Part shown: positions 1 through 64,000 of the stretch, piece after piece
How the letters are laid out: every line of letters begins with the position of its first letter
How positions within the stretch are numbered: position 1 is the stretch's first letter
Assembly (NCBI RefSeq): GCF_000382205.1
Contig: NZ_KB907787.1
Coordinates: 1,031,176 to 1,095,175, forward strand
Length of the DNA: 64,000 bases
Direction: 5' to 3'
Source of the DNA: Dyadobacter beijingensis DSM 21582
GTDB taxonomy: Bacteria; Bacteroidota; Bacteroidia; Cytophagales; Spirosomataceae
Translations under genes and position numbers: made by a program
Notes under the pieces: generated by a model
Told to the model about the DNA's origin: nothing
The model's input: the letters and a program-made list of their open reading frames with translations, nothing else
The model's database searches: none

Positions 1-46
1 ATGCCGGAGTCCGATCATGCGGGGTCAGCGGGGATAGGGTCGAGGT

Positions 47-721
47 TTAGTTTTCGATCACACTTTGCGGCACACCCGACATCTCGCTCAAAATGTATTT
101 TTCGAGCGACGGGATCTTGTAATGTGCCATATCAAACTTTTTATCTTCAAATACTTCCGCCGCCGGCACCGATATGGTGATCATGCCCGCCGCATGCGCC
201 GCACGCAGGCCCGCGTGAGAATCTTCGAAGGCAATGCATTCCTTGGGCAAAACACCGAGCTTTTGGGCCGTGGTAAGGTACACCGCCGGGTGTGGTTTCG
301 TGTATTTTTCCAGTTCGCCGGAATGCCAGGTGTCAAAATAGTCAATAATTTCCAGTCTTTTTAATACGCCCTCGATCAGCTCCATATGCGACGCCGATGC
401 CACGGCCAGTTTCAGGCCCTGTTTTTTGAGCTCCTGCACCAGCGCAATGGCACCCGGCATGGCTTCCGCATTAGCCAGAATAGCATGGTGCGCCTTTACA
501 AGTATTTCAGTTTCAAGTTCTTCGAATGAAGGCGTGTTCCAGGGCTGGACCTGGTGGCAGAAATCGAGGAAAAGCTTGATGGACAGTCCGGTAGTCTGGA
601 GACGAAGTGCTTCGGTTAGTTCGAAATTAACTTTTTGCATGACAGAACGGGCGGCTTCGGTCCACATCGGTTCGGAGTCGATGAGCAGGCCGTCCATGTC
701 GAAAATCGCTGCTTTGATCAT
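47..721 (-). CDS. HAD-superfamily phosphatase (YniC/phosphoglucomutase-like)
   Basis: Predicted cytoplasmic sugar-phosphate phosphatase or beta-phosphoglucomutase-like enzyme of the haloacid dehalogenase superfamily, about 224 aa. HAD motif I is visible right at the start (FDMDGLLIDSEP, with the two catalytic Asp), a cap domain follows, then motif III/IV regions KPHPAVY and FEDSHAG with the conserved Lys, Glu and Asp. I chose the ATG whose product begins MIKAAIFDMDG; an in-frame ATG 33 nt further upstream (754) would add an 11-residue tail unusual for the family. It is divergent from the thiamine operon. A thiamine-phosphate phosphatase role is possible from position alone but nothing in the sequence fixes the substrate. 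Confidence 0.85.
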   Translation of the reverse strand: MIKAAIFDMDGLLIDSEPMWTEAARSVMQKVNFELTEALRLQTTGLSIKLFLDFCHQVQPWNTPSFEELETEILVKAHHAILANAEAMPGAIALVQELKKQGLKLAVASASHMELIEGVLKRLEIIDYFDTWHSGELEKYTKPHPAVYLTTAQKLGVLPKECIAFEDSHAGLRAAHAAGMITISVPAAEVFEDKKFDMAHYKIPSLEKYILSEMSGVPQSVIEN

Positions 722-742
722 GATTTGGGTGGTGTATGGATT

Positions 743-772
743 TTTGATAACCATTCAAAACTACTACTTTCG
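743..772 (+). promoter_or_regulatory. Candidate Bacteroidota-type promoter for thiM operon
   Basis: TTTG at 743-746 and TACTTTCG at 765-772 are separated by 18 bp. This resembles the Bacteroidota vegetative promoter (TTTG, 17-23 bp, TAnnTTTG) with one mismatch in the -7 box. The short divergent gap holds no recognisable TPP riboswitch. Confidence 0.3.
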
Positions 773-812
773 TCGGTGATCCCTTTCCTCTTTTTCTCCC
801 AAAAAAACAGAG

Positions 813-1610
813 ATGGTAATTCAATTAGAAGCAAACCTCGAAAAACTACGTGCCTCGGCACCGCTGGTGCACAACATTACCAATTTCGTGGTGATGAATT
901 TTACGGCCAATGCATTGCTCGCGGTAGGCGCGTCGCCCGTGATGGCGCATGCGGCAGAGGAGGTGGAAGATATGGTAACGATTGCCGGTGCGCTGGTGGT
1001 CAATATTGGTACATTGTCGCCACAGTGGGTCGATGGCATGAAATTGGCTATGAAAAAGGCTGCCGAATCGGGCACGCCCATTATCCTGGACCCCGTAGGG
1101 GCCGGCGCGACCCCTTACCGCAACCGCGTGCTTGCCGAATTACTGGAAACGGCCCCGCCGACGATTATCCGTGGGAATGGCTCCGAAATCCTCGCCCTGG
1201 CAGGCGCCAGCATTCAAACGAAGGGCGTCGACAGCACGGCCGATAGTACCGGCAGCATCGGGGCTGCGCACGCATTGAGCGAGCGTTTCGGTTCGGTGGT
1301 GAGCGTAAGCGGTGCCGTGGACGTGATCGTGCAGGGAAACCGCACCGGCTGGGTTTCCAATGGCGTGCCGCTGATGACGAAGGTAACCGGGATGGGTTGC
1401 TCGGCGACTGCCATTGCCGGCGCATTTGCGGCGATTTGTGCGGATCCGTTCGAAGCGGCGGTGTCGGCGGCGGCTACGATGGGTGTTTGCGGCGAGCTGG
1501 CCTACCGGAATGCAAAGCTGCCCGGGTCGTTTCAGATCGCTTTTCTGGATACCCTGGCGGACATTAGCCCGGCACATTTGGCCGAATTGAGTAAAATCAG
1601 ATTGGAATAA
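813..1610 (+). CDS. thiM: Hydroxyethylthiazole kinase
   Basis: Phosphorylates 4-methyl-5-(2-hydroxyethyl)thiazole with ATP in thiamine salvage; cytoplasmic, ribokinase-like fold. The 265-aa length is normal for ThiM. Visible family signatures are the N-terminal segment PLVHNITNFVVMNFTANALLA, the middle ILDPVGAGATPYR, the NGSEILAL segment and the ATP/anion-hole motif GMGCSATAIAGAFAA with the conserved Cys near residue 195. It is the first gene of a four-gene operon: its TAA stop overlaps the next ATG (TAATG at 1608-1612), indicating translational coupling to thiE. No biosynthetic thiC/thiG/thiS is seen, so the context is salvage of thiamine breakdown products. Confidence 0.95.
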   Translation: MVIQLEANLEKLRASAPLVHNITNFVVMNFTANALLAVGASPVMAHAAEEVEDMVTIAGALVVNIGTLSPQWVDGMKLAMKKAAESGTPIILDPVGAGATPYRNRVLAELLETAPPTIIRGNGSEILALAGASIQTKGVDSTADSTGSIGAAHALSERFGSVVSVSGAVDVIVQGNRTGWVSNGVPLMTKVTGMGCSATAIAGAFAAICADPFEAAVSAAATMGVCGELAYRNAKLPGSFQIAFLDTLADISPAHLAELSKIRLE

Positions 1611-2284
1611 TGGTAACAACTACCAAAATGCATACGAATTCAAACCTCGGACTCTACCTGGTTACCGACGAGGCTTCCTGCCTCGGTCGCGACTTTTACT
1701 GGGTAGTGGAAGAGGCCGTTAAAGGCGGCGTCACGATGGTTCAGCTGCGCGAGAAGTCGCTTTCGACCCGTGCATTCATCGATCGTGCGAAACGTTTGAA
1801 AGACCTTTTGGAAACTTATAATGTCCCTTTGATCATTAATGACCGCATCGACGTAGCCCTGGCCGTGGATGCGGACGGTGTGCATATCGGGCAAAGCGAT
1901 ATGCCCTTTCAAGCGGCCCACCGGTTGTTGGGAGAGGGTAAAATCATCGGATTGTCGGCTGAAAAGCAGTCGGACGTGCTCGAAGCGGAGCATTGGAACC
2001 TGTCGTACCTGGCCGTGAGCCCCTTGTTTGCGACGCCCACCAAGACCGATACCGAACAGCCCTGGGAGCTGGAAGGCTTGCAATGGGCGGAGATGAACAG
2101 CCGGCATCCGTTGGTAGTGATCGGCGGGCTGCACACGGGTAACGCGCGGGAAGCCTTGCAGCACGGTGCCAGCGGCATTGCCGTCGTGTCGGCCATTTGC
2201 AGCGCGCCGTCGCCCCGGGAAGCGGCGCAGCAGCTCAAAACCATTATTACTACTCCCGAACCATTCAAAACGCTTAATAACTGA
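1610..2284 (+). CDS. thiE: Thiamine-phosphate synthase
   Basis: Joins HMP pyrophosphate and thiazole phosphate to give thiamine monophosphate. The TIM-barrel protein (224 aa) shows the typical blocks YLVTD, MVQLREK, LIINDRIDVALAVDADGVHIGQ, the pyrophosphate-binding region VSPLFATPTKTDT, and VIGGL near the C-terminal phosphate site. The annotated ATG overlaps the thiM stop by one base; a second in-frame ATG at 1628 would give a start nearer the family's usual N-terminus, so the first six residues are uncertain. It is the second gene of the thiM-thiE-thiD-tenA operon; the next gene follows after 3 nt. Confidence 0.95.
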   Translation: MVTTTKMHTNSNLGLYLVTDEASCLGRDFYWVVEEAVKGGVTMVQLREKSLSTRAFIDRAKRLKDLLETYNVPLIINDRIDVALAVDADGVHIGQSDMPFQAAHRLLGEGKIIGLSAEKQSDVLEAEHWNLSYLAVSPLFATPTKTDTEQPWELEGLQWAEMNSRHPLVVIGGLHTGNAREALQHGASGIAVVSAICSAPSPREAAQQLKTIITTPEPFKTLNN

Positions 2285-2287
2285 CCT

Positions 2288-3109
2288 ATGAACCGTTACC
2301 CAACCGTATTGACCATTGCCGGTTCCGACAGCGGAGGTGGCGCGGGCATCCAGGCCGACCTCAAAACGATCGCCGCGCTGGGCGCTTTCGGAACCTCGGC
2401 CATTACCGCGCTGACGGCGCAGAACACGCAGGGCGTGCGGGCGATCCACCCGGTACCGCCGGCATTTTTGCAGGAACAGTTGGAAGCTGTTTTCGAGGAC
2501 ATTACCATCGATGCCGTGAAAATCGGGATGGTGAACACCGTGGAAGTGGCGCAGATCATCGCGCAGGTACTCGATCGTTTCAGGCCCCGTTTCGTCGTTT
2601 TTGACCCGGTTATGGTGTCTACCAGCGGATCGAAACTGATCCAGGACGAAACCGTTTCCGTACTCTGGAGCGAGCTTTTCCCGCGGGTGAACCTCATTAC
2701 GCCCAACCTCGACGAAGGCGAAATACTCATTGGCGGCGAGATCCGGACAGCGGAAGCCATGAAAGCGGCGGCCCTTGAAATGACCGAAAGGGGCTGCAAG
2801 GCCGTGCTGCTCAAAGGCGGGCATCTGCTCGGCCCGACGATCTACGACGTGCTTGCCCAACGGGAGCAGGAGGCATTGATCCTCGAATCGGATTATATCG
2901 ACAGCCGGAATGTGCACGGCACGGGCTGCACACTGTCGTCGGCCATTGCCACATTCGTAGCCAAGGGCAACTCGCTCGCCGAGTCGATCATATTCGCGAA
3001 GGAATACATTGCCGGCGCCATTCGCTGCGGCGCCGATGTGGTGACGGGGCACGGTCCGGGGCCATTGAACCACTCGTTTTCACCACTTTCCATGCAAGTT
3101 TTATCATGA
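2288..3109 (+). CDS. thiD: Hydroxymethylpyrimidine/phosphomethylpyrimidine kinase
   Basis: Carries out the two successive phosphorylations of 4-amino-5-hydroxymethyl-2-methylpyrimidine to the pyrophosphate used by ThiE. The 273-aa ribokinase-like protein has the N-terminal signature [19 protein letters not shown], the [11 protein letters not shown] segment, [17 protein letters not shown] and the C-terminal catalytic/anion-hole motif [14 protein letters not shown]. Length and motif order match ThiD. The stop codon overlaps the tenA start (ATGA at 3106-3109), so the genes are coupled. Confidence 0.95.
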
Positions 3110-3756
3110 AATTTACCGAACTGCTCTGGGCAGAAGCGTTGCCGATATTCGAACAAATCAAGCTGCACCCGTTCAATCAGGAATTGAAAACAGGGACATT
3201 ACCGCTCGAAAAGTTTAAATTTTACATTTACCAGGACTCTCTTTACCTCGCCGATTTCGCCCGTGCGCTCGCGGTAGCGGGTACGAAGGCCGGCAACAGC
3301 CATGAACTGCTCGATTTCCTGCAATTTGCGCAGAACGCCATTCTCGTGGAGCGCGCATTGCATCTGAGCTATTTCAAAGAATACGTGATCGATTATCAAT
3401 CGGGCAAAGCGCCGGGTTGTTTTGCCTATACCAATTACCTGATGGCGACGAGCGCTTTCGAATCCTACGAAGTGACCGTAGCCGCATTGCTGCCCTGTTT
3501 CTGGATTTACAAGCAGGTTGGCGACTACATTTACGCCAATCAATCCACGCCAAATCCCTATCAAAACTGGATTAACGCCTACGCCGGAGAAGATTTCGCG
3601 TACTCCGTACAGAAAGCCCTCGAAATTTGCGACCAACTCGCCGGACAAGCTTCGGAAGCTACGCGCAAGAAGATGACAGAGGCGTATGTGACGGCTTCGA
3701 GACTGGAATATGTGTTTTGGGATAGTGCTTACCGGTCGGAAGGATGGGCGGTTTGA
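3106..3756 (+). CDS. tenA: TenA-family thiaminase II / aminopyrimidine aminohydrolase
   Basis: Hydrolyses aminomethyl-HMP (a base-degraded thiamine product) to HMP, feeding ThiD. The 216-aa all-helical protein keeps residues equivalent to those of Bacillus TenA: Asp44 in YQDSLYLADFARAL, the active-site Cys at 131 in AALLPCFWIY, and a Glu in the C-terminal helix SRLEYVFWDSAY. It overlaps the thiD stop by 4 nt and is the last gene of the salvage operon; a heptad-type repeat starts 5 nt behind its stop codon. Family membership is secure; the exact substrate preference is inferred from the operon. Confidence 0.92.
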   Translation: MKFTELLWAEALPIFEQIKLHPFNQELKTGTLPLEKFKFYIYQDSLYLADFARALAVAGTKAGNSHELLDFLQFAQNAILVERALHLSYFKEYVIDYQSGKAPGCFAYTNYLMATSAFESYEVTVAALLPCFWIYKQVGDYIYANQSTPNPYQNWINAYAGEDFAYSVQKALEICDQLAGQASEATRKKMTEAYVTASRLEYVFWDSAYRSEGWAV

Positions 3757-3760
3757 GCTT

Positions 3761-3795
3761 GACGGCCGACCGCTGAGCGCCGGCCGTCAGTCGTC
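3761..3795. repeat. Heptad-type GC-rich repeat, locus A (downstream of tenA)
   Basis: A short run of GACGGCC/GACCGCT-type heptads followed by the inverted form CGGCCGTCAGTCGTC. It begins 5 nt after the tenA stop codon. It belongs to the same repeat family as the loci at 8555, 13666, 51497 and 58833. Confidence 0.7.
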
Positions 3796-3878
3796 AAAAT
3801 CCCCCGTCTAAAAATTTCCCCCCAAAAGTTTAGGGTACCCCCCGGCTGAGTTGTCAGAATTGTACAAAACAACCAGCC

Positions 3879-6194
3879 ATGAAAAAATTTATCTTGACCT
3901 TGATGGCCGGGGCCGTGAGCGCCCTGGCCTTTGCCCAGCCGGCGCAGACCATCAAAGGACGCGTCGTCGATGCCGAATCGCAGCAGCCGGTGATCGGGGC
4001 GAATGTGATCATTACTTCCGTGACGCCTATTCTAGGTGGTGTGACCGACACCGAAGGGAATTTCCGCATTGAAAAAGTACCCGTCGGCCGGCATTCATTC
4101 AGAATTACCAGCGTAGGTTATGACGATGCTTTTTTACAGGAGATCAATGTCGGCTCCGGGAAGGAAGTGGAGCTGAATATCAAGCTTACGGAGTCGTTTC
4201 GTGCTTTGAATGAGGTTGTTGTGAAAGCGCAGAAGGAGAGTGGCGCGCCGCTGAACGATATGGTGAGCGTGAGCGGTCGCTCCTTTACCGTGGACCAGAC
4301 GAAACGCTTCGCAGCTTCCGTGAACGACCCGGCGCGGATGGCGATGTCGTTTGCCGGCGTAGCCGCTACGGACGATGGCAGCAACCAGCTCATTATCAGG
4401 GGTAACAGCCCGAAGGGCATGCTATGGCGCATGGAAGGCGTCGAAATTCCTAATCCCAACCACTTCGCGCAGGAGGGGGCGAGCGGCGGCGGGATCAGCG
4501 CGCTAAGCGCCAACGTGCTTGGTAATTCCGACTTCCTCACCGGCGCTTTTCCCGCCGAATATGGCAATGCCACGTCGGGTGTTTTCGATCTCAAACTCAG
4601 AAAAGGGAATAATGAAAAACGCGAATATGCGATGCAGGCGGGCATTCTCGGGCTCGATTTCGCGGCCGAAGGGCCTATTGGCCCCAAAGGCGGCGCTTCT
4701 TATCTGGCCAATTATCGCTATTCTACGCTTTCCGTTCTTAATAAAATCGGGGTTAATCTTAATGGCGATGCTTCGATCGATTTTCAGGATGGCGCTTTTA
4801 AAGTATATATCCCTTACGACGACAAGGTCGTGGTGAGCGTCTGGGGATTAGGCGGCATGAGCACCTCGAAAGTCGATGACGACGATTGGAAGGAAACATT
4901 CAAATCGAACCGGGGCATAATCGGCGTGAACTACCTGCGGTATATCAATAACAAGTCGTACATGGAGCACATTGTTTCTTATTCGGCAACGAGTCAGACC
5001 GGTGATTTTTACGATAAAAACATCGACGCGACGTACCAGCAAAAGTTTGTGAATCAGGCATTAAGGCTCTCCTCTTTATATAATTACAAGCTCAATGCAC
5101 GCAATACCGTGCGGCTCGGCGTGATCATCAATCACCTGGATTTCAATTTATTCGATAAGGACAATGAGGACGGTCCGTACGAGATCAACGTAAACCGGAA
5201 CGGCAGCACGCAGCTGTTTCAGGCCTATGCGCAGTGGAAGTCGCGTTTAACACCTACCGTTACCTTGAATGCCGGCCTGCACGGGATGCTACTCGCATTG
5301 AACAACCGCTCGTCGATCGAGCCGCGGGTAGGGTTGCGGTGGGCGGTTGCACCGCGTTCGACGGTAAGTTTTGGGGCGGGGCTGCATAGCAAGACGGAGT
5401 CCATTTCGACGTATTTTGCCCAGGTGAAAGTGTCGGATAATCAGACGGATTTGCTTAACAAAAACCTGAAACTGACCAAATCCGCGCATTTGGTGGCGGG
5501 CTACGAATTCCGGCCGTCGGCCAGCTGGCGTATACTCACGGAAAGTTACTACCAGCACCATTATAACATCCCGATCGGCCCAGCCAATACCACGACGCCC
5601 TATTTGCTGCACAACTCGCAGCTGAACGAGATCAGCGGTTTTGTCAGCGATTCACTCACGAGCGACGGCAAAGGCCGGAGTTACGGGCTGGAAGTGACGG
5701 TGGAGAAGTCGCTCACGGCGGGCATTTACCTGATGAGCACGACCTCTTTATACCAATCCAAATACACGGGCCGCGACGGTATCGAGCGCGACAGCCGGTT
5801 CAACGGCAAATATGTCCAGAACTTCCTCGCGGGAAAGGAATGGCGCGTCGGTAGGAACAAAACCAGCATTTTCGCAGCTAATATCAAGCTTTTGGCAGCA
5901 GGCGGTAACCGTACCACGCCCATTGACCTGGAAAAATCACGCGAAAAAGGCCGTACCGAACGCGACTGGTCACACAGCTATTCGGAGCAGTTGCCGGGTT
6001 ACTTCCGTACCGATCTTCGGGTGAGTTATACCCAAAACAAAAAGCGCACGACTTCGACCATTTCGCTCGACTTGCAGAACGCTACTAACCGGCTCAATGC
6101 GCTGGACACTTACTACAACAAGAAGGAGGACCGTGTGAAAACGCTTACCCAAACGGGCCTGCTGCCAGTGCTGAATTACCGCCTGGAATTTTAA
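3879..6194 (+). CDS. TonB-dependent outer-membrane receptor with CarboxypepD_reg domain
   Basis: A 771-aa outer-membrane transporter. Visible in order: a Sec signal peptide ending about residue 20 (MKKFILTLMAGAVSALAFAQ), a carboxypeptidase-regulatory-like beta-sandwich (about 23-110, with IKGRVVDAESQQPVIGANV), a plug domain (about 115-240, including QLIIRGNSPKGMLWRMEGVEIPNPNHF), and a long beta-barrel ending in an aromatic residue (LNYRLEF). It is monocistronic by appearance, 122 nt after tenA. The substrate cannot be read from the sequence; thiamine-related uptake would be speculation based only on adjacency. No SusD-like lipoprotein gene follows, so it is not a SusCD pair. Confidence 0.88.
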   Translation: MKKFILTLMAGAVSALAFAQPAQTIKGRVVDAESQQPVIGANVIITSVTPILGGVTDTEGNFRIEKVPVGRHSFRITSVGYDDAFLQEINVGSGKEVELNIKLTESFRALNEVVVKAQKESGAPLNDMVSVSGRSFTVDQTKRFAASVNDPARMAMSFAGVAATDDGSNQLIIRGNSPKGMLWRMEGVEIPNPNHFAQEGASGGGISALSANVLGNSDFLTGAFPAEYGNATSGVFDLKLRKGNNEKREYAMQAGILGLDFAAEGPIGPKGGASYLANYRYSTLSVLNKIGVNLNGDASIDFQDGAFKVYIPYDDKVVVSVWGLGGMSTSKVDDDDWKETFKSNRGIIGVNYLRYINNKSYMEHIVSYSATSQTGDFYDKNIDATYQQKFVNQALRLSSLYNYKLNARNTVRLGVIINHLDFNLFDKDNEDGPYEINVNRNGSTQLFQAYAQWKSRLTPTVTLNAGLHGMLLALNNRSSIEPRVGLRWAVAPRSTVSFGAGLHSKTESISTYFAQVKVSDNQTDLLNKNLKLTKSAHLVAGYEFRPSASWRILTESYYQHHYNIPIGPANTTTPYLLHNSQLNEISGFVSDSLTSDGKGRSYGLEVTVEKSLTAGIYLMSTTSLYQSKYTGRDGIERDSRFNGKYVQNFLAGKEWRVGRNKTSIFAANIKLLAAGGNRTTPIDLEKSREKGRTERDWSHSYSEQLPGYFRTDLRVSYTQNKKRTTSTISLDLQNATNRLNALDTYYNKKEDRVKTLTQTGLLPVLNYRLEF

Positions 6195-6249
6195 ACGGGG
6201 CACATATAGCCGTCCGCCTGTTGATCAAATCCTTGGAACGGTTGTTTTA

Positions 6250-6257
6250 TAGATTTG
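6250..6257 (+). promoter_or_regulatory. Candidate -7 promoter box (TAGATTTG)
   Basis: A perfect TAnnTTTG box 40 nt before the ATG of the PNPOx-like gene. A TTG at 6233-6235 is only 14 bp upstream, shorter than the usual spacer, so the assignment is tentative. Confidence 0.35.
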
Positions 6258-6297
6258 GGTTCAAACCAAAATTTCAACAGATCTAAAGACAACGGTT

Positions 6298-6798
6298 ATG
6301 GAAAAGGATTTGGAAGATAAAGAAGCGATTAAAAAACTGAAATCACTGGCGGAAGACATCCGGTTTTGCATGTACACGACGATCGAAAATGGTAAGATCG
6401 TGTCGCGGCCGATGACCACGCTCGATATCGATGCCGAGGGTAATATCTGGTTCTTCACCAGTCGCCATACGGAACTGGTGAAGGACATGCGCCTGGGCGA
6501 CGCGGTCACGTTGATTTACTCCGACCCGAAAAACAATACTTACCTGAGCATTTCGGGCACGGCGTCGATCGTGGAAAGCGAACGGCGCAAGGACGAACTC
6601 TGGAACCTGATGACCAAGGCCTGGTTTCCGGGCGGGAAAGACGATCCCGATCTCGCAGTTTTGCGGGTTACCACGCAGGAAGCGGCTTATTGGGATAGTA
6701 CTTCTTCCAAAATGGTCGTATTCTTTTCAATGCTGAAAGCGGTGATTACCGGCAGCACACCGGAAGGCGGCGATCATGGCAAATTGAATCTGGTGTAG
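6298..6798 (+). CDS. Pyridoxamine 5'-phosphate oxidase-like FMN-binding protein (general stress protein 26 type)
   Basis: A 166-aa cytoplasmic split-barrel flavoprotein. The N-terminal segment (IKKLKSLAEDIRFCMYTTIENGKIVSRPMTTLDID), the WFFTSRHTELVKDM strand and the C-terminal AYWDSTSSKMVVFFSMLKA region match the small general-stress-protein-26 group of PNPOx-like proteins rather than true PdxH. A flavin-binding or redox role is family knowledge; the physiological substrate is unknown. It is convergent with the DUF892 gene and separated from it by a strong bidirectional hairpin. Confidence 0.82.
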   Translation: MEKDLEDKEAIKKLKSLAEDIRFCMYTTIENGKIVSRPMTTLDIDAEGNIWFFTSRHTELVKDMRLGDAVTLIYSDPKNNTYLSISGTASIVESERRKDELWNLMTKAWFPGGKDDPDLAVLRVTTQEAAYWDSTSSKMVVFFSMLKAVITGSTPEGGDHGKLNLV

Positions 6799-6819
6799 AT
6801 GTATATATTGAATGCAAAA

Positions 6820-6846
6820 GAGGCGGTCGGGTTTCCCGATCGCCTC
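6820..6846. terminator. Bidirectional intrinsic terminator
   Basis: GAGGCGGTCGGG-TTT-CCCGATCGCCTC, a 12-bp stem with one G-T pair, between two convergent genes. It has an A-rich flank on the left and a T-rich flank (TGTGTTTATAAAA) on the right. Confidence 0.8.
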
Positions 6847-6872
6847 TCTGTGTTTATAAAAGGCAGAAGCCT

Positions 6873-7415
6873 CTATTCTGCACTTGCCTCTTCGTTCACG
6901 TAGGCTTCTGCCAGTTCGGTAAGCTTGTGGTCGGTTTCACCTTCCTGATCTAGCGTTTGTTGCAGCATATCCGCTACGTCGGAATGGCCCAGCATACGGG
7001 CAATGTTGCGCAATGTACCGTACGATGCGATTTCATAATGCTCTACTTTTTGAGCGGCCATAATCAGGCCGCAGTCGCGTACCATGGTGCCCTTCTCGGT
7101 ACTTTCCAGGATTTCGTTCGCTTCTTCGATCAGTCCCTCCATAGCAGCGCATTTTTTGGCCTGCGCCTTTTCGCCAATGCGGCCGAATATTTCTTCCAGG
7201 CGCGCGGCATGTTCCTCCGTTTCCGTGGTATGCTGTTCAAATGCCGTTTTCAGTTCTTCGGAAGTAGCGTTTTTAGACATTTTCGTCAGCGCTTTTGAAA
7301 GGTGTTTTTCAGCCCAGTAAATGTCTTTGAGGCCGTCGATAAACAGCTCTTTCAATTTTTCGCTATCGGTTTCGGTGATCTGCTTGGTTGCTGTTTTGCT
7401 TTTAGTCGCTTTCAT
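6873..7415 (-). CDS. DUF892 / YciF-like ferritin-fold protein
   Basis: About 180 aa. After a Lys/Thr-rich N-terminal tail (MKATKSKTATKQ) the protein shows the DUF892 pattern: KLKELFIDGLKDIYWAEKHLSKALTKM, then HTTETEEHAARLEEIFGRIGEKA, then MVRDCGLIMAAQKVEHYEIASYGTLRNIARMLGH and LLQ-type helix with Glu residues placed as in a ferritin-like four-helix bundle. Relatives are stress-induced proteins of uncertain enzymology. I chose the ATG at 7415 because the 24 residues encoded upstream of it look non-homologous. It is transcribed divergently from the LEA2-like gene, and this pairing with a desiccation-type protein fits a stress role. Confidence 0.85.
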   Translation of the reverse strand: MKATKSKTATKQITETDSEKLKELFIDGLKDIYWAEKHLSKALTKMSKNATSEELKTAFEQHTTETEEHAARLEEIFGRIGEKAQAKKCAAMEGLIEEANEILESTEKGTMVRDCGLIMAAQKVEHYEIASYGTLRNIARMLGHSDVADMLQQTLDQEGETDHKLTELAEAYVNEEASAE

Positions 7416-7630
7416 GATGATCTGTTTTGAATGGTCGTCTTTGTTAAACCCGATGGCGGCCGCCACCAGGTGACGCGCTGCTTGCAAAAATCCGTACCAA
7501 CACGAAAAGGGCGATATGCGCGCAGCTTTCTCCGGCTAATGAGATTTTCCTACACATATACGTGTGGCGCCAGGCCGGATATGCCGGGAATGCTTTTTGA
7601 ACTGTCTCCCGGGTTAACCAGACGACACCA

Positions 7631-8548
7631 ATGAAAAACAAGGGAGCTACCCAATGGATCATCATACTCGTTTTAATGGCCGCATTGGCCTTCGCGGGCT
7701 GGTATTTCTTCAAAAAGAGTGATCCCGACCCGGTTACGGGCCTGAAACCGCGTGTGGAAATGGCCATAGCGCATATCGGCGACGTGACGGACAGTACCAT
7801 TAAAATGGAGCTGAAAACCTTGGTGCACAATCCGCTGCCCGTTGGGATGCACGTGAAGAAATTTAATTACCTGGTGAAAATGAATGGCCGGACGGTCGTG
7901 GAGGACCATTACGGGAAGCCGTTGACGATAAATGCTGCGGATAGTTCGCTGCTGACGTTGCCGGCGAAAGTAAAAATCAAAAACCTGCGCGAGGAAGGCG
8001 ACGAGGAAGCCGCCAAAGGCAAAGATAGCGCGGATTACCATTTTGAAACCATCCTGCATTTCGAGAAGCCTTTTCTCGGCAAAGATTCGCTCGTACTGGA
8101 AATGGATAAGCGCCTGCCGCTTTATCGCCTGCCGATGATCAAAATGGCTGGGTATGACCTCAAAAAATTTGGTTTGAAGGAGTCGGAGATCGTCGTGAAG
8201 GTGGAAGTGGCGAACCTCAACCCCTTTTCGCTTGAATTTCAAAATCCCGCCTATGCGATGGATCTGGGCAAGCAAAAGCGCTTTGCCGAAGGAGCCGTGA
8301 AGGGCATCACGAAAGTGAAATCCAAAAGCAAGGATGTTTACGAAATTCCGCTTTCGGTCAGTTTGGGCAAGGTTATCAAAGCCGGTGCGCAAATGATCGG
8401 GAAAGGCAAGGAGCTGCCGTTTACATTCTATTTCAAGACAAAAATCAAATCCGAAAACGAGGTGCTCGATGGCAGCAACATGAACCTCGTCATGGACGGA
8501 GAGTTGAAGGATATCGAGGCGTTTCAGAAGAATATGGGGAGGAAGTGA
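7631..8548 (+). CDS. LEA type 2-like (WHy-domain) membrane-anchored protein
   Basis: A 305-aa protein with one N-terminal transmembrane anchor or uncleaved signal (about 9-26, IIILVLMAALAFAGWYFF) followed by two beta-sandwich regions. Each has the Water-stress/Hypersensitive-response look: repeated DSTIKMELKTLVHNPLPVGMHVKKFNYLV and ESEIVVKVEVANLNPFSLEFQNPAY, with the characteristic N-P dipeptide. Family members are extracytoplasmic and linked to desiccation or membrane protection in plants; the bacterial role is not established. A heptad-type repeat begins 6 nt after the stop. The preceding 215-nt divergent gap with the DUF892 gene shows no ORF or clear promoter boxes. Confidence 0.7.
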   Translation: MKNKGATQWIIILVLMAALAFAGWYFFKKSDPDPVTGLKPRVEMAIAHIGDVTDSTIKMELKTLVHNPLPVGMHVKKFNYLVKMNGRTVVEDHYGKPLTINAADSSLLTLPAKVKIKNLREEGDEEAAKGKDSADYHFETILHFEKPFLGKDSLVLEMDKRLPLYRLPMIKMAGYDLKKFGLKESEIVVKVEVANLNPFSLEFQNPAYAMDLGKQKRFAEGAVKGITKVKSKSKDVYEIPLSVSLGKVIKAGAQMIGKGKELPFTFYFKTKIKSENEVLDGSNMNLVMDGELKDIEAFQKNMGRK

Positions 8549-8554
8549 GGTATT

Positions 8555-8624
8555 GACGGCTGACGGCTGACCGCTGACCGACGACGGCTGACGGCCGACT
8601 GACGCAATCGGCGGTCGGCCGTCG
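8555..8624. repeat. Heptad-type GC-rich inverted repeat, locus B
   Basis: Several GACGGCT/GACCGCT/GACGGCC heptads (8555-8602) followed by the inverted form GGCGGTCGGCCGTCGAC (8610-8624), able to fold into a long hairpin. It starts 6 nt after the LEA2-like stop and lies between convergent genes. Confidence 0.75.
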
Positions 8625-8630
8625 ACAAAC

Positions 8631-10577
8631 CTACTGCCTATCAAACCAGATCGTCATCTCGTTTGCGCCGCGGTTGGCCCAGGCGTAGTAGGGGATGAGC
8701 GTAATGCTACCCTCTTTCGATTTCAGGGTATTAATGCCGCCCAGCATCTCCTTTTGAAATACCGGCATAAAATCCTGCGTGCCGGACATTTTGATTGACA
8801 GCGCTTTGCCGCCGTTATCGTGGCCTTCCGCGCAGTAGAGCACCGGGCCCCGCTCGATCGCTACTTTTCCCTGGTTGCTTTTCAGTTTTTCACTGGCTAC
8901 CACTTTCCGCACCGGCATATCGAGCGTGAGTTCGACAACATCACCTTTCTTCCAGGTGCGGTTGAGTTTTAAATATCCATGATCAATAGCAGCGTCCGCT
9001 TTCTTGCCATTAATGGTTAACCCGACTGGCTGTGCGAGCTTGTCCGCGTAGCTGTACAAATCACCTGGAATGGCCTGGCCGGTAGCCCAGCCCGGAATGC
9101 GGATATGGAGCGGAAATGCGCTGCTTTTTTCCGGATCGACCTGAATGCGGATGCTACCCTGCCAAGGATATTGCGTTTGCTGGGTAATCTGCACGGCGGT
9201 ATTGGGCAGGGTAATGCTGGCTTTGGTATCACCGAACAGGTTGATTACTAATGCATCGCCCTGCGTCGCGTACATGTATGCGGGCATCGAAGGCAGGAAG
9301 CGGGATACATTGCTCGGGCAGCAGGCCGTACCGAACCACTCGTGCCGCACCGCGCCCGAACCCTTGTTGAAATCGTTGGTGCCATTCGACGACATTGGAT
9401 TTACATAAAAGAATGTGTTGCCCTTTACGCCCATTCCGCCGAGGAAGCCATTGTAGAGCACCCGTTCGAAGACATCCATGTATTTGGCTTCGCCGGTGAG
9501 CAGGTACATTTTGTGGTTCCAAAACATATTGGCGATGGCGGCGCAGGTTTCGGCGTATGCATTGTCATTGGGAAGCATGTACGGTTTGTCGAATGCTTCG
9601 CCGTCTTCGCGGGCACCCATTCCGCCGGTAATGTATTGCTTCTTGTCCGTTGCGTCGTTCCAGATCGCATTAACGGACGCGGCGTCCTGTGCGTCGGGGC
9701 GTAATGTGAGCAGGTCGGCTACGCCGGTGTAGAGATATTGCGCACGTACCGCGTGCCCCACGGCCTCGCGCTGGCGTACGAAAGGTACCTGGTCCTGAAA
9801 ATAAGAAGGGCCGAGTTTGTGTTCATCGAGGAACAATGTACGCTTGTCGGAGCGGCCGCGCATGTCGATGAAGAATTTGGATAAATCGAGGTATTCTTTT
9901 TTGCCCGTCACGCGGTAGAGGCGGATCAATGCGAGTTCGGTTTCTTCGTGGCCGGGAACTACGACCATTTGCCCGGCTTTGGGGCCTATTGTCTTCACTA
10001 AATGATCGGCATTTTTGATCGCCACATTCAGCAATGTCTTTTTACCGGTAGCCTCGTAATGCGCCACCGCGGCTTCGTACAAATGCCCGACGTTGTACAA
10101 TTCATGGCTCCCGTTCTCGAACGAATAACGGTAAGGCCCTGCGATCCAGTCGTAAGAGCCGGTCGTGTCCTTGTTGATCGTCCTGATCGTGTACAGATAG
10201 CCATCGGGTTCCTGTGCCGCGGCAAAGAGCGTGATGAGGCTGTCGAGGTATTTGTCTAGTTTAGCATCATACTGATTTTGAAGTACATAGGACGCGCCTT
10301 CCACGACTTTGAAAACATCCGAATCATCAAACCGGGCACCTTTGAACACCCCTTTTTTCAAACCGCCGGCCACGGCGAAATTGTCGAACCGGCCCGATTC
10401 TTCGCATTGGTGCAGAGCATGCGGGACGGTCACAGCGCGCGCGATTTCCACGCGATCGTGCCAGAAACCCTGGGTTGTTTTGACGTTTTTGAGCGGTACC
10501 GGCCTGATGCCGCCGTTTTGTGCAAACAGGAAATGGGAGAGAAAAGCAAGGATGAATATAGGAAGCGATTTGGTCAT
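8631..10577 (-). CDS. GH127 beta-L-arabinofuranosidase-type glycoside hydrolase
   Basis: A 648-aa secreted or periplasmic hydrolase (signal peptide about 1-19, ending FLFAQ). The alpha-barrel domain carries the GH127 zinc/catalytic set: Glu343 and Cys345 in NAYAETC, and the tandem Cys419-Cys420 in WFGTACCPSN, corresponding to Glu338, Cys340, Cys417 and Cys418 of the characterised Bifidobacterium enzyme. C-terminal beta-sandwich segments (RIPGWA, NGKKADAA, VALERGPVLYC-like AIERGPVLYCAEG) complete the family layout. Activity on beta-L-arabinofuranosides is the known activity of the founding enzyme; other specificities exist in this family. It stands alone, with no transporter or sugar regulator adjacent. 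Confidence 0.92.
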   Translation of the reverse strand: MTKSLPIFILAFLSHFLFAQNGGIRPVPLKNVKTTQGFWHDRVEIARAVTVPHALHQCEESGRFDNFAVAGGLKKGVFKGARFDDSDVFKVVEGASYVLQNQYDAKLDKYLDSLITLFAAAQEPDGYLYTIRTINKDTTGSYDWIAGPYRYSFENGSHELYNVGHLYEAAVAHYEATGKKTLLNVAIKNADHLVKTIGPKAGQMVVVPGHEETELALIRLYRVTGKKEYLDLSKFFIDMRGRSDKRTLFLDEHKLGPSYFQDQVPFVRQREAVGHAVRAQYLYTGVADLLTLRPDAQDAASVNAIWNDATDKKQYITGGMGAREDGEAFDKPYMLPNDNAYAETCAAIANMFWNHKMYLLTGEAKYMDVFERVLYNGFLGGMGVKGNTFFYVNPMSSNGTNDFNKGSGAVRHEWFGTACCPSNVSRFLPSMPAYMYATQGDALVINLFGDTKASITLPNTAVQITQQTQYPWQGSIRIQVDPEKSSAFPLHIRIPGWATGQAIPGDLYSYADKLAQPVGLTINGKKADAAIDHGYLKLNRTWKKGDVVELTLDMPVRKVVASEKLKSNQGKVAIERGPVLYCAEGHDNGGKALSIKMSGTQDFMPVFQKEMLGGINTLKSKEGSITLIPYYAWANRGANEMTIWFDRQ

Positions 10578-10578
10578 C

Positions 10579-10653
10579 GGAAGTACAAAGTTGGAACGCA
10601 GTTGAGCTTTTGATTGGATATTGACCCAAAAAACATGCCAAGTTCGTACTTCC
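10579..10653. promoter_or_regulatory. Long inverted repeat upstream of GH127 gene
   Basis: Arms GGAAGTACAAAGTTGG (10579-10594) and CCAAGTTCGTACTTCC (10638-10653) pair at 14 of 16 positions around a 43-nt spacer. They lie between the GH127 start and the stop of the sigma-54 activator gene. Operator or mRNA leader hairpin are both possible. Confidence 0.45.
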
Positions 10654-10670
10654 TTGGGGCCGCAAACGTA

Positions 10671-12041
10671 TTACAAGCCGTATTTTTCCATCCGTCTGTA
10701 AAGCGCTGCGCGGCTGAGACCCAGCTCACGGGCGGCGTCGGTGATGTTTCCGTTGAAGCGTTTCAGCGCCTTGATGATCATCGTTTTTTCCATGTCTTCC
10801 AGGTCGAAACCGGTAGCGGTGGCAGGCTGCCCGGCCGAACTTTTGAGGAAAAGATCATCAGGTTGCAAGGTTTTTTCCTGCGAGAGGATCACGGCGCGCT
10901 CGACGGCGTGCTGCAATTCGCGGATGTTGCCCGGCCAGTTGTACTGCTGCATTTTCTTCACCAATGCATTGCTGATGTCGTTAACGGGACGGTTATACTT
11001 TTTGGCGTATTGTTTGAGATAGTACTCGGCCAGTGCGCTGATATCCTCCGGCCTGTCGCGCAGGGGCGGCAGTTCGAGTTCAATGGTATTGATCCGGTAG
11101 AGCAAGTCCTGGCGGAATGTCTTTTCGGTCACCATTTTTTCGATATTCATGTTCGTGGCGCACACGAGGCGTACGTCGAGCGCAATGGGCTTGTTGGAGC
11201 CGACGCGCGTCACTTTCCGCTCCTGGATGACCGTGAGCAGCTTCGCTTGCAATGGTAATGTAAGGTTGCCGATCTCGTCCAGGAAAATGGTGCCGCCTTT
11301 GGCTTCTTCGAACCGGCCGGCGCGGTCCTCCTTGGCGTCGGTAAATGCGCCCTTCACATGCCCGAACAGCTCGCTTTCGAAGAGCGTTTCACTGATCGCA
11401 CCAAGGTCCACGGCGACAAACGGCTTGTCGGCGCGCTTGGAATGCTGGTGAAGGTGCTTGGCTAGCTGCGTTTTACCGGTACCGTTCTCACCCAATATGA
11501 GCACATTGGCATCGGTAGAGGCTACGCGCTCGGTGGTAAGCAGCACCTGCCGCATGCTGTCGCTCGTGGCGACGATGGTGTCCGACGCTGCCTTATTGTT
11601 CTTCTTGTCATCGTCTTTGGCTTTTTCTTCCGCTACCGCCACCACTTTGTCTTTTCCGCCTTCCAGTGCCGTAGCGATCGTCGCGAGGAGCTTGTCGTTT
11701 TCCCAAGGTTTCAGCACAAAATCGATCGCGCCCGCTTTTATCGCCCGGATGGCCATTTCGATATCGCCGTAAGCCGTGATCATGATCACTTTGGCGGCGG
11801 GATTAATATCCAGGATGCGGTCGAGCCAATGGAACCCTTCACGTCCGCTGTTGACGTCGCGGGTGAAGTTCATGTCGAGCAAAATCAGGTTATAATCGCC
11901 GTTGGTGACGAGGAATGGCAGTTTCTGGGGATTCTTTTCAATGTCGACGGCCTTGGCGTGGCGTTTCAGTAAAAGTTTGGCGGCACTGAGGACATCAACA
12001 TCGTCGTCGATAATCAGGATCTTGGCTTCTGATAGTAGCAT
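10671..12041 (-). CDS. Sigma-54-dependent response regulator (NtrC family)
   Basis: A 456-aa transcription activator. From the chosen ATG (product MLLSEAKILIIDDD): receiver domain (about 6-120) with acidic pocket IIDDD, phospho-acceptor Asp56 in LILLDMNF and Lys111 in VLKPW; a linker rich in Asp/Lys; an AAA+ sigma-54 interaction domain with Walker A GENGTGKT (184-191), the loop GAFTDA (231-236, canonical GAFTGA) and Walker B TIFLDEIG; and a Fis-type helix-turn-helix at the end (NITDAARELGLSRAALYRRMEKYGL). A longer reading from 12146 adds 35 residues of intergenic character. It is divergent from the adaptor gene, whose upstream region holds paired palindromes and a sigma-54-like promoter. No histidine kinase gene is adjacent. 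Confidence 0.93.
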   Translation of the reverse strand: MLLSEAKILIIDDDVDVLSAAKLLLKRHAKAVDIEKNPQKLPFLVTNGDYNLILLDMNFTRDVNSGREGFHWLDRILDINPAAKVIMITAYGDIEMAIRAIKAGAIDFVLKPWENDKLLATIATALEGGKDKVVAVAEEKAKDDDKKNNKAASDTIVATSDSMRQVLLTTERVASTDANVLILGENGTGKTQLAKHLHQHSKRADKPFVAVDLGAISETLFESELFGHVKGAFTDAKEDRAGRFEEAKGGTIFLDEIGNLTLPLQAKLLTVIQERKVTRVGSNKPIALDVRLVCATNMNIEKMVTEKTFRQDLLYRINTIELELPPLRDRPEDISALAEYYLKQYAKKYNRPVNDISNALVKKMQQYNWPGNIRELQHAVERAVILSQEKTLQPDDLFLKSSAGQPATATGFDLEDMEKTMIIKALKRFNGNITDAARELGLSRAALYRRMEKYGL

Positions 12042-12191
12042 GGCTGTTTTCTTGTGGTGCGCAGGCGGGTTGACACTGCCGGATAAGGACTTAACGCAAT
12101 TGTTTGTCAAGATAAGGACGCAATTTGAAATATTATTTCCTAACAAGCTAAAATGTCACTATTTTACCTTTAAAAAGGCCGTTTTGGAGTC

Positions 12192-12228
12192 TTGTCCGCG
12201 CCCGAACAAATTTGTCCGATAACGGACA
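12192..12228. promoter_or_regulatory. Paired enhancer-like palindromes upstream of the adaptor gene
   Basis: Two copies of TGTCCR-N4-YGRACA: TGTCCGCGCCCGAACA (12193-12208, extending to TTGT...ACAA) and TGTCCGATAACGGACA (12213-12228). Centres are exactly 20 bp apart, putting them on the same helix face. They lie about 75 bp upstream of the -24 GG. I infer binding sites for the divergent NtrC-type activator. Confidence 0.75.
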
Positions 12229-12293
12229 GGTTTAGCATTGTTATGAATGTAAATGGTATTGATTTTCAAATGATTAGGATGGGTGGTTTGCTT

Positions 12294-12309
12294 TGGCATA
12301 GTGATTGGA
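12294..12309 (+). promoter_or_regulatory. Sigma-54-like promoter for the adaptor-ATPase genes
   Basis: TGGCATAGTGATTGGA compared with TGGCAC-R-N4-TTGCW: the -24 GG is present, TTG is in register for -12, with T for C at position 6 and G for C at position 15. Its expected start site is about 30 nt before the ATG at 12354. Confidence 0.6.
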
Positions 12310-12353
12310 TGATAGAAGCCAAATACAAAAGCGAACTCAATCACTAACATATA

Positions 12354-13661
12354 ATGGAAGTTAAGACACCTAACTCGACGAGCACCAGCAACGGATTTTC
12401 CGGAGGATCAACAATGGACCGAGTCAAACCCAAGAAATTCTGGAATACCAAACGCATCAGCATCATTGGCGGTAGCGTTCTGCTGGTCTCTTTCCTGATT
12501 TACCAGTTCTTTTTCGCCGACAAGCGCAGCAAACTGAATGTGGAGCAGGACAAACTGACGATATCGGAGGTTAAGAAAGGCAAGTTCGACGAATTCATCG
12601 TCGTGACCGGCGTGGTTCAGCCGCTGAAAACGATCCAGCTCGACGCGATCGTGGGCGGTTATGTTACTGAAAAACTCATCGAAGGCGGTAACATGGTGAA
12701 GCAGGGCGACGTGCTGCTCCGCCTGGAAAACCAGAACCTGAAACTAAGCTTCCTCCAATCGGAAACCGAGGCCAGCCGATTGGTAAACGACCTTCAAAAT
12801 ACGCGCCAAAACCTGAAAGTAGCGCGGTTTACCCTGCAAAAGACATTGAGCGACCTCGATTTCCAGCTCGATCAGGCGAAAGATGCGCATGACCGCAATG
12901 TGAAATTGTACAAGGATAAAGTCATCCCGGAGGCGGATTATCTGAAAACGAAGCGCGATTACGAAAAGCTGGTCAGACAGCGCGAGATCGAGATCGAATC
13001 GCAGAAATACCAGGAAGAGAACGCCAAAATGCAGATTAACCAGCTTGAAGGCACGTTGGCCAGCACGCAGAAAAACGTGAGCCTGTGGCGCCAGACATTG
13101 GATAACCTCGTGGTCAAAGCGCCGGTGTCGGGCCTGCTGTCGTCGATGAACATCGAAGTCGGTTCGAACATCAGCCAGGGACAAAATATCGGTCAGATCG
13201 ACGATTTGAATGGCTTTAAAATGCGTGTCAGCGTGGATGAGCATTATCTGTCGCGGATTTTCGTCGGGCTCGCAGGCTCGATGGAGTTCAATGGCAAGGA
13301 TTACGGCTTGAAAATCATCAAGATATACCCGGAGATTTTGAGCGGACGATTCGAAGTGGACATGAAGTTTGACAATGGCGCGCCGGAACTGGTGAAGAGA
13401 GGTCAATCGGCGCCGATCCGTCTGCAACTCGGGCAGCCTTCGCAGGCTACATTGCTGCCGGTCGGTGGTTTCTTCTCAGAAACCGGCGGGAACTGGGTGT
13501 ACGTAGTAGGCGACGGCGGCAAACGCGCAGCAAAACGCAAAATCACTTTGGGCCGTAAAAACCCGGAATATTTCGAAGTCCTCGAAGGCTTGCAGCCAGG
13601 TGAAAAAGTCATCACGAGCTCTTATGAGAACTTTGGAGATAATGAAGTCCTAGAATTCTAA
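12354..13661 (+). CDS. Membrane-fusion (HlyD/MacA-like) periplasmic adaptor
   Basis: A 435-aa adaptor of a tripartite export system. Layout: short cytoplasmic N-terminus, one transmembrane helix (about 36-53, ISIIGGSVLLVSFLIYQFFF), a lipoyl/barrel-sandwich half (IVGGYVTEKLIEGGNMVKQGDVLLRLEN), a long alpha-helical hairpin (about 120-245, Gln/Glu/Lys rich), the second lipoyl half (VVKAPVSGLLSSMNIEVGSNISQGQNIGQI), beta-barrel and membrane-proximal domains ending in LQPGEKVITSSYENFGDNEVLEF. It is followed after 115 nt by the ABC ATPase, as in MacA-MacB systems. No outer-membrane TolC-like gene is in the window. The gene has its own sigma-54-like promoter with paired upstream palindromes. Confidence 0.9.
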   Translation: MEVKTPNSTSTSNGFSGGSTMDRVKPKKFWNTKRISIIGGSVLLVSFLIYQFFFADKRSKLNVEQDKLTISEVKKGKFDEFIVVTGVVQPLKTIQLDAIVGGYVTEKLIEGGNMVKQGDVLLRLENQNLKLSFLQSETEASRLVNDLQNTRQNLKVARFTLQKTLSDLDFQLDQAKDAHDRNVKLYKDKVIPEADYLKTKRDYEKLVRQREIEIESQKYQEENAKMQINQLEGTLASTQKNVSLWRQTLDNLVVKAPVSGLLSSMNIEVGSNISQGQNIGQIDDLNGFKMRVSVDEHYLSRIFVGLAGSMEFNGKDYGLKIIKIYPEILSGRFEVDMKFDNGAPELVKRGQSAPIRLQLGQPSQATLLPVGGFFSETGGNWVYVVGDGGKRAAKRKITLGRKNPEYFEVLEGLQPGEKVITSSYENFGDNEVLEF

Positions 13662-13665
13662 AAGC

Positions 13666-13686
13666 GACGGTCGGTCGTCGGCCGTC
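13666..13686. repeat. Heptad-type repeat, locus C (downstream of adaptor)
   Basis: GACGGTCGGTCGTCGGCCGTC, a small inverted unit of the heptad family starting 4 nt after the adaptor stop, between the adaptor and ATPase genes. Confidence 0.6.
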
Positions 13687-13776
13687 AAATACCTTCAATA
13701 CCAGAATTAATCACGAAACCCAGCCGACATTCGCGTGCCGAACGCACCGAGCCGAAGCCGAAAGCCAGAAAAAACA

Positions 13777-14454
13777 ATGATCAAGATTAACAACATGCAC
13801 AAGGTATTTTCTACCGAGGAAGTAGAAACCACGGCCCTCAATGGCATCGACATGGAAGTGAAAGACGGCGAATTCGTCGCTATCATGGGCCCTTCCGGTT
13901 GCGGAAAATCGACCTTGCTGAACATCCTTGGGCTGCTGGACAACCCCAGTGAAGGCTCTTACGAGTTTTATGGCACGGAAGTAGCCAAAATGTCGGAACG
14001 CCAGCGTGCGCAGATCCGCAAGGGCAACATTGGTTTCGTGTTCCAAAGCTTTAACCTGATCGACGAGCTGACGGTGTACGAAAACGTGGAGCTGCCGCTG
14101 CTTTACCTCAAAACCCCTCCGGCAGAGCGCAAGGAGAAAGTGGAAGCCGCATTGACCCGCATGAACATGATGCACCGCCGCAACCACTTCCCGCAGCAGC
14201 TTTCGGGTGGTCAGCAGCAGCGTACGGCCATTGCCCGTGCCGTGGTGGCATCCCCCAAAACAATCCTGGCCGATGAGCCTACGGGTAACCTCGACTCTAA
14301 AAACGGGGAAGAAGTAATGAACCTGCTCAGCCAGCTCAACGGCGCCGGAACGACTATCCTTATGGTAACGCACTCGCCGTACGACGCCGGTTTCGCACAC
14401 CGTATCGTGAACCTGTTCGACGGCAAGATCGTCACCGAGAAAATACATGTTTAG
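13777..14454 (+). CDS. ABC transporter ATP-binding protein (MacB/LolD type)
   Basis: A 225-aa stand-alone nucleotide-binding subunit. Walker A GPSGCGKST (about 36-44), Q-loop Gln in VFQSFNLI, a DELTVYENVELPLLY segment typical of the MacB/LolD/FtsE group, signature LSGGQQQR, Walker B ILADEP and the His-switch VTHS are all intact. I chose the ATG giving MIKINNMHKVF; an upstream in-frame ATG at 13735 adds 14 residues lacking family similarity. It is the only ATP-binding subunit in the window although 17 permease genes follow, so it is the obvious shared energiser; that sharing is inference. It ends with an amphipathic tail (GKIVTEKIHV). Confidence 0.93.
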   Translation: MIKINNMHKVFSTEEVETTALNGIDMEVKDGEFVAIMGPSGCGKSTLLNILGLLDNPSEGSYEFYGTEVAKMSERQRAQIRKGNIGFVFQSFNLIDELTVYENVELPLLYLKTPPAERKEKVEAALTRMNMMHRRNHFPQQLSGGQQQRTAIARAVVASPKTILADEPTGNLDSKNGEEVMNLLSQLNGAGTTILMVTHSPYDAGFAHRIVNLFDGKIVTEKIHV

Positions 14455-14568
14455 AAATTCTCCGGCTATTGGCGACTAGCGTGGCAGTATAGCAGGAAAC
14501 TGATGCGGGGGCGTCCGGCCCCTTGGAACGTGACGTGAATACCCGGTGGATGCCCACTGAACCACAGC

Positions 14569-14576
14569 TAGTTTTG
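14569..14576 (+). promoter_or_regulatory. Candidate -7 promoter box (TAGTTTTG)
   Basis: A perfect TAnnTTTG box 22 nt before the ATG of the secreted protein gene. No good -33 TTG is present at the usual distance, so this is a weak call. Confidence 0.3.
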
Positions 14577-14597
14577 AACAATATGCCAAATCTAACC

Positions 14598-15260
14598 ATG
14601 AAGAAAATTCTAACCATCCTGTTGGCCGGCGTGAGCACGCTGGCCATCGCCCAAAAAAGAGCTTACCTGAGCAGAAGCATCGACGACGACGGCACGAAGC
14701 TGTCGATCAAGGTATCCGGCACGCTGGACGGAAAAGAAGTTGACATTAACAAGACCTTCGATGTGGCCGGTATGAGCCAGGAAGACCGCGAGGCGCTGCG
14801 CGATAAGGTCTTATCGTCCATCGCAGAAGGTAACCTCGAACTGCCCGCCCCGAAAACGCCCTGCAGCGAATCAGTGGCCGTAGCGACTCCCAAACGGAAG
14901 CCTAGGCCCGCGGCACCGGTAGCACCCGTAAAGAAGCATTCCGACGAGGATGAATCAGCGGCCAACGAGCCTGAGACAATGGCTTTCTCTTCCAATGAGG
15001 TGAATGCGGAGATCGTATCGTCGGGGAAAGGGTTTATCAAGGAGCCGGTTTCAACGGACCCGAAAGGTTTTTCCAAACACGTGCGCTACAACTCCGAAAC
15101 CGGCGAAATGTTTGTCAAATACCGGTTTATGAAAAACGGGGAGGAATACATCTACGAAAAGACCGTGAATGCCGCCGAAAAATCTGAAAAGGAACGGTCG
15201 AAGATCGTCGAAAACTTTGAAAGCGAGATAGGGTTGCCTGGTCAGGGCATGGAAATGTAA
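14598..15260 (+). CDS. Secreted protein of unknown function with internal duplication
   Basis: About 220 aa, not recognised. It begins with a clear signal peptide (MKKILTILLAGVSTLAIAQ). The mature part has two related blocks of about 50 residues: an N-terminal one (KLSIKVSGTLDGKEVDINKTFDVAGMSQEDREALRDKV region) and a C-terminal one (MFVKYRFMKNGEEYIYEKTVNAAEKSEKERSKIV region). They share the pattern G-K/E-E-x4-K-T-x3-A-x2-S-x3-R. Between them lies a Pro/Lys/Glu-rich, probably disordered linker. It sits between the ATPase and the first permease, 12 nt before the latter, so it is probably co-transcribed and could be a periplasmic accessory factor. In-frame ATGs at 14523 and 14583 would add residues before the signal peptide and are unlikely. 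Confidence 0.7.
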   Translation: MKKILTILLAGVSTLAIAQKRAYLSRSIDDDGTKLSIKVSGTLDGKEVDINKTFDVAGMSQEDREALRDKVLSSIAEGNLELPAPKTPCSESVAVATPKRKPRPAAPVAPVKKHSDEDESAANEPETMAFSSNEVNAEIVSSGKGFIKEPVSTDPKGFSKHVRYNSETGEMFVKYRFMKNGEEYIYEKTVNAAEKSEKERSKIVENFESEIGLPGQGMEM

Positions 15261-15272
15261 AAGTTTGAATTA

Positions 15273-17705
15273 ATGCTTAAAAATTATCTGAAAATTGCCT
15301 GGCGGAATCTGCGTAAACACAAGTTTTACACGTTTCTGAACATATTCGGTTTGTCGCTTGGGTTGGCAAGTTGCCTGCTCATTACGCTTTACGTGGTGGA
15401 CGAACTGAGTTACGACCGTTCTTTTGGCCATGCCGACCGGATTTACCGGGTCAATGCAGATATCCGTTTCGGCGGTGCCGACATGTCGCTGGCCGTCGCG
15501 CCCGATCCGTTGGCATTTACCCTGAAAAAGGATTACCCGCAGATCGAGCAGGTGGTGCGGTTGCGGGAGAACGGGAGCATGCTGGCACGGCGCACCAACA
15601 GGACCGAAAATTTAAAAGAAGACCACGTTTTCTACGCGGATTCGACATTTTTCCAGGTTTTCTCCGTGCCGTTACTGGAAGGTGACATCAAAAAAGCGCT
15701 GGCAGAACCGCGCACAGCCGTCATTTCGGAGAGGGATGCCGCCAAATATTTTGGTAAGGAGAGCCCGATCGGGAAGACACTGCTCCTCGATAATGAGGTG
15801 ACATATACCGTTTCCGGCGTGATGGAGAACATTTCAGCACATTCGCACATGCACGATGTTGATATGCTACTTTCAATGAGTGGTTTGGAAAGCAGCCGGC
15901 AGAACGATTGGGGAAGCCATAATTTTAATACCTATATACTTTTCCGTGAGGGAGTGGATGCAAAGCAATTCGAAAGAAATTTTGAATCGATGCTTGTAAA
16001 GTACACGGATAAGTGGCTGAGGGCATTTCTGGGCGCGTCGCTCGATGAAGTTCGGAAATCGGGCAGCTATCTGAAATATTCGTTACAGCCATTAACAGAT
16101 ATTCACCTCCGTTCGGATCGCACTGCCGAAGTTAATGCCAATGGCAACATCCAGTATGTGTACATTTTTGCGGTAGTGGCTGTTTTTCTGCTGTCTATTG
16201 CATGCGTCAATTTTATGAATCTCGCCACGGCACGTTCGGCCAACCGGGCGAAAGAAGTAGGCGTGCGTAAAGCGCTGGGTTCGGAGCGGTCTTCACTGAT
16301 AAGCCAGTTTCTGACCGAGTCGGTCATGTTGAGTTTCTTCTCGCTGGCCCTCGCAATGCTGATCGCCTACCTGGCATTGCCGCTGTTCAACAACCTGGCC
16401 AGCAAGCAAATCGCATTCCCGATTGCCAACGTCTGGTTTTGGGCGATCGCGCTTACTACCGGCGGGATTGTGGGTGTACTTGCAGGAAGCTACCCGGCTT
16501 TCTTTCTCTCGAAGTTTAAGCCGCTGAAAGTGCTCAAAAATACCATTGAACTGGAAGGGAAGGGGAGCGGCTATTTACGTAATGGGCTGGTGGTGTTTCA
16601 ATTTGTGATTTCGGTGATGCTCATTGTAGGCACCGGGGTTATCCACCGGCAACTAAACTACATTCAAACCAAAAAACTTGGTTTTAACAAAGATCAAATG
16701 CTGATTGTCAACGATGCTTATGCGTTGGACAACCAGGTAAAAGCATTCAAAGAGCAGGTATTGAGCTTGCCAAATGTGGAAAGTGCCACGGTAAGCAGCT
16801 TTTTACCAACTCCTTCATCCCGTACCGATCACACCTTTTTCCCGGTAGGACAAATGCAGCAGGACAAAGGCATTAACATGCAAAAATGGGCAGTGGATTA
16901 TGATTTTGTCAAAACGATGCAGCTCAAAATGGCGAGCGGCCGCGCATTCGACGAATCCTTTCCCTCCGATTCGACCGGTATCGTTATCAATGAAGCAGCG
17001 GCAAAAGTGCTGGGTTATGCGGACCCGATTGGTAAGAAGATATTTGGTTACGAAGACGCCGCATTAAAGAAGCGCGTCGACTACACCATCATCGGCGTGG
17101 TGAAAAACTTCCATTTCGAATCGCTGCGGAAGAACATCGGCGCATTGAGCCTCATTTTATATAAAAGTAATGGCTCGGTCGTGTTCCGTATGAAAGGCGG
17201 CGACGCTCCGCAGACAGTAGGGCAAGTCGAGGCATTGTGGAAAAAAATGGCACCTGGCCAGCCTTTCAACTACCGCTTCATGGACCAGGATTTCGACAAT
17301 GTCTATCGCAGCGAGCAGCGGGTAGGAGAGATATTCATCACATTCGCAACGATTTCGATCATCATCGGTTGTCTTGGACTTTTTGGCTTATCCGCATTTA
17401 CGGCAGAGCGCCGCACGAAAGAGATTGGCGTGAGGAAGGTGCTCGGCGCGAGCGTTGTCAATATTGTAGCGTTGCTGTCGAAGGAGTTTTTGAAACTGAT
17501 CCTTATCGCGATCGTGATCGGCAGCCCTATCGCCTGGTTCGGGATGAACTATTGGCTGAGCGACTTCGCTTACCACGTCGACCTGGCCTGGTGGATGTTC
17601 GCCGTCGCGGGGTTGCTCGCTATCGTCATCGCACTGCTCACGGTAAGTTTCCAAAGTGTGAAAGCCGCGCTAATGAACCCGGTGAAGTCGTTGAAATCGG
17701 AGTAG
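15273..17705 (+). CDS. MacB/FtsX-type ABC permease P1
   Basis: An 810-aa duplicated-FtsX permease (COG0577 style). The conserved head MLKNYLKIAWRNLRKHK leads into TM1 (about 21-42). A first periplasmic MacB core domain (about 45-290) follows, then TM2-4 with the cytoplasmic coupling segment RAKEVGVRKALGS (325-337). TM5 (about 440-460), a second periplasmic core and TM6-8 come next, with the second coupling segment RTKEIGVRKVLGAS (from 714). The C-terminus is MNPVKSLKSE. No ATPase domain is fused, so it needs a partner, presumably the ATPase at 13777. It lies 12 nt after the secreted protein gene. Its substrate is unknown; relatives export antimicrobials, lipids or peptides, or act as mechanotransmission devices. 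Confidence 0.9.
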   Translation: MLKNYLKIAWRNLRKHKFYTFLNIFGLSLGLASCLLITLYVVDELSYDRSFGHADRIYRVNADIRFGGADMSLAVAPDPLAFTLKKDYPQIEQVVRLRENGSMLARRTNRTENLKEDHVFYADSTFFQVFSVPLLEGDIKKALAEPRTAVISERDAAKYFGKESPIGKTLLLDNEVTYTVSGVMENISAHSHMHDVDMLLSMSGLESSRQNDWGSHNFNTYILFREGVDAKQFERNFESMLVKYTDKWLRAFLGASLDEVRKSGSYLKYSLQPLTDIHLRSDRTAEVNANGNIQYVYIFAVVAVFLLSIACVNFMNLATARSANRAKEVGVRKALGSERSSLISQFLTESVMLSFFSLALAMLIAYLALPLFNNLASKQIAFPIANVWFWAIALTTGGIVGVLAGSYPAFFLSKFKPLKVLKNTIELEGKGSGYLRNGLVVFQFVISVMLIVGTGVIHRQLNYIQTKKLGFNKDQMLIVNDAYALDNQVKAFKEQVLSLPNVESATVSSFLPTPSSRTDHTFFPVGQMQQDKGINMQKWAVDYDFVKTMQLKMASGRAFDESFPSDSTGIVINEAAAKVLGYADPIGKKIFGYEDAALKKRVDYTIIGVVKNFHFESLRKNIGALSLILYKSNGSVVFRMKGGDAPQTVGQVEALWKKMAPGQPFNYRFMDQDFDNVYRSEQRVGEIFITFATISIIIGCLGLFGLSAFTAERRTKEIGVRKVLGASVVNIVALLSKEFLKLILIAIVIGSPIAWFGMNYWLSDFAYHVDLAWWMFAVAGLLAIVIALLTVSFQSVKAALMNPVKSLKSE

Positions 17706-17725
17706 GTTCCAAACAAAGCTAGGAA

Positions 17726-17965
17726 CTACCAGTCATAATTATTGGCCTCGTCTCGGTCGAATTTAAAATTACTCAGGTAGACACGAAGGTTTTTAAAGAG
17801 GTCGCTGATTTCTTGCAGCTGTTGCTACTTTTCTTCTTCGATTTTTATCTGTTCCGGATTTAGTTCAAACACGATTATTTCAACCTGTTTGCCTATCATT
17901 TCTTTTGGCAATTCAACAACGCAAAACGGGCCCTTTGGGGTAGTGATTTTTCTTATTAGTTCCAT
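17726..17965 (-). pseudogene. Small gene interrupted by a nonsense codon
   Basis: Read on the minus strand from the ATG at 17965: MELIRKITTPKGPFCVVELP..., 46 codons, then TAG at 17827-17825, and the same frame continues QQLQEISDLFKNLRVYL...DEANNYDW to a TAG at 17728-17726. The total is exactly 80 codons. The composition (charged, VELPKEMIGKQVEIIVFEL start, DEANNYDW end) looks like small antitoxin or accessory proteins common in Bacteroidota, with the open frame resuming immediately behind the stop. A single C-to-T type change (CAG to TAG) would restore a 79-aa protein. A partner toxin is not present. Alternatively the 46-aa form is functional. It lies antisense to the array between P1 and P2. 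Confidence 0.6.
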
Positions 17966-18049
17966 GACTGCATATCGTCTTTTGTGTATCCCAATTTAGG
18001 ACTTGGCAAGTCATTAAACGAATTATTCCATCACCAATGAACTAACGGT

Positions 18050-20410
18050 ATGCTTAAAAGTTATTTGAAAATCGCCTGGCGGAATTTGTTGAAAAACAAG
18101 ATGTTCAGTTCGATCAATATCCTCGGGTTGGCGCTGGGGATGGCTTGCAGTTTGCTGATCATGCTGTGGGTGCAGGACGAGATCAGGATGGACCGCTTTC
18201 ATGAATTCGACGAGCGGCTCTATTCGGTGATGGAAAACCAGCATTATTCGGGCGAGATCAATACCTATGCCGCCACGCCGGGTATCCTGGCGGAAAATAT
18301 CGTGAAGGATATTCCGGAAATCGAAAAGGCCAGCCAGGTGCTTTGGGAGCAGTCGCCGGTGCTGCGGGCCGGGGACGTGTACGACAATGAAAAGGGCCGC
18401 TACGTACAAGGCGATTTTCTGAATATGTTCTCCTTCAAACTCACCAAAGGTGATGCGCGGACGGCACTGAAACGCCCCGATGGCATTGTGATAACCCAAA
18501 AACTGGCCGACAAATACTTCAAAGGGCAGGACCCGCTCGGGAAAGCGATGCGTGTCGATAACAAAGACGATGTGGTCGTGACCGGGGTGTTCGCAGAGAT
18601 CCCGAGGTATTCTTCGATGAAATTCGATTTCATGATGAGCTATGACCGTTGGCAGAAAGGGGCTGAGTGGTCGAAAGAATGGGGCAACAACGGGCCGAGG
18701 TGCGCCGTGCTGCTCGCTAAAAACGCCGATGTGAATAAGGTCAATGCGAAGATCAAGGATTATGTCAAAACCAAAAACAAGGATAGCAACGTCGATCTTT
18801 TCCTGATCAACTACGGAAAGTCGTACCTCTATTCGAATTGGGAGGCCGGCAAGCAAAACGGAGGCCGCATTGAATATGTGCGGATGTTCACGATCGTAGC
18901 GGTATTCATACTCATTATCGCCTGCATCAACTTCATGAACCTCGCCACGGCGCGCTCTGTGAAACGCGCCAAGGAAGTGGGCCTGCGCAAGGTGGTGGGC
19001 GCCTATAAAACGAGCCTTATCGGCCAGTTCATGGGCGAATCGATCCTCATTACGCTGCTGGCGCTGGTCGTCGCGATCGCCATTGTGCTGGTATTACTTC
19101 CGGGATTCAACTCGCTGACGGACAAGCAGCTTTCACTCGATTTCTTCGACCCGTCCTTCCTGCTGCTGTTGCTGGCATTGACGCTCATCACCGGTTTGGT
19201 GGCCGGCAGCTATCCCGCATTGTTCATGTCGTCGCTAAACCCGGTGACCATTCTGAAAGGCGCGTTGAAATTCAAACCCAATGCAACCTATTTCCGGCAG
19301 GGGCTGGTCGTGTTCCAGTTTGGCCTGTCGATTTTATTGATCCTTTCGATGATCGTCATTTACCGCCAGATCGACTATATCCAGCACAAGAACCTCGGTT
19401 TCAGCCAGGAAAACCTGCTCTACATTCCGAATATCGAGAATACCATGAGCACCAATTTCGATGCATTCAAGCAGGCGCTCGAAGCGGAGCCGGGCATTAA
19501 GTCGGTAGCGCGCTCGCAGGCTAACCCGCTCGCCTACGGGAGCTCCACGATGGGCGTCAGCTGGCCAGGCAAGGATACGACCAAGCAGCTGCTGTTCAGC
19601 GTGAATCCGGTAGGTTTTGATTTTGTAAAAACAATGGGTATCCAGCTGCTCGACGGCCGTGATTTCAGTCCGACGTTTGGAACGGATACTTCCAACTACC
19701 TCGTGAATGAGGCGGCCGCGAAGAAGATCGGCTACAAGGATCCCGTCGGGAAGGAGCTGACGATGTGGGGCAAAAAGGGAAAGATCGTCGGGCTGATGAA
19801 GGACTTTCACATTGGCTCGCTGCACGTGGCCATTGATCCGCTGGTGATCAACCTGCAACCGAAAAAAGAAGCCTGGGGCGTTGGGATGGTCCGTGCCGAA
19901 GCCGGGAAAACAAGGCAGGCTATCGAAAGCCTCGAACGGGTTTTCAGGCGGTACAATTCCGGCGTGCCGTTCAAATACCATTTCGCGGATGAGGAATTTG
20001 CCAACTTGTATAAAGCCGAAACGGTCGTGGGCAAGCTCTCCAATTACTTTGCATTCCTCGCCATTTTTATCTCCTGCCTGGGATTATTCGGCCTTGCCGC
20101 ATTTACTGCCGAGCAGCGCACGAAGGAAATTGGTGTGCGTAAAGTGCTGGGCGCGAGCGTGTCGAACCTCGTAGGGATGCTGTCCGCGGATTTTGTCAAA
20201 CTCGTGCTCATCGCCGCCGTCATTGCCTTCCCGGTCGCCTGGTACTTCCTGAACGGCTGGCTCGAAAAATATGCATTCCGCATTGAAATGGAATGGTGGT
20301 ATTTCGCCGTCGCCGGTGTGGCCGCCCTGGCCATCGCCTTGTTCACGGTCAGTTTCCAGGCCATCAAAGCGGCATTGATGAACCCGGTCAAATCATTGAA
20401 ATCCGAATAG
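18050..20410 (+). CDS. MacB/FtsX-type ABC permease P2
   Basis: 786 aa, the shortest complete paralogue. It starts MLKSYLKIAWRNLLKNKMFSS with TM1 GLALGMACSLLIMLWV. The first coupling segment is RAKEVGLRKVVGAYKTSLIGQF, the TM5 region is LVVFQFGLSILLILSMIVIYRQI, and the second coupling segment is RTKEIGVRKVLGAS about 97 residues from the end. The tail is MNPVKSLKSE. The first periplasmic domain is closest in style to P1 and P5 (DFLNMFSFKLTKGD, QKLADKYFKGQDPLGK). A 344-nt gap holding the nonsense-mutated small gene separates it from P1, so it may need its own promoter, though none is evident. P3 follows after 19 nt. Confidence 0.9.
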   Translation: MLKSYLKIAWRNLLKNKMFSSINILGLALGMACSLLIMLWVQDEIRMDRFHEFDERLYSVMENQHYSGEINTYAATPGILAENIVKDIPEIEKASQVLWEQSPVLRAGDVYDNEKGRYVQGDFLNMFSFKLTKGDARTALKRPDGIVITQKLADKYFKGQDPLGKAMRVDNKDDVVVTGVFAEIPRYSSMKFDFMMSYDRWQKGAEWSKEWGNNGPRCAVLLAKNADVNKVNAKIKDYVKTKNKDSNVDLFLINYGKSYLYSNWEAGKQNGGRIEYVRMFTIVAVFILIIACINFMNLATARSVKRAKEVGLRKVVGAYKTSLIGQFMGESILITLLALVVAIAIVLVLLPGFNSLTDKQLSLDFFDPSFLLLLLALTLITGLVAGSYPALFMSSLNPVTILKGALKFKPNATYFRQGLVVFQFGLSILLILSMIVIYRQIDYIQHKNLGFSQENLLYIPNIENTMSTNFDAFKQALEAEPGIKSVARSQANPLAYGSSTMGVSWPGKDTTKQLLFSVNPVGFDFVKTMGIQLLDGRDFSPTFGTDTSNYLVNEAAAKKIGYKDPVGKELTMWGKKGKIVGLMKDFHIGSLHVAIDPLVINLQPKKEAWGVGMVRAEAGKTRQAIESLERVFRRYNSGVPFKYHFADEEFANLYKAETVVGKLSNYFAFLAIFISCLGLFGLAAFTAEQRTKEIGVRKVLGASVSNLVGMLSADFVKLVLIAAVIAFPVAWYFLNGWLEKYAFRIEMEWWYFAVAGVAALAIALFTVSFQAIKAALMNPVKSLKSE

Positions 20411-20429
20411 GAGGAGGAATAACACGCTC

Positions 20430-22814
20430 ATGTTCAAGAATTATCTCAAAATCGCCATCCGAAATCTCACGAGGAACAAGGTTTTCTCGGTGATCAACAT
20501 CGCCGGGCTGTCGCTCGGGCTCACCTGCTGCATGCTCATCGTGCTTTATACGAAGGACGAAGTGAGTTTCGACCGTTTTCAGGCCAACAAGGACCGGCTC
20601 TACCGGATCATGGTCACGAGCAAGGGCGAAAACGAAACCCGTACGTTCGGGAGTACCAATGCGATCCACGGCCCGACTTTCAAGCAAGACATTCCGGAGG
20701 TAAAGGAAGTGGTACGGGCGCAGAGCAGTACATTTGTTGTTAAAAAGGGAAATGAGATCCTGAAAGAGGACATTCTGTTCGCGGACGAGCCTTTCTTCAC
20801 CGTTTTCTCCATGCCGTTGCTTTCGGGAGACCCCGAAACGGTGCTGTCGGACATTCATTCGATCGTCGTGAGCGAGGACCTGGCGGAAAAATATTTTGGT
20901 GACGCGAATGCCGTGGGGCAGACGATGAACCTCAAAATCGGGGATGATTTCGAGCCGTTTGTCGTGTCGGGCGTGGCGAAACGCTGCCCGCAGAACTCGT
21001 CGATCCAGTTTGACGCCGTGCTGCCGTTCAAATTCCAGGAGGCCAGGGGCTGGACGGACACCGAATGGATGGGTTTTTATATGAACACCTTTTTACTTCT
21101 GCATGAAAAGGCCGATTACCACGCGGTGGCTCAGAAAATGAACCTGGTTTCGAAGAGCAAGATGATGGAAGAAGCGGCGAAGCACAAGGATTTCAAAATG
21201 CAGGTGACTTTCGCACTCATGCCGTTCCTGGACATGCATTTGCAGAGCGAAAACGGGGATTTGCGCAATGGCCTCGACCATGCCAGCAGCCCCGTTTATT
21301 CCTACATATTGTCGGGTATCGCCATTTTTATCCTGCTGATCGCCTGCATCAACTTCGTGAACCTGACCGTCGCCCGGTCGCTGAACCGCGCAAAGGAAAT
21401 CGGCGTGCGTAAAGTAGTGGGTAGCTTGCGTAAGCAGCTCATTTACCAGTTTTTGGGTGAATCTTTTCTACTTTCTTTCATTGCATTCACATTCGCCATC
21501 GCGCTGACGCAAGTCGTACTGCCAGTATTCAACGACCTCGCTAACAAGCAGCTGGCATTGTCGTACCTGCTCGATAGCGGGCTGGTGACAGGTTACATAG
21601 GGCTGTTTTTGATGACCGGCCTCGTTGCGGGCGTGTACCCGGCGCTCGTACTATCGGGTTTCAGCCCGGTCCAGACGCTTTACAACCGCGCGCGGCTCAC
21701 GCAGAAAAATTACCTCACCAAGGGGCTCGTCATTTTCCAGTTTGCATTGTCGGTTTGCCTGGTGATCGGCACAATTGTCATTTATTCTCAATTCAAGTAT
21801 TTGACTAACAAGAATTTAGGGTATAATGATAAGAACCTGGTAAGCATTAGCCTCGGTCGGGGCGGTTCTGGGAAAGAAATATTGGAAGTAGTTCAGAACG
21901 AATTGCAGCATACAGCCGGCATCGCTTCGGTGGCGGCATTCAACGGGAACTACAATGGCACGGTGGCGCAAGTCGACGGACAGGAAATTGGTTTCGGCTA
22001 TATCGGCGTGGACGATCATTTCCTGGGCACACTGCAAATCCCCGTACTGCAAGGCCGGAATTTTTCCAAAGCATTTTCCACCGATCCTGCGGACGCGATC
22101 GTCGTCAACGAGGCATTTGTGAAGAAAGCCGGGTTGAAAAATCCGATAGGGCAGGAAGTGGATTTTGTGTGGAAAAACAAGAAATTGAAGATTATCGGTG
22201 TCATCCGCGACTATCACTATGCGTCCTTGAAAGACACCATCAAACCGCTGGTATTGACCCAGGACCCGGGTTACCGGCTCGGCACGCTATTCGCGAAGCT
22301 CGATTCGAAGGACATTCCTGCGACGATCCGGTCTATCGAGAAGATTTTCCGGCAGCATGTCAAATACCTGCCTTTTGAATACAAATTTGAAGACGAAGCC
22401 AACCTGAAACGTTACGAATCCGAGGCTAAATGGAAGCAGATGATCACGCTCGCGGCGGTATTGTCCATTTTCGTTTCGTGTATCGGGCTGTTCGGTCTGG
22501 CGACCTTCAATGCGGAAATGCGCATCAAGGAAGTGGGCATCCGGAAGGTGCTCGGTGCGTCCGTAACGAGCATTGCCGCGCTGCTTTCGATGGATTTTGT
22601 CAAACTCGTAATCGTCTCGATCATCATCGCGCTGCCGGTTTCCTATTACGGCGCCAATATCTGGCTGGAAGATTTCCCTTACCGCATTGCCATGTCGTGG
22701 TCGTACTTCGCCTGGGCGGCGCTGCTGGCCATGGCTATCGCCGTGCTGACGGTAAGCTACCAGAGCATCCGCGCCGCTTTGATGAATCCCGTTAAAAGTT
22801 TAAGAAATGATTGA
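20430..22814 (+). CDS. MacB/FtsX-type ABC permease P3
   Basis: 794 aa. Head MFKNYLKIAIRNLTRNKVFS, TM1 GLSLGLTCCMLIVLYT, first coupling segment RAKEIGVRKVVGSLRKQLIYQFLGES, TM5 GLVIFQFALSVCLVIGTIVIY. The second coupling segment is altered to MRIKEVGIRKVLGAS (Arg-Ile instead of Arg-Thr). The C-terminus is LMNPVKSLRND, the only copy not ending in S/A-E. The second periplasmic domain is glycine-rich at its start (SLGRGGSGKEILEVVQNEL). It is 19 nt downstream of P2, almost certainly in one transcript with it. Confidence 0.9.
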   Translation: MFKNYLKIAIRNLTRNKVFSVINIAGLSLGLTCCMLIVLYTKDEVSFDRFQANKDRLYRIMVTSKGENETRTFGSTNAIHGPTFKQDIPEVKEVVRAQSSTFVVKKGNEILKEDILFADEPFFTVFSMPLLSGDPETVLSDIHSIVVSEDLAEKYFGDANAVGQTMNLKIGDDFEPFVVSGVAKRCPQNSSIQFDAVLPFKFQEARGWTDTEWMGFYMNTFLLLHEKADYHAVAQKMNLVSKSKMMEEAAKHKDFKMQVTFALMPFLDMHLQSENGDLRNGLDHASSPVYSYILSGIAIFILLIACINFVNLTVARSLNRAKEIGVRKVVGSLRKQLIYQFLGESFLLSFIAFTFAIALTQVVLPVFNDLANKQLALSYLLDSGLVTGYIGLFLMTGLVAGVYPALVLSGFSPVQTLYNRARLTQKNYLTKGLVIFQFALSVCLVIGTIVIYSQFKYLTNKNLGYNDKNLVSISLGRGGSGKEILEVVQNELQHTAGIASVAAFNGNYNGTVAQVDGQEIGFGYIGVDDHFLGTLQIPVLQGRNFSKAFSTDPADAIVVNEAFVKKAGLKNPIGQEVDFVWKNKKLKIIGVIRDYHYASLKDTIKPLVLTQDPGYRLGTLFAKLDSKDIPATIRSIEKIFRQHVKYLPFEYKFEDEANLKRYESEAKWKQMITLAAVLSIFVSCIGLFGLATFNAEMRIKEVGIRKVLGASVTSIAALLSMDFVKLVIVSIIIALPVSYYGANIWLEDFPYRIAMSWSYFAWAALLAMAIAVLTVSYQSIRAALMNPVKSLRND

Positions 22815-22830
22815 TGGATGAAGGGGAAGA

Positions 22831-22882
22831 TTCTTCTTCTTTCTTCCTTCCTCCCTTTCATCCTTCTTCCCTTTTCCCCTTC
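22831..22882 (+). other. Polypyrimidine tract before P4
   Basis: Of 52 nt, 51 are C or T (one A at 22860), ending 4 nt before the P4 ATG. AAGGGGAA at 22821-22828 is complementary to TTCCCCTT at 22874-22881, so the leader could fold over the tract. Confidence 0.6.
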
Positions 22883-22886
22883 AAAA

Positions 22887-25268
22887 ATGCTCAGGAACTA
22901 CTTCAAAATCGCTTTCCGTACGCTTTGGAAAAACCGGCTGTTTACCGGTATTAATGCGCTCGGCCTTTCGCTGGGGCTTGCCAGCGCGGGTGTGCTCATC
23001 CTTTTTATCCAGCGCGGCGTGACGTTCGATACCTTCCACCGCGATAACGACCGCATTTATTTTGTGCAGACAGCCGACGAAGGCGGCCGGTACAACCAGA
23101 CGGTTTACCCAATCCTGGAACAAATGGTCAAAACCTACCCGGAAATAGAGACGGGCACGCACGTCCAGGGGTGGAACAATGTTTGGCTTAACTACAAAGG
23201 CAAGGATTTGCAGAAGGACACCAAATATGTGGACAGCACCTTTTTCGATGTATTTTCTTTTAAACTCAAATATGGCAATGCAGGAACGGCGCTGAAACGC
23301 AAGCAATCGATCGTGCTGGGTGAGCATGTGGCGGAAGCCTTGTTCGGGACGCGGAACCCTGTCGGCGAAACGGTGACGGTGGAGGATACGATGGCATTTA
23401 CCGTGACGGGGGTGCTGGAACCGGTGCCTGCGAATTCGTCGATCCAGTTTGAGGTGCTGCTGCCGATTGCTAATCTGGAAGATAACAAAGGCTTTGCCGA
23501 GAATGCGGATTGGTATAATACATTTGCCACGGTATACCTCAAATTGCAGAAAGAAGCCGATGTCCGCAAGCTGGAAGCCAAATTTCCCGCATTTGCCAAA
23601 ACACATTTCCATGCCGACGGCCAGAAGCGGCAGATCCGCATTGCGGCCTTGGAAGAATACATTCATTATCAGAACCCGACTTTCCGCTGGATGATTTACG
23701 GCGCGATCACGATTGCCGTATTTATTGTGCTGATTATCAGTATTAATATGGTCAATCTTAACACGGCCATGTCCTTTACCCGTGTGAAGGAGGTCGCAGT
23801 GCGCAAGGTGACGGGCTCGACGCTCGGGCAAGTGCTGGCGCAGTTCTGGATGGAATCGGCGATCGTGTTGCTAGGTTCGCTGGCGATCGCGATGGTGTTC
23901 GGGGTTTTGTACCTGGTGCCGCAATTCAACGAATTTCGGCAGGGACGCATGCAGCTGATCGTGAACTGGCAGCAGGATTCGGCCACTTTCCTCACATTGA
24001 CCGGCATTATCGCCGCCATTGCATTGGTGGCCGGGACGGTTCCGGCTGCCTATCTCACCAAACTCGATTTGCGCGATACGTTGAAAGGAAAATTGTCGGG
24101 CAAGCCGGCGTCGGGTAACTGGATGCAAAGTACGCTGATCGTCGTGCAGCTGGTGATTGCGATTGTGCTGGTCGTCGGGGCGATTACCGTCCGGTGGCAG
24201 ATCAATTATATGCGGCAGGCCGACACGGGTTTTAAAGGGGACAATGTGGTGGTGGTCGCTTCGGATTTGCAGTATAAGGACGAAAATGCCGCCGTTGCGC
24301 AGTTTGTGCCGATTTTAAATGGGTTAAAGCAAAATTCGAAAATCGAAAGCATCGCGACCTCGGGCATCGTTCCGACGCGCTATTGGAATAACTACAATGT
24401 ATATACGACCGAGGGCAGTGACCGTAAAAACATCCGCCTGCGCCATGTCGGTACCAGCACGAACTATACCAGTACATATGACATTAAAATGGTGGAAGGC
24501 CGCGATTTCTCGGAGGATCTCGACCGCAATGGCGACCAGCATCCGGTGATTATCAATGAAGCAGCGCGTAAAGCATTCGGCTGGACTACGGCGGTGGGAA
24601 AGCGGCTTCGACAGGGCAATAATGCGGAAGTTTACACCGTGGTAGGTGTGATGAAGGATTTCCATTACGGGCCGTTGAAGGACCGCATCGAACCCCTGCT
24701 GCATTGGTACGACGGCCCGGCCGGGCTGAACAGTTACCTTACCCTGCGATTTACCGACTTGTCGCAAGCCAAGGGAGTACTCGCGGGCCTCGAACGGGAC
24801 ATGAAAAAAATCCCGTCGAAACGCCCGTTCCAGTTTTTCTACATGCAGGAGGAGCTCAGCAAGCAATACAACGACCTCGACGGCATCTGGAAAATGGTCA
24901 ATTTCGTAACGTTGCTCGCCATTGTGATCGCCCTCGCAGGCATTTTCGGCCTCATTTCACTCGCTGCCAGCAAGCGCACGAAGGAAATCGGTATTCGCAA
25001 AGCCCTCGGCGCCAGTGTAAAAGGCATCGCCATCCTCCTTTCCCGCGATTTCGTGGTGCTGCTTATCATCGCATTGCTCGTGGGCCTGCCGCTGGCATAT
25101 ACCTTCGTGGCCAAATACCTTGCCAGTTTCGAATACCACGTTCAGTTGCCCTGGTATGTTTTCGTGCTGGTTGCATTGGGGGCGTTGTTACTGACGATTG
25201 TGACGGTTGGGTTTCAAGGCATCAAAGCTGCGCTGGCCGATCCGGTGAAGAGTTTGCGGAGTGAATGA
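22887..25268 (+). CDS. MacB/FtsX-type ABC permease P4 (divergent)
   Basis: 793 aa from the ATG giving MLRNYFKIAFRTLWKNRLFTG. A longer reading from 22818 adds 23 residues encoded by the polypyrimidine tract and lacks homology to the other heads. It is one of the most divergent copies. The first coupling segment is RVKEVAVRKVTGSTLGQVLAQFWMES (Ala replaces the usual Gly), preceded by MVNLNTAMSFT instead of FMNLATARS. The second is KRTKEIGIRKALGASVKGI. The tail is ADPVKSLRSE. The membrane/periplasmic layout otherwise matches the family: TM1 about 20-42, TM5 in LIVVQLVIAIVLVVGAITVR. Its divergence suggests a different cargo or partner rather than a recent duplicate. Confidence 0.88.
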   Translation: MLRNYFKIAFRTLWKNRLFTGINALGLSLGLASAGVLILFIQRGVTFDTFHRDNDRIYFVQTADEGGRYNQTVYPILEQMVKTYPEIETGTHVQGWNNVWLNYKGKDLQKDTKYVDSTFFDVFSFKLKYGNAGTALKRKQSIVLGEHVAEALFGTRNPVGETVTVEDTMAFTVTGVLEPVPANSSIQFEVLLPIANLEDNKGFAENADWYNTFATVYLKLQKEADVRKLEAKFPAFAKTHFHADGQKRQIRIAALEEYIHYQNPTFRWMIYGAITIAVFIVLIISINMVNLNTAMSFTRVKEVAVRKVTGSTLGQVLAQFWMESAIVLLGSLAIAMVFGVLYLVPQFNEFRQGRMQLIVNWQQDSATFLTLTGIIAAIALVAGTVPAAYLTKLDLRDTLKGKLSGKPASGNWMQSTLIVVQLVIAIVLVVGAITVRWQINYMRQADTGFKGDNVVVVASDLQYKDENAAVAQFVPILNGLKQNSKIESIATSGIVPTRYWNNYNVYTTEGSDRKNIRLRHVGTSTNYTSTYDIKMVEGRDFSEDLDRNGDQHPVIINEAARKAFGWTTAVGKRLRQGNNAEVYTVVGVMKDFHYGPLKDRIEPLLHWYDGPAGLNSYLTLRFTDLSQAKGVLAGLERDMKKIPSKRPFQFFYMQEELSKQYNDLDGIWKMVNFVTLLAIVIALAGIFGLISLAASKRTKEIGIRKALGASVKGIAILLSRDFVVLLIIALLVGLPLAYTFVAKYLASFEYHVQLPWYVFVLVALGALLLTIVTVGFQGIKAALADPVKSLRSE

Positions 25269-25347
25269 TATTTGTAGAAAAATGGCTAAATTTAATATCA
25301 GGTAGATTCGGTTTAGGGTCTTTTTATCCAACTAACACCATTTTCTC

Positions 25348-25584
25348 ATGAAGTCGAAGACAACCGATGCAGAAATACTAAGCTATTTGCCGCTTTTGGA
25401 AGAAGGGGAGAAAAAGTCGTTGCTCGGTATTATCGAAACGTTTCTGAAACTGAAACAACCAGGCAGGGACGAACGGATATCAATTGAACAGTATAATGCG
25501 GAGTTGGATGCGGCGCTGGCTCGTATCAAAGCAGGGAATTATCACACACAGGAAGAAGCGGAAGCACAAATCAATGAATGGTAA
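25348..25584 (+). CDS. Antitoxin of a RelE/ParE-type module
   Basis: A 78-aa acidic helical protein (MKSKTTDAEILSYLPLLEEGEKKSLLGIIETFLKLK...). The C-terminal half ISIEQYNAELDAALARIKAGNYHTQEEAEAQINEW is typical of Bacteroidota addiction-module antitoxins that occlude a RelE-fold toxin. It overlaps the downstream toxin by 7 nt (ATGGTAA at 25578-25584), the usual translational coupling. It lies 79 nt after P4 in the same orientation, so it may also receive read-through from the array. Assignment rests on size, composition and the partner gene. Confidence 0.8.
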   Translation: MKSKTTDAEILSYLPLLEEGEKKSLLGIIETFLKLKQPGRDERISIEQYNAELDAALARIKAGNYHTQEEAEAQINEW

Positions 25585-25889
25585 ACAAAAGGTATGAGAT
25601 TCGCTGGGACACTACCGCGCTGATGCAGTTTAAGGAAATCTACGTTTATATTCGGAAAGACTCCTTTCAGAATGCGCTTAAATTGAAACAGAAAGTATTG
25701 GAATCTGTCCGAAAACTGAAAGCAGATCCGAGACGAAATAATCCTGACAAATTTCGAATGGATGGTAACGAAGCATTCAGATCGTTTGAAGTCTACAATA
25801 TCAGAGTCACTTATTTTATTGACGATGACCAAGGTTTGATAAATATCATCAGGGTTCGCAGCGTGAGACAAGAGCCTTTATCTTATTAA
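25578..25889 (+). CDS. RelE/ParE-superfamily toxin
   Basis: A 103-aa basic protein with the RelE/ParE pattern: YEIRWDTTALMQFKEIYVYIRKDS (strand plus helix), the helix ALKLKQKVLESVRKLKADPRRNNPDKFRM, then strands FRSFEVYNIRVTYFIDDDQGLINIIRVRSVRQEP. Superfamily members either cleave mRNA on the ribosome (RelE) or inhibit gyrase (ParE); the sequence alone does not decide. The upstream gene is its antitoxin. A strong hairpin with a T tract follows 21 nt after the stop. Confidence 0.85.
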   Translation: MVNKRYEIRWDTTALMQFKEIYVYIRKDSFQNALKLKQKVLESVRKLKADPRRNNPDKFRMDGNEAFRSFEVYNIRVTYFIDDDQGLINIIRVRSVRQEPLSY

Positions 25890-25898
25890 CAGTATTCC

Positions 25899-25934
25899 AG
25901 TCCAATACCGAACGAAGGTGTCCAAAAACGGACA
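25899..25934. promoter_or_regulatory. Paired enhancer-like palindromes upstream of P5
   Basis: AGTCCAATACCGAACG (25899-25914) and TGTCCAAAAACGGACA (25919-25934) fit TGTCCR-N4-YGRACA. Centre spacing is exactly 20 bp, and the proximal centre is 76 bp before the -24 GG at 26002-26003. Confidence 0.65.
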
Positions 25935-25950
25935 CCTTCGTTGTTTTTAT
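25911..25950 (+). terminator. Intrinsic terminator behind the RelE/ParE module (overlaps enhancer-like site)
   Basis: Perfect 13-bp stem AACGAAGGTGTCC / GGACACCTTCGTT with a 6-nt loop, followed by GTTTTTAT. The stem contains the proximal palindrome, so this sequence may act both as terminator and as activator site. Confidence 0.75.
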
Positions 25951-26000
25951 ATGAATTTAAGTTGTTGATAGTTAATTGATTATGAAACTGTTTGTGTTGC

Positions 26001-26016
26001 TGGTACAATTATTCAT
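26001..26016 (+). promoter_or_regulatory. Sigma-54-like promoter of P5
   Basis: TGGTACAATTATTCAT: a good -24 (TGGTAC), then 10 nt between GG and the -12 pair, which is CA instead of GC. A start site about 25 nt before the P5 ATG is expected. Confidence 0.5.
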
Positions 26017-26051
26017 TCCTAATTCCCGAATGCATTCGAATTACATTAGCC

Positions 26052-28508
26052 ATGATCAAAAACTATCTGAAAATTGCTTGGAGGAATATCTTGAAAAACA
26101 AGATGTTCTCTGTGATCAATGTCTTCGGCCTGTCGGTCGGGATGACCTGTTGCATGCTCCTGTTGCTGTATATTCTGAGCGAGGTTTCGTTCGATAAGCA
26201 TCAGGAGCATGTCAATGATTTGTACCTTGTCAGGGCTGAGAATATTCAGCCCAATGGCGAGAAAATGGATAACCCGCGTGGACCGGCGCCTTATGCGCAC
26301 GCGTTGAAGGCGGAATATCCTGAGGTAGTGCAGGTCACGCGCCTCTGGCAGAATTTCCTTGAAGACAAGGCCTTGCTTACCGTGGAGCAGCCGGGAAAAG
26401 CGCCCGTTTCTTTTTACGAAACCAAAGGTACCCACGTCGATTCGACGTTTTTCGATGTTTTTACCTACCAATTCCTCGAAGGCGACCAGCTTACGGCTTT
26501 GAACGATCCCTATTCGATCGTGCTGTCCGACGAGCTCGCCCAAAAGCTTTTCGGGAACGAGCCTGCATTGAACAAAACCATTAAAGTGGGCGGCAAAACC
26601 GGTGGCAACGAGAACTTTAAGGTAACCGGCGTTTACCGCGACGAAACTGCCCGGTCACACATTGATGCCCATTTCTTCGTGACTTTCAAAGTTGGCTGGA
26701 TCGGCGATTACCTGCGGCAGCCGAACCTCAATTTTACCAATAACAACATGTTCTATCACTACCTACGCCTCCGGCCGGGTACTGACCAACACGCATTCAG
26801 CCGGAAACTGCCGGCTTTCATTGAGAAATATGCCCGGAAAGACCTCAAAATCGCCGGTTATGATAAAAAGCTCGTGCTGCTGCCGGTGCGGGATATCCAC
26901 CTTTTCAGCCAGATCGACCGCATTGTGAGCGCCACCACGAGCTCTACCTACCTGTATGTGCTCGCGTGCATTGCTGTTTTTACCTTGCTTATTGCCTGTA
27001 TCAACTTCATGAACCTAGCCACGGCGCGTTCGGCGAAACGGGCTGCCGAGGTAGGTATGCGGAAAGTGATGGGCGCCAACAAGAGCAGCCTGGTAGGCCA
27101 GTTCCTGGGCGAATCGATGGTGCTGACATTCCTCGGTTTACTCATCGCACTGGTATCAGTGGTGCTGCTGTTGCCGTTCTTCAACCAGCTGGCAGATAAA
27201 ACGTTGGTGATCAACGACCTGATGCAGCCGAGGATCATCGGTGGTTTCGTGCTCCTGGCATTTGTCACGGGCTTGCTGGCAGGGAGTTATCCGGCATTCT
27301 ATTTGTCGGTATTCAACCCGCTGGATGTGATCAAGGGCCGTTTTGTGAATTCCGTGTCGGCTACCGCATTGCGTCGCGGGCTGGTAGTGTTCCAGTTTGT
27401 GATTTCGATCGGGCTCGTGGTGGCTACGATCGTGATACAAGGGCAGATCCGCTTTATGAAAGACCAGCCGCTGGGTTTCGACAAGGACCAGCAGATCGTG
27501 ATCCCGTTCCGCAGCGAAGAGTCACGAAAGGCTTATACCGCACTGAAGAGCGAACTTTTGCAGGACAGCCGTATTTCAGCGGCTTCCGGCACGGCCTACT
27601 ATCCGGGGATTCTGAACCCGAGCGACATGTCGGTGTACCTGCCTGGGCAGACTGTTAATGATGATAATGTGGTGAAAACGAACTGGGTAGCGCCGGATTT
27701 TATGGAGGCTATGGGCTTCAAGGTGGCTGCGGGGCGGATGTTCTCAAAGGAGTTTCCGGCGGATACCAACTATAAAATGGTGGTGAACGAGGCGACGCTG
27801 CGGAAGTTCGGCGTGCCGCTCGAAAAGGCAGTCGGTCAACGGTTTCTGTTCAATAACGGCGGCGATACGCCGGGCAGCATTGAGGTGGTGGGCGTCGTGA
27901 AGGATTTTCATTTCCAGGATTTGCACAAGGCCATCGAGCCCTACGCTTTCTTCCTCAATCTGACACCCAATTATAACTACCTCATCGCGCACATCGAGGG
28001 TAAGGATGTAGCGACTGCATTGCCTTTCATCGAAAGTAAATGGAAATCGCTTGTCCCCGACGAGCCTTTTGCCTACACTTTTCTTGATGAAGATTTTCAG
28101 AAAAATTACGCGGCCGATGCCCGCACTTCCCGGCTTGTGAATGCATTTACCATTATCTCCATCCTCATTTCCTGCCTCGGACTGTTCGGCCTGGCGGCAT
28201 TTGCGGCACAGCAGCGGATCAAGGAAATCGGCGTGCGGAAGGTGCTGGGCGCTTCGGTGGCGAGCATCGTAGGGCTTCTGTCGGGTGATTTTGTCAAACT
28301 GGTGGTGGTCTCGATCGTCATCGCGACGCCGCTAACCTGGTACCTGATGAACCGCTGGCTCAATGACTTCGCCTACAAGATAACGCTGCAATGGTGGATG
28401 TTTGCCGGCGCAGGGGCTTTGGCGGTGATCGTCGCATTGCTGACCGTGAGCACGCAGGCTGTGAAAGCGGCTGTGGCAAATCCAGTTAAATCATTGAAAT
28501 CGGAGTAA
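26052..28508 (+). CDS. MacB/FtsX-type ABC permease P5
   Basis: 818 aa from the ATG giving MIKNYLKIAWRNILKNKMFS. An in-frame ATG at 25992 would place the first 20 codons over the predicted promoter and is rejected. TM1 is GLSVGMTCCMLLLLYI. The first coupling segment is RAAEVGMRKVMGANKSSLVGQFLGES, TM5 lies in LVVFQFVISIGLVVATIVI, and the second coupling segment is QRIKEIGVRKVLGAS. The tail is ANPVKSLKSE. The second periplasmic domain (SVYLPGQTVNDDNVV, SFLDEDFQKNY-type FLDEDFQKNYAAD) closely parallels P14. It is the first gene of a P5-P6 unit with its own sigma-54-like control region. Confidence 0.9.
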   Translation: MIKNYLKIAWRNILKNKMFSVINVFGLSVGMTCCMLLLLYILSEVSFDKHQEHVNDLYLVRAENIQPNGEKMDNPRGPAPYAHALKAEYPEVVQVTRLWQNFLEDKALLTVEQPGKAPVSFYETKGTHVDSTFFDVFTYQFLEGDQLTALNDPYSIVLSDELAQKLFGNEPALNKTIKVGGKTGGNENFKVTGVYRDETARSHIDAHFFVTFKVGWIGDYLRQPNLNFTNNNMFYHYLRLRPGTDQHAFSRKLPAFIEKYARKDLKIAGYDKKLVLLPVRDIHLFSQIDRIVSATTSSTYLYVLACIAVFTLLIACINFMNLATARSAKRAAEVGMRKVMGANKSSLVGQFLGESMVLTFLGLLIALVSVVLLLPFFNQLADKTLVINDLMQPRIIGGFVLLAFVTGLLAGSYPAFYLSVFNPLDVIKGRFVNSVSATALRRGLVVFQFVISIGLVVATIVIQGQIRFMKDQPLGFDKDQQIVIPFRSEESRKAYTALKSELLQDSRISAASGTAYYPGILNPSDMSVYLPGQTVNDDNVVKTNWVAPDFMEAMGFKVAAGRMFSKEFPADTNYKMVVNEATLRKFGVPLEKAVGQRFLFNNGGDTPGSIEVVGVVKDFHFQDLHKAIEPYAFFLNLTPNYNYLIAHIEGKDVATALPFIESKWKSLVPDEPFAYTFLDEDFQKNYAADARTSRLVNAFTIISILISCLGLFGLAAFAAQQRIKEIGVRKVLGASVASIVGLLSGDFVKLVVVSIVIATPLTWYLMNRWLNDFAYKITLQWWMFAGAGALAVIVALLTVSTQAVKAAVANPVKSLKSE

Positions 28509-28510
28509 TC

Positions 28511-30925
28511 ATGTTCAGAAACTACTTCAAAATCGCGCTGCGCAACCTTTGGAAAAGCAAGGGTTATGCATTCATCAACATTGTGGGTTTGTCCGTCGCA
28601 TTCTGTGTGAGCGTTTTCCTTTTCCTGACAGCGTATTTCTCGCTTTCGTACGATAATTTCCACGCCGACAAGGACCGGATTTTCCAGCTCTACCTGTTTG
28701 CCAACGACCCCGAGCGCGTCGATCGCACGGCATCGATGCCATTCCCGATCACGCCCGCATTGAAAGCCGAATATCCCGAAATCGAGTCGATTGCCCGGGT
28801 GGTTAACGGTTCGGATGTAGTGGAATACCAGGGTAAATTTCTCGATAAGAATATCAAATTCACGGAGCCGGACTTCTTCAAAACCTTCTCGTTCCCCTTT
28901 TTGCAGGGAAATGCACAAAGCGCCTTGCAAGACCTGAGCAGCATTGTGATCACCGAAAATATGGCCAGGGCCGTGTTCGGTTCGGAAGATCCGATGGGCA
29001 AGGCGGTGAACATTGGCCTGGATGGAAATAAAAAACAATATGTTGTTTCCGGCGTACTGGCCGATTTTCCGGAAAATTCTTCCCTGCAATTCGACGCATT
29101 CCTGCGCAGCGAAAACATTGGCGGTTACCAGCAGCAGAAAGACCAATGGGACGCATTTTCGCACAATGTATTTTTGAAACTGAAGCCTGGCGTGGAGAAG
29201 CTTGCATTTGAAAAGAAACTGAGACCATTCACGGCCAAATATTTCGCGGATACATTTACCAAGCTGAAAAAGAAAGGCGCAAAACCCGACGAAAGGGGCG
29301 ATCTGTATGCATTAAGACTCCAAAAACTCGAAGACATACATTTTGAGCGCGAGATTTCGGGAGGCAAGGGCGCTTCGCTGGTGTATGCGTTGATGGGCAT
29401 CGGCTTGTTTATCCTGCTGATCGCCTGTATCAATTTTATCAACCTCAATGTCGCGCGTTCGTTTATCCGGGCACGGGAAGTGGGCGTGCGGAAGTCGCTG
29501 GGCGCGCTGAAACAGCAACTTTTCTTTCAGATATGGGGCGAAGCGGGCGTTGTTTGCTTCCTCGGCTTTCTGGCCGGCATTATACTGTCGATCCTGCTGT
29601 TACCGGCGTTCAATGCGACTTTCAATGCAAAACTGACCCTCGGATACATTTTCGAGCCGGATAAACTGGCGCTGCTTTTCGGCCTTTTCCTGTTTGTAAC
29701 ACTCCTGGCTGGCGGTTATCCCGCATTGCAAATGTCGAAATTCAATGCGGTGGAAGTGTTGAAGGGGAAAGTTTCGCTGAAAAAGCCGGGATTACTGAGG
29801 AATTCGTTAATTATCGCGCAATTCGCATTGTCGAGCCTGCTGATCTGCTGTACCATCATCGCATTGCAGCAGGTGGACCACCTGCGGAAGCAGCCGCTTG
29901 GTTTTCAGAAAGAAGAAGTGATCAGCATTCCCGTGGGGAGCAAGGTGAACGGCCAGGCGGCATTGCAACGGATGCGTAATATGCTCGCGGCCGATCCGAA
30001 CGTCATAGGGGTCACCGGTTCGAGCGTGAACCTCGGGATGGGCCGCGACAGGAGTTCGTCGCGCAGCGTGCTAGGCTTCACGTTCAAAGACCGCGAAGTG
30101 AATACCGACTGGCTGCACATCAGCTATGATTATCTCAAAACATTGAATATCAAATTGATCGATGGCCGGGAGTTCAACCCGGCTTACCCGACCGACTCCA
30201 TGGGCCGCGTGGTTATCACAGAAAGCATGGCCAAAGCCATTGGTGAGAAGGACCCGGTTGGTAAGTTTTTCCAGACCGACACGGCGGGGATCAAGCATCA
30301 GATCATCGGGGTCGTTCCTGACTTTAACCTGTATTCGTCCAAATCCGAGAAGAAACCGATTACAATGTACTTGTCGCATACGGACGATATCGGATACATT
30401 TTCGTGCGCGTGACGCCGCAGGGGCTGGCCGCATCGATGGAGAAACTGAAAAATGTCTGGAAGGAAATCACACCGGAATCGGAGTTTATCGGCTCGTTTA
30501 TTGATGAAAACACCAATGCCTGGTACAAAGAAGAAGAGCGGCTTTCGCAAATTTTTAGTCTGGCATCGGCTGTGGCGGTGATCCTGTCGTGTCTGGGCCT
30601 TTTCGCCGTTGCATTGATCGTCATGGAACAGCGTACGAAAGAAATCGGCGTGCGCAAAGTCCTCGGTGCGAGCATTGCCAGCCTGGTTTTTGTGTTATCC
30701 AAAGACTTCGTCAAGCTGGTACTTATTTCGATCCTCATTGCGACGCCGGCCGCCTGGTACTTCATGCAGCTCTGGCTCGACAACTATCCCTACCGCATCG
30801 AAATCAACCCGCTCGTTTTCGTAGCCGTAGGCGCCGCCGCCATGCTCGTAGCGATCGCCACCGTCAGTTTCCAAAGCATCAAAGCCGCGCTGATGAACCC
30901 GGTGAAATCGCTGCGGAGTGAATAG
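28511..30925 (+). CDS. MacB/FtsX-type ABC permease P6
   Basis: 804 aa, starting 2 nt after the P5 stop (TAATCATG), so translationally coupled. Head MFRNYFKIALRNLWKSKGYA; TM1 GLSVAFCVSVFLFLTAYFSLSYD is unusually hydrophobic. The first coupling segment is RAREVGVRKSLGALKQQLFFQIWGEAG, where the common QFLGES motif becomes QIWGEA. The second is QRTKEIGVRKVLGASIASLVFVLSKDF, preceded by FAVALIVMEQ instead of FGLAAFTAE. The tail is MNPVKSLRSE. The first periplasmic domain has an insertion rich in Lys/Asp (TKLKKKGAKPDERGD). Its close coupling to P5 suggests the two may form a heteromer. Confidence 0.9.
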   Translation: MFRNYFKIALRNLWKSKGYAFINIVGLSVAFCVSVFLFLTAYFSLSYDNFHADKDRIFQLYLFANDPERVDRTASMPFPITPALKAEYPEIESIARVVNGSDVVEYQGKFLDKNIKFTEPDFFKTFSFPFLQGNAQSALQDLSSIVITENMARAVFGSEDPMGKAVNIGLDGNKKQYVVSGVLADFPENSSLQFDAFLRSENIGGYQQQKDQWDAFSHNVFLKLKPGVEKLAFEKKLRPFTAKYFADTFTKLKKKGAKPDERGDLYALRLQKLEDIHFEREISGGKGASLVYALMGIGLFILLIACINFINLNVARSFIRAREVGVRKSLGALKQQLFFQIWGEAGVVCFLGFLAGIILSILLLPAFNATFNAKLTLGYIFEPDKLALLFGLFLFVTLLAGGYPALQMSKFNAVEVLKGKVSLKKPGLLRNSLIIAQFALSSLLICCTIIALQQVDHLRKQPLGFQKEEVISIPVGSKVNGQAALQRMRNMLAADPNVIGVTGSSVNLGMGRDRSSSRSVLGFTFKDREVNTDWLHISYDYLKTLNIKLIDGREFNPAYPTDSMGRVVITESMAKAIGEKDPVGKFFQTDTAGIKHQIIGVVPDFNLYSSKSEKKPITMYLSHTDDIGYIFVRVTPQGLAASMEKLKNVWKEITPESEFIGSFIDENTNAWYKEEERLSQIFSLASAVAVILSCLGLFAVALIVMEQRTKEIGVRKVLGASIASLVFVLSKDFVKLVLISILIATPAAWYFMQLWLDNYPYRIEINPLVFVAVGAAAMLVAIATVSFQSIKAALMNPVKSLRSE

Positions 30926-30930
30926 GTAAT

Positions 30931-31332
30931 TTAATTAATTAAGACGGAAATATGCGGCTGATACCGTTCGAATTTCTCGTCAGAAGAAATGACCGGCAGC
31001 TGTTCATGTAAAGCCACTGCTAGCAGCATTCTGTCAAACGGATCGCGGTGGTCGTCATAAAGTGGAATGGTTTGGTAGGCAAAAATTTGCCCCAGTTCCA
31101 GTGGAAGCAGCTCAAACGCATTATTTAGCAAATGCCTTGTAACCTCCTCGATGCCTACTTTGAACTGAGGAAGTTTGCCCAATTTAAGTTTAATGGAAAT
31201 TTCCATCAGACTTACCGGGCTGACAAAAAGGGAATTTTGGGGATTTTCGAGAATGTTGCGGGTCGTTGGTTTAAGATTGGCGTGGTCCTCCAAAGACCAA
31301 ATCACAATTTGTGTGTCAAGAAGATATTTCAA
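30931..31332 (-). CDS. VapC-type PIN-domain toxin 1
   Basis: A 133-aa PIN-domain ribonuclease of a type II toxin-antitoxin pair. Acidic metal-binding residues appear in order: LLDTQIVIW (Asp6), SLMEISIK (Glu), HRDPFDRMLLA (Asp pair) and ISSDEKF (Asp). VapC toxins typically cleave tRNA or rRNA; the target here is unknown. The start overlaps the antitoxin stop by 4 nt (31329-31332). The gene is convergent with P6, with only 5 nt between the two stops. Confidence 0.88.
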   Translation of the reverse strand: MKYLLDTQIVIWSLEDHANLKPTTRNILENPQNSLFVSPVSLMEISIKLKLGKLPQFKVGIEEVTRHLLNNAFELLPLELGQIFAYQTIPLYDDHRDPFDRMLLAVALHEQLPVISSDEKFERYQPHISVLIN

Positions 31333-31544
31333 AGCATATAGTCGTTCAATTCGTCCATTGGAGCATTAAAGTCATCGGGAGTACCAATTTTGCCTTTCAA
31401 ACTGCCTAAGCGGCGTTTGGAGATAACTGATTCTTCCATTTCTTCCAGGAACGTCACGACAATCTTAGATTTCTTCTGAACCGCGGGGGTTTCATCGAGT
31501 GTGATTTTCCCATTCTCATAAATTCCGCTCACCGATGTCAACAT
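31329..31544 (-). CDS. Antitoxin partner of PIN toxin 1
   Basis: A 71-aa protein with an AbrB/AF2212-like N-terminal strand pair (VSGIYENGKITLDETPAVQKKSKIVVTFLEE) and a C-terminal acidic tail ending PDDFNAPMDELNDYML, which probably occupies the VapC active-site groove. The same plan recurs in the second VapC module (36870-37079): GIYENGKVTL... DDFDEPLDDLKEYM. The 45-nt gap to P7 must hold divergent signals for both, but I see no confident promoter boxes. Confidence 0.8.
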   Translation of the reverse strand: MLTSVSGIYENGKITLDETPAVQKKSKIVVTFLEEMEESVISKRRLGSLKGKIGTPDDFNAPMDELNDYML

Positions 31545-31589
31545 AACGATATCATATAGATTGTACTCAAAAATAGAAAATTAGGAGCC

Positions 31590-34004
31590 ATGATCAAAAA
31601 CTATCTCACGACCTCTTTCCGAAACCTTCGACGCAACTGGAATTTTACGCTGATCAACATTACCGGGCTGACACTGAGCCTGGCGTGCTGTCTGTTGATC
31701 TTTTTTACGGTACGGTATGAGCTGAGCTTCGATAGCCATCACAAGAATGCCGACCGCATTTACCGGTTGCTCAATCATAGTATCGCCGATGGGGAAAAAG
31801 GTTTTAGCGCGGGTATTCCGTTGCCGGCATTGGCTGCATTGAGGAATGACTTCCCGGAAATCAGAAACCAGGTTGCGTGCACGTACGGGTTGCGCGAAAC
31901 ACTTATTACTGTCACGCAGGGCACGGAGAAAAGGAAGTTTTCAGATCCGGGCTATAACATCGCTTTCGTGGGGCCGGAATATTTCAAAATGTTTGATTAC
32001 CAATGGCTGAAAGGCTCACCCGCGCAGGCACTCAAAAATCCCGGTTCGGTGGTTCTGAGCCAGACGCAGGCTGCCAAATATTTCGGTGACGCGGACCCGA
32101 TCGGGAAGAGCATTAAAGTGCGGAACCAGATGGATTTCACCGTCACCGGCATTGTCGCCGATCCGCCGGTGACCACCAACCTGCCGTTCACGACCATGCT
32201 TTCTTTTGCTTCGCTGAAAGAGTTCGGCGCATTTACCAACTGGGACGACTGGGTTTCGACCTACGGCGGCGGGCAAATGTACCTCATGCTGCCCGAAAAT
32301 GTGAGCGAGGCACAGTTTGAACAACAGCTGCTTGCATTCAACAAAAAGTACCGTGAACCCAAGGATGCCGCAAAGCTCCGGTTCGAGTTACAACCCGTAA
32401 AAGACATTCATTTTGCCACTAAAACAGGCAACTACGCCAACCGTTCGATCAGTAAGGGCATGATCTGGGCCATGACGCTCGTCGGCGTTTTTATCCTCAT
32501 CACGGCTTGCGTAAACTTTGTAAACCTTGCCACCGCGCAGGCGTTGCGCCGCTCGCGCGAGGTGGGCGTGCGTAAGGTGCTTGGCAGCACACGTGGGCAG
32601 CTGCTGCGCCAGTATTTCTCCGAAACTGGGATTATTACCGTGTTTTCGGTGATTCTTGCGCTGGTGATGGCGCAGTTGCTGCTGCCCTATGTCGGAAATG
32701 TATTGAATATCCAGTCGCAGAATGTGCTGTTTTTTAAAGATCCTTACGTGTTGCTTTGCTGCGTGGCGCTGACAGTCGTGACCACATTCCTGGCCGGTTT
32801 CTACCCAGCGCTCGTGGTGTCGGGTTACCAGCCGATCCTGGCACTGAAAGGCAAAATGCGCACGGCCGGCACGAGCCAGGCTAACTTGCGGAAGGGGCTC
32901 ATCGTGCTGCAATTTTCGATTTCGCAGGTGATCCTCATTGGCACGCTCATCGCTTACAGCCAGATGAAATATTTCAGCACGATGGACCTCGGTTTTGAAA
33001 AGGACGAGATTGTCACCATTGCCGTTCCTGGTCAGCCGGAAGGCGTTTTGGAAAAATTAAGGACCGATATTCAGGCTATTCCGGGTGTAAAATCCATTGC
33101 TTTCAGCTCCTTTACACCGATGTCGAGAAGTAACTGGCAGACCGGGTTCAAGTACGAAAACGACGCCGAGTTCCTGGATTTCGAGATTGTCATGCGGCCC
33201 GCGGATACGGCCTATTTTAACACATACGGACTGAAAATGGCTGCCGGACGCATGTACCTGTCGGCCGACACGAGCCGTGAATATGTGGTAAACGAGGCAT
33301 TTGTCAAAAAGCTCGGTTTTAAAAATCCGCAGGACATCATTGGTAAACGGCTGACGATCGGCGGCTCCGACTACAAACTGCCGGTGGTAGGGGTAGTAAA
33401 AAACTTCAATACCTACACTTTGCACCAGGAAATCATCCCTTGCGTGCTCACGTCCATGCGCGGAAACTACACGACTTTGAGCGTCAAACTGGATAAAAAC
33501 GCCGGCCTCGAACAGGTCAGCCGCATTGAGATGGCCTGGACGAAGGCATTTCCCGACTTTTTATTCAAATACAATTTCTATAATCAGACGCTCGACAGCT
33601 TTTATGAGAAGGAGGCGAAATTCTTTTCGCTTTTCAAAATACTGAGCTTCATCGCGATATTCATCGGTTGCCTCGGCCTATATGGTGTGGTGGCATTTAT
33701 GGCCGAGTCGCGTACGAAGGAAATGGGAATACGCAAGGCGATCGGCGCTTCGGTAATGAACATTTTCGGACTGTTTTCTATCGATTTTATCAAACTGGTG
33801 GTGATCGCGCTCGTGATCGCGTCGCCCATTGCCTGGTATTTTATGAATGAATGGTTGCAGGATTTCAGCTATAAAGTGAATGTCAGCTGGTGGTTGTTTG
33901 TTGTGGCGGGCCTTGCCGCGGTCTTGATTGCCCTGGTTACCGTTAGTTTCCAGAGCCTGAAAGCTGCTATGACCAATCCGGTGAAAGCATTAAGAAGTGA
34001 ATAA
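31590..34004 (+). CDS. MacB/FtsX-type ABC permease P7
   Basis: 804 aa, of a subtype shared with P12. Head MIKNYLTTSFRNLRRNWNFT; TM1 GLTLSLACCLLIFFTV. The first coupling segment is TAQALRRSREVGVRKVLGSTRGQLLRQYFSETG, with TAQA and RSREVG instead of TARS and RAKEVG. TM5 lies in LIVLQFSISQVILIGTLIAY. The second coupling segment is SRTKEMGIRKAIGAS, and the tail is TNPVKALRSE. The periplasmic segments KMFDYQWLKGSPAQAL and FPDFLFKYNFYNQTLDSFYEKEAK parallel those of P12. As with P12, the next gene is a member of the IGLW subtype (P8), so the pair order is repeated in the array. Confidence 0.9.
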   Translation: MIKNYLTTSFRNLRRNWNFTLINITGLTLSLACCLLIFFTVRYELSFDSHHKNADRIYRLLNHSIADGEKGFSAGIPLPALAALRNDFPEIRNQVACTYGLRETLITVTQGTEKRKFSDPGYNIAFVGPEYFKMFDYQWLKGSPAQALKNPGSVVLSQTQAAKYFGDADPIGKSIKVRNQMDFTVTGIVADPPVTTNLPFTTMLSFASLKEFGAFTNWDDWVSTYGGGQMYLMLPENVSEAQFEQQLLAFNKKYREPKDAAKLRFELQPVKDIHFATKTGNYANRSISKGMIWAMTLVGVFILITACVNFVNLATAQALRRSREVGVRKVLGSTRGQLLRQYFSETGIITVFSVILALVMAQLLLPYVGNVLNIQSQNVLFFKDPYVLLCCVALTVVTTFLAGFYPALVVSGYQPILALKGKMRTAGTSQANLRKGLIVLQFSISQVILIGTLIAYSQMKYFSTMDLGFEKDEIVTIAVPGQPEGVLEKLRTDIQAIPGVKSIAFSSFTPMSRSNWQTGFKYENDAEFLDFEIVMRPADTAYFNTYGLKMAAGRMYLSADTSREYVVNEAFVKKLGFKNPQDIIGKRLTIGGSDYKLPVVGVVKNFNTYTLHQEIIPCVLTSMRGNYTTLSVKLDKNAGLEQVSRIEMAWTKAFPDFLFKYNFYNQTLDSFYEKEAKFFSLFKILSFIAIFIGCLGLYGVVAFMAESRTKEMGIRKAIGASVMNIFGLFSIDFIKLVVIALVIASPIAWYFMNEWLQDFSYKVNVSWWLFVVAGLAAVLIALVTVSFQSLKAAMTNPVKALRSE

Positions 34005-34088
34005 TCAACCGTTTATCATGCAACCCATGCATGCATATCCACATCTTTCGCGAAATGCTTCATTAAACTTTCATTCCCTGACCCGGCC

Positions 34089-36464
34089 ATGATCAAGAAT
34101 TACCTGGTAATCGCGCTCCGCAACCTCCTGAAAAACAAAGTTTACTCCCTGATCAATATCGTCGGCCTCGCCGTAGGTATTGCCGTGACGATGCTGATCG
34201 GTCTCTGGGTTTGGGATGAACTTTCGTACAATAAGTACCACAAAAATTACGACCGCCTCGTGCAGGCGTGGATCAGTCAGACGTTCAACGGCCAAACCGG
34301 TACCGGAACGGCCGTTTCGCAGCCGTCGGTGATTGAAATGGCCACCAAATATTCGGCGGATTTCAAGCATACGTCGCTCGCCAGCTGGAACTACGGACAT
34401 TTGCTGGCCAATGGCGACAAGAAAATCAACAAATCGGGCATGTGGGCGCAGCCAGCGTTTCCGGAAATGCTGGGCCTGAAAATGCTCCGGGGCGACTACA
34501 ATGCCCTTAAAAATCCGGGTTCGGTCGTGATTTCCGAATCGCTGGCGAAGGCATTGTTCGGCAACGACGACCCGCTGAACAAAGCGTTGAAACTGGATAT
34601 TAAAAAAGATGTGAAGGTGACGGGTGTGTATGAGGACATTCCGTTCAATTCCAGTTTCAACGAGCTGTTCCTGATTCTGCCGTGGAGCGATTACCTGCAA
34701 TCGGAAGGCTGGGTGAAGGATGCGCAAACACAATGGGGTAACCACTCGTTCCAGTGGTTCGCGCAGGTGGCCGACCATGCCGATATCGCCACGGTGTCGC
34801 GCAAGATCCGGGATGTGGAAATGCCGCACGCATTTTCCAAAACCGACAAGCCCCAGTACCTGCTCCATCCCATGAGCCGCTGGCATTTGTATTCCGATTT
34901 CAAAGACGGGCAGAATGTGGGCGGGCGCATTCAGTTTGTGTGGCTTTTCGGCATTATCGGTGCATTCGTACTGCTGCTGGCCTGCATCAATTTCATGAAC
35001 CTCAGCACGGCACGTTCCGAAAAGCGGGCAAAGGAAGTAGGCATCCGTAAATCGATCGGTTCACTGAAAAGCCAGCTGGTATTCCAGTTTCTCAGCGAGT
35101 CGTTTCTGGTCGTCATGTTTGCGCTGGTACTCGCGATATTGATCGTGCTCATTTCGCTTCCGGCATTCAACAACCTCGCGGGCAAGCATGTGAAGTTCCC
35201 GTTCTTCTACCCGCTATTCTGGCTCGGGCTCATTGTTTTTGCCTTGTTCACGGGGCTTGTGGCGGGCAGTTATCCGGCGTTCTATCTGTCATCGTTCAAC
35301 CCGTTGTCGGTTTTGAAGGGTACTTTCAAAGTAGGTAAATACTCGGCCGTGCCGCGGAAGGTGATGGTCGTTGTCCAGTTTACAGTCTCGATCACGCTCA
35401 TTATCGGCACCATTATCGTGTTTCAGCAGATCAATCATGCCAAAAACCGGCCTGTGGGTTACAATCGGCAGGGTCTTTTGCAAGTGAATATTTCGCCTAA
35501 TCTGTGGGGGAAATACTATCCGCTGCGCGACGACCTGATCAAAACGGGCGCGGTGTACGAAATGAGCGAATCGTCGAGCCCTACTACCGGTATTTATTCC
35601 AACCAGATCGGTTTCGAATGGGAAGGAATGGAGCCCGGCTCGCTGCCTTTGTTCGGTACGATTGCCTGTACGCACGATTTCGGGAAAACCATCGGTTGGA
35701 AAATCATCGACGGCCGCGACTTTTCCCGTGAATATTCGACCGATACAGCCGGTTTTGTCCTCAATGAATCGGCGGTAAAGCTGACGGGCATCAAGAACAT
35801 TATTGGTAAAACGATCCGCTACAATGGCAAACCGCGGCAGGTGGTAGGGGTGATCAAGGATATGGTGATGCAGTCGCCGTACGAGCCGGCCGTGCCTACG
35901 ATATTTATGCTCAACTACGAATGGGCGAACCTGATCAACGTTAAACTGACGCCGGGCGCGTCGGTAGATAAGGCATTAAAGAAAGTGGAAGCCGTGTTCC
36001 GTAAGCACGATCCCGATTCTCCGTTCGAATTCAAGTTCGCCGACGAGGAATACGATGCCAAGTTCCGGGCCGAAGAGCGGATAGGAAAGCTGGCGAGGGT
36101 GTTTGCCGTGCTGGCGGTATTCATTTCCTGCCTCGGGTTGTTTGGCCTGGCAGCCTACACGGCAGAGCAGCGCACGAAAGAAATCGGCATCAGAAAGGCA
36201 TTAGGCGCCAGCGTAGCGCAAATGTGGGCGATGCTGTCCAAAGAATTTGTATACCTGGTGATCATCTCCTGCGTCATCGCCTCGCCGATCGCGCTCTATT
36301 TCCTGAGCGACTGGCTCGATAAATACGAATATCACATCCAACTGAGCTGGATCGTGTTCGTCGTAGCGGCACTGCTTGCCGTAGCGATCACTTTGCTCAC
36401 GGTAAGTTTCCAGGCGATTAAAGCAGCATTGATGAACCCGGTGAAGTCGTTGCGGAGTGAATGA
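34089..36464 (+). CDS. MacB/FtsX-type ABC permease P8 (IGLW subtype)
   Basis: 791 aa. It belongs with P11, P13 and P15 to a clear subtype: TM1 followed by MLIGLWVWDELSYNKYHKNYDR, first coupling segment TARSEKRAKEVGIRKSIGSLKSQLVFQFLSES, post-TM5 NHAKNRPVGYNRQGLL, the second-domain phrase TIACTHDFGKTIGWKIIDGRDFSREYSTD, and VIKDMVMQSPYEPAVPTIFM. The second coupling segment is QRTKEIGIRKALGASVAQMWAMLSKEF. The tail is MNPVKSLRSE. It lies 84 nt after P7 with no hairpin between, so a P7-P8 transcript is likely. It is convergent with the second VapC module (12-nt gap). Confidence 0.9.
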   Translation: MIKNYLVIALRNLLKNKVYSLINIVGLAVGIAVTMLIGLWVWDELSYNKYHKNYDRLVQAWISQTFNGQTGTGTAVSQPSVIEMATKYSADFKHTSLASWNYGHLLANGDKKINKSGMWAQPAFPEMLGLKMLRGDYNALKNPGSVVISESLAKALFGNDDPLNKALKLDIKKDVKVTGVYEDIPFNSSFNELFLILPWSDYLQSEGWVKDAQTQWGNHSFQWFAQVADHADIATVSRKIRDVEMPHAFSKTDKPQYLLHPMSRWHLYSDFKDGQNVGGRIQFVWLFGIIGAFVLLLACINFMNLSTARSEKRAKEVGIRKSIGSLKSQLVFQFLSESFLVVMFALVLAILIVLISLPAFNNLAGKHVKFPFFYPLFWLGLIVFALFTGLVAGSYPAFYLSSFNPLSVLKGTFKVGKYSAVPRKVMVVVQFTVSITLIIGTIIVFQQINHAKNRPVGYNRQGLLQVNISPNLWGKYYPLRDDLIKTGAVYEMSESSSPTTGIYSNQIGFEWEGMEPGSLPLFGTIACTHDFGKTIGWKIIDGRDFSREYSTDTAGFVLNESAVKLTGIKNIIGKTIRYNGKPRQVVGVIKDMVMQSPYEPAVPTIFMLNYEWANLINVKLTPGASVDKALKKVEAVFRKHDPDSPFEFKFADEEYDAKFRAEERIGKLARVFAVLAVFISCLGLFGLAAYTAEQRTKEIGIRKALGASVAQMWAMLSKEFVYLVIISCVIASPIALYFLSDWLDKYEYHIQLSWIVFVVAALLAVAITLLTVSFQAIKAALMNPVKSLRSE

Positions 36465-36476
36465 CGTTAACGGCGA

Positions 36477-36869
36477 TTACCAAACGACCTGCGCTTCGGT
36501 ATACAGCGGAAATTTGGGGTCGTCCGAGAGAATGCTCAATTCCTGCTGTATCGCAGTGGCAATTATTAAACGGTCGAACGGATCACGGTGTTCTTCAAAA
36601 AGCGGGAGGGCATTATAGGCCGTTAACTGCGCTGCGGTGATACGGATCGTGTCAATCCGATTGGCAGCCGCCTTGGCAAAAACCACTTCAACAGGATCGG
36701 GGAGCACCAGCTTCCCGATCTTTATTTTAATGGCCATTTCAAACCAGCTGACTGCATGAACGAACACATCGTTCGCCAGATTTTCTATGAGTGATTTGGC
36801 TTTGGGAGATAGCTTGGGGTTGTTTTCCAGGAACCAGATCAGCGTGTGTGTGTCTAATAATACCCTCAT
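36477..36869 (-). CDS. VapC-type PIN-domain toxin 2
   Basis: A 130-aa PIN-domain protein: RVLLDTHTLIWFLENNPKLSPKAK (Asp6), SWFEMAIKIKIGKL (Glu), EEHRDPFDRLIIATAIQQ (Asp pair) and ILSDDPKFPLY (Asp). It is clearly paralogous to the toxin at 30931 in layout (DTxxxIW, HRDPFDR) but diverged, so this looks like an independent acquisition or an old duplication. Its start abuts the antitoxin stop with no gap. Confidence 0.88.
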   Translation of the reverse strand: MRVLLDTHTLIWFLENNPKLSPKAKSLIENLANDVFVHAVSWFEMAIKIKIGKLVLPDPVEVVFAKAAANRIDTIRITAAQLTAYNALPLFEEHRDPFDRLIIATAIQQELSILSDDPKFPLYTEAQVVW

Positions 36870-37079
36870 TTACATATATTCTTTTAAATCGTCCAGCGGC
36901 TCGTCGAAGTCATCGGCCATCCAAACTTTTCCTGTCAGTATTCCGGCTTTGCGCTTTTTCATGGGTTTGATGTCCTGATCCGGAAAGGTAATGGTTACCT
37001 CTGTCCGCACCTGCACAGGTGGTTTGCCAACCAGCGTCACTTTCCCGTTTTCATAAATTCCTTTGACCGTCGTATCCAT
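36870..37079 (-). CDS. Antitoxin partner of PIN toxin 2
   Basis: About 69 aa from the chosen ATG (MDTTVKGIYENGKVTLVGKPPVQVRTEVTITFPDQD...). The N-terminal strands match the first module's antitoxin, and the acidic C-terminus DDFDEPLDDLKEYM matches its groove-binding tail. An in-frame start at 37124 would place 15 extra codons over the promoter described at 37104-37134, so it is rejected. The order antitoxin-toxin and their direct abutment are typical of vapBC. Confidence 0.8.
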   Translation of the reverse strand: MDTTVKGIYENGKVTLVGKPPVQVRTEVTITFPDQDIKPMKKRKAGILTGKVWMADDFDEPLDDLKEYM

Positions 37080-37103
37080 GATCGTAGCGTTTTTTGCCTT
37101 ATT

Positions 37104-37134
37104 CAAATTTAAAAACAATAGCATGCATTAGCAA
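37104..37134 (-). promoter_or_regulatory. Bacteroidota-type promoter of the second VapC module
   Basis: Read on the minus strand: TTG (37134-37132), a 20-bp spacer, then TAAATTTG (37111-37104), a full match to TTG-N17-23-TAnnTTTG. The predicted start site is about 18 nt before the antitoxin ATG at 37079. Confidence 0.6.
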
Positions 37135-37289
37135 TTCCATCCAGCAGGCGGTAACCGCTTTCGTCGACTGAAACCACCCGACTATCTACTCACAGTGACA
37201 TTTCGCAGATTGTGTTTCCGGTGCGTTAAACTTGGAGGGGAAATGTGCCTCTAAAAGACAAATAACCACAATTTAAACATTTGGAAACC

Positions 37290-37661
37290 ATGAAAAAGAT
37301 CATTTTGGCCATCGCAGCTATCGTAACTTTGACCGCTGGAAATACTTTCGCGCAGCGCTATAACAGACCGAACCCCGTAGTGATCGACGCCCGCGCCGAC
37401 AATGCTTACGAGGAATTCCAGATCAACAAGCTGGACCAGATCGTGAAGCTGAGCCGCAAACAGGAAAACCAGATCAAAAAGATCGAAAACAAATACGATC
37501 GTCTGGCCGGCAAGAATAAAAGATTCCAGACTTATCAGGGCATGAAACGTTTCGAAGAGGAGAAACAAAAAGAGATCCTGGCCGTGCTGACGCCCGCGCA
37601 ACGTCAACGTTTGTTCGCCTACCAGCATCGCTTCGAAAACCGTTACAACCGCAGAGGATAA
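37290..37661 (+). CDS. Small secreted Spy/LTXXQ-like protein
   Basis: A 123-aa product with a signal peptide (MKKIILAIAAIVTLTAGNTFAQ). The mature part is highly basic and helical: QINKLDQIVKLSRKQENQIKKIENKYDRL, then EEEKQKEILAVLTPAQRQRLFAYQHRF. The LTPAQRQRL phrase resembles the LTXXQ motif of Spy/CpxP periplasmic chaperones, though this family resemblance is weak. I took the ATG after GGAAACC; the upstream TTG at 37281 is in frame but unlikely. It ends at a strong bidirectional terminator. Confidence 0.65.
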   Translation: MKKIILAIAAIVTLTAGNTFAQRYNRPNPVVIDARADNAYEEFQINKLDQIVKLSRKQENQIKKIENKYDRLAGKNKRFQTYQGMKRFEEEKQKEILAVLTPAQRQRLFAYQHRFENRYNRRG

Positions 37662-37686
37662 CCGCTTAACCGAGTAGCCATGAACG

Positions 37687-37720
37687 AACGGCCGGGTCAG
37701 ATGACCTGGCCGTTTTTATT
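37687..37720. terminator. Bidirectional intrinsic terminator
   Basis: AACGGCCGGGTCA (37687-37699) pairs with TGACCTGGCCGTT (37702-37714) with one G-T pair, followed by TTTATT. It lies between convergent genes and overlaps the stop codon of the anti-sigma-like gene. Confidence 0.85.
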
Positions 37721-38194
37721 GCCGAACACCCATTTGTTGCGCAGGAAATAATCCAGCAGCAACAGGGAAGCCAGGCCGATAATGGTAAGCATATAGGGCT
37801 GCGGGATCACAGGTACTTTTTCTAGCGACATGGACCCTGCCGGCAGGATACTCTTCCAGGTGCCGGAAAACAGCGGCTGGTCGTTGCCCGGGATAAAGAA
37901 GCAGGCAATAAGTACCGCCGCCCACGCCGCCGCAACCCAGTACCACATTCTCCGAGCGACGAACGGCCTGGGGGCGGGCACGGGCTCGCCCGCCCGGATC
38001 TGGGCCATAATATCGGCGCTGAATGCGAGGGAAGGCATTTCCAACGCATTTTGCTGCACTACCGCACTGAATGCCGCTTCCTCCCGCACGCGCTGCATGA
38101 CCGCGCGCATGAAGTCGTCGGACGGCGCTTCCGTACCTGTCTCGCGGATCAGTTTCCGAAAATGCGCATCGTTATCGTGTTCCATCAGCTCCAT
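37697..38194 (-). CDS. Anti-sigma-factor-like membrane protein
   Basis: 165 aa: an acidic cytoplasmic N-terminal domain (MELMEHDNDAHFRKLIRETGTEAPSDDFMRAVMQRV), a variable linker, then two hydrophobic helices (about 83-101 MWYWVAAAWAAVLIACFFI and about 135-152 YMLTIIGLASLLLLDYFL). It sits 10 nt downstream of an ECF sigma factor remnant on the same strand, the classic place for a cognate anti-sigma. It appears intact although its sigma partner is truncated. No zinc-binding HxxxCxxC motif is visible, so the family is not certain. Confidence 0.6.
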   Translation of the reverse strand: MELMEHDNDAHFRKLIRETGTEAPSDDFMRAVMQRVREEAAFSAVVQQNALEMPSLAFSADIMAQIRAGEPVPAPRPFVARRMWYWVAAAWAAVLIACFFIPGNDQPLFSGTWKSILPAGSMSLEKVPVIPQPYMLTIIGLASLLLLDYFLRNKWVFGNKNGQVI

Positions 38195-38204
38195 ATTTAC
38201 CGCC

Positions 38205-38475
38205 TTATAATAAAAACTGCAATTCTTTTTCCAACGCCTTCCTCGCCCTGAACAATTTGACCTTCACATTGCTGTTGGAAAGGCCGGTAATCTGCTCGAT
38301 TTCCTCGATCGGGCTTTCGTTCAGGTAGAACAGCGTGATAATGAGCGCCTCCATTTTGGGTAGGCGGTTAATAGCCGCTTTTACAAACTGTTCGCGCTCG
38401 CGGGCCTGCATCGCTTCGAGCGGCGCGGGCGTGTGTTCGCAGGCGTAAGTTTCTTCCAGATCGTCTGCGGCATTT
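38205..38475 (-). pseudogene. 5'-truncated ECF sigma-70 factor
   Basis: Only the C-terminal part of an ECF sigma factor remains: REREQFVKAAINRLPKMEALIITLFYLNESPIEEIEQITGLSNSNVKVKLFRARKALEKEL, a complete sigma region 4 helix-turn-helix. Region 2, needed for -10 recognition and core binding, is missing. The open frame continues upstream to 38585, but those codons are antisense to the conserved DUF6249 sequence on the other strand, so they are not sigma sequence. The break lies at about 38465-38485. The truncated product could in principle still be made but should not work as a sigma factor. Confidence 0.75.
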
Positions 38476-38783
38476 CTGGGGATCTTCGGGATCGTGTACG
38501 TGTTTCTGATGACCCGCCACCGCGAGCGTATCGCATTAATCGAGAAAGGCGCCGACGCATCTATTTTTACAGCTAAAAACGGCAAATTCTATCCCACACT
38601 TAAATTCGGCATGCTCTTCGTCGGCATCGCGCTCGGTATCCTGTTGGGAAACTGGCTTGGCAGAGAATATGATTTCAGCAAGGGCGCGGCCTACCTTGCG
38701 ATGTATTCCTCTTCGGCGGTATCAGCCTTATCCTGAACTTCCTGATCGAAAGGTGCCTGAATGATTTGGGGCACCGGGAATAG
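38470..38783 (+). pseudogene. 5'-truncated and frameshifted DUF6249-like membrane protein
   Basis: The plus strand reads FLGIFGIVYVFLMTRHRERIALIEKGADASIF, then LKFGMLFVGIALGILLGNWLG, then AYLAM, where the frame breaks. The next frame (from about 38706) reads FLFGGISLILNFLIERCLNDLGHRE and stops at 38783. Together these reproduce the DUF6249 small inner-membrane protein plan: TM, RHRERIALIEKGAD, two TM, NFLIE. One missing base near 38704 explains the shift. The N-terminus, including any start codon, is lost at the same point where the divergent sigma gene is cut. Confidence 0.7.
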
Positions 38784-38851
38784 CAATTTCGATCCAACCG
38801 GTCATCCACAGTTTCTTACCGTTCATCATTTACTCCAAAAAATCAGGCATA

Positions 38852-38872
38852 GTACCTTGCATCACAAAGTAC
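38852..38872. promoter_or_regulatory. Operator-like inverted repeat
   Basis: GTACCTTG-CATCA-CAAAGTAC, arms matching at 7 of 8 positions, 5-bp spacer, in the gap before the outer-membrane protein gene at 39024. It resembles a PadR-type operator layout, but no PadR gene is visible nearby. Confidence 0.4.
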
Positions 38873-38916
38873 CTTCCAATACATTTGTTCCATTAGAATT
38901 TTGAATTGTGCGATCG

Positions 38917-38954
38917 TATATCAATATTAGAATTATATTAAATTAATTGATATA
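38917..38954. promoter_or_regulatory. AT-rich inverted repeat before the outer-membrane barrel gene
   Basis: TATATCAAT (38917-38925) and ATTGATATA (38946-38954) form a perfect 9-bp inverted repeat around a 20-bp AT-only-like spacer in a strikingly AT-rich island, 70 nt before the ATG at 39024. Confidence 0.4.
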
Positions 38955-39023
38955 TAAAGCATTTTATAAAAAGCGCTGAAAACGCGCTTAACGGGATTCC
39001 TATGCCTTAAAAATCTATTAGCC

Positions 39024-41480
39024 ATGAAATTTTTTCCCATGAAAACACTGCTCCAACTCCTATTTTCAATCCTGATCTCCGGTCTGATCTGTGGCCGGAG
39101 CGCCCACGCGCAAAATGCGCCCACCGGAAAAAGCATTCAAGGTATTGTTACCGATTCCGTCAGCGGCAAAGTACTGGATTTCATTACATTGAACCTCATG
39201 AAGGACAAGAATACGGCAGTGAAAGCCGACTTTTCCAAAACCGACGGTTCATTCGTATTCCGGAACCTGAAACCGATGAAATATGCCCTCGTGGTGGTGG
39301 GTGTGGGATACAAAACGAAAAGTATAGACGTCGACCTGACCGATAGTTCACGGCAGGAAGTAGATCTGGGAAATATCACGATCGCTCAGCAAACGGTAGG
39401 TTTGAAAGAAGTAACGGTCACCGCCGCGAAGCCTATCGTGAAACAGGAGGTGGACCGCATTTCGTACGACCTCGAAGCCGACCCCGAAAGCAAAGTTTAC
39501 AGCGTGCTCGAAATGATGCGGAAAGTGCCGTACCTGTCGCTGGACGCAGAGGATAATATTGCGCTTAAAGGCAATACCGATTTCAAGATCCTGATCAACG
39601 GAAAGCCTTCGAGCATGGTGGAGCGGAGCTATAAGGACGTGCTGCGGAGCATGCCGGCGTCGTCTATCGTGCGCATCGAGGTGATTACCACACCGCCTGC
39701 AAAATACGACGCGGAGGGCCTGGCGGGTATTATCAACATCATTACCAACAAAAAAATCGACAACGGGTATAACGGCACGCTCAATGTGAGCGAACGCTTC
39801 CCGACGGGCGGTCCGGGAGTCGGTGGCTCGCTCTCGGCCCAGCTCGGGAAGATCGGAATGTCGCTGAATGCGGGTTTGAACCAATATAAGAACCCGTCGA
39901 CGCAGACGATTTCCAACCGCACGACCTACGGGACGAACCCGACAGACCTCGACCAGCGTGGCTGGAACGAATCCAACAACAAGAACGGCTATATCGGCTA
40001 TGAGATCACGTACGAGATCGATACGCTGAACCTTTTGAGCGCGCAGCTGAATGTGAATGGTGGTAAAAACCGTTTCAACAGTTTCCAGGCGTCGCTGCTG
40101 AACGCCGGGGACGAAATCCTGGAACGCTACAACGTGTCCAACCGCAACACCGACAATGGTAATGGCCGGGACGCCGCTATCAATTATCAAAAGGGTTTCA
40201 AGGCCGATAAAAACCGGTTGCTGACATTCTCTTACCGCTATTATGGCTACGACAACAAGCAGAAAGGCAATCTCACGATTGCGAACCGCATCAATTACGA
40301 CCGCCCCGACTACCGCCAGCTGAACGACCAGAGCTTTTCGGAGCAGACATTCCAGGTGGACCTCGTGTACCCGGTCAAAAAGCTGAACATCGAAGCGGGT
40401 TTGAAAGGCATTATGCGTGACAACAAGAGCGACTTTCAGTACCTGATCTTCGATCCCGAAACGAATACTTATAAGGTGGACGGCGGGATGAGCAACAAAT
40501 ACAACAACATGCAGAATGTGTTCGGCGCTTATAACACCTATCAGTATAATTTCAAAAACTGGGGCGTGAAAGCCGGTGCACGTGTAGAGCAGACCGTGAT
40601 CGATGCCGACTTCATTTCCACGGATTCGAAGGTGGAGCAAAACTACTTCAACTTCATCCCGTCGGTGTCGGTGAACCGGAAGCTTATGAACAATGCGGGG
40701 ATCAATTTGGGCTATACCAAACGCATTCAGCGCCCCGGTATCTGGCAGCTCAATCCGTTTGTGGACCGTTCCAATCCTAGCTACGAACGCACCGGTAATC
40801 CCGACCTGCGGCCCGCTTTTGTGAATGACATTCAGCTGGGTTACAACAAGGCGAAGAAAGGGAACTTTAATATCGGGCTCGGCTACACGCATTTCAAAGA
40901 CCTTATTTTCCCGATTGCCGTTTTCAATCCCGAAACGCAGGTTACCCGGACGTCTTACGGCAACACCGGCCGGGCGCGGCTCTTCAGCGGTAACCTGAAT
41001 GTCAATTATCCGCTCACGAAAAAGTGGAATTTCAGTACCAACCTCCGCATTGCCCACGGCAAAGTGACGGGGATCGTGAACGGCTCCGAGATCACCAATA
41101 GCGGCATTATGTACCAGCTGGCCGTCTCCACCGGCTACCGCCTTCCGAAAGAATGGCGTGTGAATGCGAACCTGAATGCGAACGGCCCCGGTGTGAACCT
41201 GCAAGGCACGACCAATTCGATCGCGAGCACGTCGTTCAGCGTGAATAAGGACGTGATAAAGGATAAACTGTCGCTTTCCGCGGCGGTAAGCAATCCATTC
41301 ACCAAATTCAGAAGATACCATAACGAAACCTTCGGACCGGATTTCGACCAGTTCACCGACCGCTGGGCATATTTCCGCTCATTCAATTTCAGCCTGAACT
41401 ACAAATTCGGCAAGCTGAAAGACGGTATCAAAAAGAACAAGCGCGGCATTCGTAACGATGATGTGCAGAACGGGAACTAA
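39024..41480 (+). CDS. Outer-membrane beta-barrel protein with CarboxypepD_reg and TonB-plug domains
   Basis: 818 aa. A signal peptide (about 1-34, ending GRSAHAQ) is followed by a carboxypeptidase-regulatory-like domain (about 40-120, [21 protein letters not shown]), a plug-like domain (about 130-245, [82 protein letters not shown]-type motif) and a long barrel ([30 protein letters not shown] is diagnostic of the OMP_b-brl_3 group). The C-terminus after the barrel is a basic tail ([16 protein letters not shown]). The role is unknown; such proteins are often controlled by neighbouring ECF sigma factors, which here are degraded. An internal ATG at 39039 is an alternative start. Confidence 0.85.
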   Translation: [818 protein letters not shown]

Positions 41481-41524
41481 TCTTTGCGCAATTCATGGAT
41501 GGTAAACACTATGCGAAATTGCAC

Positions 41525-41552
41525 CCCGGCTGTCCGTTTTCGGACAGCCGGG
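41525..41552 (+). terminator. Perfect hairpin behind the barrel gene (overlaps enhancer-like palindrome)
   Basis: CCCGGCTGTCCG-TTTT-CGGACAGCCGGG, 12-bp perfect stem, followed by TATTTAGTTTTG. It may terminate the upstream gene; its core is also the TGTCCG-N4-CGGACA site listed separately. Confidence 0.55.
41531..41546. promoter_or_regulatory. Enhancer-like palindrome upstream of P9
   Basis: TGTCCGTTTTCGGACA, a perfect match to the TGTCCR-N4-YGGACA family. No second copy is found 20 bp away, unlike the other four regions. The centre is 63 bp before the -24-like GG at 41601. Confidence 0.6.
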
Positions 41553-41599
41553 TATTTAGTTTTGCCTCCAAATACTTCATTATCAGCAAAACCCAACCC

Positions 41600-41615
41600 T
41601 GGTACACATTTAATG
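41600..41615 (+). promoter_or_regulatory. Possible sigma-54-like promoter of P9
   Basis: TGGTACACATTTAATG: good -24 half (TGGTAC) but no GC or TTG in register at -12 (an ATGC lies 2 bp too far). Kept because of the position relative to the palindrome. Confidence 0.35.
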
Positions 41616-41654
41616 CACCCGAAGTGAACGAATCCAGCCAAATTTCACCCTGCC

Positions 41655-44033
41655 ATGTTAAAAAACTATTTCAAAATCGCTTTTCGGAACCTTTGGAAGC
41701 ATAAGGTGTTTTCGCTGATCAATGTGATGGGGCTGACGGTAGGGATGTCGGCGTGTTTGTTGATCTCGATGTATGTCCATTTCGAGCTGACTTATGACGC
41801 ATTCCATTCCAAAGCCGACCGCATTTACCGGCTGGTCACGGATGTAAAGACGCCTTCGGAAACGATCAATGCGGGCATTACTTCCTGGGCGTTCGGGCCG
41901 ACGATCCAACAGGATTTCGCGGAAGTGGAAGCCTACACGCGCCTGAACGGAGGGAGTTTCCTTGTGCGGAAGGGCGATATCAAGTTCCAGGAGCCTACCG
42001 TATTTGCAGACTCGTCGCTGTTCCGCGTTTTTGATTTCCAACTTATCCAGGGCGACCCGAAAACGGCATTGAAAGAGCCGCTAAGCATCGTTTTTACCGA
42101 AAAGGCCGCAAAGAAATATTTCGGCGATGCCGACCCGGTAGGGCAGACGCTGCTGCTATCGGGTGAAGGCCTGCCGGCGAAGGTGACGGGCGTCATGAAG
42201 GATATTCCCGAAAACTCCCTCATCAAGGGCGATATGTTCGTATCGATGACCACCATGACGCAGCGTTTCAACCGCGGGATCGACAATGAATGGGGGAATT
42301 TCGGCGCTATGACATATCTCTTGCTTAAAAACGGGGCCGACAGCAAGTCGCTGGAAAAGAAATTTCCGGCCTACCTGGAACGTCGCGCGGGCAAGCTTAT
42401 GCGCGAGAGCAAGATGTCTTATGTGCTTTTTCTTGAACCGCTCCTGAGCGTGCATTTGCATTCCGAGCGCGATGTGCCCGAGAAAGGGAGCATGAATAAT
42501 GTATATGTATTTTCAGTGGTGGCAGCATTCATCCTGCTCATTGCCTGCATCAATTTTATCAACCTCACCACCGCCCGCTCCGCCGAACGGGCCAAAGAAG
42601 TAGGCATTCGCAAAGTGGTAGGCGCCGCAAGACCATTGCTGGCGCGGCAATTCGTGAGTGAATCGGTGATGCTTTGTTTGATCGCATTTCTTTTTTCCAT
42701 TGCCCTGTCTGCTGCGCTGATACCGCTTTTCAACGACCTGGCGGGGAAAATCATCACCACCGGCATTTTTGACAATCCACTCTTTATCGGCACCATGCTG
42801 CTGGCGGCGGTGCTACTGGGCGTGCTGGCAGGCTTGTACCCGGCCTTGGTCTTGTCGTCGTTCGAGCCGGTGACGGTGCTAAAAGGACGCTTTACGACGA
42901 GTGTGAAGGGTATTCTGCTGCGTAAAGGGCTGGTAACCGTCCAGTTTGCCATTTCAATCGCGCTCATCATTTCGACGATGATCGTTTACATTCAAATGAA
43001 CTACATGCGTAACCGCGACCTCGGTTTCAGCAAGGACCAGATGCTCGTCGTGAATACCGAAGGCGACCCTAAAAGGGAGGCGTTCAAGCAGTCGCTGAAC
43101 GGCCTCGCAGGCATTCAATCCACCGCCGCGTCGTCGAGCGTGCCGGGAAGCTCCAATCCCGGCGCGTATTCGGAGATCGAAAACAAAAGCGGCGATTTGC
43201 AGGTTTCGAATCTTGATCTCTATTTCGTCGATTTCGACTACATTCCGCATTTCGGCCTCAAAATGGTGGCCGGGCGGCCATTTTCAAAGGAGTTCGGAAC
43301 TGACACCACCCAGGCCATGGTAGTTAACGAAGCCGCGGTGAAGCTGCTGGGTTACAGCAAGCCCGAAGAGGCACTGGGCCGGCGTTTCAGACAATGGGGC
43401 CGCGAGGGCAAGATTATCGGCGTCATCAAGGATTTCCATTTCCGGTCGTTGCAGGAGGCGATCAGGCCGCTCACAATGCGCATTGAACCGGGTGGTTCGG
43501 AGCTCGTCTCGATGAAAATCGAGGGCAGCCGCTTGAAAGAAACTGTGGCCGAGGTGGAAGCGAAATGGAAAGCTGCCATGCCCGACAGGCCTTTCAGCTA
43601 CTATTTTATGGACGAATTCTTCGACCGGCAGTACCGCAGCGAGGAGCGTTTCGAGAAGCTGTTTTTCAATTTTGCGATCCTGGCGATATTCATTTCCTGC
43701 CTTGGACTGCTCGGACTGGCATCGCACAGCACCATGCAGCGCACGAAGGAAATCGGCGTGCGGAAGGTCATGGGCGCGTCCATTGCCAGCATCGTAGGGC
43801 TGCTTTCGCGCGATTTTCTCAAACTGGTACTCATCGCTTTCGTCGTCGCGTCGCCCATCGCCTACTTCGGGATGGAGCGGTGGTTGGAGCATTTCGCTTA
43901 CCGGACGGACATTTACTGGTGGATATTCGCTATTGCCGCCGCGCTGTCCGCCGTGATTGCATTTGCTACGGTCAGTTTCCAGAGCATCCGAGCGGCGGTC
44001 ATGAACCCTGTAAAAAGCCTGCGGAGCGAGTAA
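41655..44033 (+). CDS. MacB/FtsX-type ABC permease P9
   Basis: 792 aa. Head MLKNYFKIAFRNLWKHKVFS; TM1 GLTVGMSACLLISMYVHFELTYD. The first coupling segment is TARSAERAKEVGIRKVVGAARPLLARQFVSES, TM5 is in LVTVQFAISIALIISTMIVY, and the second coupling segment is QRTKEIGVRKVMGASIASIVGLLSRDF, preceded by LASHSTM. The tail is MNPVKSLRSE. It restarts the array after the 37-41.5 kb interruption and has its own palindrome-plus-promoter region. P10 follows after 191 nt and has separate control signals, so P9 may be monocistronic. Confidence 0.9.
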   Translation: MLKNYFKIAFRNLWKHKVFSLINVMGLTVGMSACLLISMYVHFELTYDAFHSKADRIYRLVTDVKTPSETINAGITSWAFGPTIQQDFAEVEAYTRLNGGSFLVRKGDIKFQEPTVFADSSLFRVFDFQLIQGDPKTALKEPLSIVFTEKAAKKYFGDADPVGQTLLLSGEGLPAKVTGVMKDIPENSLIKGDMFVSMTTMTQRFNRGIDNEWGNFGAMTYLLLKNGADSKSLEKKFPAYLERRAGKLMRESKMSYVLFLEPLLSVHLHSERDVPEKGSMNNVYVFSVVAAFILLIACINFINLTTARSAERAKEVGIRKVVGAARPLLARQFVSESVMLCLIAFLFSIALSAALIPLFNDLAGKIITTGIFDNPLFIGTMLLAAVLLGVLAGLYPALVLSSFEPVTVLKGRFTTSVKGILLRKGLVTVQFAISIALIISTMIVYIQMNYMRNRDLGFSKDQMLVVNTEGDPKREAFKQSLNGLAGIQSTAASSSVPGSSNPGAYSEIENKSGDLQVSNLDLYFVDFDYIPHFGLKMVAGRPFSKEFGTDTTQAMVVNEAAVKLLGYSKPEEALGRRFRQWGREGKIIGVIKDFHFRSLQEAIRPLTMRIEPGGSELVSMKIEGSRLKETVAEVEAKWKAAMPDRPFSYYFMDEFFDRQYRSEERFEKLFFNFAILAIFISCLGLLGLASHSTMQRTKEIGVRKVMGASIASIVGLLSRDFLKLVLIAFVVASPIAYFGMERWLEHFAYRTDIYWWIFAIAAALSAVIAFATVSFQSIRAAVMNPVKSLRSE

Positions 44034-44059
44034 TGCCGCATTTGCGGAACATTTGCCGT

Positions 44060-44096
44060 CGTTCCAAAACGAACGGAACGTGTCCGATACCGAACA
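44060..44096. promoter_or_regulatory. Paired enhancer-like palindromes upstream of P10
   Basis: Proximal TGTCCGATACCGAACA (44081-44096), 15 of 16 positions to the consensus palindrome. The distal copy at 44060-44075 is degenerate (GTTC-CAAAAC-GAAC, centre 21 bp away). The proximal centre lies 75 bp before the -24 GG. Confidence 0.6.
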
Positions 44097-44161
44097 CCAC
44101 TGATTTGTTTTATATAAATGTAAAAAATTGATTTTCAGGTAATTGTGATAGTCTGGTCAAC

Positions 44162-44177
44162 TGGTGCATAATTTGAC
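44162..44177 (+). promoter_or_regulatory. Sigma-54-like promoter of P10
   Basis: TGGTGCATAATTTGAC: GG at -24 and TTG in register at -12, with A instead of C after it. It is 48 nt before the P10 ATG. Confidence 0.5.
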
Positions 44178-44224
44178 GCTTCAAGAATGCTATCCATCCT
44201 TCAACCCTCGTAACCGGCGCCGTT

Positions 44225-46642
44225 ATGTTATCCAGTTATCTGAGAATCGCTTTGCGAAGCCTTTGGAACAAAAAAGCCTTCGCATCCATCAATATTTTCG
44301 GGCTGGCCATCGGCTTGGCCACCTGCATGCTCATCCTGCTGTTTGTGCGGCATGAGCTCAGTTACGACCGGTTCAATGCCCATGCTGACCGAATATTCAG
44401 GGTGACCATGCACGGCCGGATCGGCGGTAATGAAATCGGCCTCGCGGGCGCGTCCGCACCGGCAGGGCCCGCGCTCCTGCGCGATTACCCGGGCGTAGAG
44501 GCATACACGAGGCTCGATGGAAATGGTACTTACCTCGTCAAAAACGGGAATAAGAAATTTACCGAAGACCGTGTCACCTTTGTCGATTCCAATTTCTTCG
44601 ATTTCTTCTCGATACCGCTCCTGAAAGGCAATCCGAAAACGATGCTGACGGAGCCGAAAACGATCGTCATCACGGAATCCACCGCATTGAAATACTTCGG
44701 CAGCACCGATCCCGTGGGAAAAAGTCTTACAATGGGCAACCAGGGGCTTTTCCGCGTTACAGGCGTTTGCCGCGACGTCCCTTCCAACGCACATTTCCAC
44801 TACGACTTCTTCGGCTCCATCAAATCCGACGATGTGGGCGAAAAGTGGCTTTCGAGCGGTGCGCATACGTACGTGCGGTTGCGTGAGGGTTATCCGGTCG
44901 AGAAGCTCCGGGCGCAGTCGCCGCAATTGGTTAAAAAATACATTGGCCCTGAAATACAGGAGTTTCTCGGCATTAGCTACGAAGAATACCTGCGCAAGGG
45001 CGATAGTTTCGGCTTCCAGTTTCAGCCGCTGACGACCATTCACCTGCAATCCAACCTCGAAAACGAGCTGGAAGCGAACGGGAACATCAAATACATTTAC
45101 ATTTTCACCGCCATTGCCGCATTCATCCTGCTCATTGCGTGCATCAATTTTATGAACCTTTCCACTGCCGGATCGGCCGGGCGGGCGAAGGAAGTAGGGG
45201 TACGGAAGGTGATGGGCTCGGTACGGCAGCAGCTGATGGCCCAGTTCCTGATCGAATCGGTGTTACTGACGGTTTTTGCGCTTGTCGTGGCCTTCATATT
45301 GGTCATATTGCTATTGCCGGGCTTCAACGATCTGGCCGGCAAGCAGTTTGATATCCAATCTATTCTGAATGCGCCTACCATCGGTTACGCATTAGCCGGC
45401 TGTCTCGCCGTGGGTTTGCTGGCGGGCAGTTATCCTGCATTTTTCCTGTCGGGATTCAAACCGATAGCGGTTTTGAAGGGGAGCATTCAGGCGGGGGTCA
45501 AAAGCGGCTGGCTGCGCAATGCGCTGGTAACCATTCAGTTTGTCGTATCGATCGGCATGATCATCGGCACGATGGTGGTGTACCGGCAGCTGCATTTTAT
45601 TCAAAACAAGAATGTAGGTTTTAACAAGGACCAGGTGCTGATCCTGCACGACACCCATTTACTGGGCGATAAGGCCAAGGCATTCAAGGATGAGCTGCTG
45701 GGCCTTTCACCCGTGAGCAGCGTGACACTCGCCGGCTTCTTGCCCGCAGGCGCTTCGAATAGCGGCACCGACGGTTTCATTCCCGAAAGTGCCGAAAACG
45801 ATATCACACCTTACCGCTTTGCTACCTATCAGGTCGATGAGGATTACCTCAAAACGCTCGGTATAGGACTTTCGGCCGGACGGAATTTCTCCAGGAGCTT
45901 CGGCGGTGACAGCGCGTCCGTGCTTATCAACGAGGCCGCTGCCCGGCAGTTCGGCTGGAAAAACCCGATAGGCAAGCGTATCCGGACGATCGGTAATGGC
46001 CAGCCGGAAACCAAGCGGTTTTATACGATAGTAGGTGTAACTAAAGACTTCCACTTCCGCTCGATGCACGAGCGCATTGCGCCGCTGGTGATGATGTACG
46101 GCGGCGACCTTTTCCAGATCGCCGTCCGGGTGAAGACTACCGACATGCCGGGGCTCATTAAAATGCTGGAAAAAACCTGGAAAGCAAACTCCGATAACCC
46201 TTTTGCCTATTCATTTCTCGACGAGCGTTTCAACAAAATGTATGAATCGGAAATGCGGATAGGGAAGCTGTTCGGCATTTTTGCCAGCCTCGCCGTCATC
46301 ATCGCCTGTCTCGGGCTCTTCGGGCTGGCGGCATTCACCACCATTCAGCGCACTAAGGAAATCGGCGTCCGCAAGGTGCTGGGGGCGTCGGTTGTGAGCA
46401 TTGTCGCATTGCTTTCGAAAGATTTTGTCAGGCTGGTGGGCGTCGCCATTGTCATTGCCTCGCCGCTTGCATGGTACGGGATGAACGAGTGGCTCTCGGA
46501 TTTTGCCTATAAGGTCAATGTAGAATGGTGGGTGTTTGTCCTGGCCGGTGTGCTGGCTGTGGCTGTGGCTTTGCTGACGGTCAGTTTCCAGAGCATCAAG
46601 GCGGCATTGGTGAACCCCGTGAAAAGCTTGCGTAGTGAATAA
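44225..46642 (+). CDS. MacB/FtsX-type ABC permease P10
   Basis: 805 aa. The head is slightly divergent (MLSSYLRIALRSLWNKKAFAS), with TM1 GLAIGLATCMLILLFVRHELSYD. The first coupling segment is TAGSAGRAKEVGVRKVMGSVRQQLMAQFLIES (TAGS replaces TARS). TM5 is in LVTIQFVVSIGMIIGTMVVY, and the second coupling segment is QRTKEIGVRKVLGASVVSIVALLSKDF. The tail is VNPVKSLRSE. It is the first gene of the longest uninterrupted run (P10 to P15), where gaps are 12-77 nt, so one sigma-54-like promoter could serve six permeases. Confidence 0.9.
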   Translation: MLSSYLRIALRSLWNKKAFASINIFGLAIGLATCMLILLFVRHELSYDRFNAHADRIFRVTMHGRIGGNEIGLAGASAPAGPALLRDYPGVEAYTRLDGNGTYLVKNGNKKFTEDRVTFVDSNFFDFFSIPLLKGNPKTMLTEPKTIVITESTALKYFGSTDPVGKSLTMGNQGLFRVTGVCRDVPSNAHFHYDFFGSIKSDDVGEKWLSSGAHTYVRLREGYPVEKLRAQSPQLVKKYIGPEIQEFLGISYEEYLRKGDSFGFQFQPLTTIHLQSNLENELEANGNIKYIYIFTAIAAFILLIACINFMNLSTAGSAGRAKEVGVRKVMGSVRQQLMAQFLIESVLLTVFALVVAFILVILLLPGFNDLAGKQFDIQSILNAPTIGYALAGCLAVGLLAGSYPAFFLSGFKPIAVLKGSIQAGVKSGWLRNALVTIQFVVSIGMIIGTMVVYRQLHFIQNKNVGFNKDQVLILHDTHLLGDKAKAFKDELLGLSPVSSVTLAGFLPAGASNSGTDGFIPESAENDITPYRFATYQVDEDYLKTLGIGLSAGRNFSRSFGGDSASVLINEAAARQFGWKNPIGKRIRTIGNGQPETKRFYTIVGVTKDFHFRSMHERIAPLVMMYGGDLFQIAVRVKTTDMPGLIKMLEKTWKANSDNPFAYSFLDERFNKMYESEMRIGKLFGIFASLAVIIACLGLFGLAAFTTIQRTKEIGVRKVLGASVVSIVALLSKDFVRLVGVAIVIASPLAWYGMNEWLSDFAYKVNVEWWVFVLAGVLAVAVALLTVSFQSIKAALVNPVKSLRSE

Positions 46643-46665
46643 GGTTATTCCAAAGAATGTTGGTC

Positions 46666-49089
46666 ATGCTAAAAAATTACCTGAAAATCACCTTCCGTAA
46701 CCTTTTGAAAAACAAGGGTTACTCGGGCATTAACATCGGCGGATTGGCGATCGGGATGGGCGTAGCGATGCTGATCGGCCTTTGGATTTACGATGAATTG
46801 TCCTTCAACCATTATTTCCGAAACCACGACCGGATCGGGCAAATCCTGCAAAACCAGGTGATCCACAGCGAGAAAAACACCTCTTTCTCGCTGCCCGTTC
46901 CTTATATAGCAGAGCTGAAAAGCCATTATGCAGGGTATTTCAAACACATTGCCGCTTCTAGCCAGGCGGACGAGCAGGTGCTGACGGCCGGCGAAGTAAA
47001 ATTGTCGCGGAACGGGCAGTTTATGGATGCCGTTGCACCCGAAATGTTCTCGATGCAAATGCTGCGCGGTTCGCGCTCCGCGCTCGAAGATCCCCAGGGG
47101 CTCCTGTTGTCGCAATCCACGGCGGAAGCGCTTTTCGGCCAAACTGATCCCATGAACAAGATCGTCAAAATCGGTACGGACCTGGACATGAAAGTGACGG
47201 GTGTCTATGCGGATTTTCCCAAAAACACGAAGTTCAGCGAGGTGCAGTTCATCGGTTCGTGGGATTATTTTCTCGATAAAAACCGCTGGATGAAGGACAA
47301 AAAATGGGACAACCACGCGATCTGGATATTTGCCGAGCTCGCTGATGGCGTCGATTTCGCAACCGCCGACGCGGGCATCCGGCTTTCGGAACTGAGCGTG
47401 ATCAAGCGCATGGACGATATGCGGGAAGAAGCCGCTACCCGCCCCGAAATGTGGCTGCACCCGATGAACGACTGGCATTTGTATTCCGGCTTCAAAAACG
47501 GGGCGGCAGGTGAGGGGCCGGTGAAATATGTCTGGATGGTGGGCATGATCGGGTTTTTCGTGCTGCTGCTGGCTTGCATTAACTTCGTCAACCTGAGCAC
47601 CGCGCGTTCGGAAAAGCGTGCGCGGGAAGTAGGCGTGCGCAAGGCGATCGGCTCGCTGCGGGCGCAGCTGGTAGTACAGTTTTTCAGTGAGTCATTTGTG
47701 ATCGTGCTGCTGTCGTTTCTCGTAGCACTGGGTGGCGTGGTGGCCTCGCTGGCCTGGTTCAATAACCTGGCTGCCAAACAGATGAGTATTCCATGGGATA
47801 ACGCCTGGTTCTGGCTTTGCTGTGCCGGTTTCATTCTTTTGACTTCCCTGCTGGCAGGAAGCTACCCTGCGTTCTTTCTCACATCATTTCAACCCGTGAA
47901 AGTGCTCAAAGGCGCTTCGATACGGGCGAATGTTGGTCGGTTTGCCTACACACCCCGGCAGTTGCTGGTCGTGCTGCAATTCACGATTTCCGTTACCCTG
48001 ATCATCTGCACGTCCATCGTGTACCGGCAGATCCGCTTCGCCAAAGAGCGGCCCGTCGGCTACACGCGCGACGGCTTGCTGATGATCAGCATGAAAACGG
48101 AGGATTTTTACAACAAAACCGACGTCCTGCGCACGGAATTGAAGAATACCGGCATGGTCGACGAGGTGGCCGAATCGCAGAGCCCCGTTACGGGCGTGTG
48201 GTCGTCCAATGAAGGTTTCAGCTGGAAAGGCATGCCGGAAGGCTTCTCCGGGCGCTTCGCGACGCTGACGGTGACGCCCGAATACGCGGCAACGGTCGGT
48301 TGGGAGTTTAAACAGGGCCGTAATCTTTCCCGCAAGCTCGCATCGGACAGTGCGGCATTTGTAATCAATGAATCGGCGGCGCGGCTGCTGGGCATGCCCG
48401 ACCCGCTCGGCGAAGTGGTGTCATGGAAAAGCCAGTGGATGACGGACAATGTGCTCAAACATTTCACCGTCATCGGCGTCGTGAAGGATATGGTCATGGA
48501 ATCGCCTTTCGAACCGGTGAAACCGACCGTTTTCTTCCTTTTCGGTTCGCCCAACTGGATCAATATCCGCCTGAATGCGGGCGTCAGCGCATCGGCTGCA
48601 TTGACCGCCATTGAGAAAGTTTTCAAAAAGCTGGTGCCTGCGGCGCCATTCGAATATAAGTTCGCTGACCAGGAGTACGACGCCAAATTCAGGGCCGAAG
48701 AGCGGATCGGGAAGCTGGCCGGCTTTTTCGCGGGACTGGCGATTCTGATCAGCTGCCTGGGCCTGCTCGGACTGGCCTCTTTCACCGCCGAACAGCGTAC
48801 CAAGGAAATAGGTATCCGAAAAGTGCTCGGCGCTTCGGTAGCGAGCCTATGGCGTATGCTGTCGAAGGATTTTGTGCTGCTGGTAGCCACTGCATGCCTG
48901 CTGGCGGCGCCTTTGGCGTGGTACGCCATGCGCGAATGGCTGGCAAGCTACCCGTACCGCACCGAAATGAACTGGTGGATCTTCGCCCTGGCGGGAGCTG
49001 GCGCGCTCGTGCTCACGCTCGCGACGGTGAGTTATCAGGCTGTTAAAGCTGCATGGATCAATCCGGTAAAGAGTTTGAAAAGCGAATAA
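46666..49089 (+). CDS. MacB/FtsX-type ABC permease P11 (IGLW subtype)
   Basis: 807 aa from the ATG giving MLKNYLKITFRNLLKNKGYSG; an ATG 9 nt upstream adds MLV. Subtype markers shared with P8, P13 and P15: VAMLIGLWIYDELSFNHYFRNHDR, TARSEKRAREVGVRKAIGSLRAQLVVQFFSES, RFAKERPVGYTRDGLL, and VVKDMVMESPFEPVKPTVFF. The second coupling segment is QRTKEIGIRKVLGASVASLWRMLSKDF. The tail is INPVKSLKSE. It lies 23 nt behind P10. Confidence 0.9.
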   Translation: MLKNYLKITFRNLLKNKGYSGINIGGLAIGMGVAMLIGLWIYDELSFNHYFRNHDRIGQILQNQVIHSEKNTSFSLPVPYIAELKSHYAGYFKHIAASSQADEQVLTAGEVKLSRNGQFMDAVAPEMFSMQMLRGSRSALEDPQGLLLSQSTAEALFGQTDPMNKIVKIGTDLDMKVTGVYADFPKNTKFSEVQFIGSWDYFLDKNRWMKDKKWDNHAIWIFAELADGVDFATADAGIRLSELSVIKRMDDMREEAATRPEMWLHPMNDWHLYSGFKNGAAGEGPVKYVWMVGMIGFFVLLLACINFVNLSTARSEKRAREVGVRKAIGSLRAQLVVQFFSESFVIVLLSFLVALGGVVASLAWFNNLAAKQMSIPWDNAWFWLCCAGFILLTSLLAGSYPAFFLTSFQPVKVLKGASIRANVGRFAYTPRQLLVVLQFTISVTLIICTSIVYRQIRFAKERPVGYTRDGLLMISMKTEDFYNKTDVLRTELKNTGMVDEVAESQSPVTGVWSSNEGFSWKGMPEGFSGRFATLTVTPEYAATVGWEFKQGRNLSRKLASDSAAFVINESAARLLGMPDPLGEVVSWKSQWMTDNVLKHFTVIGVVKDMVMESPFEPVKPTVFFLFGSPNWINIRLNAGVSASAALTAIEKVFKKLVPAAPFEYKFADQEYDAKFRAEERIGKLAGFFAGLAILISCLGLLGLASFTAEQRTKEIGIRKVLGASVASLWRMLSKDFVLLVATACLLAAPLAWYAMREWLASYPYRTEMNWWIFALAGAGALVLTLATVSYQAVKAAWINPVKSLKSE

Positions 49090-49101
49090 TTGAACACTCA
49101 T

Positions 49102-51483
49102 ATGCGCGGTAATTATTTGAAATTCTCCTTCCGCAGCCTGGCGAAGCACAGAATGCACGCCGGTATCAACCTGGTCGGGCTTGCCATCGGTATGGCCGGC
49201 GCGATCGTGATTTTTCAATTGGTTAAGTACCACCTGAGCGTCGACCGGTACCATCGTAACGCGGACCGTACGTACCGCGTCGTCGTGGACTTGCATTTGG
49301 CGGATGGCTCGGTGGAGCAGGAGCGGGGCTCGGCGTATGTTTTGCATGAAACATTGAAAAAGGATTTCACTTATGTGGAAAATGCCGCTTATGTGGCGCA
49401 CAAGGAAATGACGATCCGCGTGGACCACCGAGGCGCTTCCCGGAAGTTTCTCGAAAAGGATCACGCCGTTTTTACCAATGCGGACTATTTTCAAATATTT
49501 GATTATAAATGGATTACAGGCAATTCGTCCGTGCTGAATGCGCCCGGGCAGGCCGTGGTGACGGAGCGCTACGCGCGGAAATACTTCGGCAGCGATGATG
49601 CGTTAGGCAAGGTAATCCGCGTCAATAACCGCGAGAATGTCGTCATAGCCGGCATTGTGGCCGATTATCCGGAGCAGACGGATTTCAAACAGGACATTTT
49701 CGTATCGCTTCCGACTTTGAAAAAGATCATCCCGGAATATGGTTACGAGGACTGGGGCTGGATCGATAGCGGCCGCGAAACGTTCATTACCCTGCATGCT
49801 GCCGCCGATAAAGCTGCGTTCGAAAGTCAGATGCCTGCTTTTGCCGACAAATATTACGGCCGCGACGGCAAGGTGTTCCATTACCATTTGCAGGAGCTCG
49901 CCGATGTGCATTTCAACATCGCTTACGGCGGAAAAATCAAGTTTAATACCATTCTGGTGTTGGGCACGGTGGGGGTGCTGCTCGTGCTGATCGCCTGCTT
50001 TAATTTTATCAACCTTTCTACCGCCCAGGCATTCAAGCGGAGCAGGGAAGTGGGTGTGCGCAAGGTGTTGGGCATTTCGCAGGTGCAGGTTTTCTGGCTG
50101 TTTTTACAGGAAACGATCTTGTTGACGGTGCTGGCCGGCGCCGTGTCGGTGTTGATCTCCTGGCTTTTTGCGCCGCTCCTGGGGACGTGGCTGGGACTGA
50201 GTGTGGCCGTTAACCCGTTCATGGATTGGCAGTTGTTCGCGTTTCTGGCATTGCTGCTGGTGTTCGTCGTGTTAATGGCGGGCGTTTATCCGGCATTTGT
50301 CGTGTCGAGCTTCAACCCGGTGAAGGCGATCAAGGGGCTTTTGAAGGAAAATAACCGGAGCTTTTTCTCCGTCAGGAAAAGTCTGGTGGTGACACAATTC
50401 AGCATTTCATTCGTCCTGATAGCGGTTTCGACGCTCATCATCCTGCAATCGGAGTACCTGAAAAACAAAGACCTGGGCATGGACAAAGACCTGGTCCTGC
50501 ACCTGAATTTGCCCGAAACGGAAACGGCCAAGCTCGCCGCATTGCGCAACGAACTGGCCGCATTGCCGGAGGTGACCGATCTGTCGTTTTTCAGGAGCGC
50601 GCCTTCCGTGCAGGTCAGCGGCGGCGGAACGATCAAATTCGAGAACCGCGACTGGGAGAAATTTGTGGCGCGGTCGAGGGCGGCGGACGATCATTTTGTC
50701 AAAACTTATGGATTGAAACTCGTGGCAGGGCGCGCTCCCATGCATTCGGATACGCTGAATGAGCTTCTGATCAACCATAAACTGGTGAAAGCATTAGGCC
50801 TGAAATCGCCGGAAGATGCACTGAACCGCCGCCTGCACGTGGGCGACGCGGGCAAAACGGGTACCATCGTGGGCGTGCTGTCCGACTTCAACAATGGCGA
50901 CCTGTACACCGGCATCGAGCCGACGATCGTATTCGCAGACCAGAAACGGTACCGGTCGGGAGGGGTGAAACTGAGCCGCCTGAACGCCCAGACGATCAAC
51001 CGGATCGCTGCGGCCTGGCAGAAGCAGTTCCCGGAGAATGTATTCGAATACAGTTTCTATGACGAAGAAATCGCGAAATTCTATCAGCGCGAAGAACTCG
51101 CTACGCGGCTTACCACCACATTCGCATTGCTTTCCGTGTGCCTGTCGTGCCTGGGACTTTTCGGTCTGGCGATCTTCGCCATCGAGCAGCGGACGAAGGA
51201 AATCGGCGTGCGGAAAGTGCTCGGTGCTTCGGTAGCGGGCATTACGGCCATGCTGTCGATGGATTTCCTGAAACTCGTTCTCGTGGCAATCGTCATGGCG
51301 AGCCCGGTTGCCTGGTATTTGATGGATAAATGGTTGCAGGACTTCGCCTACCGCATTGATATCCACTGGGGTATTTTCGCCTTGGCCGCTTTTCTGGCAG
51401 CAGGTATCGCCTTGCTCACGGTGGGTTTTCAGAGCGTCAAAGCGGCGCTCACCGACCCCGTGAAGTCACTGAGAAGCGAATGA
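49102..51483 (+). CDS. MacB/FtsX-type ABC permease P12
   Basis: 793 aa from the ATG at 49102 (MRGNYLKFSFRSLAKHRMHAG); a TTG at 49090 directly behind the P11 stop is in frame but adds only MNTH. It is of the same subtype as P7: TAQAFKRSREVGVRKVLGISQVQVFWLFLQET, DYFQIFDYKWITGN, and FPENVFEYSFYDEEIAKFYQREEL. TM1 is GLAIGMAGAIVIFQLV, lacking the usual acidic V/YDELS motif behind it (KYHLSVD). The second coupling segment is QRTKEIGVRKVLGASVAGITAMLSMDF. The tail is TDPVKSLRSE. A heptad repeat starts 13 nt behind its stop. Confidence 0.9.
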   Translation: MRGNYLKFSFRSLAKHRMHAGINLVGLAIGMAGAIVIFQLVKYHLSVDRYHRNADRTYRVVVDLHLADGSVEQERGSAYVLHETLKKDFTYVENAAYVAHKEMTIRVDHRGASRKFLEKDHAVFTNADYFQIFDYKWITGNSSVLNAPGQAVVTERYARKYFGSDDALGKVIRVNNRENVVIAGIVADYPEQTDFKQDIFVSLPTLKKIIPEYGYEDWGWIDSGRETFITLHAAADKAAFESQMPAFADKYYGRDGKVFHYHLQELADVHFNIAYGGKIKFNTILVLGTVGVLLVLIACFNFINLSTAQAFKRSREVGVRKVLGISQVQVFWLFLQETILLTVLAGAVSVLISWLFAPLLGTWLGLSVAVNPFMDWQLFAFLALLLVFVVLMAGVYPAFVVSSFNPVKAIKGLLKENNRSFFSVRKSLVVTQFSISFVLIAVSTLIILQSEYLKNKDLGMDKDLVLHLNLPETETAKLAALRNELAALPEVTDLSFFRSAPSVQVSGGGTIKFENRDWEKFVARSRAADDHFVKTYGLKLVAGRAPMHSDTLNELLINHKLVKALGLKSPEDALNRRLHVGDAGKTGTIVGVLSDFNNGDLYTGIEPTIVFADQKRYRSGGVKLSRLNAQTINRIAAAWQKQFPENVFEYSFYDEEIAKFYQREELATRLTTTFALLSVCLSCLGLFGLAIFAIEQRTKEIGVRKVLGASVAGITAMLSMDFLKLVLVAIVMASPVAWYLMDKWLQDFAYRIDIHWGIFALAAFLAAGIALLTVGFQSVKAALTDPVKSLRSE

Positions 51484-51496
51484 TATTAGAGAAAAT

Positions 51497-51528
51497 GGCG
51501 GTCGGCGGTCAGTTGTCGGCGGTTCGCC
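51497..51528. repeat. Heptad-type repeat, locus D (between P12 and P13)
   Basis: GGCGGTCGGCGGTCAGTTGT-type heptads followed by CGGCGGTTCGCC, in the 77-nt gap between P12 and P13. Confidence 0.6.
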
Positions 51529-51560
51529 CACTTGCATAGAACGTTAACCCAATAGCATCC

Positions 51561-53960
51561 ATGTTTAAAAACTATCTCAAAATCGCGTTCCGTAACCTGG
51601 TGAAGAGCAAGGGTTATTCGGCCATTAACATCGGTGGGCTGGCTGTGGGAATGGCCGTGGCCATGCTCATAGGCCTGTGGGTGTACGATGAATTCGCATT
51701 CGATCGCTACCATGAAAATTACGACCGCATTGCCAAAGTGGTGGAGCGGGGCGTGTATGAGGGTAAAAACTACGACGGCAGCCAGCATACGTCTTATCCG
51801 TTGGGCCAATACCTGCGCGAGCACCATAAGGAGGATTTCGAATATGTGATCCAGTCGTCGTTTACCGACCAGCACATTCTCGCATACAAAGACAATAAGT
51901 TTACCAAAAACGGGGGCTACATGAGTGCCGAAGTGCCGCACATGCTTACCCTGCACATGCGCCGCGGCACGCGCGACGGCCTCAAAGAACAGCATTCGAT
52001 CCTTATTTCGGAATCGGTGGCGGCGGCATTATTCGGGAATGAAAACCCGATGGACAAAATCGTGAAAATGGATAACCGCCACGATCTGAAAGTGACGGGC
52101 GTCTATGAAGACCTGCCTTACAACACGGAGTTCCGCGAGCTGACGTTCATCGCGCCGTGGGATCTGTACGTGGCCACGCAGGATTGGGTGCGCGAGGCGC
52201 GTGACAAGGAGCAGTGGAACAACAATTCCTGGCAACTGCTGACGCAAATCCGTGCCAACACGACATTTGACGGTGTTACGGCGAGGATAAAGCATATTAA
52301 AGTGCAACACACACCGGAAGCCCGGTTCCTGAAACCCGAAAGTTACCTGCTACCGATGTCGAAATGGCATTTGTACGGCACCTGGGACGACCGCGGCCAG
52401 CCCGACGCGCGCATTCGCTATGTGTGGCTTTTCGCGGTGATCGGTGCATTTGTGCTGCTGCTGGCGTCCATCAATTTTATGAACCTGAGCACCGCACGTT
52501 CCGAGAAGCGCGCCAAGGAAGTGGGTATCCGCAAGGCCGTGGGTTCGCTCCGGTCGCAGCTGATCAACCAGTTTTTCAGCGAGTCGCTGATGGTCGTGTT
52601 TTTTGCATTCATTATCGCCATTCTCATCGTGGTGCTTGCATTGCCGTTTTTCAACGAAATGGCCGACAAACGGCTCGTTTTCCCGTGGGCCAGCGCCTAT
52701 TTCTGGCTGGCGGGCATTGCGTTCTGCTTACTGACGGGCCTTTTGTCGGGCAGTTACCCGGCATTTTACCTGTCGTCCTTCCATCCGGTGAAGGTGCTCA
52801 AAGGTACATTCAGCGCAGGCAGGTTCGCGGGGGCGCCGCGCAAGGTGTTAGTGGTGCTGCAATTTACCGTTTCGGTGACGCTCATCATTGGTACGGCTAT
52901 TGTTTACAAACAAATCCAGCATGCCAAAAACCGCCCCGTCGGCTATGACAGGGAGGGGCTGATCACCATCGAGATCAATACGCCGGAGCTTTACAGCCAG
53001 TATAACCGCCTCCGCGGTGAGCTGCTGGAAACCGGCGCGGTGACGGAAATGTCAACCTCGTCGTCGCCCTCGACTTTCGTGGGTTCCAATAATGGCGGTT
53101 TCTCCTGGCCGGGCAAGGACCCGAACCTGCACGATAATTTTGGTACGATCGGCGTGAGCCATGATTTTGGTAAAACGATGGGCTGGCAGTTTATCGGAGG
53201 CCGCGATTTCTCCCGCCAGTTCTCCACCGACTCGACCGGGATGGTCATGAACGAAGCGGCCATGAAATATATGGGCTTCAAATCGCCCTCGGAAATCGTC
53301 GATCAAACCGTGAAATGGCGTGACAGGCCATTCAGAGTGGTGGGTGTGGTACGCGATATGGTAATGGGCTCGCCGTTTAGTCCGGTGCGTCCTACGGTGT
53401 TTATGGTCGATTATGGTTGGGCGAATTTCATCAATGTAAAGCTGAAACCGGGCCTGCCGCTCCGGGAATCGCTTGCGAAAGTGGGCGGCGTTTTCCGGGA
53501 AGTCAGCCCCGGCAGTCCATTCGATTACAAATTCACAGACCAGGAATATGCGCTGAAATTCGCAGCGGAAGAGCGCATTGCCACACTGGCATCGGTATTT
53601 GCGGCCTTGGCGATCCTGATCAGCTGCCTCGGGTTATTCGGGCTGGCATCATTCACGGCCGAGCAGCGGACGAAAGAAATCGGCGTCCGCAAAGTGCTGG
53701 GCGCGTCGGTGACAAACCTGTGGGCATTGCTGTCGCGGGAGTTTATTGTGTTGGTCGTCATTTCCTTTGTGATCTCTACCCCGCTGGCCTGGTATTTCCT
53801 CAATAACTGGCTTCAAAAATATGAGTACCGCACCAATATCCCGTGGTGGATCTTCGCCGGGGCGGGTGGCGGCGCATTGGCCATTACATTGATCACGGTG
53901 AGTTATCAGGCTATCAGGGCGGCATTGCTCGATCCTGTCAAGTCGCTGCGGAGCGAGTAG
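51561..53960 (+). CDS. MacB/FtsX-type ABC permease P13 (IGLW subtype)
   Basis: 799 aa. Head MFKNYLKIAFRNLVKSKGYSA. Subtype markers are VAMLIGLWVYDEFAFDRYHENYDR, TARSEKRAKEVGIRKAVGSLRSQLINQFFSES, QHAKNRPVGYDREGLI, IGVSHDFGKTMGWQFIGGRDFSRQFSTD and VVRDMVMGSPFSPVRPTVFM. In CLLAS-type position it has LLASINFMNL where most copies have LLACINFMNL. The second coupling segment is QRTKEIGVRKVLGASVTNLWALLSREF; the tail is LDPVKSLRSE. It follows a P7-like gene (P12), repeating the P7-P8 order. Confidence 0.9.
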   Translation: MFKNYLKIAFRNLVKSKGYSAINIGGLAVGMAVAMLIGLWVYDEFAFDRYHENYDRIAKVVERGVYEGKNYDGSQHTSYPLGQYLREHHKEDFEYVIQSSFTDQHILAYKDNKFTKNGGYMSAEVPHMLTLHMRRGTRDGLKEQHSILISESVAAALFGNENPMDKIVKMDNRHDLKVTGVYEDLPYNTEFRELTFIAPWDLYVATQDWVREARDKEQWNNNSWQLLTQIRANTTFDGVTARIKHIKVQHTPEARFLKPESYLLPMSKWHLYGTWDDRGQPDARIRYVWLFAVIGAFVLLLASINFMNLSTARSEKRAKEVGIRKAVGSLRSQLINQFFSESLMVVFFAFIIAILIVVLALPFFNEMADKRLVFPWASAYFWLAGIAFCLLTGLLSGSYPAFYLSSFHPVKVLKGTFSAGRFAGAPRKVLVVLQFTVSVTLIIGTAIVYKQIQHAKNRPVGYDREGLITIEINTPELYSQYNRLRGELLETGAVTEMSTSSSPSTFVGSNNGGFSWPGKDPNLHDNFGTIGVSHDFGKTMGWQFIGGRDFSRQFSTDSTGMVMNEAAMKYMGFKSPSEIVDQTVKWRDRPFRVVGVVRDMVMGSPFSPVRPTVFMVDYGWANFINVKLKPGLPLRESLAKVGGVFREVSPGSPFDYKFTDQEYALKFAAEERIATLASVFAALAILISCLGLFGLASFTAEQRTKEIGVRKVLGASVTNLWALLSREFIVLVVISFVISTPLAWYFLNNWLQKYEYRTNIPWWIFAGAGGGALAITLITVSYQAIRAALLDPVKSLRSE

Positions 53961-54009
53961 CTTTCAATCGTTAGTAGTCATTTTAGAACAGGCGTTCCAG
54001 AATAATCTT

Positions 54010-56427
54010 ATGTTTAAAAATTATCTCAAAATCGCTCTGCGTACCCTTTTGAAAAACAAAGGGTATACCGCTATTAATATCTCTGGTCTGGCGCTTGGAC
54101 TGGCTACCTGCCTGCTGATCGTGCTGTACGTGTCCGACGAGCTCAGTTACGACCAGCATCACCGCGCGGCCGACAGGCTTTTCCGCATTGCGATGACCAG
54201 TCGGGGGGAGCAATGGGCCGGCACGCCGGGACCGGTTGCCGCGGGTGTGAAAAGCGATTTCCCGGAAGTGGAATCGGTGACGCGCATCCTCAAATTTTCA
54301 GGGATCGACCGGATGCTGCTCGAAAACCGGCAGGGCGATGAGACGAAGCGATTTTACGAAACCAACGGCTATTACGCCGATTCGACGCTGTTCGATGTTT
54401 TTACCTATGATTTTAAGTATGGCGATCCGCGCACCGCGCTCGACAAGCCGAACACGCTCGTACTTTCGGAAGAAGTGGCGACCAAGCTTTTTGGCGATAC
54501 TGATCCCGTAGGTAAAGTGATCCGCGTGGGGCTGCTTTTCGGCGACTTCGATTACACCGTAACGGGCGTTTACCGCAACGACCGCAAGTCGCATATCGAT
54601 GCGCATTATTTTTTATCCATGCAAAACGGCGATATGGGCAGCTGGGTAACGGGCCAGAACAACTGGGCGATGAACAACATCTTCCATACCTACGTGAAGC
54701 TGCACAAGGGTGCGGACCCCGCCGCATTCGAGTCCAAACTGACGCCGTTCCTGGAACGCCACGGTGAAGCCGACCTGAAAGCGATGGGTATTTCGAAAGA
54801 ATTATTCATGCAGCCGGTACCTGACATTTACCTCCGATCGGCAATCGGGAACGAGCTCGCCCCGAACGGGAGCATGACTTACCTCTACATTTTCGGCTCC
54901 ATTGCCGTTTTTCTGTTGCTTATTGCCTGTATTAATTTTATGAACCTGAGCACGGCGCGCTCCGAGAAGCGGGCGCGGGAAGTCGGCGTGCGGAAGGTGA
55001 TGGGCGCCATGCGGAATGCATTGGTATTCCAGTTCCTGGGCGAGTCGATGATGCTGGCAGGTATGGCGCTAGGCATTGCGTTGCTGCTGGTGGCGCTGCT
55101 TTTGCCCTATTTCAATAACCTCACGGGTAAGGAGCTCGATATGCTCCGGGAGCCGGCATTTCTCTATTGGATTGCGGGTATTACCTTGTTTACGGGGCTG
55201 GTAGCGGGGCTTTATCCGGCATTTTACCTGTCGTCGTTCAAGCCGGTGAGTGTCCTTAAGGGGCGTATGGTGCATATCGGCTCGGCGGTAATGCTGCGGA
55301 AAGGGCTGGTAGTATTTCAATTTACAGTGTCCATCATCCTCATTCTCGGCGCGATCGTGATCGGGCAGCAGCTTTCTTTTTTGCAAAACCAGCACCTCGG
55401 TTTTAATAAGGAACAAAAACTGGTAATCCCTATCCGCAACGACAAGGCTGCAAAAAACTACCCTGCATTCCGCGAGGAAGTACTGCGGGTCCCGGGCGTC
55501 GCGGCGGCCACGAACGGCTCGGTGTATCCGGGTATTGAAAATATTGAAGACTTGCTTTTTTATGGGGAAAACAAGACGGTGCACGATGCCGTGGACGTGC
55601 ATTTCGCCACCGTCGGGGACGATTATGTGGAAACACTGGGCCTTTCGATGGTGGCCGGGCGTTCCTTCACAAAAGCATTCAGCGGTGATTCGAGCAGCAT
55701 CATCCTGAACGAAGCGGCCGTGCGGGAGCTGGGCTACGATGTGGCGACGGCCATCGGCAAGCATGTATTCTTCGAGCTGGGCGGCAAACGACGCAGTTTG
55801 CAGGTCGTAGGCGTGGTGAAGGATTTTAATTTCCACAGCCTGCACGAAGGGATCAAACCTTACGCCCTTACTACGAGCATTACCGACAAGTACCAGTATT
55901 TTATTGCCAGTATTCAAACGAAAGACTACGCCGGTGTGCTCGCATCGGTCGAAAATGCCTGGAAGCGCTTGAACCCCGGCATTCCGTTCGCCTATTCGTT
56001 TCTGGACGAGGATTTTCAGAAAAATTACCAGAAAGAGCAGCTGACGGGCAGCATTGTCGTGTATTTCACCTGCATTGCGGTCGTGATTGCCTGCCTGGGA
56101 TTATTCGGACTGGCGGCTTTCTCGGCGGAGCGGCGTACGAAGGAAATCGGTGTCCGCAAGGTACTGGGCGCTTCGGTGGGCAGCATCGTGGGCATGCTTT
56201 CGGGAGAATTTTTGTCACTGGTAGGCATCGCACTCGTCATCGCGACGCCCGTTGGGTGGGCGGGTATGCACCAATGGCTGCAAGGATTTGCCTATCAGGT
56301 GGGGATTCAGTGGTGGATTTTTCCGCTTACCGGGCTGCTGGCGGTAGCGGTAGCGCTGCTGACGGTCGGTTTTCAGAGTGTCAAAGCTGCGCTGATGAAC
56401 CCGGTGAAATCGCTGCGCAGCGAGTAG
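54010..56427 (+). CDS. MacB/FtsX-type ABC permease P14
   Basis: 805 aa. Head MFKNYLKIALRTLLKNKGYTA; TM1 GLALGLATCLLIVLYVSDELSYD. The first coupling segment is TARSEKRAREVGVRKVMGAMRNALVFQFLGES. The second periplasmic domain (DLLFYGENKTVHDAVDV, KDFNFHSLHEGIKPYAL, YSFLDEDFQKNYQKEQL) is most like P5, although the two genes are 28 kb apart. The second coupling segment is RRTKEIGVRKVLGASVGSIVGMLSGEF. The tail is MNPVKSLRSE. The C-terminal transmembrane region is unusually glycine-rich (TPVGWAGMHQWLQGF). Confidence 0.9.
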   Translation: MFKNYLKIALRTLLKNKGYTAINISGLALGLATCLLIVLYVSDELSYDQHHRAADRLFRIAMTSRGEQWAGTPGPVAAGVKSDFPEVESVTRILKFSGIDRMLLENRQGDETKRFYETNGYYADSTLFDVFTYDFKYGDPRTALDKPNTLVLSEEVATKLFGDTDPVGKVIRVGLLFGDFDYTVTGVYRNDRKSHIDAHYFLSMQNGDMGSWVTGQNNWAMNNIFHTYVKLHKGADPAAFESKLTPFLERHGEADLKAMGISKELFMQPVPDIYLRSAIGNELAPNGSMTYLYIFGSIAVFLLLIACINFMNLSTARSEKRAREVGVRKVMGAMRNALVFQFLGESMMLAGMALGIALLLVALLLPYFNNLTGKELDMLREPAFLYWIAGITLFTGLVAGLYPAFYLSSFKPVSVLKGRMVHIGSAVMLRKGLVVFQFTVSIILILGAIVIGQQLSFLQNQHLGFNKEQKLVIPIRNDKAAKNYPAFREEVLRVPGVAAATNGSVYPGIENIEDLLFYGENKTVHDAVDVHFATVGDDYVETLGLSMVAGRSFTKAFSGDSSSIILNEAAVRELGYDVATAIGKHVFFELGGKRRSLQVVGVVKDFNFHSLHEGIKPYALTTSITDKYQYFIASIQTKDYAGVLASVENAWKRLNPGIPFAYSFLDEDFQKNYQKEQLTGSIVVYFTCIAVVIACLGLFGLAAFSAERRTKEIGVRKVLGASVGSIVGMLSGEFLSLVGIALVIATPVGWAGMHQWLQGFAYQVGIQWWIFPLTGLLAVAVALLTVGFQSVKAALMNPVKSLRSE

Positions 56428-56461
56428 ATTAGGAACAAACGCAAATAAATCATCCAGGATC

Positions 56462-58831
56462 ATGCTGAAAAATTACTTCAAAATCGCATGGCGGAACCTG
56501 TTGAAAAACAAGGGGTATTCCGCTATTAACATTTGCGGGCTGTCGGTGGGGATGGCGGTGGCGGTGCTGATCGGCCTGTGGGTTTACGACGAACTGTCGT
56601 TTAACCATTACCACAAAAACCACGACCGGGTGGGGCAGGTGTGGCAATTTGTGCAGTTCGGACCGGAAAAATCACCCTACGACGTTGTACCCTTGCCGCT
56701 GGCGAATGAATTGCGCGAGAAATATCCGGACTTTGAAGCGGTAGCGAAGTCGGCTTACCGGGATGTGATTGTTACGTATGGCGACAAGATGTTTTCTAAG
56801 CCGGGGCAGTATGTGGAGCCGGCATTCACCAAAATGATGTCTGTGCGGATCGTTGCCGGCATCGATAATTTGAAGGAAGTAAATGCCGTGCTGCTATCTG
56901 AAACGTTTGCAAGGTCGCTGTTCGGAAGCGAAAGCCCGGTGAATAAGGTGTTGAAAATCAATAGCAATCGCGATGTTAAGGTGGCCGGGGTATTCCAGGA
57001 TATGCCCAATAACAGCACCTTCCGCAATACGCAGATACTGGCTCCCTGGGCGCTATGGACGGCCATGGACGCCTATGCCAAACGGACCGATACACAATGG
57101 GACGAGAATTCTTTCCAAGTCTTCGCACAGCTCCGTGAAGGCGCCGATTTCGCTGGCGTTTCGGCTAAAATCAAGGATTTACGTATGAAGCGCGAGAACC
57201 CGCCGGGGTACAAGCCGGAGTTTTTCCTTCATCCGATGAACCGCTGGCATTTATACTCCGATTTTGAAAACGGGCAGAATACGGGCGGGCTGATCACTTT
57301 CGTCTGGCTGTTCGGCATTATCGGTGTGTTCGTACTGCTGCTGGCCTGCATCAATTTCATGAACCTCAGCACGGCCCGGTCGGAAAAACGGGCCAGGGAA
57401 GTGGGCATCCGCAAGGCGATCGGGTCGCTCAAAGCACAGCTGGTGAGCCAGTTTTTCAGTGAATCGGTGCTGGTGGTATTCATTGCTTTCTGCCTGGCGC
57501 TCTTACTGGCGGGGCTCGCATTGCCGGTATTCAATCAGGTGGCCGAGAAAAAGATCGTTCTTCCGCTGACTAATCCGCTGTTCTGGCTCGCCGGGACCGT
57601 GTTTTCGCTTGCTACCGCCATGATCGCCGGCAGTTACCCGGCGCTATACCTCTCGTCGTTCCAGCCTTTGCAGGTTTTGAAAGGAACGTTCAAATCCGGA
57701 AGGTTTGCCGCATTGCCGCGGAAAGTGCTCGTCGTGACGCAGTTCACCGTTTCGGTGACGCTCATTATTGGTACCGTAGTCGTTTTCAGGCAAATCCAGC
57801 ATGCCAAAAACCGGCCTGTCGGGTATAGCAGGCAAGGATTGGTGGAGGTTGATATGAACACACCTGCATTGTATGGCCATTATAATGCATTGAAAAGCGA
57901 CCTGATGGGTACCGGTGCCGTGAGTGCCTATTCGCAATCGTCGGGCTCGGTAACGGTGCAGTATGGCGGCGTTACCAATCTCTCATGGCCCGGTAAGGCA
58001 CCGGATGCCGTGCCGCTGCTGATGTCCAACAGTATTTCGCATGACTACGGACAAACTGTCGCCTGGCAGGTAACCCAGGGCCGCGATTTTTCGCGCGCTT
58101 ACCCTACGGACTCGTCCGCGATGATCGTCAACGAATCGGCATTGTCGTTAATGGGCCTCAAAAAGCCGCTGGAATCGGTTTTGAACTGGGGCGGGAAGGA
58201 GTACCGGGTCATCGGCGTGGTGAAAGACATGGTGCGCGAGTCGCCGTTCAGCCAGATCAGCCCGGCATTTTACGTGGTAAACTACCGGAATACGAATGTG
58301 ATCAATATGCGGCTCACTCCGGATATGGGCGTGGCCGACGCGCTGGAAAAGGTGGGCGCGGTGTTCAGGAAGTATGATCCGAACAGTCCGTTTACCTACC
58401 AGTTTGTGGATACGCTGTTTGCTAAAAAATTCGCCGACGAGGAACGCATCGGCAAGCTGGCGTCTTTCTTCACGGCCCTGGCGATATTCATTTCCTGCCT
58501 CGGGCTATTCGGGCTGGCTTCTTTCGTAGCCGAGCAGCGTACGAAGGAAATCGGGATCAGGAAGGTGCTGGGCGCTTCGATCGCCAATTTGTGGCAACTG
58601 CTATCGACCGACTTTGTCGTGCTGGTGCTCGTCGCCTGTATCATTTCCGGCCCTATCGCCTGGTATTTTATGAGTGGGTGGCTGAAAAATTACTCCTACC
58701 GTACGGAAATATCATGGTGGATTTTCCTGGGCACGGCATTTGGTGCGCTGGCGATTACGTTGCTTACGGTCAGTTTCCAGGCCATTCGGGCGGCATTGAT
58801 CAACCCGGTGAAGTCGCTGAGAAGTGAGTGA
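56462..58831 (+). CDS. MacB/FtsX-type ABC permease P15 (IGLW subtype)
   Basis: 789 aa. Head MLKNYFKIAWRNLLKNKGYSA. Subtype markers are VAVLIGLWVYDELSFNHYHKNHDR, TARSEKRAREVGIRKAIGSLKAQLVSQFFSES, QHAKNRPVGYSRQGLV, SISHDYGQTVAWQVTQGRDFSRAYPTD and VVKDMVRESPFSQISPAFYV. The second coupling segment is QRTKEIGIRKVLGASIANLWQLLSTDF. The tail is INPVKSLRSE. It ends the P10-P15 run; the giant heptad repeat begins within 2 nt of its stop and separates it from the Wzi-type gene. Confidence 0.9.
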   Translation: MLKNYFKIAWRNLLKNKGYSAINICGLSVGMAVAVLIGLWVYDELSFNHYHKNHDRVGQVWQFVQFGPEKSPYDVVPLPLANELREKYPDFEAVAKSAYRDVIVTYGDKMFSKPGQYVEPAFTKMMSVRIVAGIDNLKEVNAVLLSETFARSLFGSESPVNKVLKINSNRDVKVAGVFQDMPNNSTFRNTQILAPWALWTAMDAYAKRTDTQWDENSFQVFAQLREGADFAGVSAKIKDLRMKRENPPGYKPEFFLHPMNRWHLYSDFENGQNTGGLITFVWLFGIIGVFVLLLACINFMNLSTARSEKRAREVGIRKAIGSLKAQLVSQFFSESVLVVFIAFCLALLLAGLALPVFNQVAEKKIVLPLTNPLFWLAGTVFSLATAMIAGSYPALYLSSFQPLQVLKGTFKSGRFAALPRKVLVVTQFTVSVTLIIGTVVVFRQIQHAKNRPVGYSRQGLVEVDMNTPALYGHYNALKSDLMGTGAVSAYSQSSGSVTVQYGGVTNLSWPGKAPDAVPLLMSNSISHDYGQTVAWQVTQGRDFSRAYPTDSSAMIVNESALSLMGLKKPLESVLNWGGKEYRVIGVVKDMVRESPFSQISPAFYVVNYRNTNVINMRLTPDMGVADALEKVGAVFRKYDPNSPFTYQFVDTLFAKKFADEERIGKLASFFTALAIFISCLGLFGLASFVAEQRTKEIGIRKVLGASIANLWQLLSTDFVVLVLVACIISGPIAWYFMSGWLKNYSYRTEISWWIFLGTAFGALAITLLTVSFQAIRAALINPVKSLRSE

Positions 58832-58832
58832 A

Positions 58833-59052
58833 GCGGACCGCCGACGGCTGATGGCCGACCGCCGACTGACCGCCGACCGCCGGTTGACGGCCGACGACCG
58901 ACGGCCGATCATCGGGCACGTAGGATGCCGTCAGCCGTCAGCGGTCGGCTGTCTGCCATCAGCGGTCGGCTGTCTACCATCAGCGGTCAGCCATCAACGG
59001 TCAGCGGTCAGCCGTCGGCCGTCAGTCGTCAGCGGTCAGCCATCAGCGGTCA
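58833..59052. repeat. Large heptad repeat with facing inverted arrays, locus E
   Basis: The left arm (58833-58910) is built of GCCGACS-type heptads with two short slips. After a 16-nt centre containing ATCGGGCACGTAGGAT, the right arm (58927-59052) is 18 uninterrupted heptads of consensus GCNRTCN (GCCGTCA, GCGGTCG, GCTGTCT, GCCATCA, GCGGTCA and so on). The two arms are inverted relative to each other and could form a very long imperfect hairpin. This fills most of the 318-nt gap between P15 and the Wzi-type gene. Open frames across it are artefacts of the GC-rich repeat. Confidence 0.9.
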
Positions 59053-59149
59053 CCTCCGCATTAATGTTCAGTTAAACAAGGCAAGCGGTAATACATTTTC
59101 GGCGGACTGGCTTTATCTTGCGGGGGAAACCTGATTAAACCCGATTCCC

Positions 59150-60649
59150 TTGCTTAAAACCTTTACTTTCAGTGTCGCCGCTCTTCTGATGCTTGTTTCC
59201 GGACCGCTTTGTGCCCAGAAAAGCATGGTCGTGTCCAATCTGGAAGCGAATGTGGAGGCGGGCAGCTATCTTTCTTCGAATGGTGAAACACCTTTTTGGC
59301 TGCGTACCAACCAGTTCGGCGCCGTTCCTGATCATGCCACGGCTGGTGTTCTGCAAGGCACCGCCCGACGGAATTACGTTTTTTACGACAGCCTGGCCGG
59401 CAAGCCGCGGAGGTTCGATTGGAGCGCCGGCGTGAGCCCGGTAGGGGTATATAACAAGGAAAACAAATTTGAATTCCTCCTCCCGGAGGCGCATGCGAGC
59501 GTGCGTTTCAAGCGTATGGAACTGTATGTGGGCCGTCGCCGCGAGGTAATGGGCCTGGGTGATTCCACGCTATCTTCGGGTTTTTATTCGGTGTCGGGCA
59601 ATTCGCTGCCGGTTCCCAAGGTGCAGATCGGAACGGTGGGTTTTACACCTTTGAAGTTCACGGGCAATTTCCTCGCCGTTCACGCCGGGTTTGCACACGG
59701 CTGGTTCAATACCGATTACATTCAGGGTGTGCGGCTACACCAGAAATTCCTTTACCTGCGGCTGGGAAAAAAGAAAAGCAAGCTTTACCTCGGTCTGAAC
59801 CACAATGTGATGTGGGCCGGGCATTCGGAATACCTGAAACAACATCCTGAACTGGCCGTGAACGGTGAGCTGCCGTCGTCGTGGTCCATTTACCCGAATG
59901 TGGTGCTCGCATTTACTTCCAAAAACTGGTTCGAGAAAAACGGGTACGGGGCATTCGACAGCTACCGGGTAGGCAATCACCTGGGCAGCTATGACATCGC
60001 TTTTGAGACGAAACTCAGCGATTACCGTCTTTTTATCTATCACCAGCACCCTTTCGAGGACGTTTCGAGTATGCTGTTCAAGAACATTCCGGACGGATTG
60101 TACGGCATTAACTTTAAACTGAAACCAGGTAATGTGCATAGCGGCCTTACGCTCACGCACCTCACGCTGGAATTTCTCTCCACCAGCGATCAGTCGGGTA
60201 CCGAGTTTTACATTCCCGGCAGCAAATACCAGGGCGCCGACAACTATTTTAACCATACCCAATATTCAGAGGGCTGGTCGTACAAGGGACGTACCGTGGG
60301 CACGCCGTTTATCATTCCCGGCAAGGATATGGACCAGTCGAAGCTCGTGAACCCGCGCTATTTTCCCAACAACCGCGTGCATGTATGGTACGCGGGTGCG
60401 CAGGCGAATGCGGGCCGTGCGCTCGCGCTTACGCTGCGACTTTCGTACAGCCGCAACTTCGGGACACCCGGCGCCGACTTCGATCCGCCGCGAGGCCAGT
60501 TTTCCGGTGTGCTGGGTGCGCAATATCGCCTGCCGGGCCTCCTGCCGGGCCTGAAAAATACCAGCATTCTCGCCCGCGTGGCCAGTGATCGGGGCGATAT
60601 TTTCAGCCCGCGCACAGGGGGGTATATCGGTATTCGCAAGGACTGGTAA
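59150..60649 (+). CDS. Wzi-family capsule assembly outer-membrane protein
   Basis: A 499-aa outer-membrane beta-barrel with a signal peptide (about 1-22, TFSVAALLMLVSGPLCAQ). The family look is clear: NLEANVEAGSYLSSNGETPFWLRTNQFG near the N-terminus, then VGRRREVMGLGDSTLSSGFYSVSGNSLPVPKVQIG, then YLGLNHNVMWAGHSEYL, and RDGLYGINFKL-type DGLYGINFKLK. Wzi of enterobacteria anchors capsule to the surface; many Bacteroidota proteins of this family have no known capsule link. No ATG is available in frame before the signal peptide (an in-frame TGA lies at 59132-59134), so translation probably begins at TTG 59150. It is flanked by permease genes and the giant heptad repeat. Confidence 0.82.
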   Translation: MLKTFTFSVAALLMLVSGPLCAQKSMVVSNLEANVEAGSYLSSNGETPFWLRTNQFGAVPDHATAGVLQGTARRNYVFYDSLAGKPRRFDWSAGVSPVGVYNKENKFEFLLPEAHASVRFKRMELYVGRRREVMGLGDSTLSSGFYSVSGNSLPVPKVQIGTVGFTPLKFTGNFLAVHAGFAHGWFNTDYIQGVRLHQKFLYLRLGKKKSKLYLGLNHNVMWAGHSEYLKQHPELAVNGELPSSWSIYPNVVLAFTSKNWFEKNGYGAFDSYRVGNHLGSYDIAFETKLSDYRLFIYHQHPFEDVSSMLFKNIPDGLYGINFKLKPGNVHSGLTLTHLTLEFLSTSDQSGTEFYIPGSKYQGADNYFNHTQYSEGWSYKGRTVGTPFIIPGKDMDQSKLVNPRYFPNNRVHVWYAGAQANAGRALALTLRLSYSRNFGTPGADFDPPRGQFSGVLGAQYRLPGLLPGLKNTSILARVASDRGDIFSPRTGGYIGIRKDW

Positions 60650-60654
60650 AGTGC

Positions 60655-60691
60655 TTGTCCACGGGTGGACAAGGTTGTCCGAATTCGGACA
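60655..60691. promoter_or_regulatory. Paired enhancer-like palindromes upstream of P16
   Basis: TGTCCACGGGTGGACA (60656-60671) and TGTCCGAATTCGGACA (60676-60691), both perfect 16-bp palindromes, extended by flanking T/A. Centre spacing is exactly 20 bp. The proximal centre is 64 bp before the -24 GG. These are the best-conserved pair in the window. Confidence 0.75.
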
Positions 60692-60745
60692 GTTTCTGTG
60701 CTTTTTTATCCTATAATGTATTGATTATTAATCGGTTGTTTTGCC

Positions 60746-60761
60746 TGGCATAACTTTGTTG
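60746..60761 (+). promoter_or_regulatory. Sigma-54-like promoter of P16
   Basis: TGGCATAACTTTGTTG: -24 GG and TGGCAT identical to the adaptor promoter, but the -12 TTTGT lies one base closer than canonical. It is about 80 nt before the P16 ATG. Confidence 0.4.
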
Positions 60762-60841
60762 ACGCGGGCTGATAACAGTCATTGTCAGGGAATTACGTTT
60801 TCTGGCAATTGTTGTTTTTAACCCTTTCGCGAAACAACGTC

Positions 60842-63241
60842 ATGCTCAAAAATTACCTCAAAGTCGCGCTCCGGAATATCTGGAAAAACAAAGTTTTTTC
60901 GGCGATCAATATCGTGGGCCTGGCAGTCGGGATGGCCGCCTGCATTGTGATCATGCTGTTCGTGTTTTACGAGCGTAGCTTCGACGGGATGCATGCCAAA
61001 AACATCTACCGCCTCGACGAGGTCCAGAAGTTCGAAGGCATGGTCGCTCCGCAGAAAGTGGCGCTTTCGATGTTCCCGATGGGGCCGACGTTGGAGCAGG
61101 AATTTCCTGAAATCCGCCAGTATATCCGTGTCAATACCACCGGAAAGCTACCGGTGCATTACGGAGAGCAGCGTATCGAGCTTGCGCAAACGTATCTCAC
61201 CGATTCCAATTTCTTCCAGCTTTTCGACTACCCCGTCATCGAAGGCGACAAGAAGCGTATTTTAAAAGAACCCAACAGCGTTGTCCTGACCCGGAAAAGC
61301 GCCCGCAATATTTTCGGGAATACAGATCCGATGGGTAAAACGATCAGCCATTTCGGCAACGACACGCTGACGCTGAAAGTGACCGGCATTATGGAGGACG
61401 TGCCTGCGAACTCGCATTTGCAGTTCGATGCATTGATTTCCTTCAATACCATTGCCAAACCCGATTTTATGAATAACTGGGGCGGCAACTGGCTCGTCAC
61501 TTACCTGGAACTCGCGCCTGGAACGGACGTCGCGAAGCTGGAAAAGAAATTTCCCGATTTTCTGAAAAAACACATGAAAGGGGGCGGCTGGAAATTCTAC
61601 GAGCTGTTTTTGCAGCCGCTGGCCGATGTGCACGCGCAGTCTGTCGACATTACCCATGATTATGTCAACTTTCAGAAATTCGATAAACGGTATACCTATG
61701 TGTTCCTCGTGATCGCGGTGATCGTGCTGGTGATCGCTTGCGTGAATTTCATGAACCTTTCCACGGCGCGGTCGACCGGGCGGGCGAAGGAAGTGGGTAT
61801 CCGCAAGTCGATCGGGGCGCAGCGGTTCCAGCTGGCCGGGCAGTTTATCGGTGAATCGGTGCTGCTGTCGTTGTTTGCGCTGGTGCTGGCGGTGGGGATC
61901 GTCAAGCTGGTAATGCCTGCGGTGGCGAATTTCAGCCAGCGGCAGCTCGAATTTTCGATCTTTCAGAATCCGGGGTTGTTGCTCGTTGTATTATTGGGAA
62001 CGGTGCTGATCGGCCTTTTCTCGGGCCTCTACCCGGCCGTGTTTTTGAGCGCATTCGAACCGGTGAAGGTATTGAAAGGCACGATCCGTGCCGGCAAAAG
62101 CAGCTTTCGCAATGTGCTCGTGGTAGCGCAGTTTGCCAGCGCCATTTTTCTCATCATCGCCACCGGTTTCGCCGTGAAGCAATTGCGGTATATGGTCGAT
62201 AAAGATCCTGGCTTCGATAAGGAGCAGGTGGTGATTGTGCCGCTGGATTCGAAGTCCGACCGGAAGTTCGATGCACTAAAACAGGATTTGCTCACGAGCT
62301 CGTTTATCGGGGCTGTCACGGGGTCGCAGCAGCGGCTGGGCAACAACCTGCACCAGACGGGCGTCGCGTTCCAGGGCACGGGGCCGCGTAGGGAGCTTAC
62401 CTCCTCGCAGGTGATCGTCGACCCGGATTACCTCACATTGTATAAAATCAAACTGATTGCCGGCCGGAATTTTACCCACGAAGCGAGTGAGAATGCCAAA
62501 ACCTATATTATAAACAAGTCGCTCGCGCAGGAGCTTTTGAAAGACGAACCGACGCTTACCATGGAAACACTGATCGGCAAGCGCTTCGGATTTTCGGGCA
62601 TGGATTCGCTGTCGACGATCGTAGGCGTGACCGAGGATTTTAACTTCAACTCGCTGCATCACAAGGTGGAAACGCTCTGCATATTCAACCAGAAAGACTG
62701 GTCATATTCCGAAATGTCGGTGCGGATCAAAGGGGGGAACCCGCAGCAGGCCATTGCGGCCATCCAGGCAACGTGGAACAAGCTGGTACCGGATCAGCCA
62801 TTTACCTATTCCTTCCTGGACGAGCACTTCGCCGAAATGTACCGCGCCGATAGCCAGGTGAGCGAAATCGTCGGCATTCTGGCCGGGCTGGCGATATTCA
62901 TCTCCTGCCTGGGTCTGTTCGGGCTGGCTTCCTATTCGGCGGAACGGCGGGTGAAGGAGATCGGCGTGCGCAAGGTAATGGGTGCGTCGGTGGCGGGTAT
63001 CGTGGCATTGCTCTCGCGGGATTTTCTCAAACTCGTGCTCGTAGCGATCCTGATCGCCTCGCCGGTGGCCTGGTGGGCCGTGAAAACCTGGCTGAACGAC
63101 TTCGCCTATCGCATCGATATCGAATGGTGGATGTTCCTCGTGGCGGGCGCGCTGGCCGTGGCGGTGGCGCTGTTCACGATCAGTTTTCAGAGTATCAAAG
63201 CGGCATTGACCAATCCGGTCAAAAGCCTGCGGGCGGAGTAA
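60842..63241 (+). CDS. MacB/FtsX-type ABC permease P16
   Basis: 799 aa from the ATG giving MLKNYLKVALRNIWKNKVFSA; an in-frame ATG at 60782 would add 20 unrelated residues close behind the predicted promoter. TM1 is GLAVGMAACIVIMLFVFYERSFD. The first coupling segment is TARSTGRAKEVGIRKSIGAQRFQLAGQFIGES. The TM5 region FRNVLVVAQFASAIFLIIATGFAV differs from the VVFQF-type consensus. The second coupling segment is RRVKEIGVRKVMGASVAGIVALLSRDF, and the tail is TNPVKSLRAE. It has its own palindrome pair and sigma-54-like element; P17 follows after 35 nt. Confidence 0.9.
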   Translation: MLKNYLKVALRNIWKNKVFSAINIVGLAVGMAACIVIMLFVFYERSFDGMHAKNIYRLDEVQKFEGMVAPQKVALSMFPMGPTLEQEFPEIRQYIRVNTTGKLPVHYGEQRIELAQTYLTDSNFFQLFDYPVIEGDKKRILKEPNSVVLTRKSARNIFGNTDPMGKTISHFGNDTLTLKVTGIMEDVPANSHLQFDALISFNTIAKPDFMNNWGGNWLVTYLELAPGTDVAKLEKKFPDFLKKHMKGGGWKFYELFLQPLADVHAQSVDITHDYVNFQKFDKRYTYVFLVIAVIVLVIACVNFMNLSTARSTGRAKEVGIRKSIGAQRFQLAGQFIGESVLLSLFALVLAVGIVKLVMPAVANFSQRQLEFSIFQNPGLLLVVLLGTVLIGLFSGLYPAVFLSAFEPVKVLKGTIRAGKSSFRNVLVVAQFASAIFLIIATGFAVKQLRYMVDKDPGFDKEQVVIVPLDSKSDRKFDALKQDLLTSSFIGAVTGSQQRLGNNLHQTGVAFQGTGPRRELTSSQVIVDPDYLTLYKIKLIAGRNFTHEASENAKTYIINKSLAQELLKDEPTLTMETLIGKRFGFSGMDSLSTIVGVTEDFNFNSLHHKVETLCIFNQKDWSYSEMSVRIKGGNPQQAIAAIQATWNKLVPDQPFTYSFLDEHFAEMYRADSQVSEIVGILAGLAIFISCLGLFGLASYSAERRVKEIGVRKVMGASVAGIVALLSRDFLKLVLVAILIASPVAWWAVKTWLNDFAYRIDIEWWMFLVAGALAVAVALFTISFQSIKAALTNPVKSLRAE

Positions 63242-63276
63242 TGACCATTTGAATTTCGAAAATCAACATTCACCCT

Positions 63277-64000
63277 ATGCTAGGCAATTACCTGAAAATC
63301 GCGCAGCGGAACCTCGTTCGGCACAAAGCTTTTTCGTTTATCAATATTCTCGGGCTGACGATCGGGCTTACCTGCTGTTTCCTGATCATGGTTTTCGTGC
63401 GGCATGAAACCAGCTACGACACGTTCCATGCGAAGCACGACCGTATTTACAGGCTGAATTATATGCCCAAATTCGCGGGCTACTCCATTTACATTGGCCT
63501 CACACCCGCGGTAGCGTCGCCGTTACTGCCCGATTATTTCTCGGATATCGAAAAATCGGCCCGGGTGTACCGCAGTAACGCGACTATTGAAGTCAAAAAT
63601 GCGCAAAGCCCGCGTCCGGTAAAATTCGACGAAGACCATTTCTTCTTCGCGGACTCGTCGCTGATCGATATTTTCTCTTTCCAGTTCATCGAAGGCGACC
63701 CGAAAACCGCATTGAAACAGGCTTACTCGCTCGTTATCACCGATGAAATCGCCCGTAAATACTTTGGTAACGCGCCTGCACTGGGCAAAACCGTAACTTA
63801 TGAAGGTAAGCATCCGCTGACGGTTACCGGCGTCGTGAAAGCATTCCCGGACAATTCGCATATCCGCATCGACCTGCTATCGGACTACCAGACGATGTTT
63901 GCCACGGAAAGTGAACTCGTCCGGAGCAACCTGCCCCAAAACTGGGTGATCACGCATTCGGCGACGTACGTGCTCCTGCGGCCGGGCAAGACGGCGGAGG
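63277..64000 (+). CDS. MacB/FtsX-type ABC permease P17 (partial, cut by window end)
   Basis: An open frame of 241 codons running off the window. It begins MLGNYLKIAQRNLVRHKAFS, TM1 NILGLTIGLTCCFLIMVFVRHETSYDTFH, then the first periplasmic core with FFADSSLIDIFSFQFIEGDPKTAL, RKYFGNAPALGKTV and VTGVVKAFPDNSHI, all matching the first third of the other permeases. The coupling segments and second half lie beyond the window. It is 35 nt downstream of P16, so probably co-transcribed. The array therefore continues to the right. Confidence 0.88.
   Translation, partial: MLGNYLKIAQRNLVRHKAFSFINILGLTIGLTCCFLIMVFVRHETSYDTFHAKHDRIYRLNYMPKFAGYSIYIGLTPAVASPLLPDYFSDIEKSARVYRSNATIEVKNAQSPRPVKFDEDHFFFADSSLIDIFSFQFIEGDPKTALKQAYSLVITDEIARKYFGNAPALGKTVTYEGKHPLTVTGVVKAFPDNSHIRIDLLSDYQTMFATESELVRSNLPQNWVITHSATYVLLRPGKTAE

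Follow-up and report, generated by a model that had tools for sequence, protein, structure and literature searches.

The DNA analysed derives from Dyadobacter beijingensis DSM 21582 (GCF_000382205.1, NZ_KB907787.1:1,031,176-1,095,175); this whole stretch of 64,000 nt is referred to below as the window, and the genome of this strain comprises 7.4 Mb. The window contains the gene for a bEBP, an NtrC-type response regulator (10671..12041, minus strand) with a receiver domain, a sigma-54 AAA+ domain and a Fis-type HTH (PF00072, PF00158, PF25601, PF02954). A sequence-only reading of this DNA had taken this divergent neighbour of the adaptor gene for an NtrC-type activator with a Fis-type domain, and PF00072, PF00158 and PF02954 all score above their cut-offs. 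The loop of the AAA+ domain reads GAFTDA (not GAFTGA) in this regulator, as it does in 17 of the 21 orthologue rows read (GSFTDA in one, with three unmatched by our script), and GAFTDA is listed in the account of PMC4641369 among the variants that would keep activity. An assignment of the 10671-12041 product as a PEP-CTERM response regulator (TIGR02915) was rejected, its score being 404.1 vs. a cut-off of 502.6 bits. The likely partner histidine kinase enters the window with its first bases (1..6, minus strand) and lies nearly entirely outside it (G000:C2:1029859-1031181). This kinase is 67% identical to an Arundinibacter kinase encoded directly downstream of the regulator there, and hydropathy, the sole basis of this description, indicates one hydrophobic stretch, or two adjoining ones, at the N-terminus and no periplasmic domain in this kinase and in 17 relatives.

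The predicted target genes, all on the plus strand, encode a HlyD/MacA-type periplasmic adaptor (12354..13661; PF13437, TIGR01730), behind it an ABC ATPase (13777..14454; MacB/LolD-like, named by eye from its translation, and also the adaptor's neighbour in relatives), and permeases of the MacB/FtsX type. These permeases are P5 and P6, which are 2 bp apart (26052..30925), P9 (41655..44033), the six genes P10-P15 with gaps of at most 77 bp (44225..58831), and P16 (60842..63241), which is followed by a 17th permease that runs out of the window. Several target units start with a PadR-like gene (identified by eye and from similarity to one gene of this kind). A darobactin exporter (DarB/DarC) was considered for these genes and rejected, with 190.2 vs. 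450 bits for the adaptor and at most 176.5 vs. 700 bits for the four permeases scanned.

Repeated elements upstream of the predicted target genes

Five upstream regions (viz. those of the adaptor, P5, P9, P10, and P16) share the 16-bp palindrome TGTCCR-N4-YGRACA at the positions where the sequence-only reading had placed it. The adaptor promoter carries two exact copies, a distal (12193..12208) and a proximal (12213..12228) predicted activator palindrome, both of which are conserved in orthologues, and P16 also has two exact copies (60656..60671 and 60676..60691). The exact proximal copies of P5 (25919..25934) and P10 (44081..44096) are accompanied by a distal copy with 2 mismatches (25899..25914) and by a degenerate one with 4 mismatches, CGTTCCAAAACGAACG (44060..44075), respectively, and P9 has a single exact copy (41531..41546). 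The start-to-start spacings in the four paired regions are 20, 20, 20, and, in P10, 21 bp, as had been claimed.

Downstream of the palindromes, -24-like elements on the plus strand start at 12294, 26001, 41600, 44162, and 60746, and the distances of 75, 76, 63, 75, and 64 bp given earlier were reproduced when measured from the palindrome centre to approximately the second G. The accompanying -12 half had been overstated. It is convincing in the elements of the adaptor (TGGCATAGTGATTGGA, 12294..12309; TGGCAT-N5-TTGGA), whose +81 distance is also found in orthologues, and of P10 (TGGTGCATAATTTGAC, 44162..44177; TGGTGC-N5-TTGAC), whereas the expected position holds a poor -12 in P5 (TGGTACAATTATTCAT, 26001..26016; TTCAT) and P16 (TGGCATAACTTTGTTG, 60746..60761; TGTTG) and no fitting -12 in P9 (TGGTACACATTTAATG, 41600..41615; TAATG). 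The Bacteroidota sigma-A element has the form TAnnTTTG, and a sigma-A-like reading of this form, TAACTTTG, was noticed by eye in the -24 region of P16. The gene rpoN occurs once in the genome (C1:646183).

Between the palindromes and the -24 element lies a third element that the earlier reading had not reported and that fits the IHF consensus when read in either orientation. It is located at 12259..12269 in the adaptor promoter (TTGATTTTCAA), where it is IHF-like, stands at +46 from the proximal palindrome and recurs amid diverged spacer, at 25965..25975 in P5 (TTGATAGTTAA, with a second candidate at 25976-25986), at 41576..41586 in P9 (TTCATTATCAG), at 44128..44138 in P10 (TTGATTTTCAG), and at 60721..60731 in P16 (TTGATTATTAA).

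Distribution of the elements in the genome and among relatives

A pattern search of the genome found the exact palindrome at 12 places, 7 of them in the window, and each of the 12 precedes either the adaptor gene, a MacB/FtsX-type permease gene or a PadR-permease unit. The expectation that the palindrome should be more frequent than chance holds for exact copies (9/9 in forward/reverse orientation vs. 2/2 for a reversed-pattern control) and fails at one mismatch, where single palindromes show no excess over the control in the 7.4-Mb genome (96/89 vs. 97/102). Because of this, degenerate single palindromes are uninformative and were not used as evidence. A scan of the window allowing 2 mismatches is mildly enriched (42 vs. 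a shuffle mean of 28.2, sd 7.6; 42 was reached in 5 of 100 shuffles). The signal of the palindrome resides in its exact copies, in pairs and in position. A pair-profile scan of the genome (E<=10) gave 21 matches, distributed over 15 places; 13 of these places are at promoters described here. Of 41 upstream windows, each 600 bp long, 21 matched a site matrix, and these constitute our 21 promoters, whereas the scanned DNA of this strain beyond those windows (186,289 positions, 179,662 unique) gave no match; the threshold of 15.8 was chosen after the sites had been seen and the matrix includes some of these sites. The earlier description places the regulon too narrowly within the permease array, since 16 of the 21 promoters are outside the window, on C2 and five other contigs. 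Approximately 8-11 of the roughly 40 permeases of the genome have no site (viz. P7, P8, C3:18399, C3:15934, C3:259097, C4:1056941, and C6:287437), P2-P4 are served by one only if a 344-bp gap is read through, and the permease at C1:1625002 was left out of the site count.

Matches to the regulator at E<=1e-120 are found in 117 of 150 genomes of the family. The palindrome is in excess where the regulator is at least 63% identical (1755 vs. 463 in the control), and 80 of these 84 genomes have more sites than the control. No genome-wide excess is seen where the regulator is 57-62% (105 vs. 87) or 50-54% identical (65 vs. 122), or in genomes without a regulator at this threshold (45 vs. 44); the boundaries of 63, 57, and 50% were chosen after the data had been seen, and the search was repeated with a looser threshold for 19 of the 33 genomes that had given no match. 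Several genomes from the two lower-identity groups still keep the adaptor site. G126 (6/11 sites), in which the regulator is missing by threshold, was rejected as an exception to the co-occurrence, as its regulator gene (64% identical) is split into two pieces at both ends of one contig; it was placed by hand in the group of at least 63%. Four congeners without the regulator are also without the permeases, and because both are missing their co-absence cannot separate the two. G041 alone separates them, with 15 permeases and 4/1 sites vs. 1/2 in the control, and it still has a relative that is 57% identical over residues 154-455.

In 32 of 36 loci the orthologous adaptor promoter contains the palindrome pair together with TGGCAY at +81. 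It is also kept in L034 and L036, further from the regulator, and no adaptor was found within the loci L035 and L040. Where the regulator is 66-67% identical, 7 of 8 loci have a distance of 70-71, shorter by one turn. The set of 35 promoters from relatives consists of 40 regions minus five (L223, L237, L243, L260, and L261) with no permease, PadR, adaptor or ATPase gene downstream; the sites of L243, L260, and L261 are inside other reading frames. Within the stretch examined, the site precedes no permease in L237 and at G061 L254:4674. In G051 four of the six exact places are among the 40 regions, the other two being the adaptor promoter and C11:225346. As a separate observation, L223 and L237 show the full promoter layout though no target gene is downstream.

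In these promoters the proximal palindrome and the -24 element are separated by 68-71 or 78-82 bp, which gives two classes one DNA turn apart. TGGYR is present at these distances in 15 of the 21 promoters of this genome (mean 0.56, maximum 5 in 2000 shuffles) and in 25 of the 35 from relatives (mean 0.81, maximum 5 in 2000 shuffles), so that a TGGCAC-type -24 element at two phased positions is found in 40 of 56 promoters, with windows set after looking at the data. The -12 columns of 55 promoters (C4:1064986, with TAGCAT at +80, is outside this selection) read T 75%, T 87%, T 71%, G 51%, and C only 22% (vs. TTGC), and the GC of the -12 is not conserved. Columns 0-5 of the -24 element served for selection, which makes them partly circular; columns 10-13 did not, and the T-rich -12 columns appear though unused in the selection.

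The third element is palindromic and mostly fixed, at +44 to +47, whether the promoter is of the 70- or the 81-bp class. For this element 57 adaptor promoters were compared, at least four of which (L151, L153, L162, L163) are second copies of the same genome, and shuffled runs of the motif analysis used a smaller number of starts and rounds than the run on the actual sequences. The extended element equals the IHF consensus WATCARNNNNTTR (as given in PMC9820253) from both sides, and the majority form of 45 of 56 promoters contains both orientations. Exact WATCARNNNNTTR occurs at +34 to +67 in 5 of the 21 promoters of this genome (shuffle mean 0.09, maximum 2) and in 12 of the 35 from relatives (mean 0.13, maximum 2), i.e., in 17 of 56. 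With at most one mismatch it is present in 32 of 56, comprising 12 of 21 (mean 1.93, maximum 6) and 20 of 35 (mean 2.33, maximum 9), respectively.

Proposed regulon and alternative explanations

The palindromes are read as activator sites because they are phased to TGGYR and conserved between genera, stand almost exclusively before one gene class and follow the activator over the 150 genomes; the same helical phasing, conservation and co-occurrence speak for the earlier view of the paired inverted repeats as enhancer-binding-protein architecture. We consider it highly probable (approximately 0.87) that they are upstream activator sites of sigma-54 promoters. In the proposed mechanism, the histidine kinase lacking a periplasmic sensor domain would phosphorylate the 10671-12041 response regulator, which would bind one or two palindromes, 20-22 bp apart and approximately 70 or 81 bp upstream of an RpoN-type -24 element, and a bend at the third element (IHF-type consensus, both orientations) would join the activator and the polymerase at promoters predicted to depend on RpoN. 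This NtrC-type two-component system would control a genome-wide regulon of MacB/FtsX-type duplicated permeases, the adaptor and the ATPase, and one regulator with a repeated control module thus appears to switch on many scattered exporter genes. The signal would most likely be stress, either to the envelope or from antimicrobials, that is sensed by way of the exporter.

The sites and RpoN promoters could be real and yet bound by another, or several, of the approximately 19 activators of this genome. The genome does hold 19 strong sigma-54 activator domains, and since activators adjoin permeases at C3:258398 and C4:1054668, more than one may serve the permease class. However, the permeases beside these two activators have no palindrome, the palindrome excess follows the closest orthologues of the regulator, and a recognition helix similar to that of the regulator was seen in L094 only, among 16 distinct other activators read (two more, not read separately from a neighbour, are outside that comparison), with no palindrome at the permease beside the activator with the similar helix. 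We regard this explanation as improbable. Still less credible is that the palindrome is the operator of another kind of regulator, such as a PadR repressor acting on ordinary promoters, with an incidental TGGCA. It would fit the PadR-like gene at the head of several target units and the poor -12 in three of the five window promoters; however, the same palindrome occurs where no PadR gene adjoins the permease, PadR operators have a different spacing, and a repressor site would not require TGGYR at two positions one turn apart.

The function of the third element is less certain. That it is a DNA-bending site between activator and polymerase is slightly favoured by its sequence, and IHF in RpoN promoters commonly stands where this element stands (PMC7962754). 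It may instead be bound by a second transcription factor or offer the same activator a further contact, a reading compatible with the rest of the proposed regulon and of appreciable probability, if short of even. Its palindromic form and mostly fixed position relative to the activator sites in both distance classes are consistent with this reading, as is the description of IHF proper as nearly confined to proteobacteria, in a study that set aside the poorly aligning half of Bacteroidetes proteins (PMC5683647). Against it stand the identity of the extended element with the consensus in both orientations, the frequency of exact WATCARNNNNTTR far above shuffles, and the location usual for IHF.

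Relation to known systems

Classical bEBP promoters (NtrC, NifA) combine paired activator sites, an IHF bend and -24/-12 elements. The predicted promoters resemble them in the order of elements, phasing and activator domains, and differ in the symmetric third element, the -12 without conserved GC, the GAFTDA loop and the MacB/FtsX permease targets. The response regulators of Bce modules are not known to be NtrC-type, whereas the regulator here is NtrC-type with an AAA+ domain. Bce modules are described as pairing a kinase without an extracellular sensing domain with an ABC exporter induced by the response regulator (PMC10314905). The system predicted here is similar in that a kinase without a sensing domain (two membrane helices and no extracellular domain, as judged by hydropathy only) would be coupled to an ABC exporter; unlike a Bce module, which induces its own transporter, a single NtrC-type AAA+ regulator seems to act on many permeases scattered over the genome, and an adaptor is present. 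A further reading, which we put forward as rather unlikely, is that the dozens of MacB/FtsX permeases are interchangeable modules of a single exporter under one sigma-54 activator, that the domain-less kinase senses flux, in the manner suggested for Bce modules, by reading the working state of these permeases, and that a homodimeric HU/IHF-family protein of Bacteroidota, a group in which one would not expect heterodimeric IHF, bends the promoters at a symmetric IHF-type site. The symmetric IHF-like element leads to a sharp prediction on DNA-bending proteins outside proteobacteria.

The permeases resemble ADOP permeases (TIGR03434) in length, duplicated MacB_PCD-FtsX architecture and high copy number, and are homologous to them, but score below the curated cut-off (at best 368 vs. 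622.3 bits in this genome), and here a common promoter type connects many permeases with the adaptor and the ATPase. ADOP permeases are reported in 28 and 33 copies from two Dyadobacter genomes, and such expanded families are given there as of "unknown function" (PMC11573002). The shared control module would tie the expanded permeases to one adaptor and one ATPase and would allow this large family to be tested as one coordinated response with a single gene deletion. Control of FtsX-like/COG0577 permeases in Bacteroidia by sigma-54 has already been predicted from promoter matrices (Carrera-Reyna et al., 2025; PMC12316311), in a survey whose main text has 0 mentions of Dyadobacter and Spirosoma. 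The sigma factor and the broad gene class are the same as here; that survey, as far as its account extends, presents class-level enrichment and names no activator, palindrome, spacing, kinase, third element or regulon extent, whereas the present analysis resolves a predicted sigma-54 regulon to activator sites for this part of the Bacteroidota.

Palindromic sites and permease genes in the D. beijingensis genome

Our analyses have identified a predicted sigma-54 regulon of MacB/FtsX-type permeases whose promoters share a canonical three-part layout and which occurs in many of the family's genera. The arrangement reported by the sequence-only reading of the window (C2:1031176-1095175 of the 7.4-Mb assembly) is real, and larger than was described. 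A sequence scan recovered the palindrome TGTCCR-N4-YGRACA upstream of all five genes for which it had been reported (viz. the HlyD/MacA-type adaptor at 12354..13661 and permeases P5, P9, P10, and P16), together with the pair spacings of 20, 20, 20, and 21 bp and the -24-like elements. Two distal copies are degenerate, that at 25899 with 2 mismatches and that at 44060 with 4, and the P9 region has one copy. The reported -24/-12 promoters stand in all five regions as regards the -24-like element, but the -12 element is poor in three (P5 TTCAT, P9 TAATG, P16 TGTTG).

The palindrome also exceeds chance across the whole genome, where exact matches number 9/9 (forward/reverse), compared with 2/2 for our control, the reversed pattern; patterns with one mismatch show no excess in this genome (96/89 vs. 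97/102). Exact matches occupy 12 distinct places, 7 inside the window and 5 outside, and the latter 5 all precede either a MacB/FtsX permease or a PadR-like gene with a permease behind it (gene names by eye, permeases also by profile and similarity searches). The place on contig C1 additionally faces an ECF-sigma-like gene (by eye) on its other side. A profile of 30 palindrome pairs, searched without gene information (E ≤ 10), gave 21 matches at 15 places, 13 of them described promoters; the other two are C1:236359, which is the weakest, and C4:1068230, where the match is partial and a permease begins ~640 bp downstream. At a score of 15.8, a threshold fixed after inspection, a site matrix matched 21 upstream windows out of 41, which belong to 39 permease genes, the adaptor, and one TonB-like gene, and nothing outside them in 186,289 positions scanned (179,662 unique), much of this control DNA being permease coding sequence.

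Permeases of this type number ~40 in the genome, including one split gene, and 29 of the 40 are assigned behind one of 21 promoters when units are defined by same strand and gaps up to ~115 bp (12/17 in and just past the window, 17/23 elsewhere). P2-P4 are placed behind a promoter only if read-through spans 344 bp. No site was found at P7, P8, or the permeases at C3:18399, C3:15934, C3:259097, C4:1056941, and C6:287437. Two site-less permeases adjoin other sigma-54 activators (C3:258398 and C4:1054668), which suggests parallel modules with other binding specificities. The permease at C1:1625002-1627463, left out of the site comparison, is read in two overlapping frames and is probably disrupted.

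Other features of the array include two toxin-antitoxin-like gene pairs (ParE-like and PIN-like, by eye) in its gaps (~25350-25890 and 36477-37080), a tract of near-repeats, short and GC-rich (by eye), lying between P15 and the gene after it (~58835-59060), and, between the ATPase and first permease genes, a probably secreted protein of unassigned family (14523-15260), sequences similar to which stand behind the ATPase in three relatives' loci (L034, L036, L181).

Promoter layout and a third element

We aligned 56 promoters, viz. 21 from D. beijingensis and 35 from its relatives, for which 40 regions had been fetched and five were dropped. TGGYR clusters at two distances from the start of the proximal palindrome, 69-71 bp (23 promoters) and 78-82 bp (17), and no other position has more than 2. 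Within 68-71/78-82 bp it is found in 15/21 own promoters (2000 shuffles: mean 0.56, max 5) and 25/35 relatives' promoters (mean 0.81, max 5), and its positions follow a 10.5-bp rhythm (Rayleigh p about 4e-4 and 6e-7, respectively, the relatives being mutually non-independent). The -12 columns, which played no part in promoter selection, read T 75%, T 87%, T 71%, and G 51% in 55 promoters, with the canonical C in just 22%.

Motif discovery in the spacers of the 56 promoters returned YTGATTATCAR, whose best matches start 44-47 bp from the proximal palindrome in 35 promoters and 34-36 bp in 10 (log-likelihood 111.5; six shuffled sets, for which fewer starts were used, gave 24-39). Alignment on this element in the 45/56 promoters scoring at least 5 extends it to TAA-N4-YTGATWATCAR-N4-TTA. 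A matrix retrained on the 35 relatives, from a starting matrix that had seen all 56 promoters, scores the own 21 at 7.67 on average (shuffles 3.45, sd 0.58, max 4.97). In orthologous adaptor promoters a like element stands at +43 to +48 in 44/57 rows (at least 4 of the 57 being duplicates), and the remaining spacer looks diverged around it.

The extended element contains, in both orientations, the IHF consensus WATCARNNNNTTR given in the consulted part of PMC9820253. Unfitted, the exact published consensus occurs at +34 to +67 in 5/21 own promoters (500 shuffles: mean 0.09, max 2) and 12/35 relatives' promoters (mean 0.13, max 2). A common IHF position is between activator sites and the RpoN promoter (PMC7962754, in part); IHF is described as essentially proteobacterial in the consulted part of a study that set aside some poorly aligning Bacteroidetes proteins (PMC5683647). 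On the basis of the symmetric consensus, this position, and that distribution, we propose that a putative homodimeric HU/IHF-type protein would act at the third element.

Conservation and the candidate activator

The NtrC-type regulator (10671..12041, minus strand) is up to 97% identical to regulators of named Dyadobacter strains. Among named loci, including Persicitalea and Arundinibacter, 32/36 have an adaptor promoter with a 20-bp pair and TGGCAY at +81; it is kept farther from the regulator in L034 and L036, and no adaptor was found within loci L035 and L040. Eight loci with regulators 66-67% identical have pairs spaced 21 bp, and in seven the -24 element lies one turn closer, at +70 or +71, the eighth (L161) having no strict match there. 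A target gene lies downstream in 18/20 chosen pair regions of the genus-listing set, and in individual genomes downstream of 10/11 exact sites (G069), in 5/5 regions (G061, with one further site, L254:4674, lacking a target), and in 2/4 regions (G051). Both genus-set exceptions keep the full layout: L223:3112-3260 retains a P16-type promoter complete with pair, third element, and TGGCAT, no permease being found behind it, and loss of its gene may have orphaned it; L237:3114-3400 precedes a small secreted protein (3331-3729) and no permease, a possible non-transport regulon member. In L244:3052-6301 (G069) an ABC ATPase gene follows a site, with a TolC-like outer-membrane protein (by eye) farther downstream.

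When 150 family genomes are grouped by identity of their best match to the regulator, those at ≥63% (84 genomes) hold 1755 sites vs. 463 control, 80 exceeding their own control, compared with 105 vs. 87 at 57-62% (20 genomes), 65 vs. 122 at 50-54% (14), and 45 vs. 44 with no match at 1e-120 (32). Within genus g28, forward sites number 3-10 in the eight genomes that carry the regulator and 0, 1, and 0 in the three that lack it; permeases of this type are missing at E ≤ 1e-40 from these three and from G165, so that they are lacking along with regulator and sites. G041, with no full-length regulator match at 1e-120 (best match 57% over residues 154-455), keeps 15 permeases and has sites 4/1 vs. 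control 1/2. A reading of 16 other activators of the genome turned up a similar recognition helix in one (L094), whose neighbouring permease lacks the palindrome. In place of GAFTGA, the regulator and 17/21 orthologue rows read carry the activator loop GAFTDA, a variant that would keep activity according to the consulted part of a Desulfovibrio survey (PMC4641369); RpoN is encoded once.

Comparison with known systems

Literature searches, mostly outside subscription journals, found no earlier work on sigma-54 in Dyadobacter, on sigma-54 and enhancer-binding proteins together with ABC transporter permeases in Bacteroidetes, or linking any three of MacB, FtsX, Cytophagales, and sigma-54. A 2025 matrix survey predicted sigma-54 control of COG0577 and FtsX-like permeases in Bacteroidia, but its consulted part names neither an activator nor its sites (PMC12316311). 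For two Dyadobacter genomes, the consulted part of a species description gives 28 and 33 "duplicated orphan permease" genes (PMC11573002). The parts are of known kinds; as far as these searches show, what is new is the way they are combined, the symmetric bend-type element, and the scale.

In Dyadobacter a GH127 glycosidase gene (8631-10577) adjoins the regulator, on the side where Arundinibacter and many other relatives have a kinase gene directly behind it. A search of the own genome with that kinase gave a single match at 1e-40, C2:1029859-1031181, which extends 6 bases into the window; between it and the regulator lie the GH127 gene, thiamine-related-looking genes (by eye), and others. By hydropathy only, the matching kinase and 17 related ones show a hydrophobic N-terminal part of one or two stretches and no periplasmic domain. 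For Bce modules it has been proposed that transporter cycling is sensed by a kinase that itself has no sensing domain, and the present system would resemble these, as far as the consulted part of that source describes them, in likewise combining a kinase lacking a periplasmic domain with exporter genes (PMC10314905).
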